In this document: piece after piece, positions 1-64,000 of the stretch
How the letters are laid out: the number at the start of each line of letters is the position of its first letter
Numbering within the stretch: the first letter of the stretch is position 1
IMG/VR virus record: IMGVR_UViG_3300020183_000013
Coordinates: 62,001 to 126,000 of that record
Source: a virus
DNA length: 64,000 nt
Strand: one strand, 5' to 3'
The notes under the pieces: generated by a model
Told to the model about the DNA's origin: nothing
The model's input: the letters and a program-made list of their open reading frames with translations, nothing else
The model's database searches: none
Program-made: the position numbers and the translations under genes

Positions 1-5
1 TTGTA

Positions 6-248
6 ATGAATGCGACAAAAAAGTCTTCAAGAAAAAGGATGAAGAATAAAAAACACAGGACAATATGGAGACTCTGGTCTTATTCGCTTGGTGAAAAACA
101 CGGGAAGAATGATAAAGAAGCAGACATCATTTCAATTGTAAGAACTATCATCTTTGCAACCTATCTGATTACAAACTGTTTTATTGTTGCGGGTGTAATT
201 AGACATTGGAATGACATAGACTACTCAAATGTTGAAAGAGTCAAATGA
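6..248 (+). CDS. Small basic membrane protein, 80 aa
   Basis: The N-terminal third is strongly basic (KKSSRKRMKNKK), followed by a short conserved-looking stretch (IWRLWSYSLGEK) and one hydrophobic segment at about residues 45-65 (IVRTIIFATYLITNCFIVAGVI). I infer a single-pass inner-membrane protein with a cytoplasmic basic tail. Proteins of this pattern recur in T4-like cyanophages as hypotheticals; no function is known to me. Its stop overlaps the next start (ATGA). The reading frame is open to the left edge of the window, so an earlier start cannot be excluded. Confidence 0.7.
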   Translation: MNATKKSSRKRMKNKKHRTIWRLWSYSLGEKHGKNDKEADIISIVRTIIFATYLITNCFIVAGVIRHWNDIDYSNVERVK

Positions 249-460
249 TTTCAAAAAGAATTGATCCACAACCAGAAGTACAACCATTTCATAAAGTATT
301 TCCTTTTGCATTAGAATGGTTCGTAAAGGATGGTAAAAGAAAACTACAGCATAATGCATACTTTCCATATGATGATTACAGAGAAAACTATGTCAAAAAA
401 CTTAAAGGAACAACAGCAATTGGAATCAAAAAATACAAAACAAAACCGAGAAATGATTGA
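245..460 (+). CDS. Hypothetical protein, 71 aa
   Basis: This small aromatic-rich protein starts at an ATG that overlaps the upstream stop (ATGA), which suggests translational coupling. I see no motif I can name. Its end overlaps the most likely start of the next gene, again by ATGA-type coupling. It is probably an early accessory protein of unknown role. Confidence 0.6.
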   Translation: MISKRIDPQPEVQPFHKVFPFALEWFVKDGKRKLQHNAYFPYDDYRENYVKKLKGTTAIGIKKYKTKPRND

Positions 461-647
461 CGATTGTTTCTATGTTGAAGAGAAAAAGTATGGGTTGTGG
501 GATTCATACGATAAAGATGGTAAGTGCATCATTACAGCACTGAATGAGGAAGAATGTGTACGAGCAACAAGGTTCTATTTGAAAGGACAGCAGGAAGGAT
601 GGCCTGACTCTAAAACTTATTCTACAAAGGATAACTATAAACTCTAA
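453..647 (+). CDS. Hypothetical protein, 64 aa
   Basis: The protein contains a stretch typical of small conserved cyanophage proteins (YGLWDSYDKDGKCIITALNEE). I chose the ATG at 453 because it overlaps the previous stop. An in-frame ATG at 390 would give 85 aa but would overlap the upstream gene by about 70 bp. The function is unknown. Confidence 0.6.
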   Translation: MIDDCFYVEEKKYGLWDSYDKDGKCIITALNEEECVRATRFYLKGQQEGWPDSKTYSTKDNYKL

Positions 648-661
648 CTAATTTAAAAAAA

Positions 662-874
662 ATGGAACGTTTTAGAGTAGGAGATACTGTTGCATACATT
701 GGTGCAATAGATGAACAAGTTCACTGGGGTGCTGGTAACAACGATCCTAGGGACATTCTTACTTTAAACACTCATTACATTGTAGAACGTGTCGATGTGC
801 ATACCTGGCATACAAAGTTGACACTTCAAGGTATATCTGGTAGATTTAATTCTGTACATTTTGAAAAAGTATGA
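662..874 (+). CDS. Hypothetical protein, 70 aa, small beta-barrel-like
   Basis: The sequence opens with ERFRVGDTVAYIG and ends with LTLQGISGRFNSVHFEKV. This spacing of small beta-strand segments resembles SH3/KOW-like small barrels, but that is inference from pattern only. The stop overlaps the next ATG (ATGA). The role is unknown. Confidence 0.65.
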   Translation: MERFRVGDTVAYIGAIDEQVHWGAGNNDPRDILTLNTHYIVERVDVHTWHTKLTLQGISGRFNSVHFEKV

Positions 875-1023
875 CTGTAAGAACTTACACACAAAAAGAT
901 GGTACAATTTGGGAATGGGATGAAACTCAACAAATTGCCAACTATATAAAGAATCTGCACAACTCCTATGGAAATACTGACGGAGGGACACAAAGCTCTA
1001 AGAGTAAAGAGCAAGCGGATTGA
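871..1023 (+). CDS. Hypothetical protein, 50 aa, overlaps def
   Basis: This short frame starts at an ATG overlapping the preceding stop and begins MTVRTYTQKDGTIWEWDET. It overlaps the peptide deformylase gene by 56 bp in another frame, which is long for this genome. It is supported by the start coupling and by protein-like composition, but not by a recognised family. Confidence 0.45.
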   Translation: MTVRTYTQKDGTIWEWDETQQIANYIKNLHNSYGNTDGGTQSSKSKEQAD

Positions 1024-1399
1024 TAAAATAGACGATACTGTTCGTACCACTTGTGCAGCACTTGTTGACCTAATGGTTAAAAACAATGGTGTAGGACTTT
1101 CTGCTCCACAATGTGGTATTAACAAGCGTATCATTGTAATCACCGATAATCAATCAATCAAAGTTCTTATCAATCCAGAAATTATATTTCATTCTGAAGA
1201 AACTGAAATGGATGAAGAGGGATGTTTGAGTATCCCTGAGACATTCATCAAAAAGAATAGGTATAGTTCAATCACAATTAAATATCGCAACCTTGCTGGA
1301 CATCCACATTTAGAGACACACAGAGGCTTGACCGCAAGGATTATACAACACGAAATTGATCATCTTGATGGGATATTAATGACTGATGAAACAACTTGA
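968..1399 (+). CDS. def: Peptide deformylase
   Basis: This 143-aa metallohydrolase removes the N-formyl group from nascent proteins. All three family motifs are present: GVGLSAPQ at residues 41-48 (usual form GxGLAAPQ), EGCLS at 84-88 with the metal-binding Cys, and HEIDH at 128-132 with the two metal-binding His and the catalytic Glu. It is shorter at the C terminus than bacterial enzymes, as is usual for phage copies. Peptide deformylase is a known auxiliary gene of marine cyanophages, where it is thought to favour turnover and maturation of host photosystem proteins such as D1. The gene overlaps its neighbours on both sides. Confidence 0.95.
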   Translation: MEILTEGHKALRVKSKRIDKIDDTVRTTCAALVDLMVKNNGVGLSAPQCGINKRIIVITDNQSIKVLINPEIIFHSEETEMDEEGCLSIPETFIKKNRYSSITIKYRNLAGHPHLETHRGLTARIIQHEIDHLDGILMTDETT

Positions 1400-1958
1400 T
1401 AGTGGAAAACTGATGTTTTCTGAGGGTAACAATGACGAATGTTACACTCCGTTTTACGGTGTAACTCCAATTCTCAAATACATCCCTAAAGATGCAGTTG
1501 TTTGGTGTCCATTTGATACGATTGATAGTGAGTTTGTCAAACAGATTAGTAAGCAGAATGAGGTAGTCTTTACTCATATCAATTATAATCAAGACTTTCT
1601 CACCTATGAACCTGACAACTGGGATGTAATCGTATCTAATCCACCATTTACAAACAAGCGCAAGTTCTTCGAGCGAGCATTATCATTTGAGAAACCATTT
1701 GCTCTCATTATGACTAACACTTGGTTGAATGATAGTGCTCCTAAGCAGTTGTTCAAGGATAAGGATCTGCAACTACTAATGTTTGATAAGCGGATGAAGT
1801 TTCATAGCCCTGATGGTAGACCAAACGACAAGATTACATTCAGCAGCAGTTACTATTGCTGGAACTTTCTACCAAAACAAATCATTATGGAGGAGTTGAG
1901 TGTGCCACCTTCCAAACTGGCACAACGGACCCGTAGCGAGGCAGTGCTTCCCCTATAA
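1386..1958 (+). CDS. Adenine-N6 methyltransferase-like protein
   Basis: The protein (190 aa) has NWDVIVSNPPF at about residues 78-88, the motif IV (D/N)PP(Y/F) signature of N6-adenine methyltransferases, and an N-terminal NDECYTPF segment like the DExxTP start of phage Dam-type enzymes. The SAM-binding motif I is degenerate (VVWCPFD), so activity is uncertain. DNA or tRNA could be the substrate. The start overlaps def by 14 bp. The last 15 or so codons run through a promoter module, and the stop codon TAA lies inside the TATAAT -10 box of the next transcript, so the native C terminus may be a late extension. Confidence 0.65.
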   Translation: MKQLDSGKLMFSEGNNDECYTPFYGVTPILKYIPKDAVVWCPFDTIDSEFVKQISKQNEVVFTHINYNQDFLTYEPDNWDVIVSNPPFTNKRKFFERALSFEKPFALIMTNTWLNDSAPKQLFKDKDLQLLMFDKRMKFHSPDGRPNDKITFSSSYYCWNFLPKQIIMEELSVPPSKLAQRTRSEAVLPL

Positions 1959-1959
1959 T
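1918..1959 (+). promoter_or_regulatory. Early promoter, TGGCAC box plus TATAAT
   Basis: A TGGCAC box at 1918-1923 lies 30 bp upstream of a TATAAT -10 at 1954-1959, with no -35 hexamer between. An inverted repeat (GTGCCA at 1902-1907, TGGCAC at 1918-1923) sits at the upstream end. The predicted start of transcription leaves a leader of only about 10 nt before the gene at 1977. This is one of twelve similar modules in the window. Confidence 0.6.
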
Positions 1960-1976
1960 ACTTACATACGCAACAG

Positions 1977-2414
1977 ATGCCGATGAGCACTCCTACCATG
2001 CAAGCACAAGCACAACAAACCATCGCAGAGAATGTTCTCAAGAATACTCTGCTGCTGATTGAAGCATTGAAAGACAACTATCGTCAACACTCGATTCGTT
2101 CTCATCAGCGTTCTGTTGAGCGATTTGATGCAGTTCCTGGTTATCATCAGCGCAAGATTGATGAACTCAAGTCTGGTAAGTGCGACATTGATTATACCAT
2201 CGAGACTGGTAAAAAGTATCACAAAATCATTTTTGTTGATGGTGGTGGACAACGCTCTGCTCATGCTTTCATTGACAAGAACACTGGCGAAGTGTATAAA
2301 ACTGCATCATGGAAGTCTCCTGCCAAAGGTGTTCGTTATGACCTGCGATTGATTGCTGATCGTGAATACCTGCTGGAACATGCAGATTGGAGCGGGGGGT
2401 ATTTATACAAATAA
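1977..2414 (+). CDS. Hypothetical protein, 145 aa
   Basis: First gene of a transcript driven by the TATAAT at 1954. The N-terminal half is helical with a SHQRSVERF stretch; the C-terminal half has a beta-rich pattern (YHKIIFVDGGGQRSAHAFID, then GEVYKTASWKSPAKGVRYDL). The latter resembles conserved hypothetical proteins of cyanophages, with no function known to me. A second ATG at 1983 is equally possible, and neither has a clear ribosome-binding site, which fits a very short leader. Confidence 0.75.
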   Translation: MPMSTPTMQAQAQQTIAENVLKNTLLLIEALKDNYRQHSIRSHQRSVERFDAVPGYHQRKIDELKSGKCDIDYTIETGKKYHKIIFVDGGGQRSAHAFIDKNTGEVYKTASWKSPAKGVRYDLRLIADREYLLEHADWSGGYLYK

Positions 2415-2476
2415 CTCACTCTCAGTCAGTTGGAACTTTCTATGATGCTATTGGAAACTCTGGACATTATTGCACG

Positions 2477-2677
2477 ATGACTTACACTGACATCACAAAA
2501 CTTGAAAATTGTCCCGAATGTGGTGCAAATTGGGTTGAAAAACTGATTCCACAAGAATACTGGGAAAACTATTCTCCACCCTATTTTTATAGTCGTGTGA
2601 TTGGTATTGAATTGCTTGGTGAAGATCGTATCAATCATTGGGTGTGCCCTGATTGTAACCACAAGTTTCCCCGATGA
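2477..2677 (+). CDS. Zinc-ribbon protein, 66 aa
   Basis: Two CxxC pairs (CPECG near residue 12 and CPDCN near residue 59) make a plausible zinc ribbon. The segment between them is aromatic-rich (YWENYSPPYFY). A TTG at 2387 would extend the protein by 30 residues but overlap the previous gene, so I took the ATG. The stop overlaps the next start (ATGA). Such small zinc ribbons in phages often bind nucleic acid or polymerase, but nothing here proves it. Confidence 0.6.
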   Translation: MTYTDITKLENCPECGANWVEKLIPQEYWENYSPPYFYSRVIGIELLGEDRINHWVCPDCNHKFPR

Positions 2678-2928
2678 CTTACTCTAACCTCTCAAAGATT
2701 CGTCCTAAACTGAGAACAACTGGGCGTGTGTCTGGTAACTTCGGCAAGAGCAAAGTTGTTGCTGGTTCATCACTCAACGACATCGGTGGTGATGGTAACA
2801 TAGGTGCCACACAAGATGAATACCTGAAACGATTGTATCTTGCTTTTGATAACACTACCGACCCTAAACTTCGACATTTTCTGCATCAGGAAGTCCGCAA
2901 AATCTACATTCAAAGAGGAACTTGGTAA
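2674..2928 (+). CDS. Hypothetical protein, 84 aa
   Basis: The first half is basic and Gly/Ser-rich (KLRTTGRVSGNFGKSK), probably disordered; the second half is a helical stretch (DEYLKRLYLAFDNTTDPKLR). The gene is coupled to both neighbours through ATGA and TAATG overlaps. I recognise no family. Confidence 0.65.
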   Translation: MTYSNLSKIRPKLRTTGRVSGNFGKSKVVAGSSLNDIGGDGNIGATQDEYLKRLYLAFDNTTDPKLRHFLHQEVRKIYIQRGTW

Positions 2929-3233
2929 TGGCAACTTGGAGAGCAGAAGTATTTGCAAACTCTCGGGTTGGTCGCATCAACACTGAGGTTGAAGCTGCAA
3001 CATTCTCTGGAGCAAAGGAACAGATCTATGCAAAGCACGGTGATGTTCAACAAATTGTAAATCTACGCCAAGTAAGTTCTGGTGGTTCATCAGGTTCTTC
3101 TTTTGACCTTGATGGAACTGTATGGTTAATTGCTATTCTTGTTGGACTCTGGTTGATTGTAGAATACTGGTGGATTATAGTTCCTGTTAGTATCTTAGGT
3201 GGTATTCTTTACTACTTGGGCACCAGGGACTGA
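2928..3233 (+). CDS. Membrane protein, 101 aa, two TM segments
   Basis: A soluble N-terminal part (WRAEVFANSRVGRINTEVEA, then EQIYAKHGDVQQIVNLRQV) resembles a small ferredoxin-like fold seen in other cyanophage hypotheticals. A Ser/Gly linker and two hydrophobic segments follow (about residues 65-80 and 83-97). The start ATG overlaps the previous stop as TAATG. It is last in its operon, just before a promoter module. Confidence 0.7.
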   Translation: MATWRAEVFANSRVGRINTEVEAATFSGAKEQIYAKHGDVQQIVNLRQVSSGGSSGSSFDLDGTVWLIAILVGLWLIVEYWWIIVPVSILGGILYYLGTRD

Positions 3234-3245
3234 CAGTTCAATAAG

Positions 3246-3288
3246 TGGCACACAGGGGACTCCACAGGTCTCTTGTGTGCTCTATAAT
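3246..3288 (+). promoter_or_regulatory. Early promoter, TGGCAC box plus TATAAT, with hairpin
   Basis: TGGCAC at 3246-3251 is followed after 31 bp by TATAAT at 3283-3288. Between them lies a hairpin: GCACACA at 3248-3254 pairs with TGTGTGC at 3274-3280. It probably both ends the upstream transcript and starts the next one, since the -10 begins right after the stem. Confidence 0.6.
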
Positions 3289-3312
3289 ATAGAGGTAATC
3301 AGGGGAACCACA

Positions 3313-3588
3313 ATGACAGCACTCGCTCAGACCCCTCAACTGACCAGCAAGGATGGTAATATGATCGTGGACTTCTACCCTATCAAAACTCCTTATGGTG
3401 ATATTTCACAAGAGTGGTATCTGAAAGTTCTGACCTTCAAGGCTGCTGGAAATCAAATGTCTAAGAAGTGTCTGAATCGTATTGAGATGCTTCGGGAGAT
3501 TCGGGAACGTGTTGCTATTGGTTACACTGAGACCCGTGACAATTCTAATCTTCCTCAACTTGCAAACCCTATGTACGGAGCGTGCTGA
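3313..3588 (+). CDS. Hypothetical protein, 91 aa
   Basis: First gene after the promoter at 3283, with a good ribosome-binding sequence (AGGGGA) 7 nt before the ATG. The protein contains DFYPIKTPYGDISQEWYLKV and a basic helical segment (KKCLNRIEMLREIRERV). I do not recognise the family. Confidence 0.75.
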   Translation: MTALAQTPQLTSKDGNMIVDFYPIKTPYGDISQEWYLKVLTFKAAGNQMSKKCLNRIEMLREIRERVAIGYTETRDNSNLPQLANPMYGAC

Positions 3589-3590
3589 TT

Positions 3591-3749
3591 ATGAAAACCT
3601 ACCGCGTTGGGTTCAAATGGAAAGATGGTTCTGAGTATTATGTCGCAATGAAATGCACAGGTACTCCTACTGAAGTTTCTAAGGAACTTCTGGATCAGGA
3701 CAAAACAGGTAATTTAGTTGCTGTCTACGTTAAACCAGTTCACAAATGA
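3591..3749 (+). CDS. Hypothetical protein, 52 aa
   Basis: A short protein beginning MKTYRVGFKWKDGSEYYV with a beta-hairpin-like N terminus, followed by a helix (TEVSKELLDQD). Its stop overlaps the next ATG (ATGA), which supports it as a real coupled gene. The function is unknown. Confidence 0.65.
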   Translation: MKTYRVGFKWKDGSEYYVAMKCTGTPTEVSKELLDQDKTGNLVAVYVKPVHK

Positions 3750-3877
3750 AAGGATTTCTGTTTGGTTTCATTCTTGGAGTTGCATCTGCAACCGTTGGAT
3801 TCTCTGGACTTGCTCCAATGTTAGATCGCGGAGTTCACACAATTCAAGAGACAACAGAGAGTCTGACGCATAAGTAA
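3746..3877 (+). CDS. Small membrane or exported peptide, 43 aa
   Basis: The first 24 residues are hydrophobic (KGFLFGFILGVASATVGFSG), making one membrane span or an uncleaved signal anchor, followed by a short polar tail. Similar tiny membrane peptides recur in cyanophage early regions. The role is unknown; a change to the host envelope is only a guess. Confidence 0.65.
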   Translation: MKGFLFGFILGVASATVGFSGLAPMLDRGVHTIQETTESLTHK

Positions 3878-3882
3878 TAACA

Positions 3883-4344
3883 ATGAAAGAGTTCAATTAT
3901 GCCCTGGACTATAAAGTTCTGGACTTTACACTTCCAGAGAATCGCAAACTTTATCGCATTGGAAGGGGTGAGCAAGGAGTTTTATTGGTTCGCCCTTATA
4001 CAGACGATATTTGTAAGCATTGGAGATTTGTAAATGAATCTGTGGCTCGCAAATCTGCTGATAAAATATACAGAATGTTCTGTGATTATAAATCCTCTGG
4101 AGACTTCATTGGTATGGACATGTCACGGAAATTTCTTGAAATGGGTTTTACACGCGCCCGCAGGTATGCAAATCATCCTGATGGAAAAAAGTATGCTAGT
4201 GATGGTTCCGTTAAACCCCAGTCGCCAGTCGCACTACATTGTGTCAAAGCGAGATCGGCAACAATCTTCAAAGAAGTAAGAGATAAGGCAGCATATGACC
4301 CAGAGTATGTTATAATGAGAAAGAAATGGAGAGCAGCAGAATGA
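3883..4344 (+). CDS. DUF4385 family protein
   Basis: The protein (153 aa) carries the signature of the DUF4385 family: an N-terminal LDYK..DFT..ENRKLYRIG, then GEQGVLLVRPYTDDI, a central DFIGMDMSRKFLEMGFTRAR, and RYANHPDGKKY. The family occurs in bacteria and in T4-like cyanophages; its biochemical function is unknown. The length matches the family. The stop overlaps the next ATG. Confidence 0.85.
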   Translation: MKEFNYALDYKVLDFTLPENRKLYRIGRGEQGVLLVRPYTDDICKHWRFVNESVARKSADKIYRMFCDYKSSGDFIGMDMSRKFLEMGFTRARRYANHPDGKKYASDGSVKPQSPVALHCVKARSATIFKEVRDKAAYDPEYVIMRKKWRAAE

Positions 4345-4631
4345 ACCTGATCAACTTTAAGCATCGTGAAGACTTTGGACACGAATGGTATGTTCAGGTT
4401 CTTAATGTAAAAGGATGGAGTTTACTTCAAGCATCTGTAAGTTGGAATGATTATCCATCTTGGCCTTATATTCAAATTAAATCTGGTTCTGGTTCTACTT
4501 TGAGTATTTTATTCTGGGTTTATAAATTCGGTTTTGATATTGGTATTCTTGAACGCACTTGGAAATGGGACTATAGGGAGGAGTTGGATGAGCAAGAAAC
4601 TGAACCTAAAATAGAGTTTTATAAAAAATGA
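4341..4631 (+). CDS. Hypothetical protein, 96 aa
   Basis: The protein is rich in Trp and aromatic residues (WSLLQASVSWNDYPSWPY) with a hydrophobic centre (LSILFWVYKFGFDIGIL) that could be a buried strand or a membrane segment. I chose the ATG at 4341, coupled to the upstream stop, over the ATG at 4326. The stop overlaps the next gene. The function is unknown. Confidence 0.65.
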   Translation: MNLINFKHREDFGHEWYVQVLNVKGWSLLQASVSWNDYPSWPYIQIKSGSGSTLSILFWVYKFGFDIGILERTWKWDYREELDEQETEPKIEFYKK

Positions 4632-4813
4632 TAGGAAATCCAGATGATATTATACTCATAAGTCCATCAAAGATGTTTGAGTATGAAAAATTAGCAAGAA
4701 ATATTGATAATTGTGAGAATGTAGAGGAACTGCAACTTTCACTCAAAGGTATGTTAAAGTTGTATATGAAACAACAAGAAGTAACGGCACAAGTATTAAA
4801 AATGAAAATGTAA
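4628..4813 (+). CDS. Small helical protein, paralogue of the gene at 42640
   Basis: The protein (61 aa) shares NPDDI, then MFEYEK.ARNID, and a final KLYxKQQE with the 54-aa protein encoded at 42640-42804, just before gp13. It is predicted to be mostly helical. The function is unknown. The start and stop overlap both neighbours (ATGA and TAATG), so it belongs to this operon. Confidence 0.7.
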   Translation: MIGNPDDIILISPSKMFEYEKLARNIDNCENVEELQLSLKGMLKLYMKQQEVTAQVLKMKM

Positions 4814-5289
4814 TGAGCGAAGTAACCTTTAAAAAGCACAGAGTATTCCGTGAAACTCAATCAGTTATCTTTTATGATATTTCTGTGGAAGGATCTAATG
4901 CATCAGACCTCGTGGTTCATGAAGGTCCTGCTATCAGTCCTCCTGATGATATTGTAGGAGCAAAGCAATTTTATATTCACTATCATCAAGTAGACCACAA
5001 TCGTGTTCTTCAAGGTATTCGCACGTTTGAGTTAGTGAATCCCGAATGGAGATATCCTTATCATATCGTGCATCTTAATCGTTCTTCTGGTGCTCTTGTG
5101 ATTCCAAAGATGACCTTTCATCGTTCTTGGTCTGGAGAAGAAGGGTCAATAGTCATTAACCAAGCAATTCGTGATGAAGAATTTGATGATAAGACTGAGT
5201 TTATTCCAGTATCAGCAGCAAAGAATCCAGATCTTTACCACATTCTTGCACACGAAAAACCAGTCATTCATACACTTGGAGAAATGTGA
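4813..5289 (+). CDS. Conserved hypothetical protein, 158 aa
   Basis: A well-formed globular sequence with His/Tyr-rich segments (QFYIHYHQVDHNRVLQ, then WRYPYHIVHLNRSSGAL and MTFHRSWSGEEGS). The clustered His residues could bind a metal, but I know no family with this pattern by name; I have the impression that homologues exist in other cyanophages. The stop overlaps the next start. Confidence 0.75.
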   Translation: MSEVTFKKHRVFRETQSVIFYDISVEGSNASDLVVHEGPAISPPDDIVGAKQFYIHYHQVDHNRVLQGIRTFELVNPEWRYPYHIVHLNRSSGALVIPKMTFHRSWSGEEGSIVINQAIRDEEFDDKTEFIPVSAAKNPDLYHILAHEKPVIHTLGEM

Positions 5290-5519
5290 TGAAATTAACA
5301 CCAACATCTCTTCGTATTATTGGAAGCATTCTACTCATAATAGGATACTTTATTCTTCTTTATGTTGATGTCAAAACTGGTTGTTGGTTTCGTTTGATTG
5401 GTGGTTTAGTAATGGTTCCGTTCTCCATTAAAATTAAAACTTGGGATGTTGTAGGATTGCAGGTATTCTTCGCAACAATAGATATATCAAAGATTATTCA
5501 ATTGAGTTATGAAAATTGA
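5289..5519 (+). CDS. Membrane protein, 76 aa, two TM segments
   Basis: Two hydrophobic segments (SLRIIGSILLIIGYFILLYV at about 7-26 and LIGGLVMVPFSI at about 35-46) indicate a small integral membrane protein. The ATG at 5289 overlaps the upstream TGA; a GTG one codon earlier is possible. The C-terminal tail is overlapped by the next gene. The role is unknown. Confidence 0.7.
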   Translation: MKLTPTSLRIIGSILLIIGYFILLYVDVKTGCWFRLIGGLVMVPFSIKIKTWDVVGLQVFFATIDISKIIQLSYEN

Positions 5520-5667
5520 TATCACGATGGAAGAGTATGGTATAATTATTAATGCTCTACACTATTATAAAAAAGTAGAGAAGAAAGGAAACTTTCAGCA
5601 GTATGATGATAAAAGAATTAATGAGTTAAGAGACAAACTATCACATCAAATGGTATGGGAACAGTGA
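5509..5667 (+). CDS. Hypothetical protein, 52 aa
   Basis: A small helical protein beginning MKIDITMEEYGIIINALHYY and ending in SHQMVWEQ. It overlaps the end of the membrane protein gene by 11 bp. Small proteins of this type (ITMEEY...I..AL..Y) are frequent in cyanophages. It ends the operon. The 20 bp around its end are repeated at 6098. Confidence 0.6.
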   Translation: MKIDITMEEYGIIINALHYYKKVEKKGNFQQYDDKRINELRDKLSHQMVWEQ

Positions 5668-5759
5668 AGTATTTCTGACAAATGAAATCAAATGCTTCTC
5701 ATAGAATCACAATAGGCATAAATTTTTATTGCGTAATATCAGAAAATTAACACAAAACA

Positions 5760-5767
5760 TATAAATA
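5760..5767 (+). promoter_or_regulatory. T4-type late promoter motif TATAAATA
   Basis: An exact TATAAATA octamer lies in the 174-bp gap before the small Cys-rich gene at 5842. It matches the late promoter read by gp55 in T4. It is unexpected inside the early cluster and would place the 60-aa protein under late control. The rest of the gap (5668-5841) holds only tiny frames. Confidence 0.5.
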
Positions 5768-5841
5768 GTAGTAGAATATATGTGGTGATACAAATGAACG
5801 AAAACTCTTCATTATGATATTCTTTGTGCGTGGAGGACATT

Positions 5842-6024
5842 ATGCACAACTTAATTTCTTACAATCAACTATCTGGATGGAAACATTTTGAGGATACCGT
5901 AGACCGATGTAACGAGCAAAATGATTTGATTAATGACTATTTTAATTGTTTAATTGAGTGCGATGAAGACCAACAAAATTGTAAACGAATATGCAGGAAA
6001 TTATTAAGTCATAGCTCAATCTAA
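5842..6024 (+). CDS. Small Cys-containing conserved protein, 60 aa
   Basis: The ATG at 5842 has a strong ribosome-binding site (GGAGG) 5 nt upstream, which decides the start over a TTG at 5824. The protein begins MHNLISYNQLSGWKHFEDTV and has five cysteines, four of them in DYFNCLIECDEDQQNCKRIC. This fits a small conserved family of T4-like cyanophages with no known function. A late promoter motif precedes it. Confidence 0.8.
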   Translation: MHNLISYNQLSGWKHFEDTVDRCNEQNDLINDYFNCLIECDEDQQNCKRICRKLLSHSSI

Positions 6025-6036
6025 AAACCGTCTCCC

Positions 6037-6070
6037 GACCCTTGACTTCCACAGTCAGGGGTCTTATAAT
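6037..6070 (+). promoter_or_regulatory. Consensus sigma70 promoter overlapped by an inverted repeat
   Basis: TTGACT at 6042-6047 and TATAAT at 6065-6070 are separated by exactly 17 bp. An inverted repeat (GACCCTTGACT at 6037-6047, AGTCAGGGGTC at 6053-6063, 10 of 11 positions pairing) covers the -35 and most of the spacer. It could be an operator, a terminator stem for the upstream gene, or both. Confidence 0.7.
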
Positions 6071-6117
6071 AGGTGCATACAAATCTAAATCAAAAACCAT
6101 CAAATGGTATGGGAACA

Positions 6118-6291
6118 ATGATTGATCTTATTAAAACACTACTCAAATCAGCACTTGCTACCTCCCGTTGGGGTCCGCTAACAGAGGCAGATGAAGAACT
6201 TGTATGGGACTCTTCCTTTGCTAAAATATTCAAAGCATCATCTATCCACCGAACACCTTTAACACCACGCACTGCGATTACACTCGAATGA
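6118..6291 (+). CDS. Hypothetical protein, 57 aa
   Basis: First gene after the promoter at 6065. It starts MIDLIKTLLKSALATSRW and has an acidic middle (TEADEELVWD). An in-frame ATG at 6109 and a GTG at 6073 are alternatives. The stop overlaps the next ATG. The function is unknown. Confidence 0.6.
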   Translation: MIDLIKTLLKSALATSRWGPLTEADEELVWDSSFAKIFKASSIHRTPLTPRTAITLE

Positions 6292-6515
6292 CTCAAATTA
6301 TTGACTCTTCTGACCCACGATATTTTCGTCAAACATCTGACGAACCCTATCTTCGTCACGATTATAAATTGATAATGAGCAATGGTAATACCGTTGTCTT
6401 TGATAATTATGAAGATGTGCGGCGTAGGTGGTTAGAGAGTGGTGGTAACTTTTTAAGTCACGTTGAAGTTCTAGATCACAAAGAACCAAAGAATAAGAAG
6501 AAGAAAGGATTTTGA
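6288..6515 (+). CDS. Hypothetical protein, 75 aa
   Basis: The centre (YKLIMSNGNTVVFDNYEDVR) is a beta-hairpin followed by a helix, a pattern common among small cyanophage proteins; the C terminus is basic (KEPKNKKKKGF). It is coupled to the upstream gene by ATGA. I cannot name a function. Confidence 0.7.
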   Translation: MTQIIDSSDPRYFRQTSDEPYLRHDYKLIMSNGNTVVFDNYEDVRRRWLESGGNFLSHVEVLDHKEPKNKKKKGF

Positions 6516-6517
6516 TT

Positions 6518-6979
6518 ATGATTGACTGGACAGAAAGATTTTCATCCTTGCCTGATGTAGAACAAGATAAACTAGCCCTGTTGCGTGTGATTGAATGCAC
6601 AAATGGTGTCATTCAACACTCCTATCGTAGTGGAGATGATGATACACTGACGGTTGATGAAGTCAGAGACGCTATGAAGTTTTCTATGGGTTGTATGAAA
6701 CGACAGGAGATACCTGTAGGAGATAAGGTTGTTACCTTTGCACCCGAAACAAAAGAACTGATGACTGAAATGAGACGATTGTATATCTCTGGTGCGAAAC
6801 AAAACAATCAAGAAGATTTTAATGAGTTTCTCAAAGGATCTAAAGCAAATCTACTTGCGATAGGTAAAGAACGCATCTTGAAAGCAAGACGACTTGCATT
6901 CAATCATATTGACGAATTACCACCTCATACATTAGACTGGGGACTTGAATACATCTTTAGTTTTGCTGGGTGGGTATGA
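6518..6979 (+). CDS. Hypothetical protein, 153 aa, helical
   Basis: Predicted to be mainly helical, with CTNGVIQHSYRSGDDDTLTV and a longer basic/acidic helix toward the end (NLLAIGKERILKARRLAF). I took the ATG at 6518 over a TTG at 6512. The last base of its stop is the first base of the next ATG. No family is recognised. Confidence 0.7.
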   Translation: MIDWTERFSSLPDVEQDKLALLRVIECTNGVIQHSYRSGDDDTLTVDEVRDAMKFSMGCMKRQEIPVGDKVVTFAPETKELMTEMRRLYISGAKQNNQEDFNEFLKGSKANLLAIGKERILKARRLAFNHIDELPPHTLDWGLEYIFSFAGWV

Positions 6980-7287
6980 TGACTGACAAAATCACACTTG
7001 AACTCACACTTGAAGAACTCAAACTGATTGATAAGTATGTTGAGTTGAATGATGAGACCCAGGGTGTATTTGATAAAATCAAGTATGCTTATCCTAAATC
7101 AAAAACCCTGTACGATTTGATTTATGATTGGTGGGGTGATGTATTCACAGTTCATGGTGATTGGGATAGTGAAACATCTATTGAGGATTTGGTAGACCAG
7201 ATTGATATGTGGTTGCTCAAAGAGCATGATACCAACAGTTATAAATGGAATGAGTGTATCCGAATGATTAGGGAGAAACTACGATGA
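6979..7287 (+). CDS. Hypothetical acidic protein, 102 aa
   Basis: The N terminus (MTDKITLELTLEELKLIDKY) resembles the start of many small phage proteins with a strand followed by a long helix. The overall composition is acidic, with several Trp. The ATG at 6979 is coupled to the upstream stop; an ATG at 6976 is also possible. The role is unknown. Confidence 0.65.
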   Translation: MTDKITLELTLEELKLIDKYVELNDETQGVFDKIKYAYPKSKTLYDLIYDWWGDVFTVHGDWDSETSIEDLVDQIDMWLLKEHDTNSYKWNECIRMIREKLR

Positions 7288-7538
7288 CTGAAAACTATCC
7301 CGATTATATCTTTGAAGAAGCACACCGAAGAGAACTTGCAAATAAGCCTTTTGAGGAACTCACCACAAATGAAAAAATTCAACTTGCCCTTGAAAAGGTT
7401 GATTGGATTGTGATTGGCGGACAAGACGGACAAGAGTTTTATAGTTCTATTCAGTTTATTCGTAGGGTGTTGAGGAGCCTTGTGACACCTTACAAACTGA
7501 CACAAGGACACACCAGAACCGACCTGGATGCCCTATAA
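7284..7538 (+). CDS. Hypothetical protein, 84 aa, ends inside a promoter
   Basis: A small acidic protein coupled to the upstream gene (ATGA). Its last codons (KLTQGHTRTDLDAL) are read through a promoter module and its TAA stop is part of the TATAAT at 7534-7539. The same arrangement occurs at 1958. The tail is therefore shaped by the regulatory DNA rather than by protein function. Confidence 0.65.
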   Translation: MTENYPDYIFEEAHRRELANKPFEELTTNEKIQLALEKVDWIVIGGQDGQEFYSSIQFIRRVLRSLVTPYKLTQGHTRTDLDAL

Positions 7539-7539
7539 T
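7498..7539 (+). promoter_or_regulatory. Early promoter, TGACAC box plus TATAAT
   Basis: TGACAC at 7498-7503 is followed after 30 bp by TATAAT at 7534-7539, with no -35 hexamer. A short inverted repeat (CCAG at 7513-7516, CTGG at 7524-7527) lies between. The leader to the next ATG at 7563 is about 17 nt. It belongs to the same promoter class as 1918-1959. Confidence 0.6.
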
Positions 7540-7562
7540 ACACTCGTACACACAGAACTCTA

Positions 7563-7802
7563 ATGTCTAACTTCTACACTCTCATTCCTGGAACTGATGT
7601 GCTCCGTAGTAAGATTGATGTCTTCCAGTGGACTAATCCTGAAAATGAAAATCAATCTGAACGAGTAGAACTAACAGTAGATAATGCTGGTATTTTCATT
7701 ACTTCTTGTTCTGGTGGTGCTCGTGAAGATATGAGTATTTCACAGAAGGATTTGGCGATTGCTCTTGCTCGTGGAATTCTTGAAGCATATGGAGTTGGTT
7801 GA
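7563..7802 (+). CDS. Hypothetical protein, 79 aa
   Basis: First gene of the transcript from the TATAAT at 7534. It starts MSNFYTLIPGTDVLRSKIDV and ends in a helix (SQKDLAIALARGILEAYGVG). The stop directly precedes the next ATG. The function is unknown. Confidence 0.65.
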   Translation: MSNFYTLIPGTDVLRSKIDVFQWTNPENENQSERVELTVDNAGIFITSCSGGAREDMSISQKDLAIALARGILEAYGVG

Positions 7803-8126
7803 ATGACTGACATTTCTAAACTCTCCTACAAAGAACTCCAACAACTTGAAAAACAAATTGATGAACGCAAAGAGGTATTGCGTAAGTCAAAGGATTGTGT
7901 TGAGGGATATAAAGTTACATTCTGTGTGAAGTTCAATCCTGCTGAACACCAATTTGATGAATTGAATAGTCCAGAAGAGTTTGGTGATTATTTGGGAAAT
8001 GATGTTGCAAATCTGATTGTCAAAGATTTGGGTCTTCTGCAATCTAATGTAAGTGCTTTTATCATTGAAGAAATGACTGATGAAGATAAGGTAGAATGGA
8101 AGAACTTCTGGGAGGATGATGAATGA
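7803..8126 (+). CDS. Hypothetical protein, 107 aa
   Basis: It begins with a coiled-coil-like helix (YKELQQLEKQIDERKEVLRK), then a beta-rich section (GYKVTFCVKFNPAEHQF) and an acidic C terminus (WKNFWEDDE). The stop overlaps the next ATG. The family is unknown. Confidence 0.65.
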   Translation: MTDISKLSYKELQQLEKQIDERKEVLRKSKDCVEGYKVTFCVKFNPAEHQFDELNSPEEFGDYLGNDVANLIVKDLGLLQSNVSAFIIEEMTDEDKVEWKNFWEDDE

Positions 8127-8422
8127 CTTACGGACTAAACCCAAATACAATTGCATTCTCTTACACTCGTGAAGAGTTGTTTGAGTGTATCACAAAGATT
8201 GTAGCACACCCACACACTGCAATCACAAAGCACGACAAATCCCGTGCTCTTGCGATTATGGTAGTGATGGATGATTACTTCTCAAACTATGCTGAAAGTG
8301 ATAATGAGGGTTGTCATTATGTTTATGAACAGGAGGCAACGGACCTTATTGATTTTGTAAGAAAGTTTGAACTTGGTATTGATGATTATGGTGATGTTGA
8401 TGTTGATGAGGTGTTGAAGTGA
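8123..8422 (+). CDS. Hypothetical protein, 99 aa
   Basis: The pattern TREELFECITKIVAHPHTAI and ALAIMVVMDDYFSNYAES suggests a small helical bundle, with an acidic end (IDDYGDVDVDEVLK). Both neighbours are coupled by overlaps. Unknown function. Confidence 0.65.
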   Translation: MTYGLNPNTIAFSYTREELFECITKIVAHPHTAITKHDKSRALAIMVVMDDYFSNYAESDNEGCHYVYEQEATDLIDFVRKFELGIDDYGDVDVDEVLK

Positions 8423-8604
8423 GCAGATTTACTGAAAATCCTGATGAGATTGTGCTTCAAGACATTCAAATGTTTCATCTGGAAAGTATGAATGAACGCA
8501 CACTTTGGATTGGTGTTTATGGTGATGATGGTAAAATCTATCACTTGAATATTTCTGCAGATGGTGATAAACTGAGGTATTATTGGAGTAATGAAACCCC
8601 GTGA
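8419..8604 (+). CDS. Hypothetical protein, 61 aa, GTG start
   Basis: The start is GTG within GTGA, overlapping the upstream stop. The protein has a small beta-sheet pattern (ERTLWIGVYGDDGKIYHLNI). It is followed by another GTG-started gene in the same coupled style. Unknown function. Confidence 0.6.
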   Translation: MSRFTENPDEIVLQDIQMFHLESMNERTLWIGVYGDDGKIYHLNISADGDKLRYYWSNETP

Positions 8605-8945
8605 GATTCGAAGAACCAACAAAACTTGAACTCTTCCTTGATGGTTTTCATAACTTTTTGAACTGTCTGGATTGTTATAATGATGGTGATGAATGGGGCT
8701 ACCAAGAATTCTGGGAAGGATTAAATCTCGGGTGGTATATGGAATATATTTTCCCTTATGAGGATCCGTACAATATTACTATCTCACCAGAAAGAAAGTT
8801 GAGGTTGGACCAGAAACCACCAGTCATTTATGTTTCAGAAGAGGCATATGATAAACTAATAGAAGCAATCAACAAACCACCAGAGTATAATGAAAAGATT
8901 GCCAGAGTGTTAAGTCGTAAAGCACCTTGGGATGAAGAAAAATGA
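8601..8945 (+). CDS. Protein with DUF1778/TacA antitoxin-like C terminus
   Basis: The protein is 114 aa and starts at a GTG overlapping the upstream stop. Residues 75-113 (VIYVSEEAYDKLIEAINKPP, then NEKIARVLSRKAPWDEE) match the C-terminal pattern of DUF1778/TacA antitoxins: a short helix, PP.Y/E.N, and a closing (K/R)xPW motif. In TacA this tail neutralises the partner acetyltransferase toxin. The DNA-binding ribbon-helix-helix of real antitoxins is absent; the N-terminal part is instead an acidic, aromatic domain (DGFHNFLNCLDCYNDGDEW). No toxin gene is next to it. An orphan toxin-blocking role is inference. Confidence 0.55.
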   Translation: MRFEEPTKLELFLDGFHNFLNCLDCYNDGDEWGYQEFWEGLNLGWYMEYIFPYEDPYNITISPERKLRLDQKPPVIYVSEEAYDKLIEAINKPPEYNEKIARVLSRKAPWDEEK

Positions 8946-9121
8946 CTATTGAGGTAACACACAATGAAGACAACACATTTACCATCTCCTGGGATGAGAA
9001 TTCTCCTACGGAAAGTATTTTCAACACCTGGACAGAAGAAGACTTTATCAAGGTCATTATGGACTATCTTCAGAAATTAGAAACTGAAAGACGTGATGTT
9101 GAAAAATCCAGATATGTATAG
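8942..9121 (+). CDS. Hypothetical acidic protein, 59 aa
   Basis: It starts MTIEVTHNEDNTFTISWDEN at an ATG overlapping the upstream stop, a typical strand-strand-helix small phage protein (WTEEDFIKVIMDYLQKLE). It overlaps the next gene by 26 bp. The function is unknown. Confidence 0.6.
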   Translation: MTIEVTHNEDNTFTISWDENSPTESIFNTWTEEDFIKVIMDYLQKLETERRDVEKSRYV

Positions 9122-9479
9122 TAGAGTAGTACCAGGAACAGCAAAAAGAAAAACTAAAATGAACTGGTTTGATTACTGGATTATGCATTGTTGGATGACT
9201 GGATGGCAGAGCATTAAACATTCATTCCAAAACTGGGCTGATTTGATGACTGGTAACTGGAAAGATTATGCTCTGATGTGGTATGATGATCCATATGAAG
9301 AGTGTCGTGATTGCTTCTGGTCTTATCTTGGTGATGATGACACTCTACCAAAAGAGTTTTTAGAACATCTACAACAACTGGTTGAAGATATTGAAACTGG
9401 TAAAGAGAAAGTCATTCCGATGGATGAACTTCTTATCAAACGAATGAAAGACCTTACAGAAGATGTGGAGGTAGACTAA
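9096..9479 (+). CDS. Hypothetical protein, 127 aa, Trp-rich
   Basis: Residues 22-80 are rich in Trp and Tyr (WFDYWIMHCWMTGWQ, then ADLMTGNWKDYALMWYDD), suggesting a membrane-surface or compact helical domain, followed by a charged helical tail. The start is uncertain: ATG 9096 overlaps the previous gene, while ATG 9159 would remove 21 residues. The stop TAA overlaps the next ATG. Confidence 0.6.
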   Translation: MLKNPDMYSRVVPGTAKRKTKMNWFDYWIMHCWMTGWQSIKHSFQNWADLMTGNWKDYALMWYDDPYEECRDCFWSYLGDDDTLPKEFLEHLQQLVEDIETGKEKVIPMDELLIKRMKDLTEDVEVD

Positions 9480-9865
9480 TGGGATTATATGATGACATTC
9501 ATTCTTCTTATAACCTAGGAGAGCACTTCACTAATGTACCAATGCAAACCAAAGGACTTGCTCGTGCTATGTCAAGATATTGGATTGCACCTGATGGATG
9601 TTTGTATGAATTGACTTATAAAGAAACACATACTTATGAAGATATTAAAGAGGATGATGAACGATATGATTCAAAACATTTATTCTTAAATTATGAATGG
9701 ATTCCAACTGGAAAACACGGTAAGGTAGAACCCTGTTACATCACCGATTATGTTGAGATCTATCCTGCACAATGGAATGGTTCTTATGATGATTGGCCAC
9801 GATGTAGAATACACTTTAAGTATGGTAAAGTAATGGACTTTGAAGTATATGTCGGAGAAGGATAA
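9479..9865 (+). CDS. Conserved phage hypothetical protein, 128 aa
   Basis: The N terminus (MGLYDDIHSSYNLGEHFTNV, then QTKGLARAM and YWIAPDGCLYELTY) fits a widespread family of small phage proteins beginning MGxxDDIxxxY that carry a QTK segment and a GxLYE turn. Their function is not known to me. The start is coupled to the upstream stop as TAATG. Confidence 0.7.
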   Translation: MGLYDDIHSSYNLGEHFTNVPMQTKGLARAMSRYWIAPDGCLYELTYKETHTYEDIKEDDERYDSKHLFLNYEWIPTGKHGKVEPCYITDYVEIYPAQWNGSYDDWPRCRIHFKYGKVMDFEVYVGEG

Positions 9866-10019
9866 GATCTATTATAATGTATGGTGTTGTGCTTATCAGA
9901 GAAGGTATCTGTATAAGAAAACACCAAGAGAAAGTAGAGAGCATGAGACTGTTCTTATGTGTTTAGGTATCGCAAGGTTCACAGTGTTTGATACTGAAAA
10001 AACTAAGCATTTAAGTTAA
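9849..10019 (+). CDS. Hypothetical basic protein, 56 aa
   Basis: A short frame overlapping the previous gene's end by 17 bp. The protein is Tyr/Arg/Lys-rich (DKIYYNVWCCAYQRRYLYKK) with a hydrophobic section (ETVLMCLGIARFTVF). It is the last possible gene before the gene-free region. No family is recognised. Confidence 0.4.
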   Translation: MSEKDKIYYNVWCCAYQRRYLYKKTPRESREHETVLMCLGIARFTVFDTEKTKHLS

Positions 10020-10088
10020 TATAACGATAATATGATATTAAAATAATAAAAAAACGGCTTTTTAAATCATAGCCTATTATTTTGTTAT

Positions 10089-10103
10089 TGATAATCATTC
10101 TCA
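10089..10103. promoter_or_regulatory. Fur-box-like palindrome
   Basis: TGATAATCATTCTCA matches the 7-1-7 Fur operator form TGATAATNATTATCA at all but one fixed position. No clear promoter is visible immediately beside it. Binding by host Fur is inference. Confidence 0.4.
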
Positions 10104-10143
10104 ATAAAAGGTGTGATGAATACTCTTTTAATACCCTATAATA

Positions 10144-10178
10144 CCCTTAGATATCTTATAAACCCTTAGATATCTTAT
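10144..10178. repeat. Direct repeat, 16 bp twice
   Basis: CCCTTAGATATCTTAT occurs at 10144-10159 and again at 10163-10178. It contains the palindrome AAGATATCTT in variant form and sits among several ATACCCT and TATAATACC words. It may add to an origin or regulatory region. Confidence 0.7.
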
Positions 10179-10276
10179 GTTAATACCTTATAATACCCTT
10201 ATAAACCCTTCGGATCCTTGTGATCTTACACGTCGGCAGCTTAGCACAAGGTCTCTGAGTTGTCAAGGGACGCGCA

Positions 10277-10633
10277 CGAGATTCGCAGAGACGCACTAGA
10301 TTCGCACACACAAGACACTTCGAGATTCGCATAGGTCTCATAGTTACTTCGAGATTCGCACAATACCTTATAATCAAACTAGATTCACATCATATCATTA
10401 TATCGTTATATCATACTAGATTCACATAAGTTCTCGTAATCATTTCGAGATTCGCATCAATCACATAAACACTTCGAGATATCATCATATCATCATATCA
10501 TCATATACTAGATTCATTTCGAGATTCACACAATACATCTAGATTCTTACTAGATTCGCATATATACTGTCAAGGGTCTCGTGAACACTTCGAGATTCGC
10601 ACACAATAACTTGACACACCTTCTAGATTCACG
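10277..10633. repeat. Dispersed repeat array, core (C/T)(G/T)AGATTC(G/A)CA
   Basis: About 14 copies, all in the same orientation, start at 10277, 10296, 10321, 10350, 10379, 10416, 10446, 10475 (degenerate), 10508, 10520, 10539, 10550, 10591 and 10623. Two subtypes alternate: CGAGATTCGCA, often preceded by ACTT, and CTAGATTCACA. Spacing is irregular, mostly 11 to 41 bp. The last copy lies inside the spacer of the promoter at 10611. Confidence 0.85.
10481..10504. repeat. Three tandem copies of ATCATCAT
   Basis: A perfect 8-bp unit repeated three times inside the repeat array. It may be slippage-derived. It adds to the low-melting character of the region. Confidence 0.8.
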
Positions 10634-10639
10634 TATACT
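10611..10639 (+). promoter_or_regulatory. Consensus sigma70 promoter, TTGACA-N17-TATACT
   Basis: TTGACA at 10611-10616 and TATACT at 10634-10639 are exactly 17 bp apart. The spacer contains the last copy of the repeat (CTAGATTCACG at 10623-10633), so a protein binding the repeats would block or touch RNA polymerase here. It drives the 57-aa gene at 10672. Confidence 0.8.
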
Positions 10640-10671
10640 ATACACATAGTTTTTCAGGAGTTCGAGTTCTT

Positions 10672-10845
10672 ATGTCTAGTTCTTATCTGTCTGCAACAAA
10701 GACTAAGTATCGCATCACGTTAGAGCTAGAGGTGTTTCCAGATATGAATCCTCATCAGATTCAGTGGGAACGTGTACTCGAACTTGAGCCTGCGGAGAAG
10801 GTTAACTCTTATGTCGAAGACCTGAGTACACCTGACCGCTGGTAG
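10672..10845 (+). CDS. Hypothetical protein, 57 aa
   Basis: It has its own strong promoter and a ribosome-binding site (CAGGAG) upstream. The protein contains TKYRITLELEVFPDMNPHQI and ends VNSYVEDLSTPDRW, a pattern I associate with small conserved proteins of T4-like cyanophages. It is followed by an intrinsic terminator, so it is a monocistronic unit, probably very early. Control by the repeat array is likely, and it is the first candidate for a repeat-binding regulator, although I see no DNA-binding motif. Confidence 0.75.
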   Translation: MSSSYLSATKTKYRITLELEVFPDMNPHQIQWERVLELEPAEKVNSYVEDLSTPDRW

Positions 10846-10881
10846 AAACTATAGTTCAGTCTCCTTAAGTTTATCTCTTAA

Positions 10882-10917
10882 GATCTCCCATTCTACCAAG
10901 AATCGGGAGATTTTTTT
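10882..10917 (+). terminator. Intrinsic terminator
   Basis: ATCTCCCATTCT pairs with AGAATCGGGAGAT around a short ACCA loop, with one bulged base, followed by seven T. It ends the transcript of the 57-aa gene. Confidence 0.9.
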
Positions 10918-10941
10918 ATGTCTTTGTGCCACTTGTAGAAC

Positions 10942-10983
10942 TGTCCATAATATTCACCAAACCCCTGTGGAACCTGGTATATT
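10942..10983 (+). promoter_or_regulatory. Early promoter, variant box plus TATATT
   Basis: TGTCCA at 10942-10947 lies 30 bp before TATATT at 10978-10983. The box departs from the TGGCAC form, so this is the weakest member of the class, but the spacing is the same and the -10 is preceded by the CCTGG also found at the 11270 promoter. Confidence 0.4.
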
Positions 10984-11013
10984 TGCAATGTGGTTAATTC
11001 TCTACACAAAACC

Positions 11014-11262
11014 ATGCAAGACTTTTCCAAGAAATTCTACCAAACCCTGATGCTCAATGTTGCAACAATTGCCGCGATTGTGGTGGGAATTGTGACATTT
11101 ATGATTCGCTCCTTCAATGAGAACAATGGGGCAGAAAAGACACGTAAGGTGTTACAAACTGTTCTGCGCTTCGTTGATACCATTGTGGGCAAGCTTCAGG
11201 TTCTGGTGAATACTGATGTGCCAGAAGTAAAAGTGGCACAGAAAACTACCAAAGGGAAGTGA
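11014..11262 (+). CDS. Single-pass membrane protein, 82 aa
   Basis: One hydrophobic segment at about residues 13-31 (MLNVATIAAIVVGIVTFMI) follows a short basic N terminus; the rest is a soluble tail ending EVKVAQKTTKGK. I chose the ATG at 11014 (MQDFSKKFYQTL) rather than upstream alternatives because it is closest after the predicted transcript start. The promoter box of the next gene lies within its last codons. Confidence 0.65.
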   Translation: MQDFSKKFYQTLMLNVATIAAIVVGIVTFMIRSFNENNGAEKTRKVLQTVLRFVDTIVGKLQVLVNTDVPEVKVAQKTTKGK

Positions 11263-11275
11263 ATCCTGGTATATT
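11234..11275 (+). promoter_or_regulatory. Early promoter, TGGCAC box plus TATATT
   Basis: TGGCAC at 11234-11239, inside the end of the upstream gene, lies 30 bp before TATATT at 11270-11275. The -10 is followed by ACATTCGTTC, a word also found after the -10 of the promoters at 12008 and 12328. Confidence 0.6.
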
Positions 11276-11300
11276 ACATTCGTTCGGTTGAAAACTGACT

Positions 11301-11435
11301 ATGTGCGGTCCTGCTTTTGAGTATACTCGGGAAGATTTCCTGAATGATGCTTCTGATGAAGAATGGGTTGAATGGGAACAGAAAGCAGCAGAACTTGAGT
11401 TGACTCTGGATTACTACCTCGCCGAATTTGTCTGA
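11301..11435 (+). CDS. Hypothetical acidic protein, 44 aa
   Basis: It starts MCGPAFEYTREDFLNDASDE and is strongly acidic, with 14 Asp/Glu in 44 residues. It has its own promoter and is coupled to the next gene by TGATG. The function is unknown. Confidence 0.65.
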   Translation: MCGPAFEYTREDFLNDASDEEWVEWEQKAAELELTLDYYLAEFV

Positions 11436-11632
11436 TGGAATTTGTTAACTACGTTCGTTCATTCTATGGCCCTGGTGGTATCTACTCGATGAATGTAACT
11501 GATGCAATGATCATCGACGCCACCATACAGTACTTGACAACTCCTGGCACACGTTGGTGCGATGGTGATAGTTTCGACCGCGAACATGTTCGTGACATTA
11601 TGATCGAACGGTTCGGTCTTGTGCCAACCTGA
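11435..11632 (+). CDS. Hypothetical protein, 65 aa
   Basis: It begins MEFVNYVRSFYGPGGIYSMN, contains a helix (VTDAMIIDATIQYLTTPG) and ends in a basic/acidic helix. A conserved-looking small cyanophage protein of unknown role, second gene of a two-gene transcript. Confidence 0.7.
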   Translation: MEFVNYVRSFYGPGGIYSMNVTDAMIIDATIQYLTTPGTRWCDGDSFDREHVRDIMIERFGLVPT

Positions 11633-11636
11633 GAAC

Positions 11637-11680
11637 TGGCACACGGGGTCGCCACAGACCCCACCCCCTGACCCTATACT
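11637..11680 (+). promoter_or_regulatory. Early promoter, TGGCAC box, hairpin and TATACT
   Basis: TGGCAC at 11637-11642 is 32 bp from TATACT at 11675-11680. A hairpin of GGGGTC (11645-11650) and GACCCC (11657-11662) with the loop GCCACA lies between. The whole module is nearly duplicated at 14521-14564. Confidence 0.65.
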
Positions 11681-11705
11681 GATTCAGTCAACCACACACG
11701 AGATC

Positions 11706-11966
11706 ATGCTCAAGAAAGTATCACCCGAAAAGGCAACTCCATCTCCTGTTGTAGTTAACAAAGGAAAGCATGGATACAACTGCTGGGTGTATTCTAGCAG
11801 GATTCAGAAGAATGGCAACACATACTTTAAGTATACAATTGCCCACACATTCAAGCAAAAGTTTGTATCTAGAGAGGATGCCCTGATGTATGGTTGGGCG
11901 AAAGTTAATGGGCACAAAGTTACAACTTTCGATGTGCCCATGCGCCACAAACCTGTGACAGTCTGA
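11706..11966 (+). CDS. Hypothetical protein, 86 aa
   Basis: A basic protein with a beta-rich core (YNCWVYSSRIQKNGNTYF) followed by a helix (SREDALMYGWAKVNGH), somewhat like small AP2-type DNA-binding folds of phages. That is only a resemblance in strand and helix order. It is a single-gene unit. Confidence 0.65.
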   Translation: MLKKVSPEKATPSPVVVNKGKHGYNCWVYSSRIQKNGNTYFKYTIAHTFKQKFVSREDALMYGWAKVNGHKVTTFDVPMRHKPVTV

Positions 11967-11970
11967 CTAG

Positions 11971-12013
11971 TGGCACAAGACCCCTTGCGGTTCTCCTGAT
12001 TCTGGTTTACATT
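11971..12013 (+). promoter_or_regulatory. Early promoter, TGGCAC box plus TACATT
   Basis: TGGCAC at 11971-11976 is 31 bp from TACATT at 12008-12013. The following ACATTCGTTC is shared with the promoters at 11270 and 12328. A short GACCCCTTGCGGTTCTC stretch lies between. Confidence 0.5.
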
Positions 12014-12040
12014 ACATTCGTTCAAACAAAGGAACACCAA

Positions 12041-12286
12041 ATGCGTCCTGTTTCTGTTCACCCTGAGAAAAGCATTCGGTTCACTGAACACGCTAAGTTC
12101 TGGTGTGAAATGTTGAACAATTATCGCAAATGTTACCCTAAGCATTCGTTTGCTAAAATGGCAGAACATTTCGATCTGAGTGAAACAAATGCCCGCCGAT
12201 ATTACTATGGAATGCATCAAGCAAATCTGGGGTATTTTGGCAATGGTTACAATCAAATCCGCAGGGGTGCCTGTGTGACACTCTGA
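12041..12286 (+). CDS. HTH-like protein, 81 aa
   Basis: Residues 35-60 (SFAKMAEHFDLSETNARRYY) fit a helix-turn-helix pattern: a first helix with an Ala-Glu-His-Phe turn and a recognition helix with Asn-Ala-Arg-Arg. It could be a small DNA-binding regulator of this promoter array. It is a single-gene unit with its own promoter and a good ribosome-binding site (AAAGGAA). Confidence 0.55.
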   Translation: MRPVSVHPEKSIRFTEHAKFWCEMLNNYRKCYPKHSFAKMAEHFDLSETNARRYYYGMHQANLGYFGNGYNQIRRGACVTL

Positions 12287-12290
12287 GAAC

Positions 12291-12333
12291 TGCCACAAGG
12301 GGGGTTGCAATGCTCCCCAATCCGTTCTACATT
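12291..12333 (+). promoter_or_regulatory. Early promoter, TGCCAC box plus TACATT
   Basis: TGCCAC at 12291-12296 is 31 bp from TACATT at 12328-12333. A GGGG...CCCC stem (12299-12304 with 12314-12317) lies between. The -10 and downstream word match the promoter at 12008. Confidence 0.5.
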
Positions 12334-12358
12334 ACATTCGTTCCTGAGACACCAACCG

Positions 12359-12796
12359 ATGACCGTGACTCTGACTGCTTCCTATCGTGAAATGCTGCAC
12401 GAAGATGCAGTTGCTAAGATCGATGAGCTTCTGGAGGAGAACTATGCTCTCGATGATATGCTTGAGTTCATCGATGAGCGTAATGAGACCAACTTCGTTC
12501 TCTTTTATGAAGAGTATGTGCGTGTTGGTGAAGCAATCGGTTATGAAGCAGTAGATGCTCTCATTGATGAAATGGGATGCGTTTCTGACATTGAAGATTG
12601 CGACGAACGTTATCAAGGTTGCTATCAAGATGAGGCAGAGTTTGCAGAATCTTTCTACAATGAAATGGGTTGCAACATCCCTGAAGGAATTGTAGTGGAT
12701 TGGGAAGCAACGTGGGAAACTTCGCTGCATTATGATTACACTTCCTGCAGTGATGGTAGCACCTATCGTTCTTGCCACATCTTCCGCGATTGCTGA
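12359..12796 (+). CDS. ArdA-like antirestriction protein
   Basis: The protein (145 aa) is strongly acidic and follows the order of the ArdA C-terminal region: a helix (AVDALIDEMG), a YQGCYQDEAEFAESFYNE segment matching the Y.G.Y.s..dFA form, then IPEGIVVDWEAT matching IP..l..yiDyea, and a final HIFRDC like the closing (H/Y)VFR of ArdA. ArdA proteins mimic DNA and block type I restriction enzymes. The typical ArdA is about 165 aa; this one lacks part of the N-terminal domain. It has its own promoter and terminator. Confidence 0.6.
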   Translation: MTVTLTASYREMLHEDAVAKIDELLEENYALDDMLEFIDERNETNFVLFYEEYVRVGEAIGYEAVDALIDEMGCVSDIEDCDERYQGCYQDEAEFAESFYNEMGCNIPEGIVVDWEATWETSLHYDYTSCSDGSTYRSCHIFRDC

Positions 12797-12803
12797 TAAG
12801 AAT

Positions 12804-12830
12804 GGGGGGATTAATTCCCTCCCTTTTTTT
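12804..12830 (+). terminator. Intrinsic terminator
   Basis: GGGGGGA and TCCCTCC pair around the loop TTAAT, with one G-T pair, followed by seven T. It ends the transcript of the ArdA-like gene. Confidence 0.9.
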
Positions 12831-12870
12831 ATACTTTTATTTTAAATATTTTTTAGCAGGGGCGGTGGCG

Positions 12871-12975
12871 ATGGTTTTCGTCTTAGAGGCTACCCCGCCT
12901 CTCATCCGATTGTCCCCATATTATAAGGCAGCCACGGGGGCATTCGTGGGCAGCCAGTGCCACTTCCCGAACTGA
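12871..12975 (+). CDS. Possible 34-aa peptide
   Basis: A short frame after a purine-rich stretch (GGGGCGGTGGCG) beginning MVFVLEATPPLIRLSPYYKA. It lies in the GC-rich 190 bp between a terminator and the next promoter, which otherwise hold no gene. It may be chance. Confidence 0.25.
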   Translation: MVFVLEATPPLIRLSPYYKAATGAFVGSQCHFPN

Positions 12976-13014
12976 CCACGACCCATTGCGTTGGGTGCTG
13001 ATCCGTGCCATACT
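12973..13014 (+). promoter_or_regulatory. Early promoter, TGACCA box plus CATACT
   Basis: TGACCA at 12973-12978 is 30 bp from CATACT at 13009-13014, in the context TGATCCGTGCCATACT that recurs at 13965 and 15828. The predicted start of transcription falls at or beside the ATG at 13021, which suggests a leaderless transcript. Confidence 0.5.
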
Positions 13015-13020
13015 AACCGT

Positions 13021-13932
13021 ATGCAAAACAAACACCTCGAACACCCCGAAGATACCATCCTCACGGGTGACCTTTCTGTTCTTGATTGGTTTACTGCTGC
13101 AGGATTCCTGAGTGTAAAGATTGATGGTGCCCCTGCAATTGTATGGGGTAAGAATCCTGCGAACGGTAAGTTCTTCGTTGGCACCAAAGCTGTGTTCAAC
13201 AAAGTAAAGATTCGTATTGCACACAATTATGAAGAAATTGATGCGTTCTATCAAGGTGAGGTTGCGTCTATTCTTCGTGCTTGTTTTGATTATCTGCCTC
13301 GCATCGATGGTATCATTCAAGGGGATTTTATTGGTTTTGGCGGTAGTGATGAGTATTGCCCCAACACGATTACTTACCAGTTTGGTGAAGTAGTAACTGA
13401 AGAGATCATTGTTGCACCTCACACTTACTACGTTGCAGAAAAGGATCTGCGGGATGCTGTAGCGTATCCGATGAACTTTATCATCACTGATACTCCCTGT
13501 GTGAAGTTTGTGAAACCTGATGTATACATTGCACACGGTCAAGAATCGTTCGCTGATGTAAAAGAAGTCTGTGGATTTGCTCGTCAAATGTCTACTCTTG
13601 CAACGTTTGTAACTGATAAGGAAGCACAGAAGATCAAGCAACAACTGAATGCCTGCATTCGTGCTGGTGAAGAAGTCAACCCTGAGGACTTTGATTGTGA
13701 TGCTAACCTGTTGCGTTTGTGGGCACTGGTGAAGTCGATTAAGGATGATTGTCTGTTCCTTTGTCGTAACAATGGGCCTGCAGCTTATCTGGGTTCTCCT
13801 CATAACGGCTATGAAAGAATTGACTCTGAGGGTTACGTAATGACCAATGAGTTTGGTATGTTCAAACTGGTGAATCGTGAGGTATTCTCTCACGCCAACT
13901 TCACCAACGGTCGATTTCAGTGTGCCACCTAA
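13021..13932 (+). CDS. Nucleotidyltransferase/ligase-like protein
   Basis: The protein (303 aa) shows the motifs of the covalent nucleotidyltransferase superfamily (ATP-dependent ligases and capping enzymes): KIDG at residues 33-36 within VKIDGAPAIVWG (motif I, Lys as the AMP acceptor), a GKFFVGTKAVFNK strand after it, IIQGDFIG near 98-105 (motif III-like), EGYV near 270 (motif IV) and FKLVN near 280 (motif V). A His-Leu-Glu-His-Pro-Glu-Asp sequence at the N terminus recurs in a phage family I recall with a KWDGAPA motif. Activity is unproven; DNA or RNA end joining is the inferred role. A TTG at 12991 is less likely than the ATG chosen. Confidence 0.6.
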   Translation: MQNKHLEHPEDTILTGDLSVLDWFTAAGFLSVKIDGAPAIVWGKNPANGKFFVGTKAVFNKVKIRIAHNYEEIDAFYQGEVASILRACFDYLPRIDGIIQGDFIGFGGSDEYCPNTITYQFGEVVTEEIIVAPHTYYVAEKDLRDAVAYPMNFIITDTPCVKFVKPDVYIAHGQESFADVKEVCGFARQMSTLATFVTDKEAQKIKQQLNACIRAGEEVNPEDFDCDANLLRLWALVKSIKDDCLFLCRNNGPAAYLGSPHNGYERIDSEGYVMTNEFGMFKLVNREVFSHANFTNGRFQCAT

Positions 13933-13937
13933 ACAAG

Positions 13938-13980
13938 TGCCACATCCTCCCTTGTGGAGGTCCTGGATTCGTGCCATACT
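13938..13980 (+). promoter_or_regulatory. Early promoter, TGCCAC box plus CATACT
   Basis: TGCCAC at 13938-13943 is 31 bp from CATACT at 13975-13980. A hairpin (CCTCC at 13946-13950 with GGAGG at 13956-13960) lies between, and the -10 context GATTCGTGCCATACT resembles the promoter at 13009. Confidence 0.55.
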
Positions 13981-14003
13981 ACGTTTGTTGCTGAGGGATT
14001 TCA

Positions 14004-14132
14004 ATGGATTTCGACACTGACTTCTGGGGTGAGATTCAAGATGCCCCTGGTGAAATCTTCGACATTCCAGAGTTCGATGACTCTGATGATTTCAACCTCA
14101 ATGAGTATTTGAACGCTTCCTACGATTACTGA
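14004..14132 (+). CDS. Very acidic small protein, 42 aa
   Basis: It begins MDFDTDFWGEIQDAPGEIFD and has 14 Asp/Glu in 42 residues with no Lys or Arg. It has its own promoter. The charge suggests DNA mimicry or binding to a basic partner; no family is recognised. Confidence 0.6.
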   Translation: MDFDTDFWGEIQDAPGEIFDIPEFDDSDDFNLNEYLNASYDY

Positions 14133-14136
14133 AACA

Positions 14137-14331
14137 ATGCAATTTCAAGTTACTGCAATCGAGTTTGATTTTGATGATGAGGATCTACATCCTGAGGAGA
14201 AATCTGACATCATCGAGGATACAGTAGGACACATCTGGGAAGCAGATGATGAAGATGATCTCATTGAAGAGATCACTTCGTGGACAGGTTGGTGCATCAA
14301 ATCCATTGATTATCGTCACGTTCTGATCTGA
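14137..14331 (+). CDS. Very acidic small protein, 64 aa
   Basis: It begins MQFQVTAIEFDFDDEDLHPE and continues with clustered Asp/Glu (EADDEDDLIEEITSWTGW). The strand-then-helix pattern is protein-like. It is co-transcribed with its acidic neighbours, 4 bp after the previous stop. The function is unknown. Confidence 0.65.
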   Translation: MQFQVTAIEFDFDDEDLHPEEKSDIIEDTVGHIWEADDEDDLIEEITSWTGWCIKSIDYRHVLI

Positions 14332-14333
14332 TT

Positions 14334-14516
14334 ATGTACCGCACTGAACTTCAAGACGCCTACATCAATCAGGTTCTTGATGATATGGACATCAAAGATG
14401 CAATGGCATTGTTGTTTGATTTTATGGATGCTGACCTTGATAAGTATAGTGAAAAGCAACTGATTGAAGAGATTAGTCACTTTTATCCCGAACTGGTGGA
14501 GGATGTGACAGACTGA
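14334..14516 (+). CDS. Acidic helical protein, 60 aa
   Basis: A helical acidic protein (YINQVLDDMDIKDAMALLFD, then ADLDKYSEKQLIEEISHFYP). It directly follows the 64-aa gene and precedes the next promoter module. Unknown function; with its two neighbours it forms a three-gene acidic cluster. Confidence 0.65.
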   Translation: MYRTELQDAYINQVLDDMDIKDAMALLFDFMDADLDKYSEKQLIEEISHFYPELVEDVTD

Positions 14517-14520
14517 CTAG

Positions 14521-14564
14521 TGGCACAAGGGGTCGCCACAGACCCCACCCTGACCCCTTATACT
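14521..14564 (+). promoter_or_regulatory. Early promoter, TGGCAC box, hairpin and TATACT
   Basis: TGGCAC at 14521-14526 is 32 bp from TATACT at 14559-14564, with the stem GGGGTC/GACCCC (14529-14534, 14541-14546) between. It is almost identical to the module at 11637-11680. Confidence 0.65.
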
Positions 14565-14587
14565 GATCTCAGTTCAGACAACCCCCG

Positions 14588-14827
14588 ATGATCGTCCAAC
14601 AGATCGGCAGCAACATGACCGAAGTGCAACTTGCCGATGGCACTTGTGTACTGGTCTCCTACACGACCCCCGTTGCTGCCCTTGTGCCTGGGAAGGGATG
14701 GATCCGCACTGCCCACAAGTGGAGCGCCACCACCACCAAGCACATTAACAAGTGGCTTGCCAAGAACTGCGGTGGCGCTGTTCAGACTGTGACACAATGG
14801 GAAGTGGATCAACTGCTCGCATTCTGA
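14588..14827 (+). CDS. Conserved hypothetical protein, 79 aa
   Basis: The sequence has LADGTCVLVSYTTPVAALVP, then a KWSATTTKHINKWL segment. This pattern (a YxTPVA strand followed by S.TT.KHIN.W) recurs in small proteins of cyanobacteria and phages, with no known function. Codon use is GC-rich, unlike the flanking phage genes. Confidence 0.7.
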   Translation: MIVQQIGSNMTEVQLADGTCVLVSYTTPVAALVPGKGWIRTAHKWSATTTKHINKWLAKNCGGAVQTVTQWEVDQLLAF

Positions 14828-14851
14828 CCTTTCCGACCCTGTAGAATCCTT

Positions 14852-15052
14852 ATGATCACCACCACCCGATTCCGCTTGATCCGCACCCCTCGCTTCCTTG
14901 CTCCTCTGTTCTACGCTGCCCTCGCTACCCGCCCCCGTGTCGGTGATGAGGCAGCGGCAGTGAGCATCGGTCCTGCCTACCTTGGCATCTACCGCACCCA
15001 TAACGGGTTTGAGGTTGTCTACGGCATCCTGAACGAACAGGAAGCACTCTGA
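14852..15052 (+). CDS. Hypothetical protein, 66 aa
   Basis: The N terminus is basic and hydrophobic (TTRFRLIRTPRFLAPLFYAA) and the remainder is a small beta pattern (AYLGIYRTHNGFEVVYGI). A TAGAAT at 14842-14847, only 4 bp before the ATG, may be its -10. It is GC-rich like its neighbours. The function is unknown. Confidence 0.6.
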   Translation: MITTTRFRLIRTPRFLAPLFYAALATRPRVGDEAAAVSIGPAYLGIYRTHNGFEVVYGILNEQEAL

Positions 15053-15108
15053 CCAATGGGAACTGCAGCGCCCTAAAGACTGCTTCAACCATCCTACCCC
15101 TTTCTGAA

Positions 15109-15240
15109 ATGACCCGCGACCTGGCTCTGTCCCTGCTCCGTCAAGGCACCAACGGCGACAGCATCCTTAAGATTCTGGAGACCATCGCCAACCCTAGCGA
15201 CGATAGCGCACAACCGACCGCCGAGCCCATCCAGTTCTGA
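15109..15240 (+). CDS. Hypothetical protein, 43 aa
   Basis: It starts MTRDLALSLLRQGTNGDSIL, a short helical motif of the LLRQGxxGxxIL type that I associate with small cyanobacterial and cyanophage proteins. It is GC-rich. A weak upstream box (TGACCA at 15050) is present without a convincing -10. Confidence 0.6.
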   Translation: MTRDLALSLLRQGTNGDSILKILETIANPSDDSAQPTAEPIQF

Positions 15241-15243
15241 CTC

Positions 15244-15286
15244 TGACCACTGGCCCCCTCGGATGATCCGCAGGGGGCCTTATACT
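15244..15286 (+). promoter_or_regulatory. Early promoter, TGACCA box, long hairpin and TATACT
   Basis: TGACCA at 15244-15249 is 31 bp from TATACT at 15281-15286. A strong stem fills the gap: GGCCCCC (15252-15258) pairs with GGGGGCC (15273-15279), with GGAT/ATCC extending inside. The stem ends 1 bp before the -10. Confidence 0.65.
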
Positions 15287-15309
15287 AAGGGGACCGAAGC
15301 AACTCACCG

Positions 15310-15828
15310 ATGAACACCGCCACCATCACCACCGCCCAGCAACAATACCTGGATGCCTTCGCCGCTCTGTATGAGGCAGCGGATGCTCTGAACGCCGGTG
15401 ATCCGATGTCCTATGCCCGTTCCCGTGAGATCCACCTTGCCTGCCTGCTGGGCCACACCGTTGCCGATACGTACAGCGGTGCTGATGCCTTCGAAGCGGA
15501 TGGCACCCCTGTAGAGTACAAAAGCACCATCGGCGCTCAGATCTCTGCGACCTACAACGGCATCAGCGTTCAACCGACCTGGGAAGAGCAGGAGGCCTAT
15601 CTGATCGACCATAAGATCGGATGCTACCCCCGCCACTATTACGCCCGCTATGAGGGTGCCCAGGTTGCTGAGGTTTGGGTTCTGGATTCTGATACGGTGC
15701 TCTCCCTGCTGCTCCCTAAGGCAGAACGCCAGTACGCCACCAAGCGCAACGGCAAGGCAAAGGATCCCCGCATCGGCGTCAGCATCTCCGCTGGTGAGAT
15801 CCGCAAACACGCCCGCCGCCTGGTCTGA
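15310..15828 (+). CDS. PD-(D/E)XK nuclease-like protein
   Basis: The protein (172 aa) has a likely nuclease core: a helix with Glu40 and His42 (SREIHLACLLGHTVADTY), then Asp59 in SGADAFEAD, and Glu69-Tyr70-Lys71 in TPVEYKST, which fits D-X(9)-E-X-K. This is the arrangement found in restriction-type nucleases. The C-terminal part is basic (ERQYATKRNGKAKDPR), suitable for DNA contact. Codon use is GC-rich and host-like. A role in host DNA breakdown or exclusion of other phages is inference. It has its own hairpin promoter. Confidence 0.5.
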   Translation: MNTATITTAQQQYLDAFAALYEAADALNAGDPMSYARSREIHLACLLGHTVADTYSGADAFEADGTPVEYKSTIGAQISATYNGISVQPTWEEQEAYLIDHKIGCYPRHYYARYEGAQVAEVWVLDSDTVLSLLLPKAERQYATKRNGKAKDPRIGVSISAGEIRKHARRLV

Positions 15829-15867
15829 TCCGTGCTACAATTCTTTCAGTCCAACCGACACCGACCA

Positions 15868-16053
15868 ATGGCACTCTACAACATCGCATCCGACCGCACG
15901 ACCCGCCAGACCATCTGGGTTAGCACCAACGTTGTGAAGGGTCGCCCCCAGATCAACTCCCACTCCTCCGCTGCTTATGCTCGGGAAGGGTTCGACGGAT
16001 TCACCGCCGCCGAACTGGCAGGACTTCACACCGACTACCGTGGGGTGGGGTGA
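15868..16053 (+). CDS. Hypothetical protein, 61 aa
   Basis: It begins MALYNIASDRTTRQTIWVST and ends in a helix (AAELAGLHTDYRGVG). A TACAAT at 15836-15841 in the context GATCCGTGCTACAAT probably is its -10. It is the last gene of the GC-rich cluster. Unknown function. Confidence 0.6.
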   Translation: MALYNIASDRTTRQTIWVSTNVVKGRPQINSHSSAAYAREGFDGFTAAELAGLHTDYRGVG

Positions 16054-16089
16054 CCCCCCTCCCATTCGTTCGGAGCATTCGTGAATGGC

Positions 16090-16150
16090 AGTTATGGGTA
16101 TAACGGCGGCGTTATGTCCGCCCGCCCTGCCGTTATAAAAACCCATAACT
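16090..16150. other. Large inverted repeat / hairpin at a region boundary
   Basis: AGTTATGGGT plus ATAACGGC (16090-16107) pairs with GCCGTTAT (16129-16136) and ACCCATAACT (16141-16150): an 18-bp stem broken only by a 4-nt AAAA bulge at 16137-16140. The loop of 21 nt contains a competing fold, since ATAACGGCGGCGTTAT (16100-16115) is itself an inverted repeat. No T run follows, so it is not a standard terminator. Confidence 0.8.
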
Positions 16151-16225
16151 ACCCTAACCTACAGAGGTGACAAAGAGCGTGAGAACTATAAGACATAAAA
16201 AAATTTTCCGTGGCCACAAGGACCT

Positions 16226-16378
16226 ATGAGACCCTTTTACTATACAAATAAGAAACAAAAACCTTATTGGAATTTCTGGAAGGTTGTACTTGCAGGATGG
16301 TTAATACGATATCCTAAGATAATCTGGGTGCCACTTGGGTTTCTTTTAGTTCTCATATATAATGCTGTGACAAGATAA
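16226..16378 (+). CDS. Small membrane protein, 50 aa
   Basis: Basic and aromatic N terminus (RPFYYTNKKQKPYWNFWK) followed by a largely hydrophobic region to the end (IIWVPLGFLLVLIYNAV), one or two membrane segments. The 171 bp before it hold the large hairpin and no gene. Unknown function. Confidence 0.6.
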   Translation: MRPFYYTNKKQKPYWNFWKVVLAGWLIRYPKIIWVPLGFLLVLIYNAVTR

Positions 16379-16383
16379 GGATT

Positions 16384-16581
16384 ATGGAAAAAATTTCCGG
16401 AGAAAAAATTTATCACATCTATGCTCAGGGAAAGTGCATCTACCATTCTTTGACGGAAGACGAGTTTCATACAACCTGGATCGCCCTCAAGCGCCTTGCA
16501 GAATTAGTGTCAGATCATTCGATACTTTCATACGAAGAAGTACTGACAAATAAGGCAATTGTCTTTGAGTCATCTCATTGA
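16384..16581 (+). CDS. Conserved cyanophage hypothetical protein, 65 aa
   Basis: KIYHIYAQGKCIYHSLTEDE followed by a helix (FHTTWIALKRLAELV) is a pattern I recognise from small conserved proteins of T4-like cyanophages. It directly follows the membrane protein, with a GGATT ribosome site. Function unknown. Confidence 0.75.
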   Translation: MEKISGEKIYHIYAQGKCIYHSLTEDEFHTTWIALKRLAELVSDHSILSYEEVLTNKAIVFESSH

Positions 16582-16629
16582 CAAGACATATATAAACTGA
16601 TAAAATTGAACTGAAACAAAAACAATCTT

Positions 16630-17397
16630 ATGGCAAAAGGATTTACAGTAAAAGCAGCATCTCCCAAACCAGCAGCAGAGCAATGGGACTATGAGGCTAT
16701 CAAAGAAAGAATGAAAGGAAAATCGATTGTTTTCTGTCTTCCTGGCAGAGGATGTTCGTTTATTTTTCTGAAGGCATTTGTACAACTTTGTTTTGATCTG
16801 GTACAAAACAATATGAGTATTCAGATTTCTCAGGATTACTCATCAATGGTAAACTTTGCACGTTGTAAAGTGCTTGGTGCAAATGTTCTCCGTGGTCCGA
16901 AGCAAATTCCTTGGGATGGTAAACTACAATATGATTATCAACTTTGGATTGATAGTGACATTGTATTCAACACTGAGAAGTTCTGGCAACTTTGTGATAT
17001 GGCTCTTTCTGCTGAAGGGGAAGAAAAAGAAATCGTTGCTGGATGGTATGCTACAGAAGATGGTCACACAACTTCAGTTGCTCATTGGTTGGAAGAAGAT
17101 GATTTCCGTAAGAACGGTGGTGTGATGAATCACGAAACCGTTGAATCAATTCAGAAGCGTCGTAAGCCATTTACCGTTGATTATACTGGATTTGGATGGG
17201 TTCTGATTAAGAACGGTGTCTTTGAAAATCTTGAGTATCCTTGGTTTGCTCCGAAGATGCAAGTATTTGAATCTGGTGCAGTTCAAGATATGTGTGGAGA
17301 AGATGTTTCATTCTGTCTCGATGCAAAAGAGACAGGATTTGAGATTTGGTGTGATCCACGTATTCGAGTAGGACACGAAAAGACTCGCGTAATCTAA
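16630..17397 (+). CDS. Glycosyltransferase-like protein
   Basis: The protein (255 aa) has GT-A features: a Rossmann-like start (KSIVFCLPGRG near residue 30), a DSD metal-binding motif in YQLWIDSDIVF at about 107-114, and later DYTGFGWVLIKNGVF and CGEDVSFCLDAKETGF, which place an acceptor-site Gly/Trp loop and a catalytic ED as in family-2-type enzymes. Such genes are common in T4-like cyanophages near the baseplate genes. Sugar addition to phage or host surface structures is the inferred role; donor and acceptor are unknown. Confidence 0.75.
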   Translation: MAKGFTVKAASPKPAAEQWDYEAIKERMKGKSIVFCLPGRGCSFIFLKAFVQLCFDLVQNNMSIQISQDYSSMVNFARCKVLGANVLRGPKQIPWDGKLQYDYQLWIDSDIVFNTEKFWQLCDMALSAEGEEKEIVAGWYATEDGHTTSVAHWLEEDDFRKNGGVMNHETVESIQKRRKPFTVDYTGFGWVLIKNGVFENLEYPWFAPKMQVFESGAVQDMCGEDVSFCLDAKETGFEIWCDPRIRVGHEKTRVI

Positions 17398-17540
17398 TGT
17401 TTAACATCCTCTACAAAGGACGTAAAATATATCAGAATCTCAGTTACGAGGAATGTACTGAGATTCTTGAAGAACTTTCTCAAGAGTTCTATCATAATAA
17501 AGACTTTGATGTATCTCAACTTGAATTGGAGGAAATTTAA
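17397..17540 (+). CDS. Hypothetical protein, 47 aa
   Basis: It begins MFNILYKGRKIYQNLSYEEC and ends in an acidic helix (VSQLELEEI). The ATG overlaps the glycosyltransferase stop (TAATG). The YKGRKIYxNLSxEEC pattern recurs in small phage proteins. Unknown function. Confidence 0.65.
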   Translation: MFNILYKGRKIYQNLSYEECTEILEELSQEFYHNKDFDVSQLELEEI

Positions 17541-17684
17541 ATGGCAAAACGGCCTTCGTTGAATGAACAAAAGATTGAATCTAAACCCAAATCAACTCGT
17601 CAGGGACTTGGGAAGCATACAAAATACGCTTCCAGTTCACGAAATGGTGCAAGGAAACGTTATAGAGGACAGGGAAAACCATAA
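17541..17684 (+). CDS. Very basic small protein, 47 aa
   Basis: Fourteen of 47 residues are Lys or Arg (SLNEQKIESKPKSTRQGLGK, then RNGARKRYRGQGKP), and there is almost no hydrophobic core. This suggests binding to nucleic acid, perhaps DNA packaged in the capsid. It is coupled on both sides. A similar peptide seems to be widely kept in cyanophages, from memory. Confidence 0.7.
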   Translation: MAKRPSLNEQKIESKPKSTRQGLGKHTKYASSSRNGARKRYRGQGKP

Positions 17685-18283
17685 TGTATCTCCTAGATTC
17701 TTCTGAAGAGTGGGATATCATTCACAATGAAGATCTTTGGGTTTATAATAAATTATTTCTAAGTCGGATTTTAGGATATAACTGTGGACCTTCGGGGATT
17801 CCAGTTCCTAAGTCCGACTTTTATATTGTGCGTCCCTCTTTTAACTTATTGGGTATGGGGCGTTTCTCTCGTAGAGAGTGGATAGAAAATCTCACAGACT
17901 CTTTGCATCCTTCTGAGTTCTGGTGTGAAATCTTTGAAGGTGATCATATAAGTGTTGATTACTGTCGGAAAAAGCCTGCTCTAACTGTAAAGGGATATAG
18001 GGAACCGGAAAGTCCTCTCTATAAGTGGACTAAGTGGGAAAAAATAGAAAACTTTATAGAATTTCCAAATATCTTAAATGATCTAAAAGGTAATTATGAG
18101 TGGATAAACTGTGAATTCATTGGTGGAAACTTGATTGAGGTACATTTTAGACGCAATCCTGACTTTCGTTATGGAAATAATGTTGCGATTCCTGTCTGGA
18201 ATGGCCAAAAAGTTTTGAATGATGGTAAATATAAGTATATTGAAGATTCAGATTATCTTCGAAAAGGATTTTTAGTTGATTAA
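17684..18283 (+). CDS. Conserved hypothetical protein, 199 aa
   Basis: The protein has SEEWDIIHNEDLWVYNKLFL near the start, then GIPVPKSDFYIVRPSFNLLG and later VHFRRNPDFRYGNN followed by a VPVW-like AIPVWNG. The VRPSFNLLGMGR segment recalls an ATP-grasp core, but the rest does not support a firm assignment. The ATG overlaps the previous stop (TAATG). Confidence 0.7.
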   Translation: MYLLDSSEEWDIIHNEDLWVYNKLFLSRILGYNCGPSGIPVPKSDFYIVRPSFNLLGMGRFSRREWIENLTDSLHPSEFWCEIFEGDHISVDYCRKKPALTVKGYREPESPLYKWTKWEKIENFIEFPNILNDLKGNYEWINCEFIGGNLIEVHFRRNPDFRYGNNVAIPVWNGQKVLNDGKYKYIEDSDYLRKGFLVD

Positions 18284-18334
18284 AGGGATAGAAACCCCTT
18301 AAAAAGTTCTGATTTTCACGAATCAGTAGCAAAA

Positions 18335-18589
18335 ATGACTAAAAAAGTTGATAAGGACCAAAATTTTATGATAAATCAGTGGGGAACCGAATATTTGGCA
18401 AGTGAATATGGGTGGGAAAGTAAGATTGGCAAGCAAAAAATGCTTCGTGAGATCGCAAATGACGATTTAACACCCAAAAAACACGATTTTTTCCATCAGA
18501 ACGAAATTCATTCACAAATTCGAAATGATGAAGACTATGATGACTGGGATTATGGGACTGAACCCCTCTATGAAGTCAAAAAACCCTAA
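18335..18589 (+). CDS. Hypothetical protein, 84 aa
   Basis: A polar, acidic-ended protein (GTEYLASEYGWESKIGKQKM, then NDEDYDDWDYGTEPLYEV). The 51-bp gap before it contains the small hairpin CTGATT-TTCACG-AATCAG. It lies just before the baseplate genes; a structural role is possible but not shown. Confidence 0.65.
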   Translation: MTKKVDKDQNFMINQWGTEYLASEYGWESKIGKQKMLREIANDDLTPKKHDFFHQNEIHSQIRNDEDYDDWDYGTEPLYEVKKP

Positions 18590-18597
18590 TAAATAAG
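18587..18597 (+). promoter_or_regulatory. Late promoter-like TAATAAATAAG before gp25
   Basis: A variant of the T4 late motif TATAAATA lies 20 bp upstream of gp25, at the point where the structural block begins. It would start the late baseplate transcript. Confidence 0.45.
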
Positions 18598-18616
18598 ATA
18601 GATTTATAGTATTTTT

Positions 18617-19018
18617 ATGCCTCTAGAGAGGGTAAGTAAGAGTTTTAAAGATTTAAGTATGACTTTCCAGGTCAGTCCTCTGACCTCGGACTTGATTGCT
18701 CTTAAAAATGAGAGTGCCATTGCTCGTTCAGTGCGTAATCTTGTTCTTACCCTACCTGGAGAGCGTTTTTTCAATGAAAATCTTGGTTCAAGAGTGAGTC
18801 GTTCATTATTTGAAAATATCGATGACATTACAGCATCGATTATTCAAGATGAAATCAGAAATACAATTGAAAATTATGAACCAAGAGTTAGATTGATTGG
18901 TGTGGATGTAAATCCAAATTTCGATGAAAATGAGTTTAACGTAACCATTCGTTATAGAATCATTGGCATTGATGTTTTACCGCAGCAATTATCATTCGCT
19001 CTACAGTCAACTCGATAA
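18617..19018 (+). CDS. 25: Baseplate wedge protein gp25
   Basis: The protein (133 aa; T4 gp25 is 132) is the baseplate wedge subunit with a lysozyme-like fold shared with GPW/type VI TssE proteins. The family core is visible: NESAIARSVRNLVLTLPGER, FFNENLGSRVSRSLFENID, and a C-terminal strand pair (FNVTIRYRIIG). gp25 starts the sheath-binding collar of the wedge together with gp6 and gp53. The stop directly abuts the gp6 ATG, so the two are co-translated. Confidence 0.95.
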   Translation: MPLERVSKSFKDLSMTFQVSPLTSDLIALKNESAIARSVRNLVLTLPGERFFNENLGSRVSRSLFENIDDITASIIQDEIRNTIENYEPRVRLIGVDVNPNFDENEFNVTIRYRIIGIDVLPQQLSFALQSTR

Positions 19019-20935
19019 ATGGCACTAGTAAATTTCACAGGGTTAGACTTTGATCAGTTAAAAATTTCGATTAGAGATTATCTCAGATCGAATTCAAATT
19101 TTACTGACTATGATTTTGAAGGATCAAATCTTTCCGTACTTGTTGATGTTCTTGCTTATAACACATATATTTCCTCATATAATGCTAATATGGTTAGCAA
19201 TGAGGTTTTTATTGACTCGGCAACACTTCGTGAAAATGTTGTTTCTCTTGCAAGAAATATTGGTTATGTTCCAAGATCAAGAAAAGCAGCAAAGGCAAAT
19301 ATTTCTCTCTTTGTAGATACTACTGAGTTCTCTACAACACCTTTAACAATGACCCTGAAAAGGGGAGTTGTTTGTTCTACAGGTAATGTTTTTGGAAACG
19401 TCAGTTATGCATTTACAATCTCTGAAGATAAGACCGTTCCTGTAGTCAATAATATTGCATTGTTTGACAATGTAGATATTGTTGAGGGTAATTTTGTAGT
19501 TACTAATTTTGTAAAAGATCCTTATAATAAGAAACAAAGATTTATCCTTCCAAATACTGGAATTGATACTTCTACAATTAAAGTTACAGTAAAGAGTAAC
19601 CAATATTCTACAAGTAGGACCGTATATACCTTAGCAGAGAATCTGTTTAACGTTACTGCGAATTCAAACATATATCTGATTCAAGAGATTGAAGACGGCC
19701 AATATGAACTTATTTTTGGTGATGGTGTTTTTGGAAGACAACTATCCGATGGAAATGTAATCGAAGTAAGTTATAATGTCTGTAATGGAGAGAATGGAAA
19801 TAATATTTCTTCATTCTCTTTTGCAGGAAGAATTACATATTTGAATGGTTCAACTGAAGTTGTTGTTACTTCTGGAATATCACTCGTCACTACGAATACA
19901 CCATCATTTGGTGGAGCTGCGATTCAAAGTGTTGATGCAATACGTAAATATGCACCAAAGTACTTTTCAACTAAAAACAGAGCAGTAACTGCAAGTGACT
20001 ATGAATCTTTGGTTTCTTTAGTATATCCAGAGGCTAAGTCAATATCCGTTTTTGGCGGTGAAGAACTATCACCACCAAAGTATGGGAAGGTTTTTATTAG
20101 CATCAAACCAACAAATGGTAATTACTTATCAAATACCATTAAAGAGAATATTCAAAGAGATTTAAGAAAATACTCTGTAGCGGGAATTGTCACTGAGATT
20201 ATCGACCTTAAGTATCTCTTTATTGAAGTAAATAGTAAAGTTTATTACAATACAAATCAAAGTCAAAGTAGTTCACAACTTAAAACTACAGTATCTTCTA
20301 ATATAGAAAACTATTCTAAATCATCCGAACTGAATGGTTTTGGTTCACGATTTAAATATAGTAAGTTCTTAAAACTTATTGATGATAGTGATCAGGCAAT
20401 TACATCAAACATTACCACAATTGTCATTAGAAGAGATTTGTCGGTGAATCTGAATGCGTTTACAAAGTATGAGATTTGTTATGGAAACCGCTTTAATATC
20501 AAAAATATGAGTGGTTATAATATTAAGTCTTCTGGATTTAAAATAGCGGGTCTTAATGATACTTTATATCTTGGTGATTTGCCTGATGCAAATGGTCTCA
20601 AGGGTAGAGTTTTCTTATTTAAATTGTCTGCAACCAATAGTCCAATAATTGTTAGAAACAATGTTGGAACTATAGATTATATCAAAGGTGAAATTTTATT
20701 GAATCCAATAAACATCTCATCAACCACATTGCAGAAAGATGGAAGCTCCACAATTGAAATTTCTGCGGTTCCATATTCAAATGATGTTATCGGATTACAG
20801 GACTTGTATTTGTCCCTAGATATTAATAATACCAATGTTGAAATCATTCCAGATAAAATCTTATCTGGAACAAATCCTTCAGGAAAAGACTACATCGTAT
20901 CCTCAAGTTATTCAAACGGACTTCTTGTAAGATAA
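19019..20935 (+). CDS. 6: Baseplate wedge protein gp6
   Basis: The protein (638 aa; T4 gp6 is 660) forms the ring that links baseplate wedges. The N terminus has the family pattern LRSNSNFTDYDFEGSNLSVL and LVDVLAYNTYISSYNANMVS, then IDSATLRENVVSLARNIGYV. These match the conserved N-terminal helical domain of T4-like gp6 (baseplate J-like). It follows gp25 and precedes the gp7-position protein, as in other cyanophages. Confidence 0.93.
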   Translation: MALVNFTGLDFDQLKISIRDYLRSNSNFTDYDFEGSNLSVLVDVLAYNTYISSYNANMVSNEVFIDSATLRENVVSLARNIGYVPRSRKAAKANISLFVDTTEFSTTPLTMTLKRGVVCSTGNVFGNVSYAFTISEDKTVPVVNNIALFDNVDIVEGNFVVTNFVKDPYNKKQRFILPNTGIDTSTIKVTVKSNQYSTSRTVYTLAENLFNVTANSNIYLIQEIEDGQYELIFGDGVFGRQLSDGNVIEVSYNVCNGENGNNISSFSFAGRITYLNGSTEVVVTSGISLVTTNTPSFGGAAIQSVDAIRKYAPKYFSTKNRAVTASDYESLVSLVYPEAKSISVFGGEELSPPKYGKVFISIKPTNGNYLSNTIKENIQRDLRKYSVAGIVTEIIDLKYLFIEVNSKVYYNTNQSQSSSQLKTTVSSNIENYSKSSELNGFGSRFKYSKFLKLIDDSDQAITSNITTIVIRRDLSVNLNAFTKYEICYGNRFNIKNMSGYNIKSSGFKIAGLNDTLYLGDLPDANGLKGRVFLFKLSATNSPIIVRNNVGTIDYIKGEILLNPINISSTTLQKDGSSTIEISAVPYSNDVIGLQDLYLSLDINNTNVEIIPDKILSGTNPSGKDYIVSSSYSNGLLVR

Positions 20936-20939
20936 AGTA

Positions 20940-23900
20940 ATGACAGAAAATAGAGTAAAAGTTTCTTCAGTTGTAAAAAATCAACTTCCTTCCTTTGTGC
21001 GAGAGGACTTTCCTCTTGTAGCAGAATTCTTAACTCAATATTACAAATCTCAAGAATATCAAGGTGCTCCAAAAGATTTACTTGAGAATATTGACAGATA
21101 TTTAAAGATTGATAATCTTACAAATTTAGTTGAAGAGACTACTCTTACTCAAGATATTAGTTTTTTTGAAACTGATATCAGAATTGATCCAACAACCATT
21201 AAAGGTTTCCCAGAAACCAATGGACTGGTTAAGATTGATGATGAAATTATCTTATATTCCGCTCTTTCAAAGTCTAACCCAACTTTCGAGTATCCAGATA
21301 CTTTATCTGGTTGTTCAAGAGGATTCAGTGGTGTAACGTCATACGAAGATTCGCAAAAAACTGATAAGTTAATTTTTAGTCAGAGTGAAGCGCAAGAACA
21401 TACTTTAGGAACTAAAGTAATTAACTTAAATGTTCTTTTTCTAAAAGAATTTCTTAAAAAAGTTAAAAAGCAATTTATTCCTGGATTTGAAGATAGGTTA
21501 TCCAGCGAAATCAATCAGAACGTCTTCATAAAGCAGTCAAATGACTTCTATACCTCAAAAGGAACTGATCAGTCATTTGAACTCCTTTTCAGAGCATTAT
21601 ACGGAGAAGATGTTCAAGTTATCAAACCAAGAGACTTTTTAATCAAACCCTCTTCTGCTGGTTATAGAGTTAGTTTAGATTTGGTCACGGAATTGGTTGA
21701 AGGTGATCCTTATCAATTACTGAACCAAACTTTGTATCAGAATGAATATTCTCAATATAATATCCCCAAGGCTTACGGTTCAATATCTAAGGTAGAAAAG
21801 GTTAGTTTTTCTGAAGAAAGTTATTATAAAATAAGTTTGGATTATGATTATGCTAAAGATATTAACCTAAGAGGAAGTGTCTTTGGAACTTTTTCTGTTC
21901 ATCCAAAAACAACACTAACTTTAGAAACTTCTATTGGATCTACATTTATTGATGTTGACTCTACAGTAGGATTCCCTGTTTCTGGCACATTAATTATCAG
22001 AAACAGTCAGGGAGTAGAGGAAACTGTTACTTATGCTGATAAGACAAATACACAGTTTTTAGGCGTACAAGGTCTTTCTATTGCCTTTGAGGCTGGGTCT
22101 CCAGTAACTCTGGATGTTTATTGCTTTGGATATTCGAAAGAAGACTCAAGTGAAGTTAAACTGAGAGTTAGATCAGTACTTTCTGATTTGAAAATAGAAG
22201 GTGACACATATTATTTTTCACCTAATGAAAAAATTAGAATTAAATCTTTAGGTATCATAAGTGATGATTCTAAAAAGAATGAGTGGATTTTAAATATCCC
22301 AAATAGATACGAATCAGTAAGAATTACTAGTTTTATCAGAAGAGATGAAGGTAGAAATGAATATATCTATAATTTAAGAACTCCAAATGAAAATTCAATC
22401 AACGTTGGTGATAGAGTAACATTAACGAGTAACACTATTAGAGGTGTAACTGGAACAGTAATTGGAATAGTCGATTCCAATACTTTTACTACATCTTTTG
22501 GGCAAAGTTTAAATCAGACAATAGATTATACTTTAAGAAAAACAATCTCAAAGGCATTCTCCTTAAAGTATCCAAATATCTCCAATTATACTACAAACGT
22601 TCAAAATACATACCTAAATTTCAAGGATGAAATTTTAGTTTCATCCTCATCAATTCCAAGTTATTATAGTGGTATAGACCCTGTAAGTATTAATGCATTT
22701 AATAAATCTTTTGTACTTCAAGATGGGATTTATAGTGAAGATACAACTTTAAATCTTTCCACATCAAATCCAAATTTATCTGATCACGAATTATATACAG
22801 GTGATTCTGTTTATTATAGTGGTCCAGAAAATCAAACATTCTTAGGATTAAATTCAGGAATATATTTTGTTAAGAGAGTTGATAATACCTCAATAAAACT
22901 TGCTAGAAGTAGATCAAATCTGTATGAAGGTGAGTTTGTAACTTTTACAGGTTCTATAAGTGGAAATAAATTAGATTATATTGATTTTTATAATAAGTCT
23001 CTTTATCCTCAAAATATTTTAAGGGAGATTAAAGATCCAGTAGATTTTGGTGGAGGTCACGAAACAAAACCAGGATCTGTTGGTATACTTGTTAATGGTG
23101 TAGAAATTTTAAATTATAAGTCCCAAGACTCTATTTTCTATGGAAAACTTGAAAGTATTGACGTAACATCACCTGGATCTAATTATGATGTTATTAACCC
23201 ACCAGTGCTTGAAATAAGTGATCCAACTGGAGTTGGTGCAACAGGAACTTGTTCAGTAATTGGATCTCTGAAAAGAATTGATCTCAAAGACCCAGGATTT
23301 GATTATATTTCAAAACCAGTAATTACAATTACTGGAGGTAATGGAACAGGTGCTCTTGCTGAAGTTACATTAAAAGATGTTGAGCATAACGTATTTTTTA
23401 ATGCTCTGTCTGGTATTAATACCAACAATAATACAATCGGATTTACAACTTATCACAAATTTAGAAATTCTGAGAGAGTAATATACAATAACTACGGACA
23501 AACTGCAGTTTCTGGATTAGTTACAAATTCAGATTATTATGTTTCTGTAGTAGATTTCAATACGATTAAATTACATTCCAACCAAGATGATGCTATCGTT
23601 GGATTAAATACTATTTCCTTGTCTCCTGGTGCGGGAGTTCAGGAACTTAAATCTTACTCAAGTAAAAAAATTATTGCCGGAATTGAAGTTATAAATTCTG
23701 GTTCTGGATATTGCACTAAAAAAAGATCTATAGTAGGAGTTAATACTGCAATAGATCAAATTAATATTAATAGACACGGTTATTCCAGTGGAGAAAAAGT
23801 AACCTATTATTCTGAAGGAACATCAATAGAAGGACTTGTACCAAGTACAACTTATTTTGTAGATGTTGTTGACTTTAATAATTTTAAACTTTGTGAAGTA

Positions 23901-26900
23901 GGAGTTGGAAATACTTCAGAGTATTTTTACTATGATAGCAAAAAATACGTTAATCTGAGATCTTCTGGATTAGGAACTCAGTTCTTCAAATATCCTGAGA
24001 TTACTGTAACAGTTTCTGGCAATATTGGAATTACTACACTGTTCAATCAAGATCTAAGCATTTTTGAGGCAAAAATCCAACCAGTTTTCAGAGGTGAACT
24101 AGAATCTATTGATGTTGTTGAATCCGGTTCTTCATATGGAAGCTCTGAGATTATTAACTTTGTGAAGCAACCTAACTTTATATTGAAGAGTGGTAAAAAT
24201 GCAGAACTTCAACCAGTAGTATCAAATGGTTCAATAGTTGATGTTTTAGTCCTTTCTGGAGGATCTGAATATAATTCACCACCTGATCTTGTGATAAGGG
24301 GTGATGGTTATGGTGCCAAGTTAACACCGATAATTTCTAATGGAGAAATTATCTCCGTTAAAATCATTAGAGGAGGAAATAATTATACACCAGGAACCTC
24401 CATCAGTGTGATTCCTGCAGGTCAAGGATGCAATCTAAATGCAAATATCCAAAAATGGACAATTAATGTTGTAGAAAAGAATATTCACAATATTGGAGCT
24501 GATGACGGATTCTTAGAGGTATCATCTAACAAGAAAGAACAGTTACAATATTATCATCTATATGCTCCAAGAAAACTGCGCGAGTCTGTATATTCACGCT
24601 CTATTGATAATTTAAAAGTTGATACTGATATTATTAAAAATAATGCTGGCGTAGAAATTTCTTCAAAAAATCATTCACCAATAATTGGTTGGGCATATGA
24701 TGGAAATCCAATTTATGGCCCATATGGTTATACTGAAAAATCAGGAGGAACAGTCAAGTTACTAACTTCTGGTTATGTTGCTACACTGAAAGCGAACAGA
24801 CCTCCCGAATATGTTGATGGAAAACTATCATATCCATTAGGATTTTTTATAGAAGATCACGATTATATTGGAAATTCTGATCTTGATGAACATAATGGAA
24901 GATTCTGTGTAACACCAGATTATCCAAATGGTACATATGCATATTTTGCTTCTATAGAATCTCTTCCTTCTGTTGGTGGAGTATTCAATAATTATAGAAA
25001 ACCCAAGTTCCCATATTTAATTGGAGACAGCTTTAAGTCAAAACCAAATAAATTTAATTTCAGTGCATTTTCCAATCAAAATTCAATAGATCTTAATGAG
25101 ACAGATTGGTTTAGAAATACATCATTCTTAAGAACCAGTTACTATGATTATATCTTTAATCCAAATAACTTTAAGAATCACAATTCTACAATTATATCCA
25201 CATCGGTAGGAACAATTGAATCTGTTGGTATTTTAACTGGAGGAGTAAACTATAAGGTAAATAATTCTGTTATCTTTGATAATTTAAATAGCGGCGGAGT
25301 AAATGCAAATGCAACTGTAGAAAGAGTTTCTGGAAAAACAGTTTCGAACATTAGTGTTGGTACAACTTTCATTACTGATGTTCAATTATTACCATCTCGT
25401 GGTGGTGAAATAATTGCATTTACCGAATATCCCCATAATTTAAACAATGATAATCTTACCCGTATTTCGGGAATTAATACTTCTACATCAGATATCTACG
25501 GATCGTATAACATAGGAGTATCTTCTAGTTTTTATATTCTAACTCAAGAGTTAGCAAACTCAGCAACTACCGGTATTACCACATACATCTTTGTTGATGG
25601 TAATATTTCTTTCCCATATCTTAGAGAAGATGATATTTTAACCATTGAATCTGAAAAAGTAAAAGTCCTTAATATTGACCTAGCACAATCTAGAATAAGA
25701 GTTAACAGAGAATATAATGGAACAACTGGTGCAGCACACACTGCAACAACAGTAATTTACAATGATTCAAGAACCTTTACTTTTACACACAATATCAAGG
25801 GACAAAATAATTTTGAAATTGATAGAAAATTATATTTCAATCCAATTGAAACAGTTGGATTAGGAACTATTGCCGGAGTAGGGATTGGAACAACATTATC
25901 ATTCTCAAACCCCGGAGTTGGAGTCACACAAAAGTTCATACCAACAAGAACTTTGTATTTACCAAATCACCAATTAAAAACTGGAGATTTACTAATCTAC
26001 TCAAGTGGTAATGGAAGCCCTATTTCCATATCCACAAATGGTATTTCAACATCATCTCTTACAAATTTACAAACAGTTTATGCAGCCAAGTTTTCAGATG
26101 ATCTAATTGGAATTTCAACTGTTAAAGTATATTTGAACTCCTCTGGTAACTTTGTAGGAGTTGCAAGTACTTCTAATAGTATTTTGTATTTCACTGGAAT
26201 CGGTACCGGTGTATATCACAGTTTTACAACTGTAAAAAATAATGTTCTTAAGTGTTTAGTAAGTAAGAACACAGTAACTGTATCGACTGCATCTACTCAC
26301 AACCTCAATTTAAAAGATAATGTAAAAATTGATGTAAATCCATCTATAGGATCTACTATTATTGTAAAGTATGATGATTATAATAGAAGAATTCTAATCA
26401 ATCCTAAGAGTTTCTTATCCTCAGATATTGATTTAACTGAAAATTCTATTTACTTACAAAATCATGACTTTAAGAATGGGGATAAAGTAGTATACACTGC
26501 AAACTCACCATCTGGTGGATTGGAAAACAATAGAATTTATTATGTATTTTCCTTTACTAAAGACAAGATAAAATTATGTGAAGATAGACACAAAGTTTTT
26601 TCTGAAAATCCAATATTTGTTGATATTACATCTGCAACTGATGGAACACTTTCGCCAATAAATCCACCAATCAAACTCTATAAAAATTCATCTGTTAAAT
26701 TTGATTTATCAGATTCATCTTTATCTGTTGTAAGAAATCTACAAAGATATCCTGCCTTTGAATTTAATATCTTTAAAGATTCTGAATTCAATTTCTTATT
26801 TGATTCTTCTGTACAGTCTAATAATTTTGAAGTAATTAGATCTACTGGAAGAGTTGGTATTGATGAATCTGCATCAGTAACCATTAGAATTAAAAATACT

Positions 26901-29900
26901 ACTCCAACAACACTTTATTACGACTTGACTCCTTTAGATAATTCAATTACAAGAAATAGTGATAAATTTGAAAAAATTATTGATAAAGAGGTTGTTAACA
27001 ACAATCAAATAACATTATTAAACAGCGGATATAGTGGATCTTATTCTGTTTCAGGAATAACTAGCACAACATTTAGTTATGATATTCAGAATGTACCCGA
27101 AAAATCTTCATACACTACTTCCGAAGCCTTTATAACTTATGATACTTCATCATTAACAGAATCTGGATCTATAACAAAGATTAAAGTTAATAATAGAGGA
27201 ATAAATTATAAAGTATTACCAGGAATTTCAACCGTTTCTACTCAAAATGGTTCTGGTGCTATTTTAGAACCTCAAAGTAGATCAATTGGAAAAATTATAT
27301 CAACAAAAATTGATGATATTGGATTTAATTATCCAACAGACTTTACTTTAAAACCAATAGTTAATGTTCCAGAAATTTTGAAAATGGAACAATTAACTTC
27401 ATTTGAAAAAATTGATGTTCTTACATATGGTAAAAATTACTTGGTTCCTCCTAGAATTATTGTTTTAGATGGATTTAGAAAAAATGTTGTAAATGATGTT
27501 ATATTGAGATTTGATTTTAGAAGTAAAGAATTAAAGATTGAAAAGAACACTTTTGGAATCTCCAATGTTGATCCAATCTTTATCCCTGTAAATAATTCTA
27601 ATGGCGTAGGAATTGGATCTATATCATTTAACCCATCAACTAAAAATGTCACTGTTAAGATGGGTGTTGGATTTAGCACGGATAATACATTCCCATTTGA
27701 AGTTGGTGATCGTGTTTTAATTGAAAATATTGGAATTACAACTTTAGGAAAAGGATATAATTCTTCTCAATATAACTATCAACTCTTTACATTAACAGAA
27801 GTCGATCAAAATATTGGTGGTATAGGATCAGTAACATATAATCTTTCTGACTTCTTATCTGATGGAGAATATCCAGGTATTTTTGATTCGGAAATTACTT
27901 CTGGAAGAATCATTCCAGAAAAGGATTTCCCAACCTTTAAGGCAATCTTGAAGAAGAATAACTTTATCATTGGTGAAGAAGTTGAAACTACAAATGGTTA
28001 TAATGGTGTTATTGAAAGTTGGAACTCAAACATTGAGTTATTAAAAGTTTCTTCCGATAGTGATTTTAAAATTGGAGAAACTGTAACTGGTAAGACCTCA
28101 AATACGCAAGGAATAATTAGAAGCAAAATTGATTTTGATGCGTATGTAAATCTAGATAGTAGTTCTTTAGTTTCTAGTGGATGGGAGTATGAGACTGGTA
28201 TTCTCAACAATTCTACTCAAAGAGTTCATGACAATGAATACTATCAAGATTTTTCATATTCTCTTAAGTCCAAAGTTTCATATGATGTTTGGGATAGTGC
28301 TGTAGATTCACTCAATCATACATCAGGATTCCTAAAGTTTAGTGATCTAATAGTTGAGTCTTCTCCTTCAGTTTCTGGATCACCAATAATAGCTCAAAAT
28401 GCAACCGAAACTTTGGTTGATATTGTTGAAGAAGTTGATACCAACTGTACATTTAATTTTGATTTGGTAACCGAAACTTCTTTCTCAATTGCCTCGGAGA
28501 CACTATCCAATCAAATTTTATTCAATAATAAAACTTTGATGGATTATTCTGAGTCAATTGGAAACAGAGTATTACTAATTGATGATATAAGTCCACAATT
28601 CAACAGCACTCCAAGACCAACCAATTTTTCTGTAGTTGGGTATTCAAGTGTTGATTCTCATTATAGAAAATATTTTGTTCACATTAGAGATAAGGTATTT
28701 TCTAAAGAACGTCAATTAATGTTGATTTCGGTTCTCCACGATGGATCCAATATATTTTCGAATCAATATGCAAAAGTCAATACTTATAGAGATCTTGGAT
28801 CTTTTGATTTCAAAATTTCTGGATTAGATTTACAATTTCTTTATTATCCAATTGATTTTGAAGTAAATGATTATAATGTTTCTCACGTTTCTTATGGATT
28901 AGAAGATGCATTCTCTGGAATTGGAACAGTTTCTCTAGGAGATTCTGTAAACATTGTAACTGATAGCATAGAAATTCAGTCTGGAATAACTACAACTGTT
29001 GTTGGAATTGCATCAACATATAGGTCTTCTAAGATTTTAGTTCTTGTAAATGATGTAGATAATAATGTTTACCAATCAAATGAACTTAGTGTTCTTTTTG
29101 ACGGTACTGATGTTAACCTGTTGGAGTACGGTCAACTTTCTAATGACAATCTGACCTCATTTGGATCTCCTGGTATAGGAACCTATGTGGTTTATTATGA
29201 TGCACTTTCATCACTAATTAATGTTGATTTTGTTCCAAGAGTTGGATTGGGAGCATCCTTGATAGCAAACACTATTTGTGTATCAATATCAAATACTTCT
29301 TCAGTTGGAGTTGGAACAACAGTTTTACAAACTGGTGATCTCAATTCTACAGTTACTTCAATAGCTTCTACTACGGCTCCAGTTCAAGTTCAAATTTCTC
29401 AGTTCCAATCACCACACGAATCTTCATATTGCATTGTAAGTATTGAAGATCTTACAAATAACCAATATAGAATGTCGGAGGTTGTTTCAATAACTGATGA
29501 TGATAATGCATATTTTGTTGAATATGGAATTATTGAAACTGGAAGCGGAATTGGAACAATTGGAATAGGCACAACTACTTCAAATAAAGTAAATCTATAT
29601 TTTACTCCTAATGCAAATACAGAGACTCAAGTTAGAGTTTTCCAAAATTCTCTCAGTCTTCAGGATGATGAAATTGAACTTGCATTAATAGATCTTAACA
29701 ATGGCGAAATTGAGTCTGGTTATGGAGAATATACCGGTATTGAAAAATCGGTCAGAAAAGATTTCAATTTAACTCATAAAGGAAATCAAATTTTTGAGCG
29801 CACATTTGTTGGTAGCAGTTCAACAACGGTTGATGTTGCTACAAATACTATTCTAATTCCAAATCACTTCTTCGTAACTGGAGAAAAACTAACTTATACC

Positions 29901-32900
29901 TCACCATCTTCAAATGTAACAAATGCTATTGGAATTGCATCAACATCTTTTGCTGGAATTGGAACCACTTCCCTTCTTCCATCTACAGTTTATGCTATTA
30001 AAGTTGATGAGGCAAAGATTAAACTTGCTCGATCCGCACAAGATGCTTTATCTGAAGTAGCAATACCACTTAATTTCACAAGTGTTGGAATAGGAAGTAA
30101 GCATACACTCACTTCATCCAATCAAAACTCTAGGGTATTAATTAGTATTGATAATTTCATTCAATCACCTATAGTATCAACAGCAGTTACTACAAGTTTG
30201 GCATCAACTATTACAAGTTTTGATGCTAGATTGAATTTTGTTGGAATTACTTCATTCTATGGTGGTGATTTAATCAAGATTGGTAATGAAATAATGAAAA
30301 TCAACACCGTTGGTTTTGGTTCTACAACAGTTGTGTTGGTTGATAGACCTTGGATGGGAACTGTATCCGCAGCACACTCATCTGGATCTTTGATCACAAA
30401 AGTTAATGGTAATTACAATATTGTTAATAATAAGATTTATTTTGTAGACGCACCTGAAGGAAACACTCCAATAGGTTCTACAACAAATTCACCAAACGAG
30501 AGAGATTGGACTGGAATAACGACAAGTTCTAAATTCCATGGAAGATCCTTCATAAGGTCTGGAACTATAAATTCGACGGTTGATACTTATTCAACTAACT
30601 ACATTTTTGATGATATTTCTCATCAATTTATCGGAACAGTAGATGATTTTGATCTGAAGGTAAACTCACAAAATGTTACTGGAATTGCTACAGGTAACGC
30701 TATTGTTCTGATAAATGGAGTATTCCAAGAACCACAAGGTGATCAAATAGCAACCAAAGACTATATTATTCAGGAAACTGCAGGAATTACTAGTATTACA
30801 TTTACAGGTTCTCCCGCATCCGTCCTTTCGGATCCAAACAGTGCTAGTGTACCTATCGGAGGTGTTATCATCGCTGTAGGGTCTACAGGAGGTCTTGGAT
30901 ATCAACCTCTAGTATCTGCAGGAGCTACTGCAATAATATCTGGATTGGGTACTATCAGTTCCTTCGGAATTGGTACTATTGGTTCTGGATACAGAGGTTC
31001 ATCATCATACGAAATTGAAACTGTAGTAAACCATCCGATCGGAATTGGAAGCACTGTACTTTACATTGCAAACCAAAATGGAGTTTTTGGAAAACTTAAT
31101 TTCTCAACATCAAATTCAATTAGTGTCGGAGACATTAAGGCTGCAAACATTGTAAGTATTGGAGACACCTTTGTAAGAATTAATGTAGCATCTTCTTCTA
31201 CTGTAGGAGTTGGAACTTCCAATACCGCAGTTGTACGATTAAATTCCCCAACATCTGGTATTGTAAACATTGGCGTTCAAACTTCATATGGCAATAGAAA
31301 TTATGAGACGTTTATTGGATTTACCACGGTAACAAATGGGCACATTTCAACTAATATTGTAATTACAAATCCAGGAACAGGATTCACATCATCTCAACCT
31401 CCTATTGTTCTTATTGATTCACCATTACCTTATTCAAATATTCCACTAGTTTATAGTTCATCTTCACCTGGAAATGGAATTGGATCTGAAGCTAAGGTTG
31501 ATATTATTGTAGGTCAGGGTTCTAGTGTAATTAATTTTGAAATTACAAATACTGGTTATGCATATGGAAATACAGAACTTCTTACTGTTCCCGTTGGTGG
31601 ATTAACAGGAATTCCTACAAATCCAAACATTCCTTTCTCAGAATTTAGATTGAACATAGAAAGAGTTTTCTATGATGAGTTTGCTGGTTGGAACGTTGGT
31701 CAACTTCAAGTATTAGATAGTTTTGAAAGATTCTTTGATGGAACCAGAAAAGTGTTCCAGTTGAGATTAAATAACAGTCCAGTTACCATAAGAGCTAAAA
31801 AAGGATCTAATATTAGCGTAAGAGACACATTACTCATCTTTATTAATGATATTTTACAGGTTCCTGGTGAATCTTATCAATTCAATGGAGGTAGTTTTAT
31901 TACCTTTACTGAGGCTCCAAAAGGACCTGTTGAAAATATTCCAAATTCTGGTGACAAGTGTAAGGTAGTTTTCTATAGAGGAACATCGCAGGTTGACGTT
32001 GTTGACGTTGATATAGTTGAAACTATAAAAGAAGGTGATGATTTAACTATTGTTAAAAATAAAAATACCTGTGCAAATTCCACAACTCAGGAGGAAAGAG
32101 TAGTAACTCTTGTTGAATCTACAGATTCTGTTTACACTACTCCATATAATGGTGTTGGAATATCAAATGATCCAAACTGCTTAAGACCAGTTACTTGGTG
32201 TAAGCAAACTAGTGATTTAATTATTAATGGAAAGATAGTAAGTAAAGCAAGATCTTTATACGAACCTCTTGTAAATCCAACCACAAATATCATTCAATCA
32301 GTTGGTTCAGCATCAACTCAAATATTTGTAGAGAGTGTAAAAACTTTCTTTGATCCAAATAATGAAGTTCCAGGAAACGTTAAACAAAAGACTATAGAAC
32401 TTATATCACAAGAAGATTTGGTTGGAGCTGCTGCAACTGCTTCAGTTTCTATTGCTGGAACTATAACTAACATTTATATTTCGAATGGTGGTGTAGGATA
32501 TAGCACATCTCCAGATGTTGTTATTTCTTCACCAATAGGAATTGGAACTACAGCAATCGTAACCTCAGTTATAAGTGGAGGATCAGTAACCTCAATTTCT
32601 ATTGTTAATGCTGGAACGGGTTATTCTTCAATTGATCCCCCATCAATTTTAATTGCTCCACCAACCATAAAACTAGAAAAGAATGTTGTTTCAAGTTATG
32701 AAGGTGATTTTGGTGTTATAGTTGGTGTAACAACAACATCTGTAGGAGTTGCTTCAACTGGATTAGTTTTTGATCTGTTCATACCTTTAAATTCTTATAT
32801 TAGAAATTCCACAGTGACTGGATCAGGATCTACAAATATCAGTGGAATACAGACTGGATTCTACTTTACAGTTCATAACTCCAATGTAGGAAGTGGATTC

Positions 32901-33239
32901 ACCTCTCTATATCAAAATGGTTCCGTTCTTGGAATTGGAACTCAATGCTTAGATAATGTTTATGAGGTTGCCGCATCATCAATTGAGCAGAGAAACATCC
33001 AGGGAATAGGTTTAACAAATGTTAGAAGGGTCACTGTTAGTGTCTCATCTTTTGATTCCTTTGTCGGTTCATCTCTAACAAGTTTTTATGGAGAATATTC
33101 CTGGGGTAGAATCAACCTTGGTTCAAGATCTGATACCTTGGAATTTAATGCATATACCACAAATGGTTCTACTGGAATAAGTACATCTGCAATTGTTAGA
33201 AGAGTATTCCCGCTCAAGTCTTCTGATTATAACTCATAA
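20940..33239 (+). CDS. Giant baseplate/virion protein in the gp7 position, YHYH domain
   Basis: At 4,099 aa this is by far the largest gene, placed between gp6 and gp8 where T4 has gp7 (1,032 aa). The N terminus (VKNQLPSFVREDFPLVAEFL) begins a baseplate-type domain. At about residues 1243-1345 is a YHYH-type domain: HSPIIGWAYDGNPIYGPYGY, LDEHNGRFC, and YPNGTYAYF. Much of the rest is beta-rich repeats with GIGTT, VGVGT and GSGY..PPxVxI words. The end is SWGRINLGSRSDTLEF. It is probably a baseplate or adsorption structure with shuffled beta modules. The long frame is intact, without a frameshift. Confidence 0.85.
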   Translation: MTENRVKVSSVVKNQLPSFVREDFPLVAEFLTQYYKSQEYQGAPKDLLENIDRYLKIDNLTNLVEETTLTQDISFFETDIRIDPTTIKGFPETNGLVKIDDEIILYSALSKSNPTFEYPDTLSGCSRGFSGVTSYEDSQKTDKLIFSQSEAQEHTLGTKVINLNVLFLKEFLKKVKKQFIPGFEDRLSSEINQNVFIKQSNDFYTSKGTDQSFELLFRALYGEDVQVIKPRDFLIKPSSAGYRVSLDLVTELVEGDPYQLLNQTLYQNEYSQYNIPKAYGSISKVEKVSFSEESYYKISLDYDYAKDINLRGSVFGTFSVHPKTTLTLETSIGSTFIDVDSTVGFPVSGTLIIRNSQGVEETVTYADKTNTQFLGVQGLSIAFEAGSPVTLDVYCFGYSKEDSSEVKLRVRSVLSDLKIEGDTYYFSPNEKIRIKSLGIISDDSKKNEWILNIPNRYESVRITSFIRRDEGRNEYIYNLRTPNENSINVGDRVTLTSNTIRGVTGTVIGIVDSNTFTTSFGQSLNQTIDYTLRKTISKAFSLKYPNISNYTTNVQNTYLNFKDEILVSSSSIPSYYSGIDPVSINAFNKSFVLQDGIYSEDTTLNLSTSNPNLSDHELYTGDSVYYSGPENQTFLGLNSGIYFVKRVDNTSIKLARSRSNLYEGEFVTFTGSISGNKLDYIDFYNKSLYPQNILREIKDPVDFGGGHETKPGSVGILVNGVEILNYKSQDSIFYGKLESIDVTSPGSNYDVINPPVLEISDPTGVGATGTCSVIGSLKRIDLKDPGFDYISKPVITITGGNGTGALAEVTLKDVEHNVFFNALSGINTNNNTIGFTTYHKFRNSERVIYNNYGQTAVSGLVTNSDYYVSVVDFNTIKLHSNQDDAIVGLNTISLSPGAGVQELKSYSSKKIIAGIEVINSGSGYCTKKRSIVGVNTAIDQININRHGYSSGEKVTYYSEGTSIEGLVPSTTYFVDVVDFNNFKLCEVGVGNTSEYFYYDSKKYVNLRSSGLGTQFFKYPEITVTVSGNIGITTLFNQDLSIFEAKIQPVFRGELESIDVVESGSSYGSSEIINFVKQPNFILKSGKNAELQPVVSNGSIVDVLVLSGGSEYNSPPDLVIRGDGYGAKLTPIISNGEIISVKIIRGGNNYTPGTSISVIPAGQGCNLNANIQKWTINVVEKNIHNIGADDGFLEVSSNKKEQLQYYHLYAPRKLRESVYSRSIDNLKVDTDIIKNNAGVEISSKNHSPIIGWAYDGNPIYGPYGYTEKSGGTVKLLTSGYVATLKANRPPEYVDGKLSYPLGFFIEDHDYIGNSDLDEHNGRFCVTPDYPNGTYAYFASIESLPSVGGVFNNYRKPKFPYLIGDSFKSKPNKFNFSAFSNQNSIDLNETDWFRNTSFLRTSYYDYIFNPNNFKNHNSTIISTSVGTIESVGILTGGVNYKVNNSVIFDNLNSGGVNANATVERVSGKTVSNISVGTTFITDVQLLPSRGGEIIAFTEYPHNLNNDNLTRISGINTSTSDIYGSYNIGVSSSFYILTQELANSATTGITTYIFVDGNISFPYLREDDILTIESEKVKVLNIDLAQSRIRVNREYNGTTGAAHTATTVIYNDSRTFTFTHNIKGQNNFEIDRKLYFNPIETVGLGTIAGVGIGTTLSFSNPGVGVTQKFIPTRTLYLPNHQLKTGDLLIYSSGNGSPISISTNGISTSSLTNLQTVYAAKFSDDLIGISTVKVYLNSSGNFVGVASTSNSILYFTGIGTGVYHSFTTVKNNVLKCLVSKNTVTVSTASTHNLNLKDNVKIDVNPSIGSTIIVKYDDYNRRILINPKSFLSSDIDLTENSIYLQNHDFKNGDKVVYTANSPSGGLENNRIYYVFSFTKDKIKLCEDRHKVFSENPIFVDITSATDGTLSPINPPIKLYKNSSVKFDLSDSSLSVVRNLQRYPAFEFNIFKDSEFNFLFDSSVQSNNFEVIRSTGRVGIDESASVTIRIKNTTPTTLYYDLTPLDNSITRNSDKFEKIIDKEVVNNNQITLLNSGYSGSYSVSGITSTTFSYDIQNVPEKSSYTTSEAFITYDTSSLTESGSITKIKVNNRGINYKVLPGISTVSTQNGSGAILEPQSRSIGKIISTKIDDIGFNYPTDFTLKPIVNVPEILKMEQLTSFEKIDVLTYGKNYLVPPRIIVLDGFRKNVVNDVILRFDFRSKELKIEKNTFGISNVDPIFIPVNNSNGVGIGSISFNPSTKNVTVKMGVGFSTDNTFPFEVGDRVLIENIGITTLGKGYNSSQYNYQLFTLTEVDQNIGGIGSVTYNLSDFLSDGEYPGIFDSEITSGRIIPEKDFPTFKAILKKNNFIIGEEVETTNGYNGVIESWNSNIELLKVSSDSDFKIGETVTGKTSNTQGIIRSKIDFDAYVNLDSSSLVSSGWEYETGILNNSTQRVHDNEYYQDFSYSLKSKVSYDVWDSAVDSLNHTSGFLKFSDLIVESSPSVSGSPIIAQNATETLVDIVEEVDTNCTFNFDLVTETSFSIASETLSNQILFNNKTLMDYSESIGNRVLLIDDISPQFNSTPRPTNFSVVGYSSVDSHYRKYFVHIRDKVFSKERQLMLISVLHDGSNIFSNQYAKVNTYRDLGSFDFKISGLDLQFLYYPIDFEVNDYNVSHVSYGLEDAFSGIGTVSLGDSVNIVTDSIEIQSGITTTVVGIASTYRSSKILVLVNDVDNNVYQSNELSVLFDGTDVNLLEYGQLSNDNLTSFGSPGIGTYVVYYDALSSLINVDFVPRVGLGASLIANTICVSISNTSSVGVGTTVLQTGDLNSTVTSIASTTAPVQVQISQFQSPHESSYCIVSIEDLTNNQYRMSEVVSITDDDNAYFVEYGIIETGSGIGTIGIGTTTSNKVNLYFTPNANTETQVRVFQNSLSLQDDEIELALIDLNNGEIESGYGEYTGIEKSVRKDFNLTHKGNQIFERTFVGSSSTTVDVATNTILIPNHFFVTGEKLTYTSPSSNVTNAIGIASTSFAGIGTTSLLPSTVYAIKVDEAKIKLARSAQDALSEVAIPLNFTSVGIGSKHTLTSSNQNSRVLISIDNFIQSPIVSTAVTTSLASTITSFDARLNFVGITSFYGGDLIKIGNEIMKINTVGFGSTTVVLVDRPWMGTVSAAHSSGSLITKVNGNYNIVNNKIYFVDAPEGNTPIGSTTNSPNERDWTGITTSSKFHGRSFIRSGTINSTVDTYSTNYIFDDISHQFIGTVDDFDLKVNSQNVTGIATGNAIVLINGVFQEPQGDQIATKDYIIQETAGITSITFTGSPASVLSDPNSASVPIGGVIIAVGSTGGLGYQPLVSAGATAIISGLGTISSFGIGTIGSGYRGSSSYEIETVVNHPIGIGSTVLYIANQNGVFGKLNFSTSNSISVGDIKAANIVSIGDTFVRINVASSSTVGVGTSNTAVVRLNSPTSGIVNIGVQTSYGNRNYETFIGFTTVTNGHISTNIVITNPGTGFTSSQPPIVLIDSPLPYSNIPLVYSSSSPGNGIGSEAKVDIIVGQGSSVINFEITNTGYAYGNTELLTVPVGGLTGIPTNPNIPFSEFRLNIERVFYDEFAGWNVGQLQVLDSFERFFDGTRKVFQLRLNNSPVTIRAKKGSNISVRDTLLIFINDILQVPGESYQFNGGSFITFTEAPKGPVENIPNSGDKCKVVFYRGTSQVDVVDVDIVETIKEGDDLTIVKNKNTCANSTTQEERVVTLVESTDSVYTTPYNGVGISNDPNCLRPVTWCKQTSDLIINGKIVSKARSLYEPLVNPTTNIIQSVGSASTQIFVESVKTFFDPNNEVPGNVKQKTIELISQEDLVGAAATASVSIAGTITNIYISNGGVGYSTSPDVVISSPIGIGTTAIVTSVISGGSVTSISIVNAGTGYSSIDPPSILIAPPTIKLEKNVVSSYEGDFGVIVGVTTTSVGVASTGLVFDLFIPLNSYIRNSTVTGSGSTNISGIQTGFYFTVHNSNVGSGFTSLYQNGSVLGIGTQCLDNVYEVAASSIEQRNIQGIGLTNVRRVTVSVSSFDSFVGSSLTSFYGEYSWGRINLGSRSDTLEFNAYTTNGSTGISTSAIVRRVFPLKSSDYNS

Positions 33240-33258
33240 ATAAAGAAAAAAACAAAAA

Positions 33259-34818
33259 ATGTCCGCTATAATCACTGACCAAATTCGTATATTAAATGCT
33301 AAAAATTTTGTAACTGGAGTTGGATCAGTTTCTAACTCCTACTATACTTTTATTGGACTTCCAAATCCAACTGATATTGATACAGAATGGAATGTGACGC
33401 CTCCATCTCCAATTGATAATGTTAATCAATTGAACGAATATTGGGACACTATGATTGGATTGAAAAGAGTAACTGGAGGAGATGTTACTCAAGTAGTTAG
33501 AAAAAATGTTTGGACTTCTGGACAAACATATAGTATGTACAGACACGATATCAGTGCGTTGGATCCAAACCCAACTGATAATGAAACAAATCTGTATAAT
33601 AGTAACTATTATGTTCTGAATAGTGATTATAGAGTTTATGTTTGCATTCATAATGGAGCATCCCCAGAAAACAATTTTGAGGGAAATCCATCTCTAGATG
33701 AACCAATTTTTACTGATCTAGAACCAAGATCTGCTGGTTCTAGTGGTGATGGTTATTTGTGGAAATACTTGTACACTATTAAACCTAGTGATCTGATTAA
33801 ATTTGAATCCACAAATTATGTGCCTGTTCCCAAAGATTGGGAAACAAATAATTTATATGCAACAGTAAGAGATAATGCATCAACTAGTGGACAACTCAAG
33901 GCAGTTATCATTCAGAATAGAGGAGTTGGTTTAGGAACAGCAAACGTATATACAAACGTTCCAATCAATGGTGATGGAAATGGTGCCACCGCTACAGTTG
34001 TAATTAATAATGAGGAAAAGGTAGAGTCTGTTACCATATCCAATGGAGGATCTGGATATACCTTTGGAACTCTAGACTTAGCATCTGGCAATGTTCCAAC
34101 TGGTTCAACATCTCCCGTTTTCAATATAATTATTCCTCCTTCAGGAGGTCACGGAAAAGATGTTTATAAAGAACTTGGTGCTTATAATGTTCTGATCTAT
34201 TCAAGAATTTCCAATAATACTCAGAATCCAGATTTTATAACTGGTAATGAAGTTGCTAGAATTGGAATTATAGAAAATCCAAAGTCTTATGGAAGTACAG
34301 AAGAACTTTTGAGTAGTGATCAGGCAAGTGCTGTTTATGCTTTAAGATTATCTGGTATTGGATATAGTTTTGCTAATTTTATTGCAGACACTGAAATAAC
34401 TCAAACTATTGGACTTGGTTCTACTGCTGTTGGTAGAGTAATTTCATATGATCAGTCTACAGGAGTATTGAAGTATTGGCAAGATAGGAATCTTGCTGGA
34501 TTTAACACAAATGGGACAAGAAACACTACTCCAAAATATGGATTTAAACTTCATAGATTTACTGCAACTCCAGGAACCGGAGGTTCTCTAACAATAGTTG
34601 GGGGAGATACAAGTGGATTATCCATTACAACTTCTTATACTGGCTTCACAACGGTAATAAATAATAGGACATATAATCTTGGGCAGTCTTTTGACAAGGG
34701 TGTATCAAATCCAGAGGTTCAAAAGTACACTGGAAACATAATTTATGTAGATAACAGACCTGCCATAACTAGATCATCAAATCAAAAAGAAGATATTAAA
34801 GTCATTTTGCAATTCTAA
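33259..34818 (+). CDS. 8: Baseplate wedge protein gp8
   Basis: Family signature at both ends: NSYYTFIGLPNP and a VNQLNEYWDTMIGLKRV segment near the start, and IYVDNRPAITRSSNQKEDIK, then VILQF at the C terminus, which matches the ENRPPI..A.DQ.EEI..L.TF end of T4 gp8. At 519 aa it is longer than T4 gp8 (334); the extra length is an insert containing GxGY repeats (VESVTISNGGSGYTFG). Two gp8 subunits bind each wedge, joining gp7 and gp10. An ATAAATAAAG late-type motif precedes it. Confidence 0.9.
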   Translation: MSAIITDQIRILNAKNFVTGVGSVSNSYYTFIGLPNPTDIDTEWNVTPPSPIDNVNQLNEYWDTMIGLKRVTGGDVTQVVRKNVWTSGQTYSMYRHDISALDPNPTDNETNLYNSNYYVLNSDYRVYVCIHNGASPENNFEGNPSLDEPIFTDLEPRSAGSSGDGYLWKYLYTIKPSDLIKFESTNYVPVPKDWETNNLYATVRDNASTSGQLKAVIIQNRGVGLGTANVYTNVPINGDGNGATATVVINNEEKVESVTISNGGSGYTFGTLDLASGNVPTGSTSPVFNIIIPPSGGHGKDVYKELGAYNVLIYSRISNNTQNPDFITGNEVARIGIIENPKSYGSTEELLSSDQASAVYALRLSGIGYSFANFIADTEITQTIGLGSTAVGRVISYDQSTGVLKYWQDRNLAGFNTNGTRNTTPKYGFKLHRFTATPGTGGSLTIVGGDTSGLSITTSYTGFTTVINNRTYNLGQSFDKGVSNPEVQKYTGNIIYVDNRPAITRSSNQKEDIKVILQF

Positions 34819-34824
34819 AGAATT

Positions 34825-37800
34825 ATGCCTCAACAAACTAATCTTAACGTCTCTCCATATTTTGATGACTTTCATCAACCAGATATTGGAGGAAAAGACA
34901 AGGGTTACTATAAGGTTTTATTCAAGCCAGGGTATCCTATTCAGGCAAGAGAATTAACGACTTTACAATCTTTAATTCAAAATCAAATTGAAAGATTTGG
35001 TGACCATATTTTTAAAGAAGGTGCCAAGGTAATTCCTGGTCAAACAACTTATATTGGCCAGTACAATGCCGTAGAAATCAATAATACATTTTTGGGGACT
35101 GAAGTATCTTCTTATATCTCATATTTAGTTGGAAAGAGAGTTCGTGGAGAGACATCTGGAGTAAGAGCTCAAGTAGAAAACTATTTGATTTCTGTAGATT
35201 CTGAAAGAGGAAATGCAACTCTGTATGTAAGTTATCTGAATTCTGGAACATCAGATAATGCAGTTTCATCTTTTGTAGATGGTGAAAATTTAATTCTTGA
35301 GGAGACTATTTCTCTCTCAAATATAATTTTACTAGAAAATGAACCCTTTGCGTCTACAATCCCTACTAATTCAACATCACTAGGATCTGCCTTTAAAGTT
35401 TCTGAAGGTGTTTATTACCTTAGAGGTTATTTTGTTGCTGTTGATACACAAACTATCATACTAGATCAGTATACCAATAAACCTGATTATAGAATTGGTT
35501 TTACTGTTTTAGAAGAAATTGTAACATCTGATGTAGATGAATATCTAACTGATAATGCACAGGGATTTAATAACTATGCAGCGCCTGGAGCAGATAGACT
35601 AAAAATAACAGCTGTATTAGACAAGAAAGGTTTAGACGAATTAAACGTAGATAATTTTATAGAAATTGCTCAGATTCAAAGAGGTGTCGTTAGGAATGTA
35701 CCTAATGATACTCAATATAACCTTATTAACGATAAGTTTGCAAAGAGAACTTTTGAAGAATCTGGTGATTATTATGTTCAAAGATTTGATGTTACCTGCA
35801 CAGAGTCGTTAGATGATGGTCTTGGAAATAATGGAATTTATAAAGAAGGATCTTTAACGTATCAAGGAAATGTACCTTCGGAAGATCTTTTAGTATATAA
35901 AGTATCCCCAGGAAAAGCATATATTAGGGGATATGAAGTTGAAGTTCAAGCTCCAACATTTTTAGATGCTCCAAAACCAAGAACTAAAAAGAGTTCAGGA
36001 ACTCAATCTTTACAATATTCAACTGGACCAACTTTAAAGTTAAACAAAGTTTTTGGTGGTCCAACTATTGGTGTCGGAAATACTTATTTTGTAGAATTGA
36101 GAAGTGATAGAATAGGAGTTGATTCATCAGTAGGTGCTGGTGATACCATTGGAATCGCAAGAGTTTTTGATTATGCGTTGGAAAGTGGATCTTATAATGC
36201 TTCAAACTTAGCATTAAATGAGTGGGAAATTTCTCTATATGATATCCAATCATTCACAAAAGTCACTCTGAATGAGCCAATCACCTTAAGCGTTCCAACT
36301 TATGTTGAAGGAAAGGCAAGTGGCGCTGTTGGTTATCTATATCAGAATGTATCAAACTCAAAATCTTTAAATCTATACAATGTTAATGGTGAATTTTTCG
36401 ATAATGAGAGTTTTAGATTCAATGGAATAGAAAAATCTCATATTTCTGTTGCAACTACTTCTTATGGACTGAAAGACGTTAGATCAATTCGTGGTGTAAA
36501 CTCATCAGGAAAAGTTTTTAGCGGTGACTGCATCCCATCAGATTTTCTTGTTGTTGGTATTGCATCTATTAGTGCAGCAACTCCAGCAGGAATCAGTACA
36601 GTTACAATTCCAAGTCTAAATTATGTCAATAGTTTCCAAGTCGGAAATTATGTAAAATTTACAAATACTAGCAATACGAGAGGATTACCCAACTTTGCAA
36701 AAGTTGATAGTATAATTAGCGATACTCAAGCAACTAAATTAACTATTTCTGGAATAACAACTGTAACAGGAGTATGTGAAGGATTTCCTCCAACATCAAA
36801 TATATCCGTTTCAGATTTTACTCTGATTGGAACAAAATTAGATGCTTCATCTGATAATACTTTATTTACAGCACTATCAAATCAAAATGTTTCTAACGTT
36901 GATTTAACAGAGTCAAATCTGGTAATTAGAAAAAATCAAACTGTCAATATTACAAGTAATTCTACTGATATTTTAACTGCAGGAACAAATGAAACATTCT
37001 TACCTTTTGATGAGGAAAGATATTCTTTAGTTAGATCAGATGGTATTATTGAACCACTTGGAGCAGAAAAATTTGAAAGATCTGCAGATGGAAAGACTAT
37101 TAAATTCTATAATTTATCAGTTGCATCAGATACGGGGGCTAATTTAATTACTACTCTGAAGAAAATAAATGTAACTTCAAAAATTAAGAGAAAAAATAGA
37201 GTTAATACTTTAATTGTAAGCAAATCAAATTTAAGTTCTTCTGGAATTGGAACTACAACCAGAAATGATGGTCTTGATTATGGGGCAGGATTATATCCAT
37301 ACGGAACAAGAGTTCAAGACAAAGAGATCTGTTTGAACGTTCCAGATATTATTGGTGTTTATGGTATCTTTGAATCATATGATACTTCTGACCCATCTGC
37401 GCCTAGGGTTGTTCTTTCATCCCTAACAACACCTTCCACAAAGAATACAGAACTCATTATTGGAGAAAAATTTGTCGGACAAACAAGCGGTGCTCAAGCT
37501 ATTTGTGCCGAAAAAATTACAGGAAGTGACAATGAAATATCTTTTATTTACCTGAACGATCTTTCATTTATCCCAGATGAAGTAGTTAAATTTGAAGAAT
37601 CTGGTTATGGTGGTGTAGTATCATCTATTAATATCTCCAGCAAAAATATAACAAAATCATATACATTTGATAATGGTCAAAAAGAAACATTCTATGATTA
37701 TGGAAAAATTATCAGAACTGAAGATTCTTTAGAACCACAAAAGAAAATTAAGGTATATTTTGAAAATGCATATTTTGATACTCAAGACACTGGTGATATC

Positions 37801-40800
37801 ACTACAGCAAATTCATACGAACTGTTTGATTATCGCACAGAAGTTCCATACTTTAACGGAATCAGAAGCACTGATATTCTTGATATAAGACCAAGAGTTT
37901 CTGATTATACGGTTTCCTCTGGAGCAAGATCACCATTTGAGTTTAATGGTAGAGTATTTACACAAACAGGTAATAGCTCGACAAATATCCTTGCTTCTGA
38001 CGAAGATATTACTTTATCTTATGATTATTATCTACCAAGAATAGATAGAATTTTCCTATCACGAGATGGTAAATTTAGTATTCAACAAGGAATTCCTGAC
38101 GATATTCCAAATTCTCCCCAATCGGTTGATGAATCATTAGAAATTGCAAAGATTGCACTTCCACCATTCTTATACGAGACTAAAAAAGCAACTGTTACAT
38201 CTTTCTCGTATAAGAGATATCAAATGTCTGATATCGCAAAACTTGAGACCAGAATTAAAAATCTTGAGTATTACTCAACTCTTTCTTTACTAGAAACTGA
38301 TACCTCTAACTTGTTTATTTCTGATGCAAATGGGTTAAATAGATTTAAATCTGGATTCTTTGTTGACAATTTTTCATCTCTTGCAACTCAAGAAACGAGA
38401 ATAGGAATTAGAAATTCTATTGATCCTTTCAGAGGAGAGTTGAGACCTTCTCACTATACAAATGCTATTGATCTTTTAATTGGAACTAAAGGTACAGTAG
38501 GTTTAGGTGTTACTTCAAACGAAGATTTTGTAAATCTTAGAAAAGAAGATATCCAAGGAACTAATATAACAAAAGTTGGAGATATTATTTGTTTAGATTA
38601 TTCTGAAGTTGAATGGTTGAATCAACCATATGCAACTAGAGTCGAAAACGTAACTCCATATATTATTTCTTTCTGGGAAGGAACAATTGAATTAAATCCA
38701 TCTTCAGATATTTGGATTGATACTGTAAGAATTGAACCAAAGACGATTCAAATTGAAGGTGACTACTTAGCTACACTAAACCAACTTTCTCAGACAGCGG
38801 GAGTAAACCCACAAACAGGTATTGGACCTGTAATTTGGGGATCTTGGACTACTCTTGGTTTTGGAACCCCACGTTGGGTTGATGCGCGGCCCGCTTCTCA
38901 AGGAGGAACTCCAGAATCAATAGCAACACTTGCTAGATTTGGTGGTTGGGGTCCAGGTGTTGGACCTGGAGGAACTTTGTTAGGTCCAAAACAGTGGATT
39001 GGTGCTAGCGATGAATTTAATCGAAATGGAACAATACCTACTGGGGGACTATATGTTCAAGTTGTTGATGCAATCAGACAGAGAGTTGGAACACAAACTA
39101 TAGTAAGAGAAGTTTTTGAATCAAAATCTCTTGGTGATGCTGTGGTTTCTGTTGATCTCATTCCATATATGAGATCGAGAAATGTTCAATTTACCGCAAA
39201 GAGATTTAGACCAAATTCTCGTGTTTATGCATTCTTTGATGGTAGAGACGTAAACGATCTTTGTTTCTCCAAACTTCTACAAATTACAATGTCATCTGGA
39301 ACTTTCCAGATTGGAGAAACTGTAGTTGCATATCCTGCTAATGTAAATCTAAACACACAACCATCTACTAATTCTGAGATTAGATTTAGAGTAGCAAAAT
39401 CAAATCACAAGTACGGCCCCTTTAATGATCCATCTGACATATACACAACAAATCCATACAATACAAATCAAACAATACCTGCGACATATTCTTCAACTTC
39501 AACAATTTTAAACATTGATACCGCTTCTCTAGCAACACAATCACAAGGTCAATACTTTGGAATTGTAAAGACTGGATATAACTTAAAAGGTCTCATTAGT
39601 GGTGCAACAGCAACAGTTGTAAATACTCAACTAGTGACTGATAATATTGGAACAATTATTGGATCTTTCTTCATTCCAAATCCAAATGTTACATCAAATC
39701 CAAAATTTGATGTAGGACTGAAAACCTTCAAACTTACAAGTATTGCAAACAATAATCCAATACCAGGAGAAGCACTCAGTAGTGGTGAAGAGAAGTTCTT
39801 ATCTACAGGAACTGTCCAGACTGTACAAGAAAAAATTGTTTCAGTAAGAAATGCTAGAGTTGAAACAACCACAACAACTCAAACTGAGACTTCAGGAGCA
39901 TTTACTGGTCTATACATTGACCCACTAGCGCAATCATTTGCTTGTGATGATGTAACTGGTGTTTTCTTAACCAAAGTAGATGTTTACTTTAAAACAAAAG
40001 ATTCCCAGTTACCAGTAACTTGTCAAATTAGAACTGTGGAGTTAGGAACTCCAACAAGAACAGTTCTGCCATTCAGTGAAGTTGTTTTAGAACCTGACAA
40101 AGTTAATCTATCTAATGATGGTTCTGTTGCAACAACATTCACCTTTGAGTCTCCCGTTTACTTGGAAGGAAGGCAAGAATATGCAATTGTTCTTCTTTCA
40201 AACTCAACTTCATATACTGTTTGGATTTCTAGACTTGGAGAAGTTGATATTAGGACTGCTAGCGGTCCAGAATCATCTCAAGTAATTGTATCAACGCAAC
40301 CTACTCTTGGATCACTATTTAAATCACAAAACGCATCTACCTGGACTCCAAGCCAGTTTGAAGATCTGAAGTTTAAACTATACAGAGCTGAATTTGTAAC
40401 TACTCCAGGAACAGTTAATTTCTATAATCCAATTCTAAATGAAGGAAATGCACAAATTCCTACATTAACTAGAAATCCACTAGATTTAATTTCTTGTAAG
40501 GTTAGAGTCGGATTGGGATCTACTATTCAAGACTCCAGTTTAACTATTGGAAATAGAATTTTACAACCAAGCACTAATGCTACTGGTGTTTATGTCGGTG
40601 CCGTTGGTCTTGCCACCAATCTTTCTATTATCAATGCAGGTGTTGGATATACTCCAGCAACTGATGGAATAACTTATACCAATGCTTCTCTAACATCTGT
40701 AACTGGTAGTGGAAGAAACGCTACGGCCAATATTACCATTGTAAATGGTGTTGCGGTTGCAGCAACTATAAACAGCAGTGGTAGTGGATATCAAGTTGGT

Positions 40801-42417
40801 GATGTTCTTACTGTAACTCAATTAGGTATAACTTCACTAGGAAAGAATCTAAGACTTTCTGTTGGTGCAGTAAACGCCTTCAATGAACTTATTATTGATC
40901 AAGTTCAAGGAACATTTGCCACGGGAACTGGTGTTGGTAATACTATCAAGTATTATAATAATTCTGGTTCTCTAGTTGAACTAAATGCTTCAGTTGGAGG
41001 AAATGTTACTCTTACTTCTCCAGTAGTAACTGTAGATGATGGATTACATTTCAGAGTGAAACATCTCAATCACGGAATGCACTCCTCCTTAAATTATGTT
41101 ACTTTAACAAACATTCTTCCAGATTCTTCGCCAACAACATCAACTGCAGATATTTCTGCAACATTCACTGGACCATTGCAGATAGCAAGTTCTACAAACT
41201 TTACAACTTTTGAAGGTGTTGGTGTAGGGACAACAAACCCCGGATATGCTCTTATTGGTAATGAAATTGTAAAGTATACCTCAGTAACAGGAAACACCAT
41301 TAACGTTGTTTCTAGAGGAATTGATTCTACGACGACTGAAGAGCATCTAAGTGGTAGTTTTGTTTATAAGTATGAACTCAATGGAGTTTCTCTACTAAGA
41401 ATTAACAAAACTCACAGACTTCAAGATGCAACCATATCTGTTCCTGTTGGATTAGATTACTATTCACTCAGAATAGACAATACTGGTTCAACACAAGGTG
41501 CAAAAGTTATTACCAATAGAAGTGGAAGTGGTGTCAATGATATTAGTCCAGTTCTTAGATTTGCTATAACTAAGTCTGATGGGGGAACAAATGTAAAAGC
41601 AACTCAAAATATGCCTTTTGAAGTTCTTACTCCAATTGTTCAGACATTTGTTCCTAATCAAACAAATATTGATGCTACAGTAAGAACTGTATCTGGAAAG
41701 AGTATTTCTGGTTCAGAAATCTCATTTGTAGATGAAGGTTATCAACAGGTTTCTCTAAATGGTTTGAATTATTTTGATTCACCTAGAATTATTTGCTCCA
41801 AAGTTAATGAGGATAATCTTCTTGGACTTCTCCCAGGAAACAAGTCCTTCAATATGATTTTATCTTTAAGAACTTTTGACCCAAGACTATCACCAATTAT
41901 TGATACTACAAGAGTAAGTGTAATCACTACCTCCAACAGAATTAACCAGATTGTTGCTGATGATGAATATAATACTGATGGAAGAATTAATTCACTAACA
42001 ACTGATCCATCAGCGTTTTTATATGTTTCCAAGCCAATTAGATTGGAAACACCTGCAACATCTATAAAACTATATGTAAATGCTGATGTTAATGTTTACT
42101 CTGATATAAGAGCACTTTATTCTATAGACTCTGAGGAAAATCCAAATCCAATCTTTATACCTTTCCCTGGATATAATAATTTGAATAATCTTTTAGAGAC
42201 TCTTGATCCTTCTCAAAGTGATGGAAGACCAGACACATTTGTCTCAAAGAATAGCAGTCTTCTTTTTGAAACTCCAATCGAAGGATACCGAGAGTATGAG
42301 TTCACTGTAAATAATCTTCCTGGATTTAGATACTATAGAATTAAATTGATTATGACTTCAACAAATCAGGCATACGTTCCAAAAGTTAAAGATATAAGAG
42401 CCATTGCTCTGGCATAA
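34825..42417 (+). CDS. Giant virion structural protein, DUF4815 type
   Basis: The protein (2,530 aa) opens with the DUF4815 pattern: VSPYFDDFHQPDIGG, YYKVLFKPGYPIQARELTTL, QSLIQNQIERFGDHIFKEG. This family is found in cyanophage and other marine myophage baseplate/tail proteins. The middle has strand-rich sections and TVRIEPKTIQIEGDY, then a coiled-coil region; the end (FRYYRIKLIMTSTN) is a beta domain. GSGY-type modules are present near residues 1930-2000. It sits where T4 has gp9-gp12, so it may serve as baseplate periphery or fibre attachment. The role is inferred from position. Confidence 0.85.
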   Translation: MPQQTNLNVSPYFDDFHQPDIGGKDKGYYKVLFKPGYPIQARELTTLQSLIQNQIERFGDHIFKEGAKVIPGQTTYIGQYNAVEINNTFLGTEVSSYISYLVGKRVRGETSGVRAQVENYLISVDSERGNATLYVSYLNSGTSDNAVSSFVDGENLILEETISLSNIILLENEPFASTIPTNSTSLGSAFKVSEGVYYLRGYFVAVDTQTIILDQYTNKPDYRIGFTVLEEIVTSDVDEYLTDNAQGFNNYAAPGADRLKITAVLDKKGLDELNVDNFIEIAQIQRGVVRNVPNDTQYNLINDKFAKRTFEESGDYYVQRFDVTCTESLDDGLGNNGIYKEGSLTYQGNVPSEDLLVYKVSPGKAYIRGYEVEVQAPTFLDAPKPRTKKSSGTQSLQYSTGPTLKLNKVFGGPTIGVGNTYFVELRSDRIGVDSSVGAGDTIGIARVFDYALESGSYNASNLALNEWEISLYDIQSFTKVTLNEPITLSVPTYVEGKASGAVGYLYQNVSNSKSLNLYNVNGEFFDNESFRFNGIEKSHISVATTSYGLKDVRSIRGVNSSGKVFSGDCIPSDFLVVGIASISAATPAGISTVTIPSLNYVNSFQVGNYVKFTNTSNTRGLPNFAKVDSIISDTQATKLTISGITTVTGVCEGFPPTSNISVSDFTLIGTKLDASSDNTLFTALSNQNVSNVDLTESNLVIRKNQTVNITSNSTDILTAGTNETFLPFDEERYSLVRSDGIIEPLGAEKFERSADGKTIKFYNLSVASDTGANLITTLKKINVTSKIKRKNRVNTLIVSKSNLSSSGIGTTTRNDGLDYGAGLYPYGTRVQDKEICLNVPDIIGVYGIFESYDTSDPSAPRVVLSSLTTPSTKNTELIIGEKFVGQTSGAQAICAEKITGSDNEISFIYLNDLSFIPDEVVKFEESGYGGVVSSINISSKNITKSYTFDNGQKETFYDYGKIIRTEDSLEPQKKIKVYFENAYFDTQDTGDITTANSYELFDYRTEVPYFNGIRSTDILDIRPRVSDYTVSSGARSPFEFNGRVFTQTGNSSTNILASDEDITLSYDYYLPRIDRIFLSRDGKFSIQQGIPDDIPNSPQSVDESLEIAKIALPPFLYETKKATVTSFSYKRYQMSDIAKLETRIKNLEYYSTLSLLETDTSNLFISDANGLNRFKSGFFVDNFSSLATQETRIGIRNSIDPFRGELRPSHYTNAIDLLIGTKGTVGLGVTSNEDFVNLRKEDIQGTNITKVGDIICLDYSEVEWLNQPYATRVENVTPYIISFWEGTIELNPSSDIWIDTVRIEPKTIQIEGDYLATLNQLSQTAGVNPQTGIGPVIWGSWTTLGFGTPRWVDARPASQGGTPESIATLARFGGWGPGVGPGGTLLGPKQWIGASDEFNRNGTIPTGGLYVQVVDAIRQRVGTQTIVREVFESKSLGDAVVSVDLIPYMRSRNVQFTAKRFRPNSRVYAFFDGRDVNDLCFSKLLQITMSSGTFQIGETVVAYPANVNLNTQPSTNSEIRFRVAKSNHKYGPFNDPSDIYTTNPYNTNQTIPATYSSTSTILNIDTASLATQSQGQYFGIVKTGYNLKGLISGATATVVNTQLVTDNIGTIIGSFFIPNPNVTSNPKFDVGLKTFKLTSIANNNPIPGEALSSGEEKFLSTGTVQTVQEKIVSVRNARVETTTTTQTETSGAFTGLYIDPLAQSFACDDVTGVFLTKVDVYFKTKDSQLPVTCQIRTVELGTPTRTVLPFSEVVLEPDKVNLSNDGSVATTFTFESPVYLEGRQEYAIVLLSNSTSYTVWISRLGEVDIRTASGPESSQVIVSTQPTLGSLFKSQNASTWTPSQFEDLKFKLYRAEFVTTPGTVNFYNPILNEGNAQIPTLTRNPLDLISCKVRVGLGSTIQDSSLTIGNRILQPSTNATGVYVGAVGLATNLSIINAGVGYTPATDGITYTNASLTSVTGSGRNATANITIVNGVAVAATINSSGSGYQVGDVLTVTQLGITSLGKNLRLSVGAVNAFNELIIDQVQGTFATGTGVGNTIKYYNNSGSLVELNASVGGNVTLTSPVVTVDDGLHFRVKHLNHGMHSSLNYVTLTNILPDSSPTTSTADISATFTGPLQIASSTNFTTFEGVGVGTTNPGYALIGNEIVKYTSVTGNTINVVSRGIDSTTTEEHLSGSFVYKYELNGVSLLRINKTHRLQDATISVPVGLDYYSLRIDNTGSTQGAKVITNRSGSGVNDISPVLRFAITKSDGGTNVKATQNMPFEVLTPIVQTFVPNQTNIDATVRTVSGKSISGSEISFVDEGYQQVSLNGLNYFDSPRIICSKVNEDNLLGLLPGNKSFNMILSLRTFDPRLSPIIDTTRVSVITTSNRINQIVADDEYNTDGRINSLTTDPSAFLYVSKPIRLETPATSIKLYVNADVNVYSDIRALYSIDSEENPNPIFIPFPGYNNLNNLLETLDPSQSDGRPDTFVSKNSSLLFETPIEGYREYEFTVNNLPGFRYYRIKLIMTSTNQAYVPKVKDIRAIALA

Positions 42418-42421
42418 GACT

Positions 42422-42643
42422 ATGAATAACTACATTCCACTAAAAGAGAATTCAAATCTTTTAAGAGATCCTGAAACAAATGCTATTTTGAATACAAACA
42501 AAACTGAATATAATAATTATATTGCTATGAAAAATCGAAAGAATGAACAGAATGAAAAAATGGTTGAAATGGAACAAGAAATGATTAATATTAAAAATGA
42601 TTTGAATGAAATAAAAGACTTATTGAGGAAGATAGCACAATGA
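42422..42643 (+). CDS. Coiled-coil protein, 73 aa
   Basis: It begins MNNYIPLKENSNLLRDPETN and continues as a long charged coiled coil (EKMVEMEQEMINIKNDLNEI). The NPxLxRDPETxAILNTN start recurs in small structural-region proteins of marine T4-like phages. The start is the ATG at 42422, 5 bp after the giant gene. It overlaps the next gene (ATGA). Confidence 0.75.
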   Translation: MNNYIPLKENSNLLRDPETNAILNTNKTEYNNYIAMKNRKNEQNEKMVEMEQEMINIKNDLNEIKDLLRKIAQ

Positions 42644-42804
42644 ACCCAGATGACATAGATCTTGAAAACATTACAAAAATGTTTGAATATGAAAAACACG
42701 CTAGGAATATAGATAGTATAGATGATATTGAAGTACTAAGAAATTTTTCTAAAATGTACATTAAATTATACCTAAAACAACAAGAAACTATATCTAAACT
42801 CTAA
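42640..42804 (+). CDS. Small helical protein, paralogue of the gene at 4628
   Basis: A 54-aa protein (MNPDDIDLENITKMFEYEKH, then ARNIDSIDDIEVLR and LKQQETISKL) clearly related to the 61-aa protein at 4628-4813. It is coupled on both sides (ATGA and TAATG) and leads into gp13. Its position suggests neck or virion assembly, whereas the paralogue is in the early cluster. The function is unknown. Confidence 0.75.
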   Translation: MNPDDIDLENITKMFEYEKHARNIDSIDDIEVLRNFSKMYIKLYLKQQETISKL

Positions 42805-43634
42805 TGGCACAACCATCTACAAGACAAGAATTAATTGACTATTGTTTAAGAAAACTGGGAGCTCCAGTTTTAGAAATAAATGTCGCTGATGAACAGATTG
42901 ATGATCTTGTAGATGATGCCATTCAATTTTTCCAAGAAAGGCATTTTGATGGTGTCTATCAAACATACTTAAAGTATCAAATAACCCAAGAAGACATCGA
43001 TAGAGGGCGTGCTAAGGGCATCTCTGGTGTCGGAGTTGCTTCTACTTCCGCTACTGCAGGAATAGGAACTTTCAGTTACTATGAAAATAGTAATTACTTA
43101 CAAGTTCCTCCTCACGTAATTGGAGTAAATAAAATTTATTCTTTTGAAGGATCCAACTCAATTTCGAGTGGAATGTTCAGCATTAAGTATCAGTTATTCT
43201 TGAACGATATTTACTACTGGGGATCTACTGAACTTTTAACATATTCTATGGTTAAAAGATATCTTGAAGATATTGATTTTCTTCTAACTACTCAAAAGCA
43301 AATTAGATTTAATAAGAGACAGGACAGACTTTACCTCGATATTGATTGGGCAAGTCTTGCTGTTGGACAATATATTGTTATTGATTGTTATAGAATGTTG
43401 GATCCGAGCGATTATTCAAGAGTTTGGAATGATTCTTTCTTAAAACCTTATCTCACTTCATTAATTAAGAGACAATGGGGTCAGAATTTAATCAAATTCC
43501 AAGGTGTTAAACTTCCAGGTGGTGTTGAATTAAATGGAAGACAATTATTCGATGATGCACAAAGAGAAATTGATACTTTGATGGAGAAAATGTCTTCTAC
43601 TTACGAACTTCCACCTCTGGATATGATAGGATAA
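42804..43634 (+). CDS. 13: Neck protein gp13
   Basis: The protein (276 aa; T4 gp13 is 309) shows the family N terminus RQELIDYCLRKLGAPVLEIN, then DEQIDDLVDDAIQFFQERHF, and later LFLNDIYYWGSTELLTYSM and DCYRMLDPSDYSRVWNDSFL. gp13 and gp14 form the neck that seals the filled head and receives the tail. It overlaps the preceding small gene as TAATG and is followed by gp14 after 4 bp. Confidence 0.92.
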   Translation: MAQPSTRQELIDYCLRKLGAPVLEINVADEQIDDLVDDAIQFFQERHFDGVYQTYLKYQITQEDIDRGRAKGISGVGVASTSATAGIGTFSYYENSNYLQVPPHVIGVNKIYSFEGSNSISSGMFSIKYQLFLNDIYYWGSTELLTYSMVKRYLEDIDFLLTTQKQIRFNKRQDRLYLDIDWASLAVGQYIVIDCYRMLDPSDYSRVWNDSFLKPYLTSLIKRQWGQNLIKFQGVKLPGGVELNGRQLFDDAQREIDTLMEKMSSTYELPPLDMIG

Positions 43635-43638
43635 AAAT

Positions 43639-45066
43639 ATGTTAAATCCATTTTTTCTCCAAGGTTCAGGTTCAGAACAAGGTCTAATCCAAGATCTTAT
43701 AAATGAACATCTCAAAATCTATGGTGTTGATGTCTATTATCTCCCAAGACAATACGCAACTGAAAAGAAAGTTATTGAAGAGGTAATAGAGTCACAGTTT
43801 AGTTTTGCATATCCAATTGAGGCATATGTTGATTCATATGAGGGATATAGTGGCCAAGGAACAATATTATCAAAGTTTGGTATTCAAGAACTTGATGATC
43901 TCACATTGATTCTTTCAAAAGAGAGATTTGAAAATTATATATCGGTTTTGATTAAAAATCTTCCCGATGCAAAACTAACAACTAGACCAAAAGAAGGAGA
44001 TCTAATTTATTTTCCTCTAGGAAATAAAATATTTGAAATTAAATATGTTGAGCACGAAAAACCATTCTACCAACTGAAGAAAAACTATGTTTATGAATTG
44101 ACCTGTGAACTCTTTAGATATGAAGATGAAGTCATTGATACTGGTGTTGACTTTATTGATAATCCTAATGCTGTAGGTGATGGTGATGGAAGCGGAGATA
44201 ATTTTGGAGACAGAGGTCAATATGCTAATCTACAAATTTTACAACTGGTTGGTATTGGAATAACTGCAACCGCAACATCTGCTATCGTAAATGGTGGTGT
44301 TAGATTTGTAAATATCACTAATAGAGGATCTGGTTATACAACTCCACCAAAAGTTGCTTTCTCTTCTGCACCAAGTGGAGGAGTTACTGCTGTTGGAATT
44401 GCAACTCTACTTACAGGTATTGTGGACTTGTGTGAGGGAGATCAAAATCTGGGTAGGGTACAAGGAGTTCAGTTGATAAATGCTGGAGCAGGTTATACTG
44501 TTGCACCTAGAGTTACATTTATTGGTGGCGGTGGATCAGGAGCAGCTGCTACAACAGTAATTGGAAATGGCATTGTAGGAATTATCACAGTAACAAACGG
44601 AGGGTCTGGATATTTGGTTCCTCCAACAGTTACTGTTACTGGAATTTCTTCAATTCAAGCGACTGTTGTTGCATCAATCAGTGGTGCTGGAATAGTAACC
44701 TCTATTAGAATTACAAATTCCGGTTTGGGATATACTACTGCACCAACTATTACAATTTCTTCTCCAAACGTCGTCGTTGGTTATGGTACATATATTTACA
44801 ATGAAGTGGTGGTAGGAAGTTCTAGTAGTGTTACTGGTAGAGTTAAATCTTGGAACTCTACTACAAAAATTCTGGAAGTTTCTACAATCTCTGGTTCATT
44901 TGCAGCTGGAGAAAATATAACTGGACAAGACTCTGGCGCGGTTTACAGTCTGAGAAGTATAAATACGTACAACGTTGAGGACAAGTTCGCTCAAAACAGC
45001 GACATAGAAACGATAGGTGATAGTATAATGGATTTTACAGAGTCCAATCCTTTCGGAAATCCTTAA
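43639..45066 (+). CDS. 14: Neck protein gp14 with inserted repeat domain
   Basis: The N-terminal 180 residues match gp14 (LIQDLINEHLKIYGVDVYYL, then RPKEGDLIYFPLGNKIFEIK and VEHEKPFYQLKKNYVYEL). The C-terminal end is also typical (SDIETIGDSIMDFTESNPFG). Between them, about residues 195-440, is a Gly-rich insert with four GSGY/GAGY-type repeats, making 475 aa against 256 in T4. The insert is probably surface-exposed on the neck. It resembles modules in the giant proteins. Confidence 0.88.
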   Translation: MLNPFFLQGSGSEQGLIQDLINEHLKIYGVDVYYLPRQYATEKKVIEEVIESQFSFAYPIEAYVDSYEGYSGQGTILSKFGIQELDDLTLILSKERFENYISVLIKNLPDAKLTTRPKEGDLIYFPLGNKIFEIKYVEHEKPFYQLKKNYVYELTCELFRYEDEVIDTGVDFIDNPNAVGDGDGSGDNFGDRGQYANLQILQLVGIGITATATSAIVNGGVRFVNITNRGSGYTTPPKVAFSSAPSGGVTAVGIATLLTGIVDLCEGDQNLGRVQGVQLINAGAGYTVAPRVTFIGGGGSGAAATTVIGNGIVGIITVTNGGSGYLVPPTVTVTGISSIQATVVASISGAGIVTSIRITNSGLGYTTAPTITISSPNVVVGYGTYIYNEVVVGSSSSVTGRVKSWNSTTKILEVSTISGSFAAGENITGQDSGAVYSLRSINTYNVEDKFAQNSDIETIGDSIMDFTESNPFGNP

Positions 45067-45099
45067 GTTGTTAAATAGTATACATCGTTTAGTGTAAAA

Positions 45100-46104
45100 A
45101 TGTTTGAATATTTTTATCACGAGATATTAAGAAAAACTATAATATCATTTGGAAATCTTTTCAATGATATCTCGATTAAAAAGAAAAATGATAATAACGA
45201 TGTATTTTCTGTAATCAAGGTTCCTCTTGCATACGGACCTACTCAAAAGTTTCTTGCAAGACTTGAGCAACAACCTGAATTAAATAAACCAATTCAAATA
45301 ACTCTGCCAAGAATGTCATTTGAATTTGTTGGTTTAACATATGATCCTACTAGAAAGGTAACAACAACTCAAACTTTTTTATCAAAGTCTGTCACCGACT
45401 CTACAGACGTAAGAAAAACATATATGCCAGTTCCATATAATATGGAATTTGAACTGAGCATTATGTGCAAAATTAATGATGATATGTTGCAAATTATAGA
45501 ACAAATAGTTCCATATTTTCAACCATCTTATAACTTAACTGTTAACTTAATTGAGTCTATTGGAGAAAAAAGAGACATACCTGTAGTGCTTGATAACATC
45601 TCAATGCAAGATGATTATGAAGGAAATTTTACAACTAGAAGAGTACTCATTTATACATTAAGATTTACTGCAAAGACATATCTTTTTGGACCCGTATCTT
45701 CCAGTGTATCTACAGATATTATCAAAAAGGTTTCTCTTGGATTTGTTTCTGGAGATTCTCAATCAACAACGAGAGATCTTACATATTCGCAAGAATCAGT
45801 TGCAGCAAAGAGTTACACTAATAACGTTGTAACTACTTTGGCTGCCGACGTTTTAGTTGCAGATGGAACAATTTCTGTACAAAACTCTTCATCAATTTCA
45901 GTTAATTCACATATTACTTTAGATAATGAAACTCTTAAAATAACTAATAAAAATGGAAATATATTAACAGTTGAGAGGGGTTCTTATAGTACCAATATAT
46001 CAGATCACGTTTCTGGAACTCAGGTTATGTTAATAACGAGTGCGGACACCGATCTAATAGAACTAGGGGACGATTTTGGATTTAGTGGAATTTCTTTTGA
46101 GTGA
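45100..46104 (+). CDS. 15: Tail sheath stabiliser gp15
   Basis: The protein (334 aa; T4 gp15 is 272) opens like T4 gp15: MFEYFYHEILRKTIISFGNL, FNDISIKKK, then PLAYGPTQKFLARLEQ and LPRMSFEFVGLTYD. The stretch ELSIMCKINDDMLQIIEQIV, then PYFQPSYNLTV is the family's most conserved part. gp15 caps the tail and joins it to the neck. The last 90 residues (from about 245) are extra compared with T4. A GTTAAATAG late-type motif precedes it. Confidence 0.92.
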   Translation: MFEYFYHEILRKTIISFGNLFNDISIKKKNDNNDVFSVIKVPLAYGPTQKFLARLEQQPELNKPIQITLPRMSFEFVGLTYDPTRKVTTTQTFLSKSVTDSTDVRKTYMPVPYNMEFELSIMCKINDDMLQIIEQIVPYFQPSYNLTVNLIESIGEKRDIPVVLDNISMQDDYEGNFTTRRVLIYTLRFTAKTYLFGPVSSSVSTDIIKKVSLGFVSGDSQSTTRDLTYSQESVAAKSYTNNVVTTLAADVLVADGTISVQNSSSISVNSHITLDNETLKITNKNGNILTVERGSYSTNISDHVSGTQVMLITSADTDLIELGDDFGFSGISFE

Positions 46105-46110
46105 TAATTT

Positions 46111-46554
46111 ATGTCTAAAAATTTTGATAAGTTAAATGAGGTTTTCAACGTTGAAACCGAGATTATAGAATCTAATATTGATCTTACTAAAAAGGAAGAT
46201 CAACCACAAAATATCAATAGTTCTATTAGTGATATAAAAAAGGATTATGAATACACTAGAGGAAATCTATATTCAATTATAGAAAAAGGTCAAGAAGCAA
46301 TAAATGGTATTTTAGAACTTGCACAAGAAACTGAGCAAGCAAGGGCTTATGAAGTTGCCGGTCAATTAATTAAAAACGTTGCTGATGCAACAGAAAAGTT
46401 GATGGATCTTCAAAAGAAACTAAAGGATATTGAAGAGGTTAAACAAGTTAGTGGTCCAACAAACGTCACTAATGCTCTTTTTGTAGGTTCAACCGCAGAA
46501 TTGTCTAAATTATTAAAAGCCCAAAAAGGAAATGTGAAAAATGAAAACGTTTAG
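46111..46554 (+). CDS. 16: Terminase small subunit gp16
   Basis: The protein (147 aa; T4 gp16 is 164) has the central coiled coil (ATEKLMDLQKKLKDIEEV) and the C-terminal GPTNVTNALFVGSTAELSKL, which matches the T4 form with NIQNATVFMGSPTELM. gp16 recognises DNA and regulates gp17 during headful packaging. Its end overlaps the next small gene by 14 bp. Confidence 0.9.
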   Translation: MSKNFDKLNEVFNVETEIIESNIDLTKKEDQPQNINSSISDIKKDYEYTRGNLYSIIEKGQEAINGILELAQETEQARAYEVAGQLIKNVADATEKLMDLQKKLKDIEEVKQVSGPTNVTNALFVGSTAELSKLLKAQKGNVKNENV

Positions 46555-46696
46555 GCAATTTCAAGAAGATTGGGGTAATAAATATAAGAAGAGTATTGAT
46601 TGCTCCAATCCTAAAGGGTTTTCTCAACGCGCTCATTGTGCGGCAAGAAAAAAGAGAGCAAAGGGCGAAGAAACTAAGTCAAAACCAGTTAAATGA
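46541..46696 (+). CDS. Small basic protein with MKTFxQF start, 51 aa
   Basis: It begins MKTFRQFQEDWGNKYKKSID and continues CSNPKGFSQRAHCAARKKRA, ending in a basic tail. The N-terminal MK(T/S)FxQF peptide resembles the start of the 41-aa protein at 55157 and T4 internal-protein targeting peptides. The Cys/basic section resembles modules in the following 576-aa gene. It overlaps gp16 and the next gene. Confidence 0.75.
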   Translation: MKTFRQFQEDWGNKYKKSIDCSNPKGFSQRAHCAARKKRAKGEETKSKPVK

Positions 46697-48423
46697 ACGA
46701 ACAATTTAAGCCATTTAAAACAGTTGAAGAAATTGCTGAGAAGCATCGCCTAGATGTTTCTTTCATTGAGAAGCAACTCAAAATGGGTGAACCTATTGAG
46801 CACGAGCATACAAAAGATCACAAATTGGCAAGAGAAATTGCTCTTCAACATTTGGATGAAATATCAGATTATTATACAAGATTGAAAAAAATGGAAGCGG
46901 ATGCTAAAAAGCATCACAAAAAATTTAAGGATGTTAAAGTCAATGAAGACTTACGAGACTGGTTTTCAAAATCTCACCCAGAGGGAAATTGGAGAAGGTT
47001 TAATTCTAAAGGTGAAGCAATCGGACCTTGTGCCCGTGAGCCTGGAGAATCAAAACCAAAGTGTTTATCAAATGAAAAGGCTGCAAAGATGTCAAAGAGT
47101 CAAATTGCTTCCGCCGTAAGAAGAAAAAGAGAAGAAGACCCAGTAGCAGACCGTAAAGAAAAAGGAGGAAAACCAAAAATGGTTTCTAATAAAATTTCTG
47201 AAGAACTTAATCACGAGGAAGAAAGATATTGTCCTCTGTGTGATAAAAGGGAAACAAGATATCAATGTTCTTATGGCGAAAAAACTTGGGATAAAATTTC
47301 TATAAAAGATGAAGAGTACTCTATGGTTAGAGGAGAACTCAAAACTCTTATGGATGCTGTTAAGAGAATAAATTCTAGAGTTTCTAAAGGTGAAGGAAAT
47401 TTAGAAGCGTGGGTTCAATCAAAAATTACGAAAGCAACAGATTATCTTGACACTGCCGCAGATTATCTCAACAGTGGTGAAGCGGAATTTCAGGAATCTT
47501 GTTGGGTAGGATATAAGCAAGTTGGAATGAAAAAGAAAGGTAAGAGAGTTGTTCCAAATTGTGTAAAAGAGGAAGATATTCCATTAGCAGAGAAGATTCT
47601 TCTTGAGATTGAAGCAGAATCTCTGAGTGAAGAGAACAAACCAACTAATCCCGCATTATGGTCAAGAGCAAAATCTCTTGCAAAGAAAAAGTTTGATGTT
47701 TATCCAAGTGCATATGCCAATGGATGGGCTTCAAAGTGGTATAAGTCGAAAGGTGGTGGTTGGAAATCTGCAAATGAAAGTGTAACCATTGAAGATGCAA
47801 ATGGAAATACTTTTGCAGAAATCATTGATATCATTAAACCAGAACCTCTTGTTGCAGAAGCAACCAGACTTCAAGCACAGACTGGAAATGTTATTGCCGT
47901 AACTCTTCAATGGAGAGGAAAGTACTACGCTCTTCGTATGTTCTTTTCTCAATCAAAACTTCCAACCAGAAAAGAAGTTACTGATGAATTGCAAAAGGTA
48001 TACCCAGGTTCTGTAGTTGTTCATCACTCAGTATCAGAGCTCACACAAGGACAACCATTAATTCAAGTTGGTCTACAAGGTGGAAGTTCTGCAAAACCAG
48101 GACCAAATAAAAATTATGTAAAACCAATGGGTGAAGAAGTTGAAATTGATGAAGATTGGCAGTCGGTAAATCGTAAAGATAAAACTGATGGTCTGAGTCA
48201 AAAAGCAGTAAATGCTTATCGCAAAGAAAACCCAGGATCAAAATTAAAAACAGCAGTTACAAAAGATCCGTCAGAACTTAAAAAAGGATCAAAGGATGCA
48301 AATCGTCGCAAATCTTTTTGCTCAAGAATGAGTGGAATGAAAAAGAGACTAACTAGCGCAGAAACTGCACGAGATCCAGATTCAAGAATCAATAAAGCTT
48401 TGCGTCGTTGGAATTGTAATTAA
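46693..48423 (+). CDS. Multi-module basic protein between the terminase subunits
   Basis: A 576-aa protein with several small modules: a DUF5661-like N terminus with EHTKDHKLAREIALQHLDEI and a YYTRLKKME helix at about 35-75, then LRDWFSKSHPEGNWRRFNSK (DUF5872-like) to about 150, a CPLCDKRETRYQC cluster near 180, a Cys pair with basic GMKKKGKRV near 270-290, a WSRAKSLAKKKFDVYPSAYA module near 325, and a C-terminal FCSRMSGMKKRLTS, then INKALRRWNC near 540. These modules occur in many marine phage proteins. It is basic and likely nucleic-acid-associated; capsid or packaging function is inferred only from position. Confidence 0.75.
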   Translation: MNEQFKPFKTVEEIAEKHRLDVSFIEKQLKMGEPIEHEHTKDHKLAREIALQHLDEISDYYTRLKKMEADAKKHHKKFKDVKVNEDLRDWFSKSHPEGNWRRFNSKGEAIGPCAREPGESKPKCLSNEKAAKMSKSQIASAVRRKREEDPVADRKEKGGKPKMVSNKISEELNHEEERYCPLCDKRETRYQCSYGEKTWDKISIKDEEYSMVRGELKTLMDAVKRINSRVSKGEGNLEAWVQSKITKATDYLDTAADYLNSGEAEFQESCWVGYKQVGMKKKGKRVVPNCVKEEDIPLAEKILLEIEAESLSEENKPTNPALWSRAKSLAKKKFDVYPSAYANGWASKWYKSKGGGWKSANESVTIEDANGNTFAEIIDIIKPEPLVAEATRLQAQTGNVIAVTLQWRGKYYALRMFFSQSKLPTRKEVTDELQKVYPGSVVVHHSVSELTQGQPLIQVGLQGGSSAKPGPNKNYVKPMGEEVEIDEDWQSVNRKDKTDGLSQKAVNAYRKENPGSKLKTAVTKDPSELKKGSKDANRRKSFCSRMSGMKKRLTSAETARDPDSRINKALRRWNCN

Positions 48424-48440
48424 TTTTTTAGGTCTTTATT

Positions 48441-50084
48441 ATGGCTGACCATTATCTAGGCAATCCTCTTCTTAAGAAGGCAAATACTGTTGTTGAATTT
48501 ACTGAAGAACAGGTTCTAGAGTTTGCTAGGTGTCAAGAAGATCCGATCTACTTTGCAAAAAATTATATTCAGATTGTCACATTGGATTATGGTTTACAAC
48601 CATTTAAACCATATCCTTTTCAGGAAACGATGATCGATCGTTTTCATAATCATAGATTTAATGTTTGTAAACTTCCAAGACAGTCTGGAAAGTCAACCAT
48701 CGTTGTTTCTTATCTTTTGCATTACGCAATTTTTAATGATAATGTAAATATTGCAATTCTTGCTAACAAAGCATCGACCGCAAAAGATCTACTAGATAGA
48801 TTGCAAACAGCATATGAAAATCTACCCAAGTGGTTACAGCAAGGTGTGATGACTTGGAACAAAGCTTCTTTGGAGTTGGAAAATGGGTCAAAAATTATTG
48901 CTGCTTCTACTAGCGCCTCTGCGGTACGCGGTGGATCTTATAATATTATATTCCTGGACGAATTTGCGTTTATTCCTAACCACATTGCTGATCAGTTTTT
49001 CAGTTCTGTTTATCCTACTATTTCATCTGGTAAAAACACTAAGGTAATTATTGTTTCTACCCCTCACGGGATGAATCATTTTTACAAAATTTGGCACGAT
49101 GCTGAAAGAAGTAAAAATGAGTATATTCCAACAGATGTTCATTGGTCTGAGGTTCCTGGTAGGGATGAAAAGTGGAAAGCACAAACTATTGCAAACACAT
49201 CAGAACAACAATTTAAGGTTGAGTTTGAGTGTGAATTCTTAGGATCTGTTGATACTTTGATTGCTCCTAGCAAATTGAGAAATCTTGTTTATGAGAATCC
49301 AAAGGCAAGAAATGCTGGATTAGATGTTTTCGATGATCCTATTGAGGAACACGATTACATTATTACTGTTGACGTTGCAAGAGGTGTTGGTAATGACTAC
49401 TCAGCATTTGTTGTAGTAGATATAACTAAATATCCACACGAAATAGTTGCAAAATATAGAAATAATGAAATAAAACCGATGCTTTTTCCAAGCATCATTC
49501 ACGACATAGCAAAAAGTTATAATAACGCTTATATTTTATGCGAAGTAAATGATATTGGAGATCAGGTTGCAAGTATTATTCAATATGATTTGGAATATAA
49601 TAATTTACTTATGTGCTCAATGAGGGGCAGGGCGGGGCAAATTGTTGGTCAAGGATTTTCTGGAAAGAAAACTCAACTTGGTGTAAAAATGTCTAAGACT
49701 GTTAAAAAAGTTGGATGCTTAAACTTAAAGACTTTAATCGAAGAAGAAAAGTTACTGTTTAAAGACTACGACATTATAAGTGAACTTACTACGTTTATTC
49801 AAAAAAACAATTCATTTGAAGCGGAAGATGGTTGCAATGACGATCTTGCAATGTGTTTAGTAATCTATTCTTGGTTAGTAGTTCAAGACTACTTCAAAGA
49901 ACTTACTGATCAAGATGTAAGAAAAAGATTATATGAAGAGCAGAAAAATCAAATTGAGCAAGATATGGCTCCATTTGGATTTGTAGTGGACGGTACTGAA
50001 GATAGTAGTTTCATAGATGAAACTGGTGAAAGATGGTTCACTGACGAATATGGCGATATGTCATATATGTGGGACTATGTTTAA
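48441..50084 (+). CDS. 17: Terminase large subunit gp17
   Basis: The packaging motor (547 aa; T4 gp17 is 610) has a Walker A PRQSGKST at residues 79-86, a Walker B IIFLDEFAF near 167-175, and a C-terminal RNase H-like nuclease with DVARGVGNDYSAFVVVD near 310 and further acidic residues such as DDLAMC near 470. It translocates DNA into the prohead and cuts it when full. The ribosome site AGGTCTTTATTAT before it is repeated before the gene at 55333. Confidence 0.96.
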   Translation: MADHYLGNPLLKKANTVVEFTEEQVLEFARCQEDPIYFAKNYIQIVTLDYGLQPFKPYPFQETMIDRFHNHRFNVCKLPRQSGKSTIVVSYLLHYAIFNDNVNIAILANKASTAKDLLDRLQTAYENLPKWLQQGVMTWNKASLELENGSKIIAASTSASAVRGGSYNIIFLDEFAFIPNHIADQFFSSVYPTISSGKNTKVIIVSTPHGMNHFYKIWHDAERSKNEYIPTDVHWSEVPGRDEKWKAQTIANTSEQQFKVEFECEFLGSVDTLIAPSKLRNLVYENPKARNAGLDVFDDPIEEHDYIITVDVARGVGNDYSAFVVVDITKYPHEIVAKYRNNEIKPMLFPSIIHDIAKSYNNAYILCEVNDIGDQVASIIQYDLEYNNLLMCSMRGRAGQIVGQGFSGKKTQLGVKMSKTVKKVGCLNLKTLIEEEKLLFKDYDIISELTTFIQKNNSFEAEDGCNDDLAMCLVIYSWLVVQDYFKELTDQDVRKRLYEEQKNQIEQDMAPFGFVVDGTEDSSFIDETGERWFTDEYGDMSYMWDYV

Positions 50085-50311
50085 TGGATGTAGATGATCA
50101 ATTTGAATTGGAACATTTATATTTGTCAGAAAGAAAATGTAAGTCCTGTGGACAAGTCAAAGATTTAATTGATGGATTTTATAGAATGCGAAAAAATAAA
50201 TATCAGTTGTCTTCCTATTCTTATGAGTGTAAAAGTTGCGCTATAAAAAGAGTTTCAGAATCTAGAAGAAATAAATCAGTGTCTTTTGTGTCAGAATACC
50301 CTGACTGGTGA
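50084..50311 (+). CDS. Zinc-finger protein, 75 aa
   Basis: Two CxxC pairs (CKSCGQVKDL and CKSCAIKR) flank a FYRMRKNKYQLSSYSYE section, forming a small treble-clef type finger seen in phage proteins and in domains attached to homing endonucleases. The ATG at 50084 overlaps the gp17 stop (TAATG). There is no nuclease domain here; it may be a stand-alone fragment or a gp17 partner. Confidence 0.7.
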   Translation: MDVDDQFELEHLYLSERKCKSCGQVKDLIDGFYRMRKNKYQLSSYSYECKSCAIKRVSESRRNKSVSFVSEYPDW

Positions 50312-50350
50312 TGTTCGTGCATTGTTTCTGCATATGAAATAACCCCTTTT

Positions 50351-50358
50351 TATAAATA
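50351..50358 (+). promoter_or_regulatory. Late promoter TATAAATA before gp18
   Basis: An exact TATAAATA lies 32 bp before the gp18 ATG, a typical distance for a T4 late promoter. It probably serves the tail sheath/tail tube genes. Confidence 0.75.
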
Positions 50359-50390
50359 ATTTCAGATAAACTGAGATTAGGAGAAATTAA

Positions 50391-52589
50391 ATGGCGACTC
50401 CTCAATTGTCTCCCGGCGTACTTATCCGTGAGGTTGATTTAACAGTAGGAAGAGCTGATAATGTACTGGATAATATCGGTGCAATTGCTGGTCCCTTTGC
50501 TATTGGTCCAGTAGATGAACCAATTGATATTACCACAGAAAACGAACTCATTAATGTTTTCGGTAAGCCTTTATCAACCGATGCCCAATATGAATATTGG
50601 ATGAGTGCATCCTCATTCCTTTCATATGGTGGTGTACTTAAGGTTGTAAGAACTAATGGTGACAATCTAGTTAACGCTAATGCTATTCGCAACGCAGCAG
50701 GCGTTTCAACCGCTGGAGAACCAGCATTAAAGATCAAGAACTTTGATGATTATGAAGCAAATTATGCTGATGATATTGCAAACTATATTTTTGCAGCAAA
50801 AACCCCAGGTGCTTGGTCAAATAACCTTAAAGTTTGTGTAATTGACGACAAGGCAGACCAAATTCTTCACGTTGGTGCTGCTGCAACCGCAATGGCACAA
50901 GTTGGTTTTGCAGTAACAACAGCATTGACTAATGTAGTTTCAACAGGAATTGGAACCACATCTCTCTTTAACGGTTATTTAAAGGGAATAATTACTGGAG
51001 TTGGTGCTAGCACTCTTGATGTTAAGATTGATTCCTTAGTTTCTTCCAATGGAACAGTAACAAAGGTTTCATATGCACCTAAAACACAGTTACAGTCATT
51101 TAAACCAGCAACTCCTGGTGGAACTTTAACTGTAAGTGTTGTTACCAACGCTGGAGTAGGAACTACAACAGCAAGTATTAACACTGGTTCTAACCCAATT
51201 TTAGACTGGTATGATAACCAAGTCCTACAACTAGAGAACACAGCAATTTACTGGAAGTCTATTGCTCCAAAACCAGGAACTTCTGCTTACACTACAGAAA
51301 GAAACGGTAAGAGCGATGAAATCCACATTGCAATCATTGACGATCTGGGAACGGTAACAGGTATTCAAGGAAACCTTGTAGAAAAGCATATTGGTCTTTC
51401 CAAGGCTCTAGATGCAGTTTCTGCAGTTAACTCACCACAAAAGATCTGGTGGAAGAACTACCTTGCACTATATTCAAACTATGTTTATGTTGGAGACAAC
51501 CCTTCAGATGATCTAAATGTAAATGAAGATGTTGTTCCTACTGGATTCAGCACCGCATTTACCGCATATACCACAACTCAAGGTTTGTGGAATGAAGTTG
51601 CACAAGACAAGGTTTACAGTGCATTAGGTAACGTAACCTATAAACTAACTGGAGGAAAGGACTATTCCGATCAAGGCGGAATGGTAGCTACTCTTGGTGA
51701 TCTAATCACTTCATACAATCTATTCTCAAATAGAGATGAAGTTCCTCTAGATTACCTGATTATGGGTCCTGGATTAACTAATAAGTTTGAATCACAAGCG
51801 AAAGCAAATCAACTTATTTCTATTGCAAATTCAAGAAAAGACTGTGTAGCAGTAATTTCTCCACACAGAGCTGACGTTGTTGACATTACTAACTCTGACA
51901 CACAAACTGACAACATTCTTGAGTTCTTCTCACCACTTTCATCAACATCATATGCTATCTTTGATAGTGGTTATAAGTACACCTACGATAGGTTTAATAA
52001 CAGGTTCCGTTATATTCCCTGCAATGCGGACGTTGCTGGTCTTTGTGTGAGAACTTCCATCTTTGCATATCCTTGGTTCTCACCTGCAGGACAGCAAAGA
52101 GGAATCTTAAACAATGCAATCAAACTTGCATACAATCCAAATAAGGCGCAGAGAGATCAACTTTATCCACAGAGAATTAATTCTATCGTGAACCAACCTG
52201 GAATTGGTATTCTTCTCTTCGGAGATAAGACTGCTCTGGGTTATGCTTCTGCTTTCGATAGAATTAATGTTCGCCGCCTGTTCCTGACCGTTGAGCAAGC
52301 ACTCGAAAGAACTGCTCAAGCACAACTGTTCGAATTGAATGATGAAATCACTAGAGCAAACTTTGTAAACATTGTTGAACCATATCTCCGCGACGTTCAG
52401 GCAAAGAGAGGTCTCTATGGTTTCCTCGTAAAATGTGACGCATCAAATAACACTCCTGACGTAATTGATAATAATGAATTCAGAGCTGATATCTTCCTGA
52501 AACCAGCTAAATCAATTAACTATGTGACTCTGACCTTCGTGGCAACTAGAACGGGAGTAAGTTTTGAAGAAGTTGCTGGCACAGTTTGA
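50391..52589 (+). CDS. 18: Tail sheath protein gp18
   Basis: The contractile sheath subunit (732 aa; T4 gp18 is 659). The N terminus LSPGVLIREVDLTVGRADNV and IGAIAGPFAIGPVDEPIDI are the sheath family start. The C terminus has NPNKAQRDQLYPQRINSIV, VEQALERTAQAQLFELNDE and FVNIVEPYLRDVQAKRGLYG, the conserved interlocking region. A GAGAA ribosome site and a TATAAATA late promoter precede it. Confidence 0.96.
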   Translation: MATPQLSPGVLIREVDLTVGRADNVLDNIGAIAGPFAIGPVDEPIDITTENELINVFGKPLSTDAQYEYWMSASSFLSYGGVLKVVRTNGDNLVNANAIRNAAGVSTAGEPALKIKNFDDYEANYADDIANYIFAAKTPGAWSNNLKVCVIDDKADQILHVGAAATAMAQVGFAVTTALTNVVSTGIGTTSLFNGYLKGIITGVGASTLDVKIDSLVSSNGTVTKVSYAPKTQLQSFKPATPGGTLTVSVVTNAGVGTTTASINTGSNPILDWYDNQVLQLENTAIYWKSIAPKPGTSAYTTERNGKSDEIHIAIIDDLGTVTGIQGNLVEKHIGLSKALDAVSAVNSPQKIWWKNYLALYSNYVYVGDNPSDDLNVNEDVVPTGFSTAFTAYTTTQGLWNEVAQDKVYSALGNVTYKLTGGKDYSDQGGMVATLGDLITSYNLFSNRDEVPLDYLIMGPGLTNKFESQAKANQLISIANSRKDCVAVISPHRADVVDITNSDTQTDNILEFFSPLSSTSYAIFDSGYKYTYDRFNNRFRYIPCNADVAGLCVRTSIFAYPWFSPAGQQRGILNNAIKLAYNPNKAQRDQLYPQRINSIVNQPGIGILLFGDKTALGYASAFDRINVRRLFLTVEQALERTAQAQLFELNDEITRANFVNIVEPYLRDVQAKRGLYGFLVKCDASNNTPDVIDNNEFRADIFLKPAKSINYVTLTFVATRTGVSFEEVAGTV

Positions 52590-52621
52590 TTTTTAAATAA
52601 ACTTAACAGGAGATTAAACCA

Positions 52622-53236
52622 ATGGCACAAATCAGAAGTCTTTCCGAATTTAAAACTAAATTGAGTGGTGGCGGTGTTCGCCCAAATCTATTTGAAGTCA
52701 CTTTGCCATCGCTTCCTCCAGGAGTACAACCTCAGATTGGAGTTCAGGGTGACGGTGATGGGGTATATGATGCACAAAAGTTTCCATTTTTATGTAAAGC
52801 AGCTGCTCTTCCCGCTTCTAACATTGCACCAATTGATGTGCCCTTTAGAGGTCGTATCTTAAAGGTAGCTGGTGACAGAACCTTTGATACTTGGACTATC
52901 ACTGTTATTAATGATGAAGACTTTATGTACAGAAGAGTATTTGAGTCTTGGATGCAAAACATTGCTCAGTATTCGGATCACAGCGGTCTCACCGAACCCA
53001 ATTCATATATGACAAGTGCTACAGTGAGACAGTTGGGTCGTGGTGCTGTTAATTCAGAAGTTGGTAAAGGAAGTGGTGGAAATGCAAACATACTTGCTCA
53101 ATATGAGTTTGTAGACATTTTCCCAACTAACATTTCACAGATTGATTTATCTTATGATACTTCTGATACTATAGAAGAATTTACTGTGGAATTCCAAGTT
53201 CAGTTCTGGTATCCTACCGCTCCAAAAGAATCATAA
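52622..53236 (+). CDS. 19: Tail tube protein gp19
   Basis: The tail tube subunit (204 aa; T4 gp19 is 163). It carries LFEVTLPSLPPGV, KAAALPASNIAPIDVPFRGR and DRTFDTWTITVINDEDFMYR, the family's core, and ends with VEFQVQFWYPT. The gap from gp18 contains a TTTAAATAAACTT late-type motif and a strong AGGAGA ribosome site. Gp19 hexamers stack inside the sheath. Confidence 0.95.
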   Translation: MAQIRSLSEFKTKLSGGGVRPNLFEVTLPSLPPGVQPQIGVQGDGDGVYDAQKFPFLCKAAALPASNIAPIDVPFRGRILKVAGDRTFDTWTITVINDEDFMYRRVFESWMQNIAQYSDHSGLTEPNSYMTSATVRQLGRGAVNSEVGKGSGGNANILAQYEFVDIFPTNISQIDLSYDTSDTIEEFTVEFQVQFWYPTAPKES

Positions 53237-53264
53237 ATATTAGAATAGAAGTTAAACTTTAATA

Positions 53265-54956
53265 ATGGCAAAACTCTTTGGATTTTCAATTGAGGATAAT
53301 CAATCCCAATCTCCTGGCGTAGTATCCCCCGTTCCTCAAAATAATGAGGACGGGGTTGATCATTACTTAACGTCAGGATTTTTTGGTTCATATGTAGATA
53401 TTGAAGGTGTTTATAGAACTGAATTTGATTTGATAAAAAGATATCGTGAAATGGCTCTTCACCCAGAAGTTGATAGCGCCATTGAAGATATTATTAGTGA
53501 GGCTATCGTATCAGATACTTATGATAGTCCTATTGAAATTGAACTTTCAAATTTGAATGCAAGTGATGGTATCAAAAGAAAGATTAGAGAAGAATTTAAG
53601 CATATCTTAGATTTATTAGATTTTGACAAGAAAGCACACGAGATCTATAGAAATTGGTATATTGACGGTAGATTGTATTATCATAAAGTAATCGATCTCA
53701 AAAATCCCCAAGAGGGAATCCAAGAACTTCGATACATCGACGCATTAAAGATGCGTTATGTACGTCAACAAAAAAAGAATTCGAAAGAAAATAATTCAAT
53801 TAAAATTGGAGGAATTGGAGTTCAAAATCCAGAGGACTATATGTTCCCTGAGATTGAAGAGTATTTTCAATACAATCCAAAACTTGCAACAACAGCTGGC
53901 GCGACAGGTATGTCAAATCAGTCTGTTGGTGGCGGAATCAAAATTGCAAAAGACGCAATTACATATTGCACGTCAGGTTTGGTAGATAGAAATAAAGGAA
54001 CAGTTCTTTCATATCTCCATAAAGCAATTAAGTCTCTCAATCAACTTCGTATGATTGAAGATTCTTTGGTCATCTATCGTTTGTCAAGGGCTCCAGAAAG
54101 AAGAATTTTCTATATTGATGTAGGTAATCTTCCAAAAGTAAAGGCAGAACAATATCTACGTGATGTTATGATGCGTTATCGTAATAAACTAGTTTATGAT
54201 GCATCAACTGGAGAAATTCGGGATGATAAGAAATTTATGAGTATGCTTGAGGATTTCTGGTTGCCTCGCCGTGAAGGTGGTAGAGGAACTGAAATCTCAA
54301 CTTTACCTGGTGGACAAAATCTTGGTGAAATTACTGACATTAATTATTTCCAGAAAAAATTATACAAGTCTCTGAATGTACCTTCATCTAGAATTGAAGG
54401 CGAAGGTGGATTTAACCTAGGAAGATCTTCAGAAATTCTACGTGATGAACTTAAGTTTACTAAATTTGTAGGACGCTTGAGAAAGCGTTTTGCAAATATG
54501 TTTAATGATATGTTGAGAACACAGTTGCTTCTCAAAAATATTATTACCCCAGAAGATTGGGAAAAAATGAGTGAGCATATTCAATATGATTTCTTATATG
54601 ACAACCATTTCTCCGAACTAAAGGATGCAGAACTCCTAACAGAAAGACTAAATCTAGTAGCAACTGCGGAACCTTATGTTGGTAAGTACTACTCGCAAGA
54701 TTATATTAGACGCAAAATTTTACGTCAGACTGATCAAGAAATTGTTGAACAAGATGTACTTATTCAGAAAGAAATTGATGATGGGGTAATTCCAGATCCA
54801 AATGCACCTATTGACCCAGCAACAGGACAACCAATGGAACCTGGAATGGATTTGGGTCAACCAGTAGTTGAACCAGATTTAGAATCACAAGGTAATGCAA
54901 CAGTTGCTGATGGAAAATCTGCAGAAATGAAAACCCCTAAGGGTGGAGAGATATAA
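53265..54956 (+). CDS. 20: Portal protein gp20
   Basis: The head portal (563 aa; T4 gp20 is 524). Diagnostic stretches are REMALHPEVDSAIEDIISEA, RNWYIDGRLYYHKVIDLKNP, EDSLVIYRLSRAPERRIFYI and RRREGGRGTEI-like PRREGGRGTEISTLPGGQNL. Twelve copies make the DNA entry ring and nucleate the prohead. The C terminus is acidic and Pro-rich. A TATAAATA overlaps its stop region and serves the next gene. Confidence 0.95.
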   Translation: MAKLFGFSIEDNQSQSPGVVSPVPQNNEDGVDHYLTSGFFGSYVDIEGVYRTEFDLIKRYREMALHPEVDSAIEDIISEAIVSDTYDSPIEIELSNLNASDGIKRKIREEFKHILDLLDFDKKAHEIYRNWYIDGRLYYHKVIDLKNPQEGIQELRYIDALKMRYVRQQKKNSKENNSIKIGGIGVQNPEDYMFPEIEEYFQYNPKLATTAGATGMSNQSVGGGIKIAKDAITYCTSGLVDRNKGTVLSYLHKAIKSLNQLRMIEDSLVIYRLSRAPERRIFYIDVGNLPKVKAEQYLRDVMMRYRNKLVYDASTGEIRDDKKFMSMLEDFWLPRREGGRGTEISTLPGGQNLGEITDINYFQKKLYKSLNVPSSRIEGEGGFNLGRSSEILRDELKFTKFVGRLRKRFANMFNDMLRTQLLLKNIITPEDWEKMSEHIQYDFLYDNHFSELKDAELLTERLNLVATAEPYVGKYYSQDYIRRKILRQTDQEIVEQDVLIQKEIDDGVIPDPNAPIDPATGQPMEPGMDLGQPVVEPDLESQGNATVADGKSAEMKTPKGGEI

Positions 54957-54959
54957 ATA
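54952..54959 (+). promoter_or_regulatory. Late promoter TATAAATA overlapping the gp20 stop
   Basis: An exact TATAAATA octamer includes the gp20 stop codon TAA (54954-54956), 27 bp before the gp67-like ATG. It should drive gp67, the 41-aa gene and possibly gp21. Confidence 0.7.
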
Positions 54960-54986
54960 GCAGAAGATTTTCAATCTACAATTACT

Positions 54987-55154
54987 ATGGACGAATTAAT
55001 GGATATAATTGTGGCTGACGAGTCACCGTCACAAATTAGCGATAAAATCAAAGATCTTCTATTTTCAAAAGCCGCAGAAAAGGTTGATTCATTCAGACCA
55101 GCCGTTGCAGCGACTCTATTTGGTGAAGAGGAAGAAGAAACCGAAGAGGAATAA
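54987..55154 (+). CDS. 67: Prohead core protein gp67-like, 55 aa
   Basis: A small protein (MDELMDIIVADESPSQISDK and an acidic EEEEETEEE end) in the gp67 position between portal and protease. T4 gp67 is 80 aa, acidic, and part of the scaffolding core. Sequence similarity is weak at this size; the assignment rests on position, size and the acidic C terminus. Confidence 0.7.
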   Translation: MDELMDIIVADESPSQISDKIKDLLFSKAAEKVDSFRPAVAATLFGEEEEETEEE

Positions 55155-55156
55155 AA

Positions 55157-55282
55157 ATGAAATCATTCAAGCAATTTATATCTGAATCGGTTAATATTGC
55201 TGGTGATTTTACAGGAAATCTTTATATTAATTCTCAACCAGAACAACCACAACAAGTTGGTGAGAGTTATGTTGCTAATTAA
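55157..55282 (+). CDS. Small protein with T4-like capsid-targeting peptide, 41 aa
   Basis: The N terminus MKSFKQFISES closely follows the capsid-targeting sequence of T4 internal proteins (MKTYQEFIAEA, as I recall it). Cleavage after FISE would match the gp21 rule (I/L-x-E before A/G/S). The remainder (VNIAGDFTGNLYINSQPEQP) is short and polar. It lies directly between gp67 and the cleavage protease gene. A packaged peptide or core component is the inferred role. Confidence 0.7.
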   Translation: MKSFKQFISESVNIAGDFTGNLYINSQPEQPQQVGESYVAN

Positions 55283-55332
55283 GAACGAATTATAAGAAAT
55301 AATAAATAACTTATAAGGTCTTTATTATACCA

Positions 55333-55599
55333 ATGCAAAGAACAAAAATAATTGAAACTGAAGTTGCTACAAGCACAACGGCTGGGACTGCAACTAGCAT
55401 TAGTAGTGCTAGTTGTGTGAGACTTCATAATAATACTGCAGGTATAGTTACTGTTGGTGTTTCGACTGTAGTTGGAGCAGCATCTACTAATTATTTTTCA
55501 ATGCCTGCGAGTTCGATTGAATTTTTAGAAAAACTTCCATCTGATGTTATTTGGACATCTTCAGCAATTAAGGCATCAAAAGTAGGACTTACCAACTAA
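55333..55599 (+). CDS. Hypothetical structural-region protein, 88 aa
   Basis: A Thr/Ser/Ala-rich protein (TEVATSTTAGTATSISSASC) with small beta-strand patterns (VRLHNNTAGIVTVGV, YFSMPASSIEFLEKLPSD). It looks like a small virion beta-sandwich or decoration protein, based on composition only. A TAATAAATAA late-type motif and an AGGTCTTTATTAT ribosome region precede it; gp21 follows after 4 bp. Confidence 0.7.
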   Translation: MQRTKIIETEVATSTTAGTATSISSASCVRLHNNTAGIVTVGVSTVVGAASTNYFSMPASSIEFLEKLPSDVIWTSSAIKASKVGLTN

Positions 55600-55603
55600 A
55601 ACA

Positions 55604-56254
55604 ATGAAACTAATCAGAGAAGAAATCGAAAAAGTAGAAGTTCTCACTGAAGAATCTGATGGTAAAAAATCTCTTTTTATTAAAGGAATTTTTCTTCAGG
55701 CTGAACAGGTAAACAGAAACGGTAGAGTATACCGTATGCCTGTAATGGAAAGAGAAGTTAACCGATACAATGAGCAGTATGTTCAAAAAGGTCGTGCTCT
55801 AGGAGAACTTGGCCACCCAGATGGTCCAACAGTTAACTTGGATAGAGTTTCTCACAAGATTGTAGAACTTCAACGTGAAGGTAACAACTTCATTGGTAAG
55901 GCTCAAATCCTGTCAACTCCAATGGGAAAGATTGCAGAATCTCTTTTAAGTGATGGAGTAACTCTTGGTGTTTCTTCTCGTGGAATTGGTTCATTGAGAG
56001 AAACCAGAGAAGGATATAAGGAAGTTGGTGAAGACTTTATGCTTGCAACTGCTGCTGATATCGTAGCAGATCCTTCCGCTCCTGACGCTTTTGTTCAGGG
56101 AATTATGGAAGGAAAGGAATGGATTTGGGATGGTGGTGTTCTACGTGAAAAACTTGCCGAGAACACTAGAAGAAGAATTAACACTTTAGTTGATCAAAGA
56201 AAACTTGAAGAGCATAAAATTAAACTCTTCAACGATTTCTTAAATTCACTATAA
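55604..56254 (+). CDS. 21: Prohead core protease gp21
   Basis: The maturation protease (216 aa; T4 gp21 is 212) is a herpesvirus-protease-like serine enzyme. The catalytic His is in RALGELGHPDG near residue 66 and the catalytic Ser in GVSSRGIGS near 125; the N-terminal substrate loop has QAEQVNRNGRVYRM. It cleaves gp22, gp23 and small core proteins after x-x-Glu sites. Position between the core proteins and gp22/gp23 is as in T4. Confidence 0.95.
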   Translation: MKLIREEIEKVEVLTEESDGKKSLFIKGIFLQAEQVNRNGRVYRMPVMEREVNRYNEQYVQKGRALGELGHPDGPTVNLDRVSHKIVELQREGNNFIGKAQILSTPMGKIAESLLSDGVTLGVSSRGIGSLRETREGYKEVGEDFMLATAADIVADPSAPDAFVQGIMEGKEWIWDGGVLREKLAENTRRRINTLVDQRKLEEHKIKLFNDFLNSL

Positions 56255-56273
56255 TTAGTGTAATTTATCATAT

Positions 56274-56281
56274 TATAAATA
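56274..56281 (+). promoter_or_regulatory. Late promoter TATAAATA before gp22
   Basis: An exact TATAAATA lies 36 bp before the gp22 ATG. It is the probable late promoter of the gp22-gp23 pair, since no such motif is seen between those genes. Confidence 0.8.
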
Positions 56282-56317
56282 AATATAGATTTAATAAAGG
56301 TAAATCGGAGAGTTCAA

Positions 56318-57499
56318 ATGTCTCGTGGTACACAATTACAAGAAATGGAAGTAGGCACAAAGCAATCCAAAACTGCCGTTAATGTTAATGCTAAGGCAGC
56401 AGATCCAATGCCTAAGGCTGGAAGCAATGCTTCTAATGTAATGGTTGATGGTCAAACTGGCAGTTGGGAAGATCTTGGAGGTCCTACTCCAGACAACTAC
56501 AGACCAGATGATGAGTCTGCTCATCTCAAAACACCCGGTGCAGCACTTAAGCAAGTTAAGAATGTTGTAACTAAGGGTGCTAAAGCAGCAGATGCAATGG
56601 GTCACTTAAAGCCTGGTGCTGTTAAGGAAGAAGAAGATTATGAGGATGAGGATCTTGTTGATGAAGAAGAACTCGAAGATGAAGAGGTAGTTTCCGAAGC
56701 CGAGGAAAAGGAAGAGGATGAAGATGAAGAGGATGAAGATGAAGAGGATGAAGAAGAAATGAAGGAAGAGTTTGACATCGATGAAGATGTCAATGCACTT
56801 CTTTCTGGTGAAGAACTCTCCGAAGAATTCCAAGAGAAAGCGAAAACTATTTTCGAAGCTGCTCTCAGAAGTAAGGTTTCCGATATTAAAGAAACTTTAG
56901 AAGTTCAATATGAAGAGCGCCTTATTGAAGAGGTTGCTGAAATTAAGACCGTTCTTGAAGAGCGTGTCGATGCATACCTAGAGTATGTTGCCGAAGAATG
57001 GATGACCGAGAATCAACTAGCAGTTGAGCAAGGTCTGAAGGAAGAACTCTCAGAGTCATTCCTCTCAGGTCTGAAAGGTCTTTTTGAAGAACATTATGTA
57101 ACAATCCCTGAAGAAAAATATGATATACTCCATAGCATGGTAGAAAAACTTGATGAAATGGAAGAAAAACTCAACGAGCAAATTGAGAAAAATATCCATC
57201 TGAACAAGCGTCTCGCAGAGTCGGTTGCAGAAGGAATCTTTGATGAGATTTCTGAGGGTCTAGCACTTTCTCAGAAAGATAAGCTCGCTTCACTTGCCGA
57301 AAGTGTTGAGTTTGAAAGTGAGGCACAATATCGTGAAAAACTGGAAACTCTGAAGGAATCATATTTTCCTTCAAAGGCAGTTTCTCCAAAGGCAAAAACT
57401 GAAACTCTTTCTGAAGGAGTAGACGTTGCTCCTGAGTATTACTCAGATTCAATGAATGCTTATCTAAAAGCTCTTTCAGTTACTTCGCCCAAAAACTGA
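56318..57499 (+). CDS. 22: Prohead scaffold protein gp22
   Basis: The scaffold (393 aa; T4 gp22 is 269) is mostly helical and charged. About residues 102-156 form an almost pure Glu/Asp run, encoded by GAA/GAT repeats. The C-terminal half is coiled coil (EEHYVTIPEEKYDILHSMVE, LNEQIEKNIHLNKRLAESVA), as in gp22 of cyanophages. It is degraded by gp21 during maturation. Several Glu-rich sites fit such cleavage. Confidence 0.9.
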   Translation: MSRGTQLQEMEVGTKQSKTAVNVNAKAADPMPKAGSNASNVMVDGQTGSWEDLGGPTPDNYRPDDESAHLKTPGAALKQVKNVVTKGAKAADAMGHLKPGAVKEEEDYEDEDLVDEEELEDEEVVSEAEEKEEDEDEEDEDEEDEEEMKEEFDIDEDVNALLSGEELSEEFQEKAKTIFEAALRSKVSDIKETLEVQYEERLIEEVAEIKTVLEERVDAYLEYVAEEWMTENQLAVEQGLKEELSESFLSGLKGLFEEHYVTIPEEKYDILHSMVEKLDEMEEKLNEQIEKNIHLNKRLAESVAEGIFDEISEGLALSQKDKLASLAESVEFESEAQYREKLETLKESYFPSKAVSPKAKTETLSEGVDVAPEYYSDSMNAYLKALSVTSPKN

Positions 57500-57541
57500 A
57501 ATTAACATTAAACAAACACACTTTTAAAGAGGTAAACGCAA

Positions 57542-58957
57542 ATGTTCAATAACGAGCATCTGCAGGAAAAGTGGGCTCCCCTTCTGAACTATGAGGGTCT
57601 TGATCCTATCAAAGATTCACACAGAAGAGCTGTAACCGCTGTCCTGCTCGAAAACCAAGAGAAATTCCTTAGAGAGGAGCAATCCTTTGCACAGTCAGGT
57701 TCATTCCTGACCGAAGCTCCAACCAACTCTGCTAACGGCACTGGTGCTGGTGGTGGTTTTGGTGGTGGTGCAACCGCTGGCGGTCCTGTAGCAGGTTTCG
57801 ACCCTGTTCTGATCTCTCTGATCCGCCGTGCAATGCCCAACCTGGTCGCATATGACCTGGCTGGCGTTCAACCAATGAACGGTCCTACTGGACTGATTTT
57901 CGCAATGCGTTCACGCTACACCAACCAGTCTGGCGCTGAAGCACTGTTCAACGAAGCAGATACTCGCTTCTCTGCACAGAACGCAACTAACACCCTGACT
58001 CAGGGTAGCGACTACGCTGGTGGTGCTGGTATCGGTACTACCGCTGCTCAGAGCGGAACCAACCCTGGTCTGCTGAATGCTGCAGCTGCAACCCCATACA
58101 CCCTGAGTGGTGGTATGCACACTGGTGACGCTGAGAACCTCGGTTCCAGTGTTGCATTCAACGAGATGGCATTCTCAATCGAGAAAGTCACCGTTACTGC
58201 AAAGTCACGCGCTCTGAAGGCTGAGTACTCACTTGAGCTCGCTCAAGACCTCAAGGCGATTCACGGTCTGAATGCTGAGGCAGAACTTGCCAACATTCTT
58301 TCAACCGAGATCCTCGCTGAAATCAACCGCGAAGTTATCCGTACCATCTATAACGTTGCTGAAGCTGGTGCTCAGGCAAACGTTGCTACTGCTGGTACTT
58401 TTGACCTCGACGTTGATTCAAACGGTCGTTGGTCTGTTGAGAAGTTCAAGGGTCTCCTGTTCCAAATCGAGCGTGATGCTAACGCAATCGCACAAAGAAC
58501 TCGTAGAGGAAAAGGTAACATCATCCTATGCTCCGCTGACGTTGCTTCAGCACTGAGTATGGCTGGTGTTCTTGATTACACCCCTGCACTCAACGCTAAC
58601 CTGAACGTTGATGACACTGGTAACACCTTCGCAGGTACTCTGCTTGGTAAGTTCCGCGTCTACATCGACCCATATGCTGCAAACGTAGATTCTAACCAGT
58701 ATTACGTTGTTGGTTATAAGGGTTCTTCACCTTATGACGCAGGTCTGTTCTATTGCCCATACGTTCCTCTCCAAATGGTTCGTGCCGTTGGCGAGAACAC
58801 CTTCCAGCCAAAAATCGGCTTTAAGACTCGTTATGGCATTGTTGCTAACCCATTCGCTGAAGGCGGTCTCTCCTCTGGAGCTGCTACCTCACTGGGTAAA
58901 CTCAATGCAAGTGCAAACCGTTACTACAGAAGAGTTCTCGTTAAGAACCTTATGTGA
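57542..58957 (+). CDS. 23: Major capsid protein gp23
   Basis: The head subunit (471 aa; T4 gp23 is 521). Typical sections are KWAPLLNYEGLDPIKDSHRR, RRAMPNLVAYDLAGVQPMNG, PTGLIFAMRSRY, AFSIEKVTVTAKSRALKAEY, SLELAQDLKAIHGLNAEAEL, and RRGKGNIILCSADVASAL. A Gly-rich stretch (ANGTGAGGGFGGGATAGGPV) follows the N-terminal leader. A likely gp21 cleavage site lies in the leader around FLTE before APT. The gene is more GC-rich than its neighbours, consistent with very high expression. A terminator follows. Confidence 0.97.
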   Translation: MFNNEHLQEKWAPLLNYEGLDPIKDSHRRAVTAVLLENQEKFLREEQSFAQSGSFLTEAPTNSANGTGAGGGFGGGATAGGPVAGFDPVLISLIRRAMPNLVAYDLAGVQPMNGPTGLIFAMRSRYTNQSGAEALFNEADTRFSAQNATNTLTQGSDYAGGAGIGTTAAQSGTNPGLLNAAAATPYTLSGGMHTGDAENLGSSVAFNEMAFSIEKVTVTAKSRALKAEYSLELAQDLKAIHGLNAEAELANILSTEILAEINREVIRTIYNVAEAGAQANVATAGTFDLDVDSNGRWSVEKFKGLLFQIERDANAIAQRTRRGKGNIILCSADVASALSMAGVLDYTPALNANLNVDDTGNTFAGTLLGKFRVYIDPYAANVDSNQYYVVGYKGSSPYDAGLFYCPYVPLQMVRAVGENTFQPKIGFKTRYGIVANPFAEGGLSSGAATSLGKLNASANRYYRRVLVKNLM

Positions 58958-58976
58958 TCACGGTTCACATTTTTCT

Positions 58977-59001
58977 GGGGGTCCGAAAGGACCCCTTTTT
59001 T
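58977..59001 (+). terminator. Intrinsic terminator after gp23
   Basis: GGGGTCC (58978-58984) and GGACCCC (58989-58995) pair around a GAAA loop and are followed by six T. It ends the gp22-gp23 transcript. Confidence 0.95.
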
Positions 59002-59004
59002 ATT

Positions 59005-59011
59005 CTAAATA
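59005..59011 (+). promoter_or_regulatory. Late promoter variant CTAAATA
   Basis: CTAAATA lies 9 bp before the ATG at 59021. It matches a known variant of the cyanophage late promoter. It is very close to the start, so the leader would be almost absent unless the true start is later. Confidence 0.5.
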
Positions 59012-59020
59012 GTTAAAAAA

Positions 59021-59581
59021 ATGTCTGGTACTTACGGCGGCAATCAAATAGGTAATAGAAACTTTTTATCCACAGTTGGATTTAAGTTTACTTTAAACAG
59101 AGCACCAAAAGTTGCTTTTTTAACTAATACTGCAAATATTCCAGGTTTGACTTTGGGAGTTGCAACACGACCAAACTATTTGAATGACATTCCAGTTCCC
59201 GGTGATAAAATTCAATTTGATGATTTTTCATTAAGATTTTTGGTTGATGAAAATCTTGAAAATTATATGGAAATTCAAAATTGGATCAGAGGTCTTGGAT
59301 TCCCAGAGAGCCTCCAACAGATCTATGATTGGCAAAATACTAATGACAAATTTGAACAACCATATAAGTCAGATATGAACTTATATTCCGATGGAACCTT
59401 GATTGCTTTAAACAGCACACAAAACTTCAACTTTAAGGTTGTGTTTAAATCAATGTTTCCATATATGATGTCTCCACTGGAATTTGATGCCACTAATACT
59501 GATAATCAGTATTTTACAGCAGATGTAACATTTAAGTATATGGTGTATAATATAGTAGATGCAAACGGAAATAATTTATGA
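59021..59581 (+). CDS. Tail-tube-fold structural protein, gp3 position
   Basis: A 186-aa protein placed after gp23, where cyanophage genomes usually carry the gp3 tail completion gene. The sequence (FKFTLNRAPKVAFLTNTANI, then DIPVPGDKIQFDDFSLRFLV and MEIQNWIRGLG) parallels gp19 (KAAALPASNI, DVPFRG, DTWTITVINDEDF, VFESWMQNI), so it probably has the tail-tube fold. It could be gp3, gp48 or gp54-like. The stop overlaps the uvsY ATG. Confidence 0.7.
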   Translation: MSGTYGGNQIGNRNFLSTVGFKFTLNRAPKVAFLTNTANIPGLTLGVATRPNYLNDIPVPGDKIQFDDFSLRFLVDENLENYMEIQNWIRGLGFPESLQQIYDWQNTNDKFEQPYKSDMNLYSDGTLIALNSTQNFNFKVVFKSMFPYMMSPLEFDATNTDNQYFTADVTFKYMVYNIVDANGNNL

Positions 59582-60015
59582 ATATTGATTTGGATACTAT
59601 CCAAAAAATGTGGGAAAAAGATTCCAAAATAGATATAGATAATTTGCATACAGAATCTTTGAATATTCCAATCTTACACTCAAAATACTATGAGTTGTAT
59701 AATAATATTCTTCTTTTGAGAAAAAGAGCCGAACAACAAAAAAGAAATGTACGACACGAAAGATATGAATATTATTCGGGAAAGGCAGATCCAGAAGTAT
59801 ATCAAGAAGATCCATTTCCCAAAAAAATCAGAGACAAAGATACTCTTCAAAAATATCTAGATGCTGATAATAAACTTTCTCAAATATCTTTAAAGGTTGA
59901 ATATTATGATGTAATGCTTTCGTATATTGAAAGTATTTTAAAGATGATTGCTAATCGAACTTATCAAGTTAAAAATGCAATCGAGTATATGAGATTTCAG
60001 TCTGGTCTAGGGTAA
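59578..60015 (+). CDS. uvsY: Recombination mediator UvsY
   Basis: A helical protein (145 aa; T4 UvsY is 137) that loads the UvsX recombinase on ssDNA coated with gp32. The family pattern is present: MWEKDSKIDIDNLHTESLNI, PILHSKYYELYNNILLLRKR, a KYLDADNKLSQI helix and IANRTYQVKNAIEYMRFQSG at the end. It overlaps the preceding structural gene by ATGA and precedes uvsW as in T4. Confidence 0.92.
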   Translation: MNIDLDTIQKMWEKDSKIDIDNLHTESLNIPILHSKYYELYNNILLLRKRAEQQKRNVRHERYEYYSGKADPEVYQEDPFPKKIRDKDTLQKYLDADNKLSQISLKVEYYDVMLSYIESILKMIANRTYQVKNAIEYMRFQSGLG

Positions 60016-60022
60016 ATAAATA
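60013..60022 (+). promoter_or_regulatory. Late-type motif TAAATAAATA before uvsW
   Basis: The motif TAAATAAATA overlaps the uvsY stop, about 22 bp before the uvsW ATG. uvsW is a late gene in T4, so a late promoter here fits. Confidence 0.5.
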
Positions 60023-60044
60023 CTCATAGCAATTATTATTGTTT

Positions 60045-61508
60045 ATGAGTGACGTAACAATTCATAAGAAAAATGAGGTTTACATCAAGTTAGAATGTGA
60101 ACCTCATATTTTATATGAACTTCAACAGTATTTTACATTTGAAGTTCCAGGTTCTAAGTTTATGTCCCAATATCGCAACAAACATTGGGATGGACAAATA
60201 AAATTGCTATCGGTTCATACGGGAGAAATCTATGCTGGTCTCCTTGATAAAGTCGTTTCAAAGTTAAAAATACACGGATATAATTATCAGTTTAAAGATA
60301 ATAAGTATTACGGCCTTCCATTTGAAGTTAATGAAGAAATATCATTTGAAGGCGTAAAAGATTATATGTCTTCTATTTGCACTCACTCTCCTCGGCAGTA
60401 TCAAATAGAGGGAGTACACGATGCTCTAAAACATAATAGAAAACTATTGATAAGTCCCACTGCATCAGGCAAAAGTCTGATGATTTATTCGCTCGTAAGG
60501 TATTACGTTGATAAGCAGAAAAAAATACTTTTAGTTGTTCCAACGACATCTCTTGTAGAACAAATGTATAAGGACTTTTGTGATTACGGATGGGATGCTG
60601 ATTCATATTGCTATAAAATATATGGAGGAAGAGAAAGAAACAACACTCACCCCGTAACTATTACTACTTGGCAATCTATCTATACTCAAGACAAGTCATT
60701 TTTTGAAGACTATGAAGTAATTATTGGTGATGAAGCGCACCTTTTTAAAAGTAAGTCTTTGATATCAATTATGACTAAGCTTCATCACGCAAAATATCGT
60801 TTTGGATTTACAGGTACATTAGATGGAACTCAGACTCATAAATGGGTTCTTGAAGGAGTATTTGGACCATCATATAAAGTTACAAGAACTGCAGAATTGA
60901 TGGAACAAGGCCACGTATCTAAATTAAACATACGTTGTTTAGTCTTAAAGCACAAACCTCAAAAGTTTGAAACGTTTGAAGATGAAGTTCAATTCATTAT
61001 AGGAAATGAAAAAAGGAACAAGTTTATAAAAAATCTTGTATTAGATCTAAAAGGAAATACTTTAGTTCTTTTTTCTAGGATCGAAGCTCACGGTCGACCT
61101 TTATATGAATTAATAAATAACAGTGTTGGTGAAAATAGAAAAGTATTTTTTGTTCACGGTGGTGTAGCTACAGTTGAGAGAGAAGAAATTAGAGAAATTA
61201 CTGAACGTGAAACGGATGCAATTATCGTTGCTTCATACGGAGTATTTTCGACAGGAATCAACATTCGAAATTTACATAATGTCGTTTTTGCTTCTCCAAG
61301 CAAATCTAGAATACGTAATTTACAGTCAATTGGAAGAGTCCTAAGAAAAGGAAAAGATAAGAGTAAAGCAATGTTGTATGATATATCTGATGATTGTACT
61401 TATAACTCAAGAAAAAATTATACACTTAATCACTTCATAGAAAGAATTAAAATTTATAATGAAGAGCAATTCAATTATGAAATAATCACTGTAAATTTAA
61501 AAGTATGA
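60045..61508 (+). CDS. uvsW: Helicase UvsW
   Basis: An SF2 helicase (487 aa) that unwinds R-loops and branched DNA and helps switch replication to the recombination-dependent mode. The N-terminal domain has FMSQYRNKHWDGQIKLL. Helicase motifs are visible: SPTASGKSL (Walker A) near residue 137, GDEAHLF near 227, FTGTLDG, and SIGRVLRKGK near 427. The ATG at 60045 is preferred to a TTG at 60039. Confidence 0.95.
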   Translation: MSDVTIHKKNEVYIKLECEPHILYELQQYFTFEVPGSKFMSQYRNKHWDGQIKLLSVHTGEIYAGLLDKVVSKLKIHGYNYQFKDNKYYGLPFEVNEEISFEGVKDYMSSICTHSPRQYQIEGVHDALKHNRKLLISPTASGKSLMIYSLVRYYVDKQKKILLVVPTTSLVEQMYKDFCDYGWDADSYCYKIYGGRERNNTHPVTITTWQSIYTQDKSFFEDYEVIIGDEAHLFKSKSLISIMTKLHHAKYRFGFTGTLDGTQTHKWVLEGVFGPSYKVTRTAELMEQGHVSKLNIRCLVLKHKPQKFETFEDEVQFIIGNEKRNKFIKNLVLDLKGNTLVLFSRIEAHGRPLYELINNSVGENRKVFFVHGGVATVEREEIREITERETDAIIVASYGVFSTGINIRNLHNVVFASPSKSRIRNLQSIGRVLRKGKDKSKAMLYDISDDCTYNSRKNYTLNHFIERIKIYNEEQFNYEIITVNLKV

Positions 61509-61900
61509 TTGAAGAAGAATTTTATGCAACAATCAAATTAAAAACAGGTGAAGAAATCTTCTGCAAAGCAATGCCAACAGAAGAAGAGAATGAACTTTTA
61601 TTGCTTGTAGTGAATCCTGTTATTATTGGTGAAATTAAGAATCGTTCTGGAGATATTATGGGATATAAAATAGAACCTTGGTTAAAGACCACTACAGAAG
61701 ATCTTTTTATAGTTAATATGAACGATGTTTTAACAATGGCAGAATCAAATGATGTTGAAATGATCTCAGTTTATCAGTCATTTGTTCGTAAGAACAGTAA
61801 CGTTAAACATAATAAACCAACTTTATCTCGTAAGATGGGATATCTTGCAAACGTTAATGATGCTAAAGATCTCTTAGAAAAGATCTTTAAAAATAGCTAA
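61505..61900 (+). CDS. Conserved cyanophage protein, 131 aa, Sm-like pattern
   Basis: The first 75 residues (FYATIKLKTGEEIFCKAMPT, VVNPVIIGEI, then IEPWLKTTTEDLFIVNMNDV) have the strand order of an Sm/Hfq-like barrel, with a G.I.GE turn and the NP.II segment. A polar tail follows. The start overlaps the uvsW stop (ATGA). It is usual in cyanophages at this place; function unknown. RNA binding is inference. Confidence 0.65.
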   Translation: MIEEEFYATIKLKTGEEIFCKAMPTEEENELLLLVVNPVIIGEIKNRSGDIMGYKIEPWLKTTTEDLFIVNMNDVLTMAESNDVEMISVYQSFVRKNSNVKHNKPTLSRKMGYLANVNDAKDLLEKIFKNS

Positions 61901-61962
61901 GGCCTATCCTTCAAACCTGACAAGGCAGATTATAACAATAATTACAGGGCTATGTCAAGTAC

Positions 61963-61991
61963 TTGTAGTTTGAAAATTAAAATGGTATAAT
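61963..61991 (+). promoter_or_regulatory. Sigma70-like promoter of gene 55
   Basis: TTGTAG at 61963-61968 and TATAAT at 61986-61991 are 17 bp apart, and the ATG is 26 bp downstream. This lets gp55 be made early or in the middle period, before the late promoters that need it. The remainder of the gap 61901-62017 holds no gene. Confidence 0.65.
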
Positions 61992-62017
61992 CTATACATA
62001 ATAAATTAGGTATTCTT

Positions 62018-62515
62018 ATGATAACTACAACGGTAATGACAAAAAGAAGAAGGTCAGAACATTACGTCAATAACAAAGAGTTTCTTGCAGCACTGATTGA
62101 GTATAAAAAGAACGTTGCTCTTGCAGTTGAAAAGGGAGAACCAAAACCAAGAATTACAAATTATCTTGGTGAGTGTTTTCTTAAGATCGCAACTCACTTA
62201 TCTTATAAGACCAATTTCATCAATTATATTTTTATTGATGATATGATTTCTGACGGTATTGAAAACTGTGTCCAGTACATTCACAATTTCAATCCTGAGA
62301 AGTCCCAGAATCCTTTTGCATACTTTACTCAAATCATTCACTACGCTTTCCTTCGCCGCATTCAAAGAGAAAAACGTCAATTAGAAATTAAAAATAAAAT
62401 TCTAGAGAGAACTGGGTTTGATGAGGTTTTTGTTGATGACAATACTATTGACGGTGGCAACTATTCAGACTATAATTCTATTAAGGAGAATGTCCACATC
62501 AAGCTTCGTTATTGA
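62018..62515 (+). CDS. 55: Late sigma factor gp55
   Basis: The sigma-70-family factor for late transcription (165 aa; T4 gp55 is 185). The region-2-like core is visible: NYLGECFLKIATHLSYKTNF, DDMISDGIENCVQYIHNFNP, NPFAYFTQIIHYAFLRRIQR and EKRQLEIKNK. It recognises the TATAAATA promoters found in this window. An ATG at 62036 is an alternative start. Confidence 0.93.
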   Translation: MITTTVMTKRRRSEHYVNNKEFLAALIEYKKNVALAVEKGEPKPRITNYLGECFLKIATHLSYKTNFINYIFIDDMISDGIENCVQYIHNFNPEKSQNPFAYFTQIIHYAFLRRIQREKRQLEIKNKILERTGFDEVFVDDNTIDGGNYSDYNSIKENVHIKLRY

Positions 62516-63556
62516 ATGAAAGTTGCAATTATTACTGACCAACACTTTGGTGCCAGAAAAAATTCTAAACTTTTTCACGATTATTTTTTGAAATTCTACA
62601 ATGACATTTTTTTCCCGACGCTGGAACAGTACGGGATTACAACTGTCATTGATATGGGTGATACATTTGATAGTCGTAAAGGAATTGATTTTTCAGCACT
62701 TTCTTGGGCAAAGAATAATTATTACGACCGTTTGAAAGAGCTTGGTTGTAATGTTATTACTGTTGTAGGAAATCATACCGCATATTATAAGAATACCAAT
62801 CAAATTAATGCTGTTGATTTGCTTCTACGTGAATACAATAACGTAAAAGTTATTTCTGATCCAGAAGAAGTTGTTGTTGGTAATACAAAGATTCTTTTTC
62901 TTCCTTGGATTAACTCTGAGAATGAAGAAAAGTCTTTCAAGATGATTAAAAATACCAAAGCAAAAGTTGCAATGGGCCATCTTGAACTCTCTGGGTTTTC
63001 TCCATATCCAGGTCTAGTTATGGAACACGGAATGGAGGGTAATGTTTTTGATAAATTTGATAGAGTTTTTTCTGGACATTATCACACTCGTTCTAATAAT
63101 GGAAAAATTTTCTATCTAGGAAATCCTTATGAAATTTATTGGAATGATGTAAATGATAAGCGAGGATTTACTATTTTTGACACCGAAACGTTAGAACACA
63201 CTCCAGTAGACAATCCATATCAAATGTTTCATATCATTTATTATAATGATACTCCATATCAAACATTTGATACTAGACAATACAAAGAAAAAATTGTAAA
63301 GATTGTAGTAAGAAAAAAATCAGATATTAAAGATTTTGAAAAATTCATTGATAAACTGTATTCTGAAAATATTGCAGAACTCAAAATCGTAGAAAATTTT
63401 CAAATTGAAGATCTAGAAAACTTTGAGGTGTTTGAGTCTGAAAATACATTATCTATTTTGAATAGATATATTCAGGATGCAGAAATTGATATGGATAAAT
63501 CCATCGTTCAAAAAATGATTAGCGATATTTACCAGGAAGCTTGCGAAATGGTATAG
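62516..63556 (+). CDS. 47: Recombination nuclease subunit gp47
   Basis: The Mre11-like nuclease (346 aa; T4 gp47 is 339). Metallophosphoesterase motifs are complete: DQHFGARKN (D.H) near residue 7, DMGDTFDSRKG (GD.FDS) near 42, VGNHTAYYKN (GNH) near 82, and SGHYHTRSN (GHxH) near 186. With gp46 it resects DNA ends and degrades host DNA. It follows gp55 directly. Confidence 0.96.
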   Translation: MKVAIITDQHFGARKNSKLFHDYFLKFYNDIFFPTLEQYGITTVIDMGDTFDSRKGIDFSALSWAKNNYYDRLKELGCNVITVVGNHTAYYKNTNQINAVDLLLREYNNVKVISDPEEVVVGNTKILFLPWINSENEEKSFKMIKNTKAKVAMGHLELSGFSPYPGLVMEHGMEGNVFDKFDRVFSGHYHTRSNNGKIFYLGNPYEIYWNDVNDKRGFTIFDTETLEHTPVDNPYQMFHIIYYNDTPYQTFDTRQYKEKIVKIVVRKKSDIKDFEKFIDKLYSENIAELKIVENFQIEDLENFEVFESENTLSILNRYIQDAEIDMDKSIVQKMISDIYQEACEMV

Positions 63557-63558
63557 TA

Positions 63559-63837
63559 ATGTATATAATCACATTAGATGGTAGGGAAGAGGAAGGTGCT
63601 TATTCCGTAAAAAACGAAGATGGAGAACAAGTTCTCTATATTTGGGAACACGAGGATGATGCAACAAGATTTGCTATGATGCTTGAAGACCGAGACTATC
63701 CTGATATGAATGTGATGGAAATTGATGACGAACTAATAATCAAAGCTTGCGAACTTCACGATTATCAATATATTGTCTTTACACCTGACGATATTGTAAT
63801 TCCACCTGATCAAAATATTAAAAATGATTTTATTTGA
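63559..63837 (+). CDS. DUF3110-like protein, 92 aa
   Basis: The sequence YIITLDGREEEGAYSVKNED, VLYIWEHEDDATRFAMMLED, and YQYIVFTPDDIVIPPDQ matches the cyanobacterial DUF3110 pattern (a gi..l...G.nvvLmFE.EDDAtRfA..LEaqdfP). The family is common in cyanobacteria, and phage copies sit between gp47 and gp46. The function is unknown. The ATG at 63559 is preferred to a TTG 18 bp upstream; the end overlaps gp46. Confidence 0.75.
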   Translation: MYIITLDGREEEGAYSVKNEDGEQVLYIWEHEDDATRFAMMLEDRDYPDMNVMEIDDELIIKACELHDYQYIVFTPDDIVIPPDQNIKNDFI

Positions 63838-64000
63838 AAAAATTCGTTGGAAAAACTTCCTTTCAACAGGAAATCAATTTTCGGAAGTTGACTTTCAAAA
63901 GTCAGCAACAACATTAATTATTGGTACGAATGGCGCAGGAAAGAGTACTGTTCTTGATGCCATGACTTTTGTGTTGTTTGGCAAATCATTTCGTGGAATT
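63824..64000 (+). CDS. 46: Recombination ATPase gp46, N-terminal part
   Basis: The gene runs off the window after 59 codons. The Walker A motif IIGTNGAGKSTVLDAMTF and FEKIRWKNFLSTGNQFSE are typical of Rad50/SbcC-like gp46. With gp47 it forms the Mre11-Rad50-type complex. It overlaps the upstream gene by 14 bp. Confidence 0.95.
   Translation, partial: MILFEKIRWKNFLSTGNQFSEVDFQKSATTLIIGTNGAGKSTVLDAMTFVLFGKSFRGI

Follow-up and report, generated by a model that had tools for sequence, protein, structure and literature searches.

The window, a 64,000-nucleotide stretch of a viral genome record, carries along the first part of its plus strand a series of small genes preceded by a repeated promoter module (Table 1). 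The full element combines a 24-bp dyad, TGTGNCA-N10-TGNCACA, with a -10 hexamer placed after a gap of 29-31 bp, and a -35 hexamer is usually absent. The genes behind the modules are most likely early genes, judging from their position and small size. The initial annotation had described twelve pairs of a 5-base box and a -10, and all twelve were recovered at their positions, 36, 37 or 38 bp apart from start to start. The box was real and fixed as an upstream element but incomplete, since it is only the promoter-proximal (right) half of the dyad, and the left half, TGTGNCA, begins 17 bp before it. The dyad was perfect (12/12) at 8 of the 12 sites, weak at 12973 (8/12) and 10942 (9/12), and almost absent at 15244 (dyad 15227, 5/12). 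The box at 10942 had already been called poor; the right half of its dyad reads TGTCCAT and the left half is perfect. One candidate module was absent from the original list. Of the 13 sites in the window, 4 are marked by a weak dyad or a contested start. The record holds three further candidate modules before the window begins, at its positions 52087, 53440 and 59671.

Table 1. Modules in the window, all on the plus strand (window positions; TSS, predicted transcription start)
Module	Dyad	Match	Gap (bp)	-10	TSS	Next ATG	Remarks
1901-1959	1901-1924	12/12	29	TATAAT 1954-1959	1966	1977	
3229-3288	3229-3252	10/12	30	TATAAT 3283-3288	3295	3313	Left half ACTGACA; hairpin in gap
7481-7539	7481-7504	12/12	29	TATAAT 7534-7539	7546	7563	
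10925-10983	10925-10948	9/12	29	TATATT 10978-10983		11014	Weak; left half perfect, right half TGTCCAT
11217-11275	11217-11240	12/12	29	TATATT 11270-11275	11282	11301	
11620-11680	11620-11643	12/12	31	TATACT 11675-11680	11687	11706	GGGGTC/GACCCC hairpin in gap
11954-12013	11954-11977	12/12	30	TACATT 12008-12013	12020	12041	
12274-12333	12274-12297	12/12	30	TACATT 12328-12333	12340	12359	Hairpin in gap; anti-restriction protein gene
12956-13014	12956-12979	8/12	29	CATACT 13009-13014	13021	13021	Weak; right half TGACCAC; TSS = ATG; DUF6267 gene
13921-13980	13921-13944	12/12	30	CATACT 13975-13980	13987	14004	
14504-14564	14504-14527	12/12	31	TATACT 14559-14564	14571	14588	GGGGTC/GACCCC hairpin in gap
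14788-14847	14788-14811	10/12	30	TAGAAT 14842-14847	14854	14852-14854	Candidate, absent from the initial annotation; ATG overlaps TSS
15227-15286		5/12	30	TATACT 15281-15286		15310	Doubtful; right half TGACCAC; gap filled by very strong hairpin (-24 kcal/mol)

We scanned the window for the pair as originally described, TGNC[AC] with [TC]A[TC]A[ACT]T 36-38 bp further along, using 200 shuffles as the control. On the plus strand of positions 1-16000, 14 pairs were found, whereas the shuffles averaged 1.8 (sd 1.27) and never exceeded 6. These were the twelve already listed and pairs at 819 and 6607, both of which lack a dyad of at least 9/12. No excess over chance was observed on the plus strand of positions 16001-64000 (4 against 4.3 expected), and the minus strand gave 3 against 2.1 in the early part and 2 against 5.6 in the late part. 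The comparison with shuffled DNA proposed in the initial annotation favours the pair on the plus strand of the first 16 kb, but not in the late 48 kb. When a module was counted as a dyad of at least 9/12 plus a -10 at a gap of 29-31, the plus strand of the first 16 kb held 10, compared with 0.11 in shuffles; the minus strand held 2 (0.2), and the late part 1 (0.3) and 0 (0.4). The record itself contained 8 perfect dyads, and the reversed pattern gave none.

Perfect dyads were present in 14 of the 22 cyanophage isolates checked, so that the suggested scan of related cyanophages did find the element elsewhere. S-SM2 and P-TIM68, the closest relatives by terminase, are without the module, which is therefore not universal. 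Syn9 has two perfect dyads with a -10-like TATTCT at gap 29, and P-TIM40 carries seven modules in the stretch before gp25. Of 29 predicted starts in S-SSM7, P-SSM2 and P-TIM40, 25 fell 0-60 nt before an annotated gene start, compared with 13-21% of random positions, and 27 were purines.

The internal geometry of the element was measured in 16 phages, read in stretches, where 68 perfect dyads had a spacer of 10 and any other spacer from 0 to 25 occurred at most three times. The gap from dyad to TATA[ACT]T was 29 in 24 cases and 30 in 13. This spacer count is better than the histogram from IMG/VR loci, which is biased because the loci were picked with spacer 10; a scan of genome contigs (21 stretches), performed without a control, was left out of the counts. 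A peak at gaps 34/35 in the isolates (10 matches) was discarded, as all matches came from ACG-2014f and were hexamers overlapping a -10 at 29-30. Among 168 distinct IMG/VR modules, chosen for TATANT, the gap was 29 in 93 and 30 in 36. Promoters were found on both sides of 9 of 256 IMG/VR dyads, where control offsets predict about 2 (18 of 187 sides, compared with 4.4), and of 4 of the 68 dyads in the 16 phages. Neither side had a recognised -10 at 28-32 in 78 of the 256 and 10 of the 68 dyads, respectively.

The predicted +1, placed 12 nt downstream of the initial base of the -10, was a purine at all 13 window sites and in 93% of the 168 IMG/VR modules. None of the window sites came close to TTGACA at -35 (4/6 at best), and TTG occupied the exact -35 slot at four of them (11954, 12274, 12956 and 13921). 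In IMG/VR, exact TTGAC or TGACA occurred in the -35 region of 6 of 163 modules at gap 28-32, compared with 101 of 3949 TATA[ACT]T sites overall. A looser test (5/6 of TTGACA, spacer 16-18) gave 13 of 162 modules against 171 of 3780 other sites, and 8 of the 37 modules of the gap-30 class had TTG exactly at that slot, against 205 of 3780 others; these results suggest that a minority of modules retains a partial -35. With TTGACA required, we obtained 65 modules, of which 47 had gaps of 28-32, 17 of 39-41 and 1 of 51, and at gap 40 exact TTGAC or TGACA was present in the -35 region of 5 of 6 IMG/VR modules. The gap-40 cases are mostly copies of one homologous promoter, about five being independent by eye. 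The absence of a -35 noted earlier holds as a rule, but a minority keeps a partial hexamer and some dyads are accompanied by a full TTGACA. With TTGACA, the distance between dyad and -10 is about 29 or about 40 bp, two values that differ by one helical turn, which argues for a dyad-binding activator docking on one face of the polymerase.

The initial annotation had proposed either an activator or an alternative sigma complex, and the activator fits better. We discounted an alternative sigma factor on two grounds: the -10, the +1 purine and the TTGACA-17-TATAAT class found alongside all belong to the primary sigma type, and the dyad also accompanies a full TTGACA. A sigma-54 promoter, with the consensus TGGCAC-N5-TTGCA, was rejected as well: in the profile of the 168 modules TGGCAC lies about 29 bp before TATANT and is followed by no second block of that kind. 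The dyad could instead be the operator of a repressor that shuts early genes off later, the -10 working alone or with a partial -35. A dyad is a usual form of repressor site, its position at -65 to -42 adjoins the polymerase footprint, and a partial -35 does occur in a minority of modules. However, most modules have no -35 and TGn is not conserved before the -10 (T 37% and G 26% at those positions in the 168 IMG/VR modules), which would leave the promoter weak without help, and the fixed gap of 29-30 bp, which lengthens to about 40 in the presence of a -35, suits an activator better. We consider repression improbable.

Several gaps had been described as filled by hairpins, and these were strong at 11620, 12274, 14504 and 15227 but weak or absent at 1901, 10925, 11217, 11954 and 14788, indicating that they are optional. 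Over 170 modules, the gap had an MFE of -9 or lower in 21%, compared with 8% of shuffles and 1.2% in the stretch upstream of the dyad, and a stem plus T-run was present in 7% against 2.7%. T4-like phages are described in part of PMC4503421 as having promoter early stem loops (PeSLs), and it could be argued that dyad and gap hairpins likewise form RNA or cruciform structures, in promoter/stem-loop cassettes. The better-than-shuffled folding of the gaps agrees with this, as does a weak association, in the pairing sense, at the variable position of the dyad arms (odds ratio 3, p 0.007); the remaining arm positions were fixed by the search and are uninformative on pairing. Yet that position was mispaired in 48 of 154 combinations and the spacer ends were unpaired in 101 of 148, and this poor pairing speaks against an RNA hairpin for the dyad. 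Only 21% of gaps reach the -9 threshold, and Rfam gave no match in window positions 1-17000. Structure as the general explanation is very improbable; it is mostly refuted for the dyad and applies to a minority of gaps, those with a terminator. In the minority of modules whose gap contains a hairpin or terminator, the end of one gene, its terminator and the next promoter would overlap.

We also searched for the element in the hosts. In 201 genomes of the picocyanobacterial family, 20 dyads were found (3 for the reversed control; a rough hand estimate for uniform DNA is about 26), with a maximum of 3 per genome and none in 185. The full module, with at most two mismatches, occurred 6 times in 61 host genomes against 2 for the reversed control, a small excess. 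No matching regulon was detected in either set, for dyads or for the full module, and the host origin of the factor, which the initial annotation had allowed beside a phage origin, gains little support from the 201 genomes. Three dyads each were counted in two host genomes, one of which has a dyad close to a gene pair with HTH_17 and PIN_3 domains; in another host genome a similar HTH gene stands beside a near-identical dyad. NtcA-type sites in cyanophages are host-factor sites exploited by the phages, and the dyad might similarly be bound by a transcription factor of the host. Whatever the cell contains at injection has to suffice for early promoters, and the two genomes with three dyads, the recurring HTH neighbour and the 20 dyads over 3 in the control are in keeping with this, but the lack of a regulon and the difference of the dyad from the familiar NtcA or CRP consensus weigh against it, and we regard it as unlikely. 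The factor may also come from the host yet recognise sites there that are very unlike those of the phages.

Candidates for the binding protein were sought by comparing all stop-to-stop ORFs of module-rich and module-poor phages, and no protein in this search strictly tracked the presence of the module. A 74-amino acid phrog_1179 protein was shared by 8 of the 9 module-rich phages and by none of the 5 module-poor ones, and was absent from the intermediate Syn9 and S-CRM01. AbrB/MazE-like proteins were present in 8 of 11 phages with at least three modules and in both Syn33 and S-RSM4 (two modules each), but in none of S-SM2, P-TIM68 and S-TIM5 (0-1 modules), although a less strict pass yielded a single match in S-TIM5. 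Genes of the two families do not start with a module of their own (0/48 and 0/20). A 67-amino acid protein, HTH-like by eye, occurred in 5 of 8 phages and was dropped. The MarR factor of phage P-SSP7 was also rejected, as it binds downstream of the start site, and passages of PMC9692554 on it give no matching motif. Searches with the product of window positions 12041-12286, which appears HTH-like by eye, gave no match in Pfam or PHROGs and no relative in the sequences covered. On slight evidence, the small AbrB/MazE-fold protein (phrog_661), often encoded beside the phrog_1179 protein, is offered as a lead to the factor.

T4-like cyanophages are abundant killers of marine picocyanobacteria. 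They are without the T4 middle-gene regulators, and the modules bear on how their first genes are switched on. Our preferred reading, to which we give a probability of about 0.78, is that the modules form a promoter class of T4-like cyanophages in which a dimeric activator on the dyad holds the host polymerase and its primary sigma factor at the -10. The activator would recognise TGTGNCA-N10-TGNCACA at about -65 to -42 from the predicted start and from there hold the polymerase on a -10 that usually has no -35. We infer that the factor activates, is a dimer and touches the polymerase from one face of the helix, and that the phage would either produce or deliver it. If such an activator is required immediately on injection, it has to be present already in the virion or the host, and this counts against the explanation. 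More tentatively, and at slightly under even odds, the factor could represent an undescribed family of phage-encoded or virion-delivered activators that stands in for MotA, with half-sites 17 bp apart, one-face docking at 29 bp from the -10 with or without a -35 and at about 40 bp with one, the capacity to serve two divergent promoters, and a gap left free for a terminator. With a precise, searchable promoter definition of this kind, the starts of takeover genes can be predicted in uncultured phages.

The dyad motif was not found in passages of PMC4503421, PMC9692554, PMC5780444, PMC5931967, PMC6359870, PMC8776855, PMC7238727 and PMC5082946. A text search with the motif letters returned no cyanophage paper among the matches listed, and the motif may still be in print. 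Work by Doron et al. in 2016 (ISME J 10:1437) reportedly described a novel regulatory element of early genes in the cyanophages Syn9 and P-TIM40, said to be conserved among T4-like cyanophages, and the module may be that element. The comparison is drawn from the shared phage group and the presence of the module in Syn9 and P-TIM40. The module most likely belongs to the class published there, and the initial annotation, which knew of no published class, was probably wrong on this point. That description might or might not already include the anatomy of the dyad, its divergent sharing, the one-turn shift seen with a -35 and the absence of a regulon in the hosts.

The module can be set against several better known systems. 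With the host SigA/sigma-70 promoter (TTGACA-17-TATAAT) it shares the -10 and the +1 purine, whereas the dyad class is usually without a -35; in most of 11 phages examined, an enriched TTGAC or TGACA precedes TATA[ACT]T by about 17 bp. PeSL cassettes similarly combine a promoter and a stem-loop between genes of a variable region, but here a stem-loop occurs only in a minority of modules and lies between dyad and -10. NtcA- and CRP-type class II promoters have a dimeric activator upstream of a -10 without a -35. Their consensus, TGTGA-N6-TCACA or GTA-N8-TAC, differs from the dyad in half-sites, spacer and distance, the spacer between our 7-mers being 10 in 68 dyads, with other spacers seen at most three times. 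The MotA box of T4 middle promoters is a single short site near -30, whereas the element here is a 24-bp dyad centred near -53, and no strongly conserved block lies between dyad and -10 in the 168 IMG/VR modules. According to parts of PMC5780444, marine T4-like cyanophages are without T4-like middle promoters and motA and/or asiA, and in T4 itself the -35 is replaced by the site of a phage activator while the host sigma reads the -10. The module would share this last arrangement with the T4 middle promoter.

The promoter class described in the initial annotation is real and conserved, and was recognised there from half of its element. All 12 pairs of a TGNC[AC] box and a TAYAMT-like -10 that it had claimed were found in place, and 14 such spaced pairs lay on the + strand within the first 16 kb of the window, where 1.8 are expected from shuffled DNA (maximum 6 in 200 shuffles). 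The late 48 kb showed no such enrichment (4 pairs, 4.3 expected). The box itself is real but not complete, being the right half of a 24-bp dyad, TGTGNCA-N10-TGNCACA, which we scored out of 12. The IMG/VR record holding the window (own record) contained eight perfect dyads and none of the reversed pattern, and all eight lay within window 1901-14527, ahead of -10s already named. Dyads at the remaining four annotated sites scored 10, 9, 8 and 5, and extra matches to the pair at 819 and 6607 had no dyad of 9/12 or better.

We refer to dyad, gap and -10 together as a module, named by its dyad start; two modules are included in the table. A purine was present at the predicted start at 13/13 window sites, and an ATG followed 11-24 nt downstream of that start at 11 of the 13. 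The product of the gene behind module 12274 (window 12359-12796) is an anti-restriction protein by its match to phrog_36653 (E 1.8e-47; ArdA in Pfam below the cut-off), consistent with host takeover. A variant proximal half, TGACCAC or near it, recurred ahead of a gap hairpin and -10 at window 12956-12979 and 15227-15250, near S-PM2 24098 and near S-SM2 114624; it may represent a second specificity within this system.

Selected modules and phrog_661/phrog_1179 gene pairs
Feature	Location	Remark
Thirteenth candidate module	window 14788	ATG overlaps predicted start
Module 12956	window 12956	ATG coincides with predicted start
phrog_661/phrog_1179 pair	locus L303:18146-18896 (own record 58146-58896)	
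phrog_661/phrog_1179 pair	S-PM2 1729-2113	

The virus record is 137,575 bases long, and we assign the phage to the T4-like cyanophages because part of its terminase region best matched S-SM2 and P-TIM68 (~75% identity, best among 40 records). The first 16 kb of the window is filled with short + strand ORFs, and long ORFs begin at ~19 kb. At window 10040-10640, a region of ~600 bp has a single listed ORF (65 aa, minus strand) and consists of imperfectly repeated sequence, examples being CTAGATTCGCA / CTTCGAGATTCGCA and AATACCCTATAATACCCTTA. The dyad module was absent from S-SM2 (GU071095) and P-TIM68 (KM359505), the nearest phages by terminase, where TTGAC was enriched ~17 bp before TATA[ACT]T.

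Related cyanophages carried the module: at least one perfect dyad was present in 14 of 22 isolates, and a dyad with at most one mismatch in 18 of 22 (7/10 and 11/12 in two sets), with 3 sites in total for the reversed control and a chance level, estimated by hand, of ~0.4 sites per genome. Counts at this threshold reached 23 in ACG-2014f and 13 in S-SSM7, were near chance in Syn33 (1), S-RSM4 and S-ShM2 (3 each, all imperfect), and were zero in S-SM2, P-TIM68, S-TIM5 and Ma-LMM01. Across 15 isolates and the own record (16 phages), a spacer of 10 gave 68 dyads and any other spacer at most 3. In S-SSM7, P-SSM2 and P-TIM40, 25/29 modules started 0-60 nt ahead of an annotated gene. We also scanned IMG/VR for a dyad with TATANT anywhere 20-45 bp downstream, which returned at least 120 stretches. 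Among the matches listed, gaps peaked at 29 (at least 95), 30 (at least 40), 28 (at least 17), 31 (at least 13) and 32 (at least 11), other filled bins holding 1-8 each. In the profile of the 168 distinct modules among these matches, a single half-site position varied, usually being C or A; the inner flank was T-rich on the left and A-rich on the right, +1 was a purine, and a strong -35 was lacking. Locus L126 (contig NZ_RMVE01000006.1, filed under Nonlabens xiamenensis) was 98.2% identical to cyanophage P-TIM40 over 8 kb and looks like a phage contig inside a bacterial genome assembly; a Flavobacteriales TMED113 genome had six dyads on two contigs.

The proposed absence of a -35 holds for most modules, but a minority retains a partial one, since 5/6 matches and TTG in the exact slot do occur. 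Among the IMG/VR matches listed, exact TTGAC or TGACA was found in the -35 region of 6/163 modules at gap 28-32 and of 5/6 at gap 40; a looser 5/6 match was found in 13/162 (background 171/3780), and 8/37 gap-30 modules had TTG placed exactly in the -35 slot (background 205/3780). A search requiring TTGACA returned 65 modules, with gaps of 28-32 (n=47), 39-41 (n=17) and 51 (n=1), though many gap-40 cases are a single promoter recurring in related contigs (~5 independent by eye). This 11-bp step would keep the dyad on the same helix face, as for a protein touching polymerase. A -10 lay on both sides of 9/256 dyads among the IMG/VR matches listed (~2 expected from control offsets) and of 4/68 in the 16 phages, which suits a symmetric dimer. 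Alternatively, the dyad could form a paired structure. Among the IMG/VR matches listed, the variable arm position was mispaired in 48/154, despite a weak association in favour of pairing (odds ratio 3, p 0.007), and spacer-end positions were unpaired in 101/148; because the variable positions pair poorly, protein binding is the better reading. We infer an activator, one of the options first suggested, which would span about -65 to -42 and replace the -35 contact.

Hairpins noted earlier in several gaps are indeed present, the strongest in the window being at 11620, 12274, 14504 and 15227, but they are optional and outside the element proper. Among the IMG/VR matches listed, the gap folded at -9 kcal/mol or below in 21% of 170 modules (8% of shuffles) and contained terminator-like stems in 7% (against 2.7%). 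The gap seems to be without strong promoter contacts, thus leaving room for a terminator of the preceding gene.

The factor had been proposed to be host-derived or phage-encoded. In a host family sample, 20 dyads occurred in 16/201 genomes, at most 3 per genome (reversed control, 3), and the full module with at most two mismatches gave 6 sites in 61 host genomes against 2 for the control. On these counts there is no host regulon in these samples, though both show a small excess over control, some of it close to genes that carry HTH_17 and PIN_3 domains. A phage-encoded factor is favoured. A co-occurrence search among phages yielded leads only, and no dyad-binding factor. Among 22 phrog_1179 matches there were 10 pairs in which a MazE/AbrB-like protein (phrog_661) is encoded no more than 800 bases away.

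Doron et al. in 2016 reportedly placed early genes of Syn9 under a novel element and middle genes under host-like promoters, with P-TIM40 said to behave alike and the elements to be conserved among T4-like cyanophages. Both Syn9 and P-TIM40 carry the module, and the dyad promoters are therefore probably a new member of this already described kind, rather than the unpublished class first supposed. According to an excerpt of one study, T4-like middle promoters are missing from marine T4-like cyanophages, as are motA and/or asiA (PMC5780444), and an excerpt of another, citing Doron, treats Syn9 and P-TIM40 as phages of known expression timing (PMC7238727). The dyad class and a TTGACA-17-TATAAT class are both present in several of these phages.

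Follow-up and report, generated by a model that had tools for sequence, protein, structure and literature searches.

The described systems closest to the locus analyzed here are multi-site operators and replication origins. In phage lambda, OR and OL are multi-site operators between divergent early promoters, with three dyad sites and a repressor gene, and the oriR of P1 is an iteron origin that has a promoter inside its repeats. The ori2 of V. cholerae is an iteron origin as well, built from 11- and 12-mer RctB sites (PMC6090056), and in most cyanobacteria the DnaA box reads TTTTCCACA (PMC4674748). In T4, oriF (ori-uvsY) is annotated at uvsY (NC_000866). For T4-like cyanophages, no description of the replication start or of first-gene timing was found among open-licence papers, and no paper in the same literature treated a cyanophage together with a replication origin and a DnaA box.

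The locus lies in a window of 64 kb (the whole stretch of DNA that was analyzed) of a 137.6-kb record, whose gene content identifies the phage as a T4-like cyanophage of the Kyanoviridae. Baseplate wedge, terminase and portal families of the T4-like kind are encoded in the window, and relatives of the 57-aa gene next to the array come only from records of Synechococcus, of Prochlorococcus and of marine viruses; where a full lineage is given, it is Kyanoviridae. S-SM2 shows a comparable small-gene order ahead of its baseplate genes; no direct DNA similarity between the window phage and named phages was found, nor was psbA in the record fragment examined. For the genes adjoining the array, the only matches besides weak ones to ArdA and a methylase were to families with no assigned function. 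The ArdA antirestriction match (PF07275, 12305-12796, 21.1 bits, under the 27-bit cut-off) is located 3' of the array and would fit an early operon or host-takeover block. G+C content is 0.45-0.59 in the small-gene block at 11001-16000, 3' of the array, 0.33-0.42 before that block and 0.29-0.40 over most of the remaining window. The elements of the locus are the following.

10089..10103, no strand: Fur-box-like dyad TGATAATCATTCTCA, placed where relatives have DnaA boxes or TTGAGAAT words.
10127..10230, no strand: AT-rich degenerate repeats of the TTAATACCCTTATAAACCCTT type, directly behind P_L; relatives have comparable AT-rich repeats.
10238..10266, minus strand: predicted promoter P_L, TTGACA-17-TAAGCT, with a TG-type extended -10, bordering the array on its left and divergent from P_R.
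10277..10633, plus strand: array of 14 words with consensus C[G/T]AGATTC[G/A]CA and core C[G/T]AGAT, all in the same orientation, at an irregular spacing of 11-41 bp.
10611..10639, plus strand: predicted sigma-70-type promoter P_R, TTGACA-17-TATACT, with the last word (10623-10633) inside its spacer.
10672..10845, plus strand: 57-aa gene (phrog_12516), predicted to be driven by P_R.

The array occupies part of a 652-bp gap (10020-10671) between the upstream small genes and the 57-aa gene. Its C[G/T]AGAT words start at 10277, 10296, 10321, 10350, 10379, 10416, 10446, 10475, 10508, 10520, 10539, 10550, 10591 and 10623, the last one (CTAGATTCACG) having one mismatch. A first-pass annotation of this DNA had described about 14 words in the same orientation, which agrees with the 14 copies of the relaxed core; the two subtypes that it took to alternate are instead CG and CT forms in mixed order. 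The exact form YKAGATTCRCA is present ten times in the window, always on the plus strand and within 10277-10601, whereas shuffled versions of the whole window contain 0.45 on average and never more than 2. A random spread over the genome, named in the first-pass annotation as part of the outcome that would refute its readings, is not what the 137.6-kb record displays, since ten of its 12 copies of AGATTCRCA fall in the array and two elsewhere. Several other identities were discarded: a CRISPR, given words of only 11 bp and irregular gaps, and a coding repeat, given that the spacing does not keep to a three-base frame, as it does in several unrelated viral hits whose period is 15 bp.

Both flanking promoters are predictions, i.e. 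conserved consensus matches. P_R combines a -35 TTGACA (10611-10616) and a -10 TATACT (10634-10639) across 17 bp, so that the position of the last word in the spacer and the spacing itself are as first annotated, whereas the supposedly perfect promoter matches the consensus at 11 of 12 positions. The TATAAT at 10369 and the TATACT at 10563, also pointed out at that stage, are both present, but neither is paired with a detected -35 hexamer. From viral contigs and named phages we gathered 150 distinct regions preceding the 57-aa gene, and compared the promoters in 86 representatives, each 700 bp or longer. A P_R-equivalent sigma-70-type promoter is found near the 57-aa gene in 81 of the 86, and P_L, on the opposite strand, in 66, compared with 4.1 in shuffled sequence. 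Among the loci collected, a contig end lies within 1 kb of the 57-aa gene upstream in 42 of 151 and downstream in 11, as if the region 5' of the gene breaks assemblies or differs between strains.

The distance from the P_L -35 to the ATG is about 130 bp in 55 array-less representatives and 286-541 bp in 7 array-bearing ones (p about 1e-5, a descriptive value, as the sequences are related), hence the array occupies exactly the interval between P_L and P_R. It is located upstream of both inferred start sites and would therefore be transcribed from neither promoter, which argues for a role as DNA; an RNA element was discarded, as there is no Rfam match and the array stands behind neither promoter. 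As for P_L itself, the nearby genes with an assignable strand are on the plus strand and the minus strand behind it has stops in all frames, so that it would probably yield a non-coding RNA.

Conservation of the words was assessed between the window and the relative L054 only, the L062 and L056 alignments being too poor for the repeat. In this pair, words are identical at 100/110 (91%) and linkers at 125/163 (77%; p = 0.003), and by this measure the words are under selection. A word is retained inside the P_R spacer in L051, L052, L054-L057, L062, L248-L251, L255 and L043, the last six of which are divergent homologs (L248-L251, L255, L043) whose arrays consist of CTAGAT-rich or mixed words. 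The cultured phage S-SRM01 has six copies of a variant word, ATCTCGACGAG, in its 240.8 kb. Five lie within 162 bp at the locus, one of these in the spacer of TTGCAT-17-TATAAT, its P_R; two of the five are within a possible small reading frame, where constraint on coding could play a part. The array design, set between the same two predicted promoters, recurs in divergent cyanophage lineages with constant orientation; this recurrence and the divergent P_L at the left edge of the array were both missed in the first-pass annotation, which had proposed a search of other cyanophages and of host genomes. Arrays were indeed present in other cyanophage lineages, but the genome search with a triple-word pattern gave 108 loci, three of them from other cyanobacteria and none titled Synechococcus or Prochlorococcus, and a host-derived repeat was discarded on this basis.

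Array copy number changes, since the closer relative L051 gained a 29-bp unit; it also differs from the window by an 8-bp slippage. These differences favor a selfish or neutral expansion, functionless, in a tolerant non-coding gap, as does the 215-kb relative L250, which expands a different word left of P_L, the 21-bp repeat CTAGATCTTATGAGTCCTGTT (about five copies, 3520-3640). We regard such an expansion as improbable, because words outlast linkers between the window and L054 and arrays of related words recur in divergent lineages, at the same promoter pair and in constant orientation.

What these observations say about function we infer from sequence. They are strong evidence for an element that exerts control as DNA at a conserved promoter of early type, and the explanation that we favor, to which we give about an even chance, is that the array is a multi-site operator, its words being predicted binding sites for one sequence-specific protein of phage or host. 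Such a protein would recognize C[G/T]AGAT plus TC[G/A]CA. Early in infection, host RNA polymerase would fire P_R, and also P_L; as the protein built up, it would occupy the array and, through the word lying in the spacer of P_R, cover the -35/-10 region and turn the operon off, with the upstream copies boosting local concentration or cooperativity, or titrating the protein. Repression appears preferable to activation, as the near-consensus P_R would hardly need an activator. As in lambda OR/OL, the words lie between back-to-back promoters with one site within a promoter, a placement conserved in most array lineages; unlike in lambda, with its three dyad sites, the words number 14 and are direct repeats, in a lytic phage with no repressor gene identified. 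The 57-aa protein was considered as the repressor and discarded, since array-less phages equally have its gene and a search with its model found no PDB structure of matching fold.

Some observations stand against an operator. L070 and L071 have the array and a P_R spacer without a word, the same promoter is regulated without an array in most relatives, and L250 has a second CTAGATT array (6570-6683), directly 5' of another small gene's start codon, at which no promoter was recognized. This second array, together with the many same-orientation copies upstream of a promoter, would rather suit an activator or enhancer array, or a decoy for a host DNA-binding protein; the bound protein would stimulate P_R or be titrated by the phage DNA. 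We think that this is quite unlikely: P_R is near consensus already, an ordinary activator would be badly placed within the -35/-10 spacer, and a host regulon is not evident, the triple-word array having been found in no genome titled Synechococcus or Prochlorococcus. The first-pass annotation had offered either an operator, for a repressor or an anti-silencing protein, or the iterons of an origin; both main readings survive, and the anti-silencing version is without support.

Concerning the second of these, the array would represent iterons, and the intergenic region the Kyanoviridae origin, with DnaA boxes in many lineages and an iteron array here, while transcripts from P_L and P_R would help DNA opening or prime synthesis. 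We hold this reading as a possible but tentative one, clearly behind the operator. As in plasmid and chromid iteron origins such as V. cholerae ori2 and P1 oriR, a short word is directly repeated across an intergenic, non-coding region with an AT-rich flank; relatives have DnaA boxes, a non-coding RNA is predicted nearby from P_L and, as in P1, a promoter lies within the repeats. Unlike in those origins, no initiator gene was recognized among the neighbors of the array, although one of an unfamiliar kind may be present, and the spacing is irregular. The window words alone gave a suggestive helical phasing (R 0.65), but in the pooled array set no phasing at 10.5 bp was found (z 1.2, matched by 12% of random placements).

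The evidence for an origin is indirect and comes from DnaA boxes in the corresponding intergenic region of relatives. At least one TTTTCCACA is present in the upstream region of 26 of 78 array-less and 1 of 8 array-bearing representatives, where shuffles predict 1.5 of 86. Two of the three genome copies in S-SM2 cluster left of P_L, four of four copies in contigs of 24-77 kb fall in the region, and many metagenomic relatives also have clusters beyond P_L. A cluster precedes a P_R-like promoter in Syn9, ACG-2014b, S-RIM2, S-CAM1, P-SSM7 and S-IOM18, phages in which homology of the region rests on layout and on position upstream of the baseplate genes; Syn9, ACG-2014b, S-RIM2, P-SSM7 and S-IOM18 have inverted pairs. 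The clustering resembles cyanobacterial oriC (PMC4674748), from which the cyanophage regions differ in having usually 2-4 boxes and no dnaN or dnaA neighbor seen. The window phage itself has none: TTWTCCACA is absent from its array region, and no DnaA-box cluster is found there.

Where relatives have DnaA boxes or TTGAGAAT words, the window has the Fur-box-like dyad TGATAATCATTCTCA, one mismatch from TGATAATNATTATCA; it is possibly due to chance, as a search at 2 mismatches gave 2 hits with 1.03 expected. The TTGAGAAT words, some in Fur-box-like dyads, occur in 23 of 78 array-less upstream regions, compared with 4.8 of 86 in shuffles.

Other cyanophages also weigh against the origin. TTTTCCACA is missing from the entire genomes of Bellamy and S-B05, and in P-TIM68 and DSL-LC03 the clusters are in other gaps. 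DSL-LC03 (OR003938.1, L406), a cultured cyanophage of 172.8 kb, has an oriC-like cluster in which 7 of its 10 boxes are packed into 460 bp (80123-80579) of a single large gap. P-TIM68 (NC_028955.1, L407) has an inverted DnaA-box pair and promoter-like sites in a 645-bp gap (57651-58295) that precedes CP12 and a gene of the baseplate wedge, its 57-aa gene being located elsewhere. The GC-skew of Syn9 shows no clear switch and is uninformative on this point. The locus is like T4 oriF in belonging to a T4-like phage, in being promoter-associated and in lying near gene 25, but homology of position is ruled out, since 62 kb separate uvsY from gp25 in Syn9. An origin role of the wider region is nevertheless a plausible and serious rival, compatible with the operator, and could coexist with autoregulation of P_R.

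The locus, well delimited and a few hundred bases long, is present in the cultured phages Syn9, S-SM2 and S-SRM01. With two predicted promoters and candidate binding sites of two kinds, it makes the questions of replication start and early timing directly testable. A broader proposal, speculative and on the unlikely side, is that Kyanoviridae share an origin-plus-early-control locus, in which host DnaA would act via TTTTCCACA boxes beside divergent promoters, and that the window lineage swapped these for phage-specific iterons. If true, an iteron array in place of host-initiator sites would free replication onset from host DnaA.
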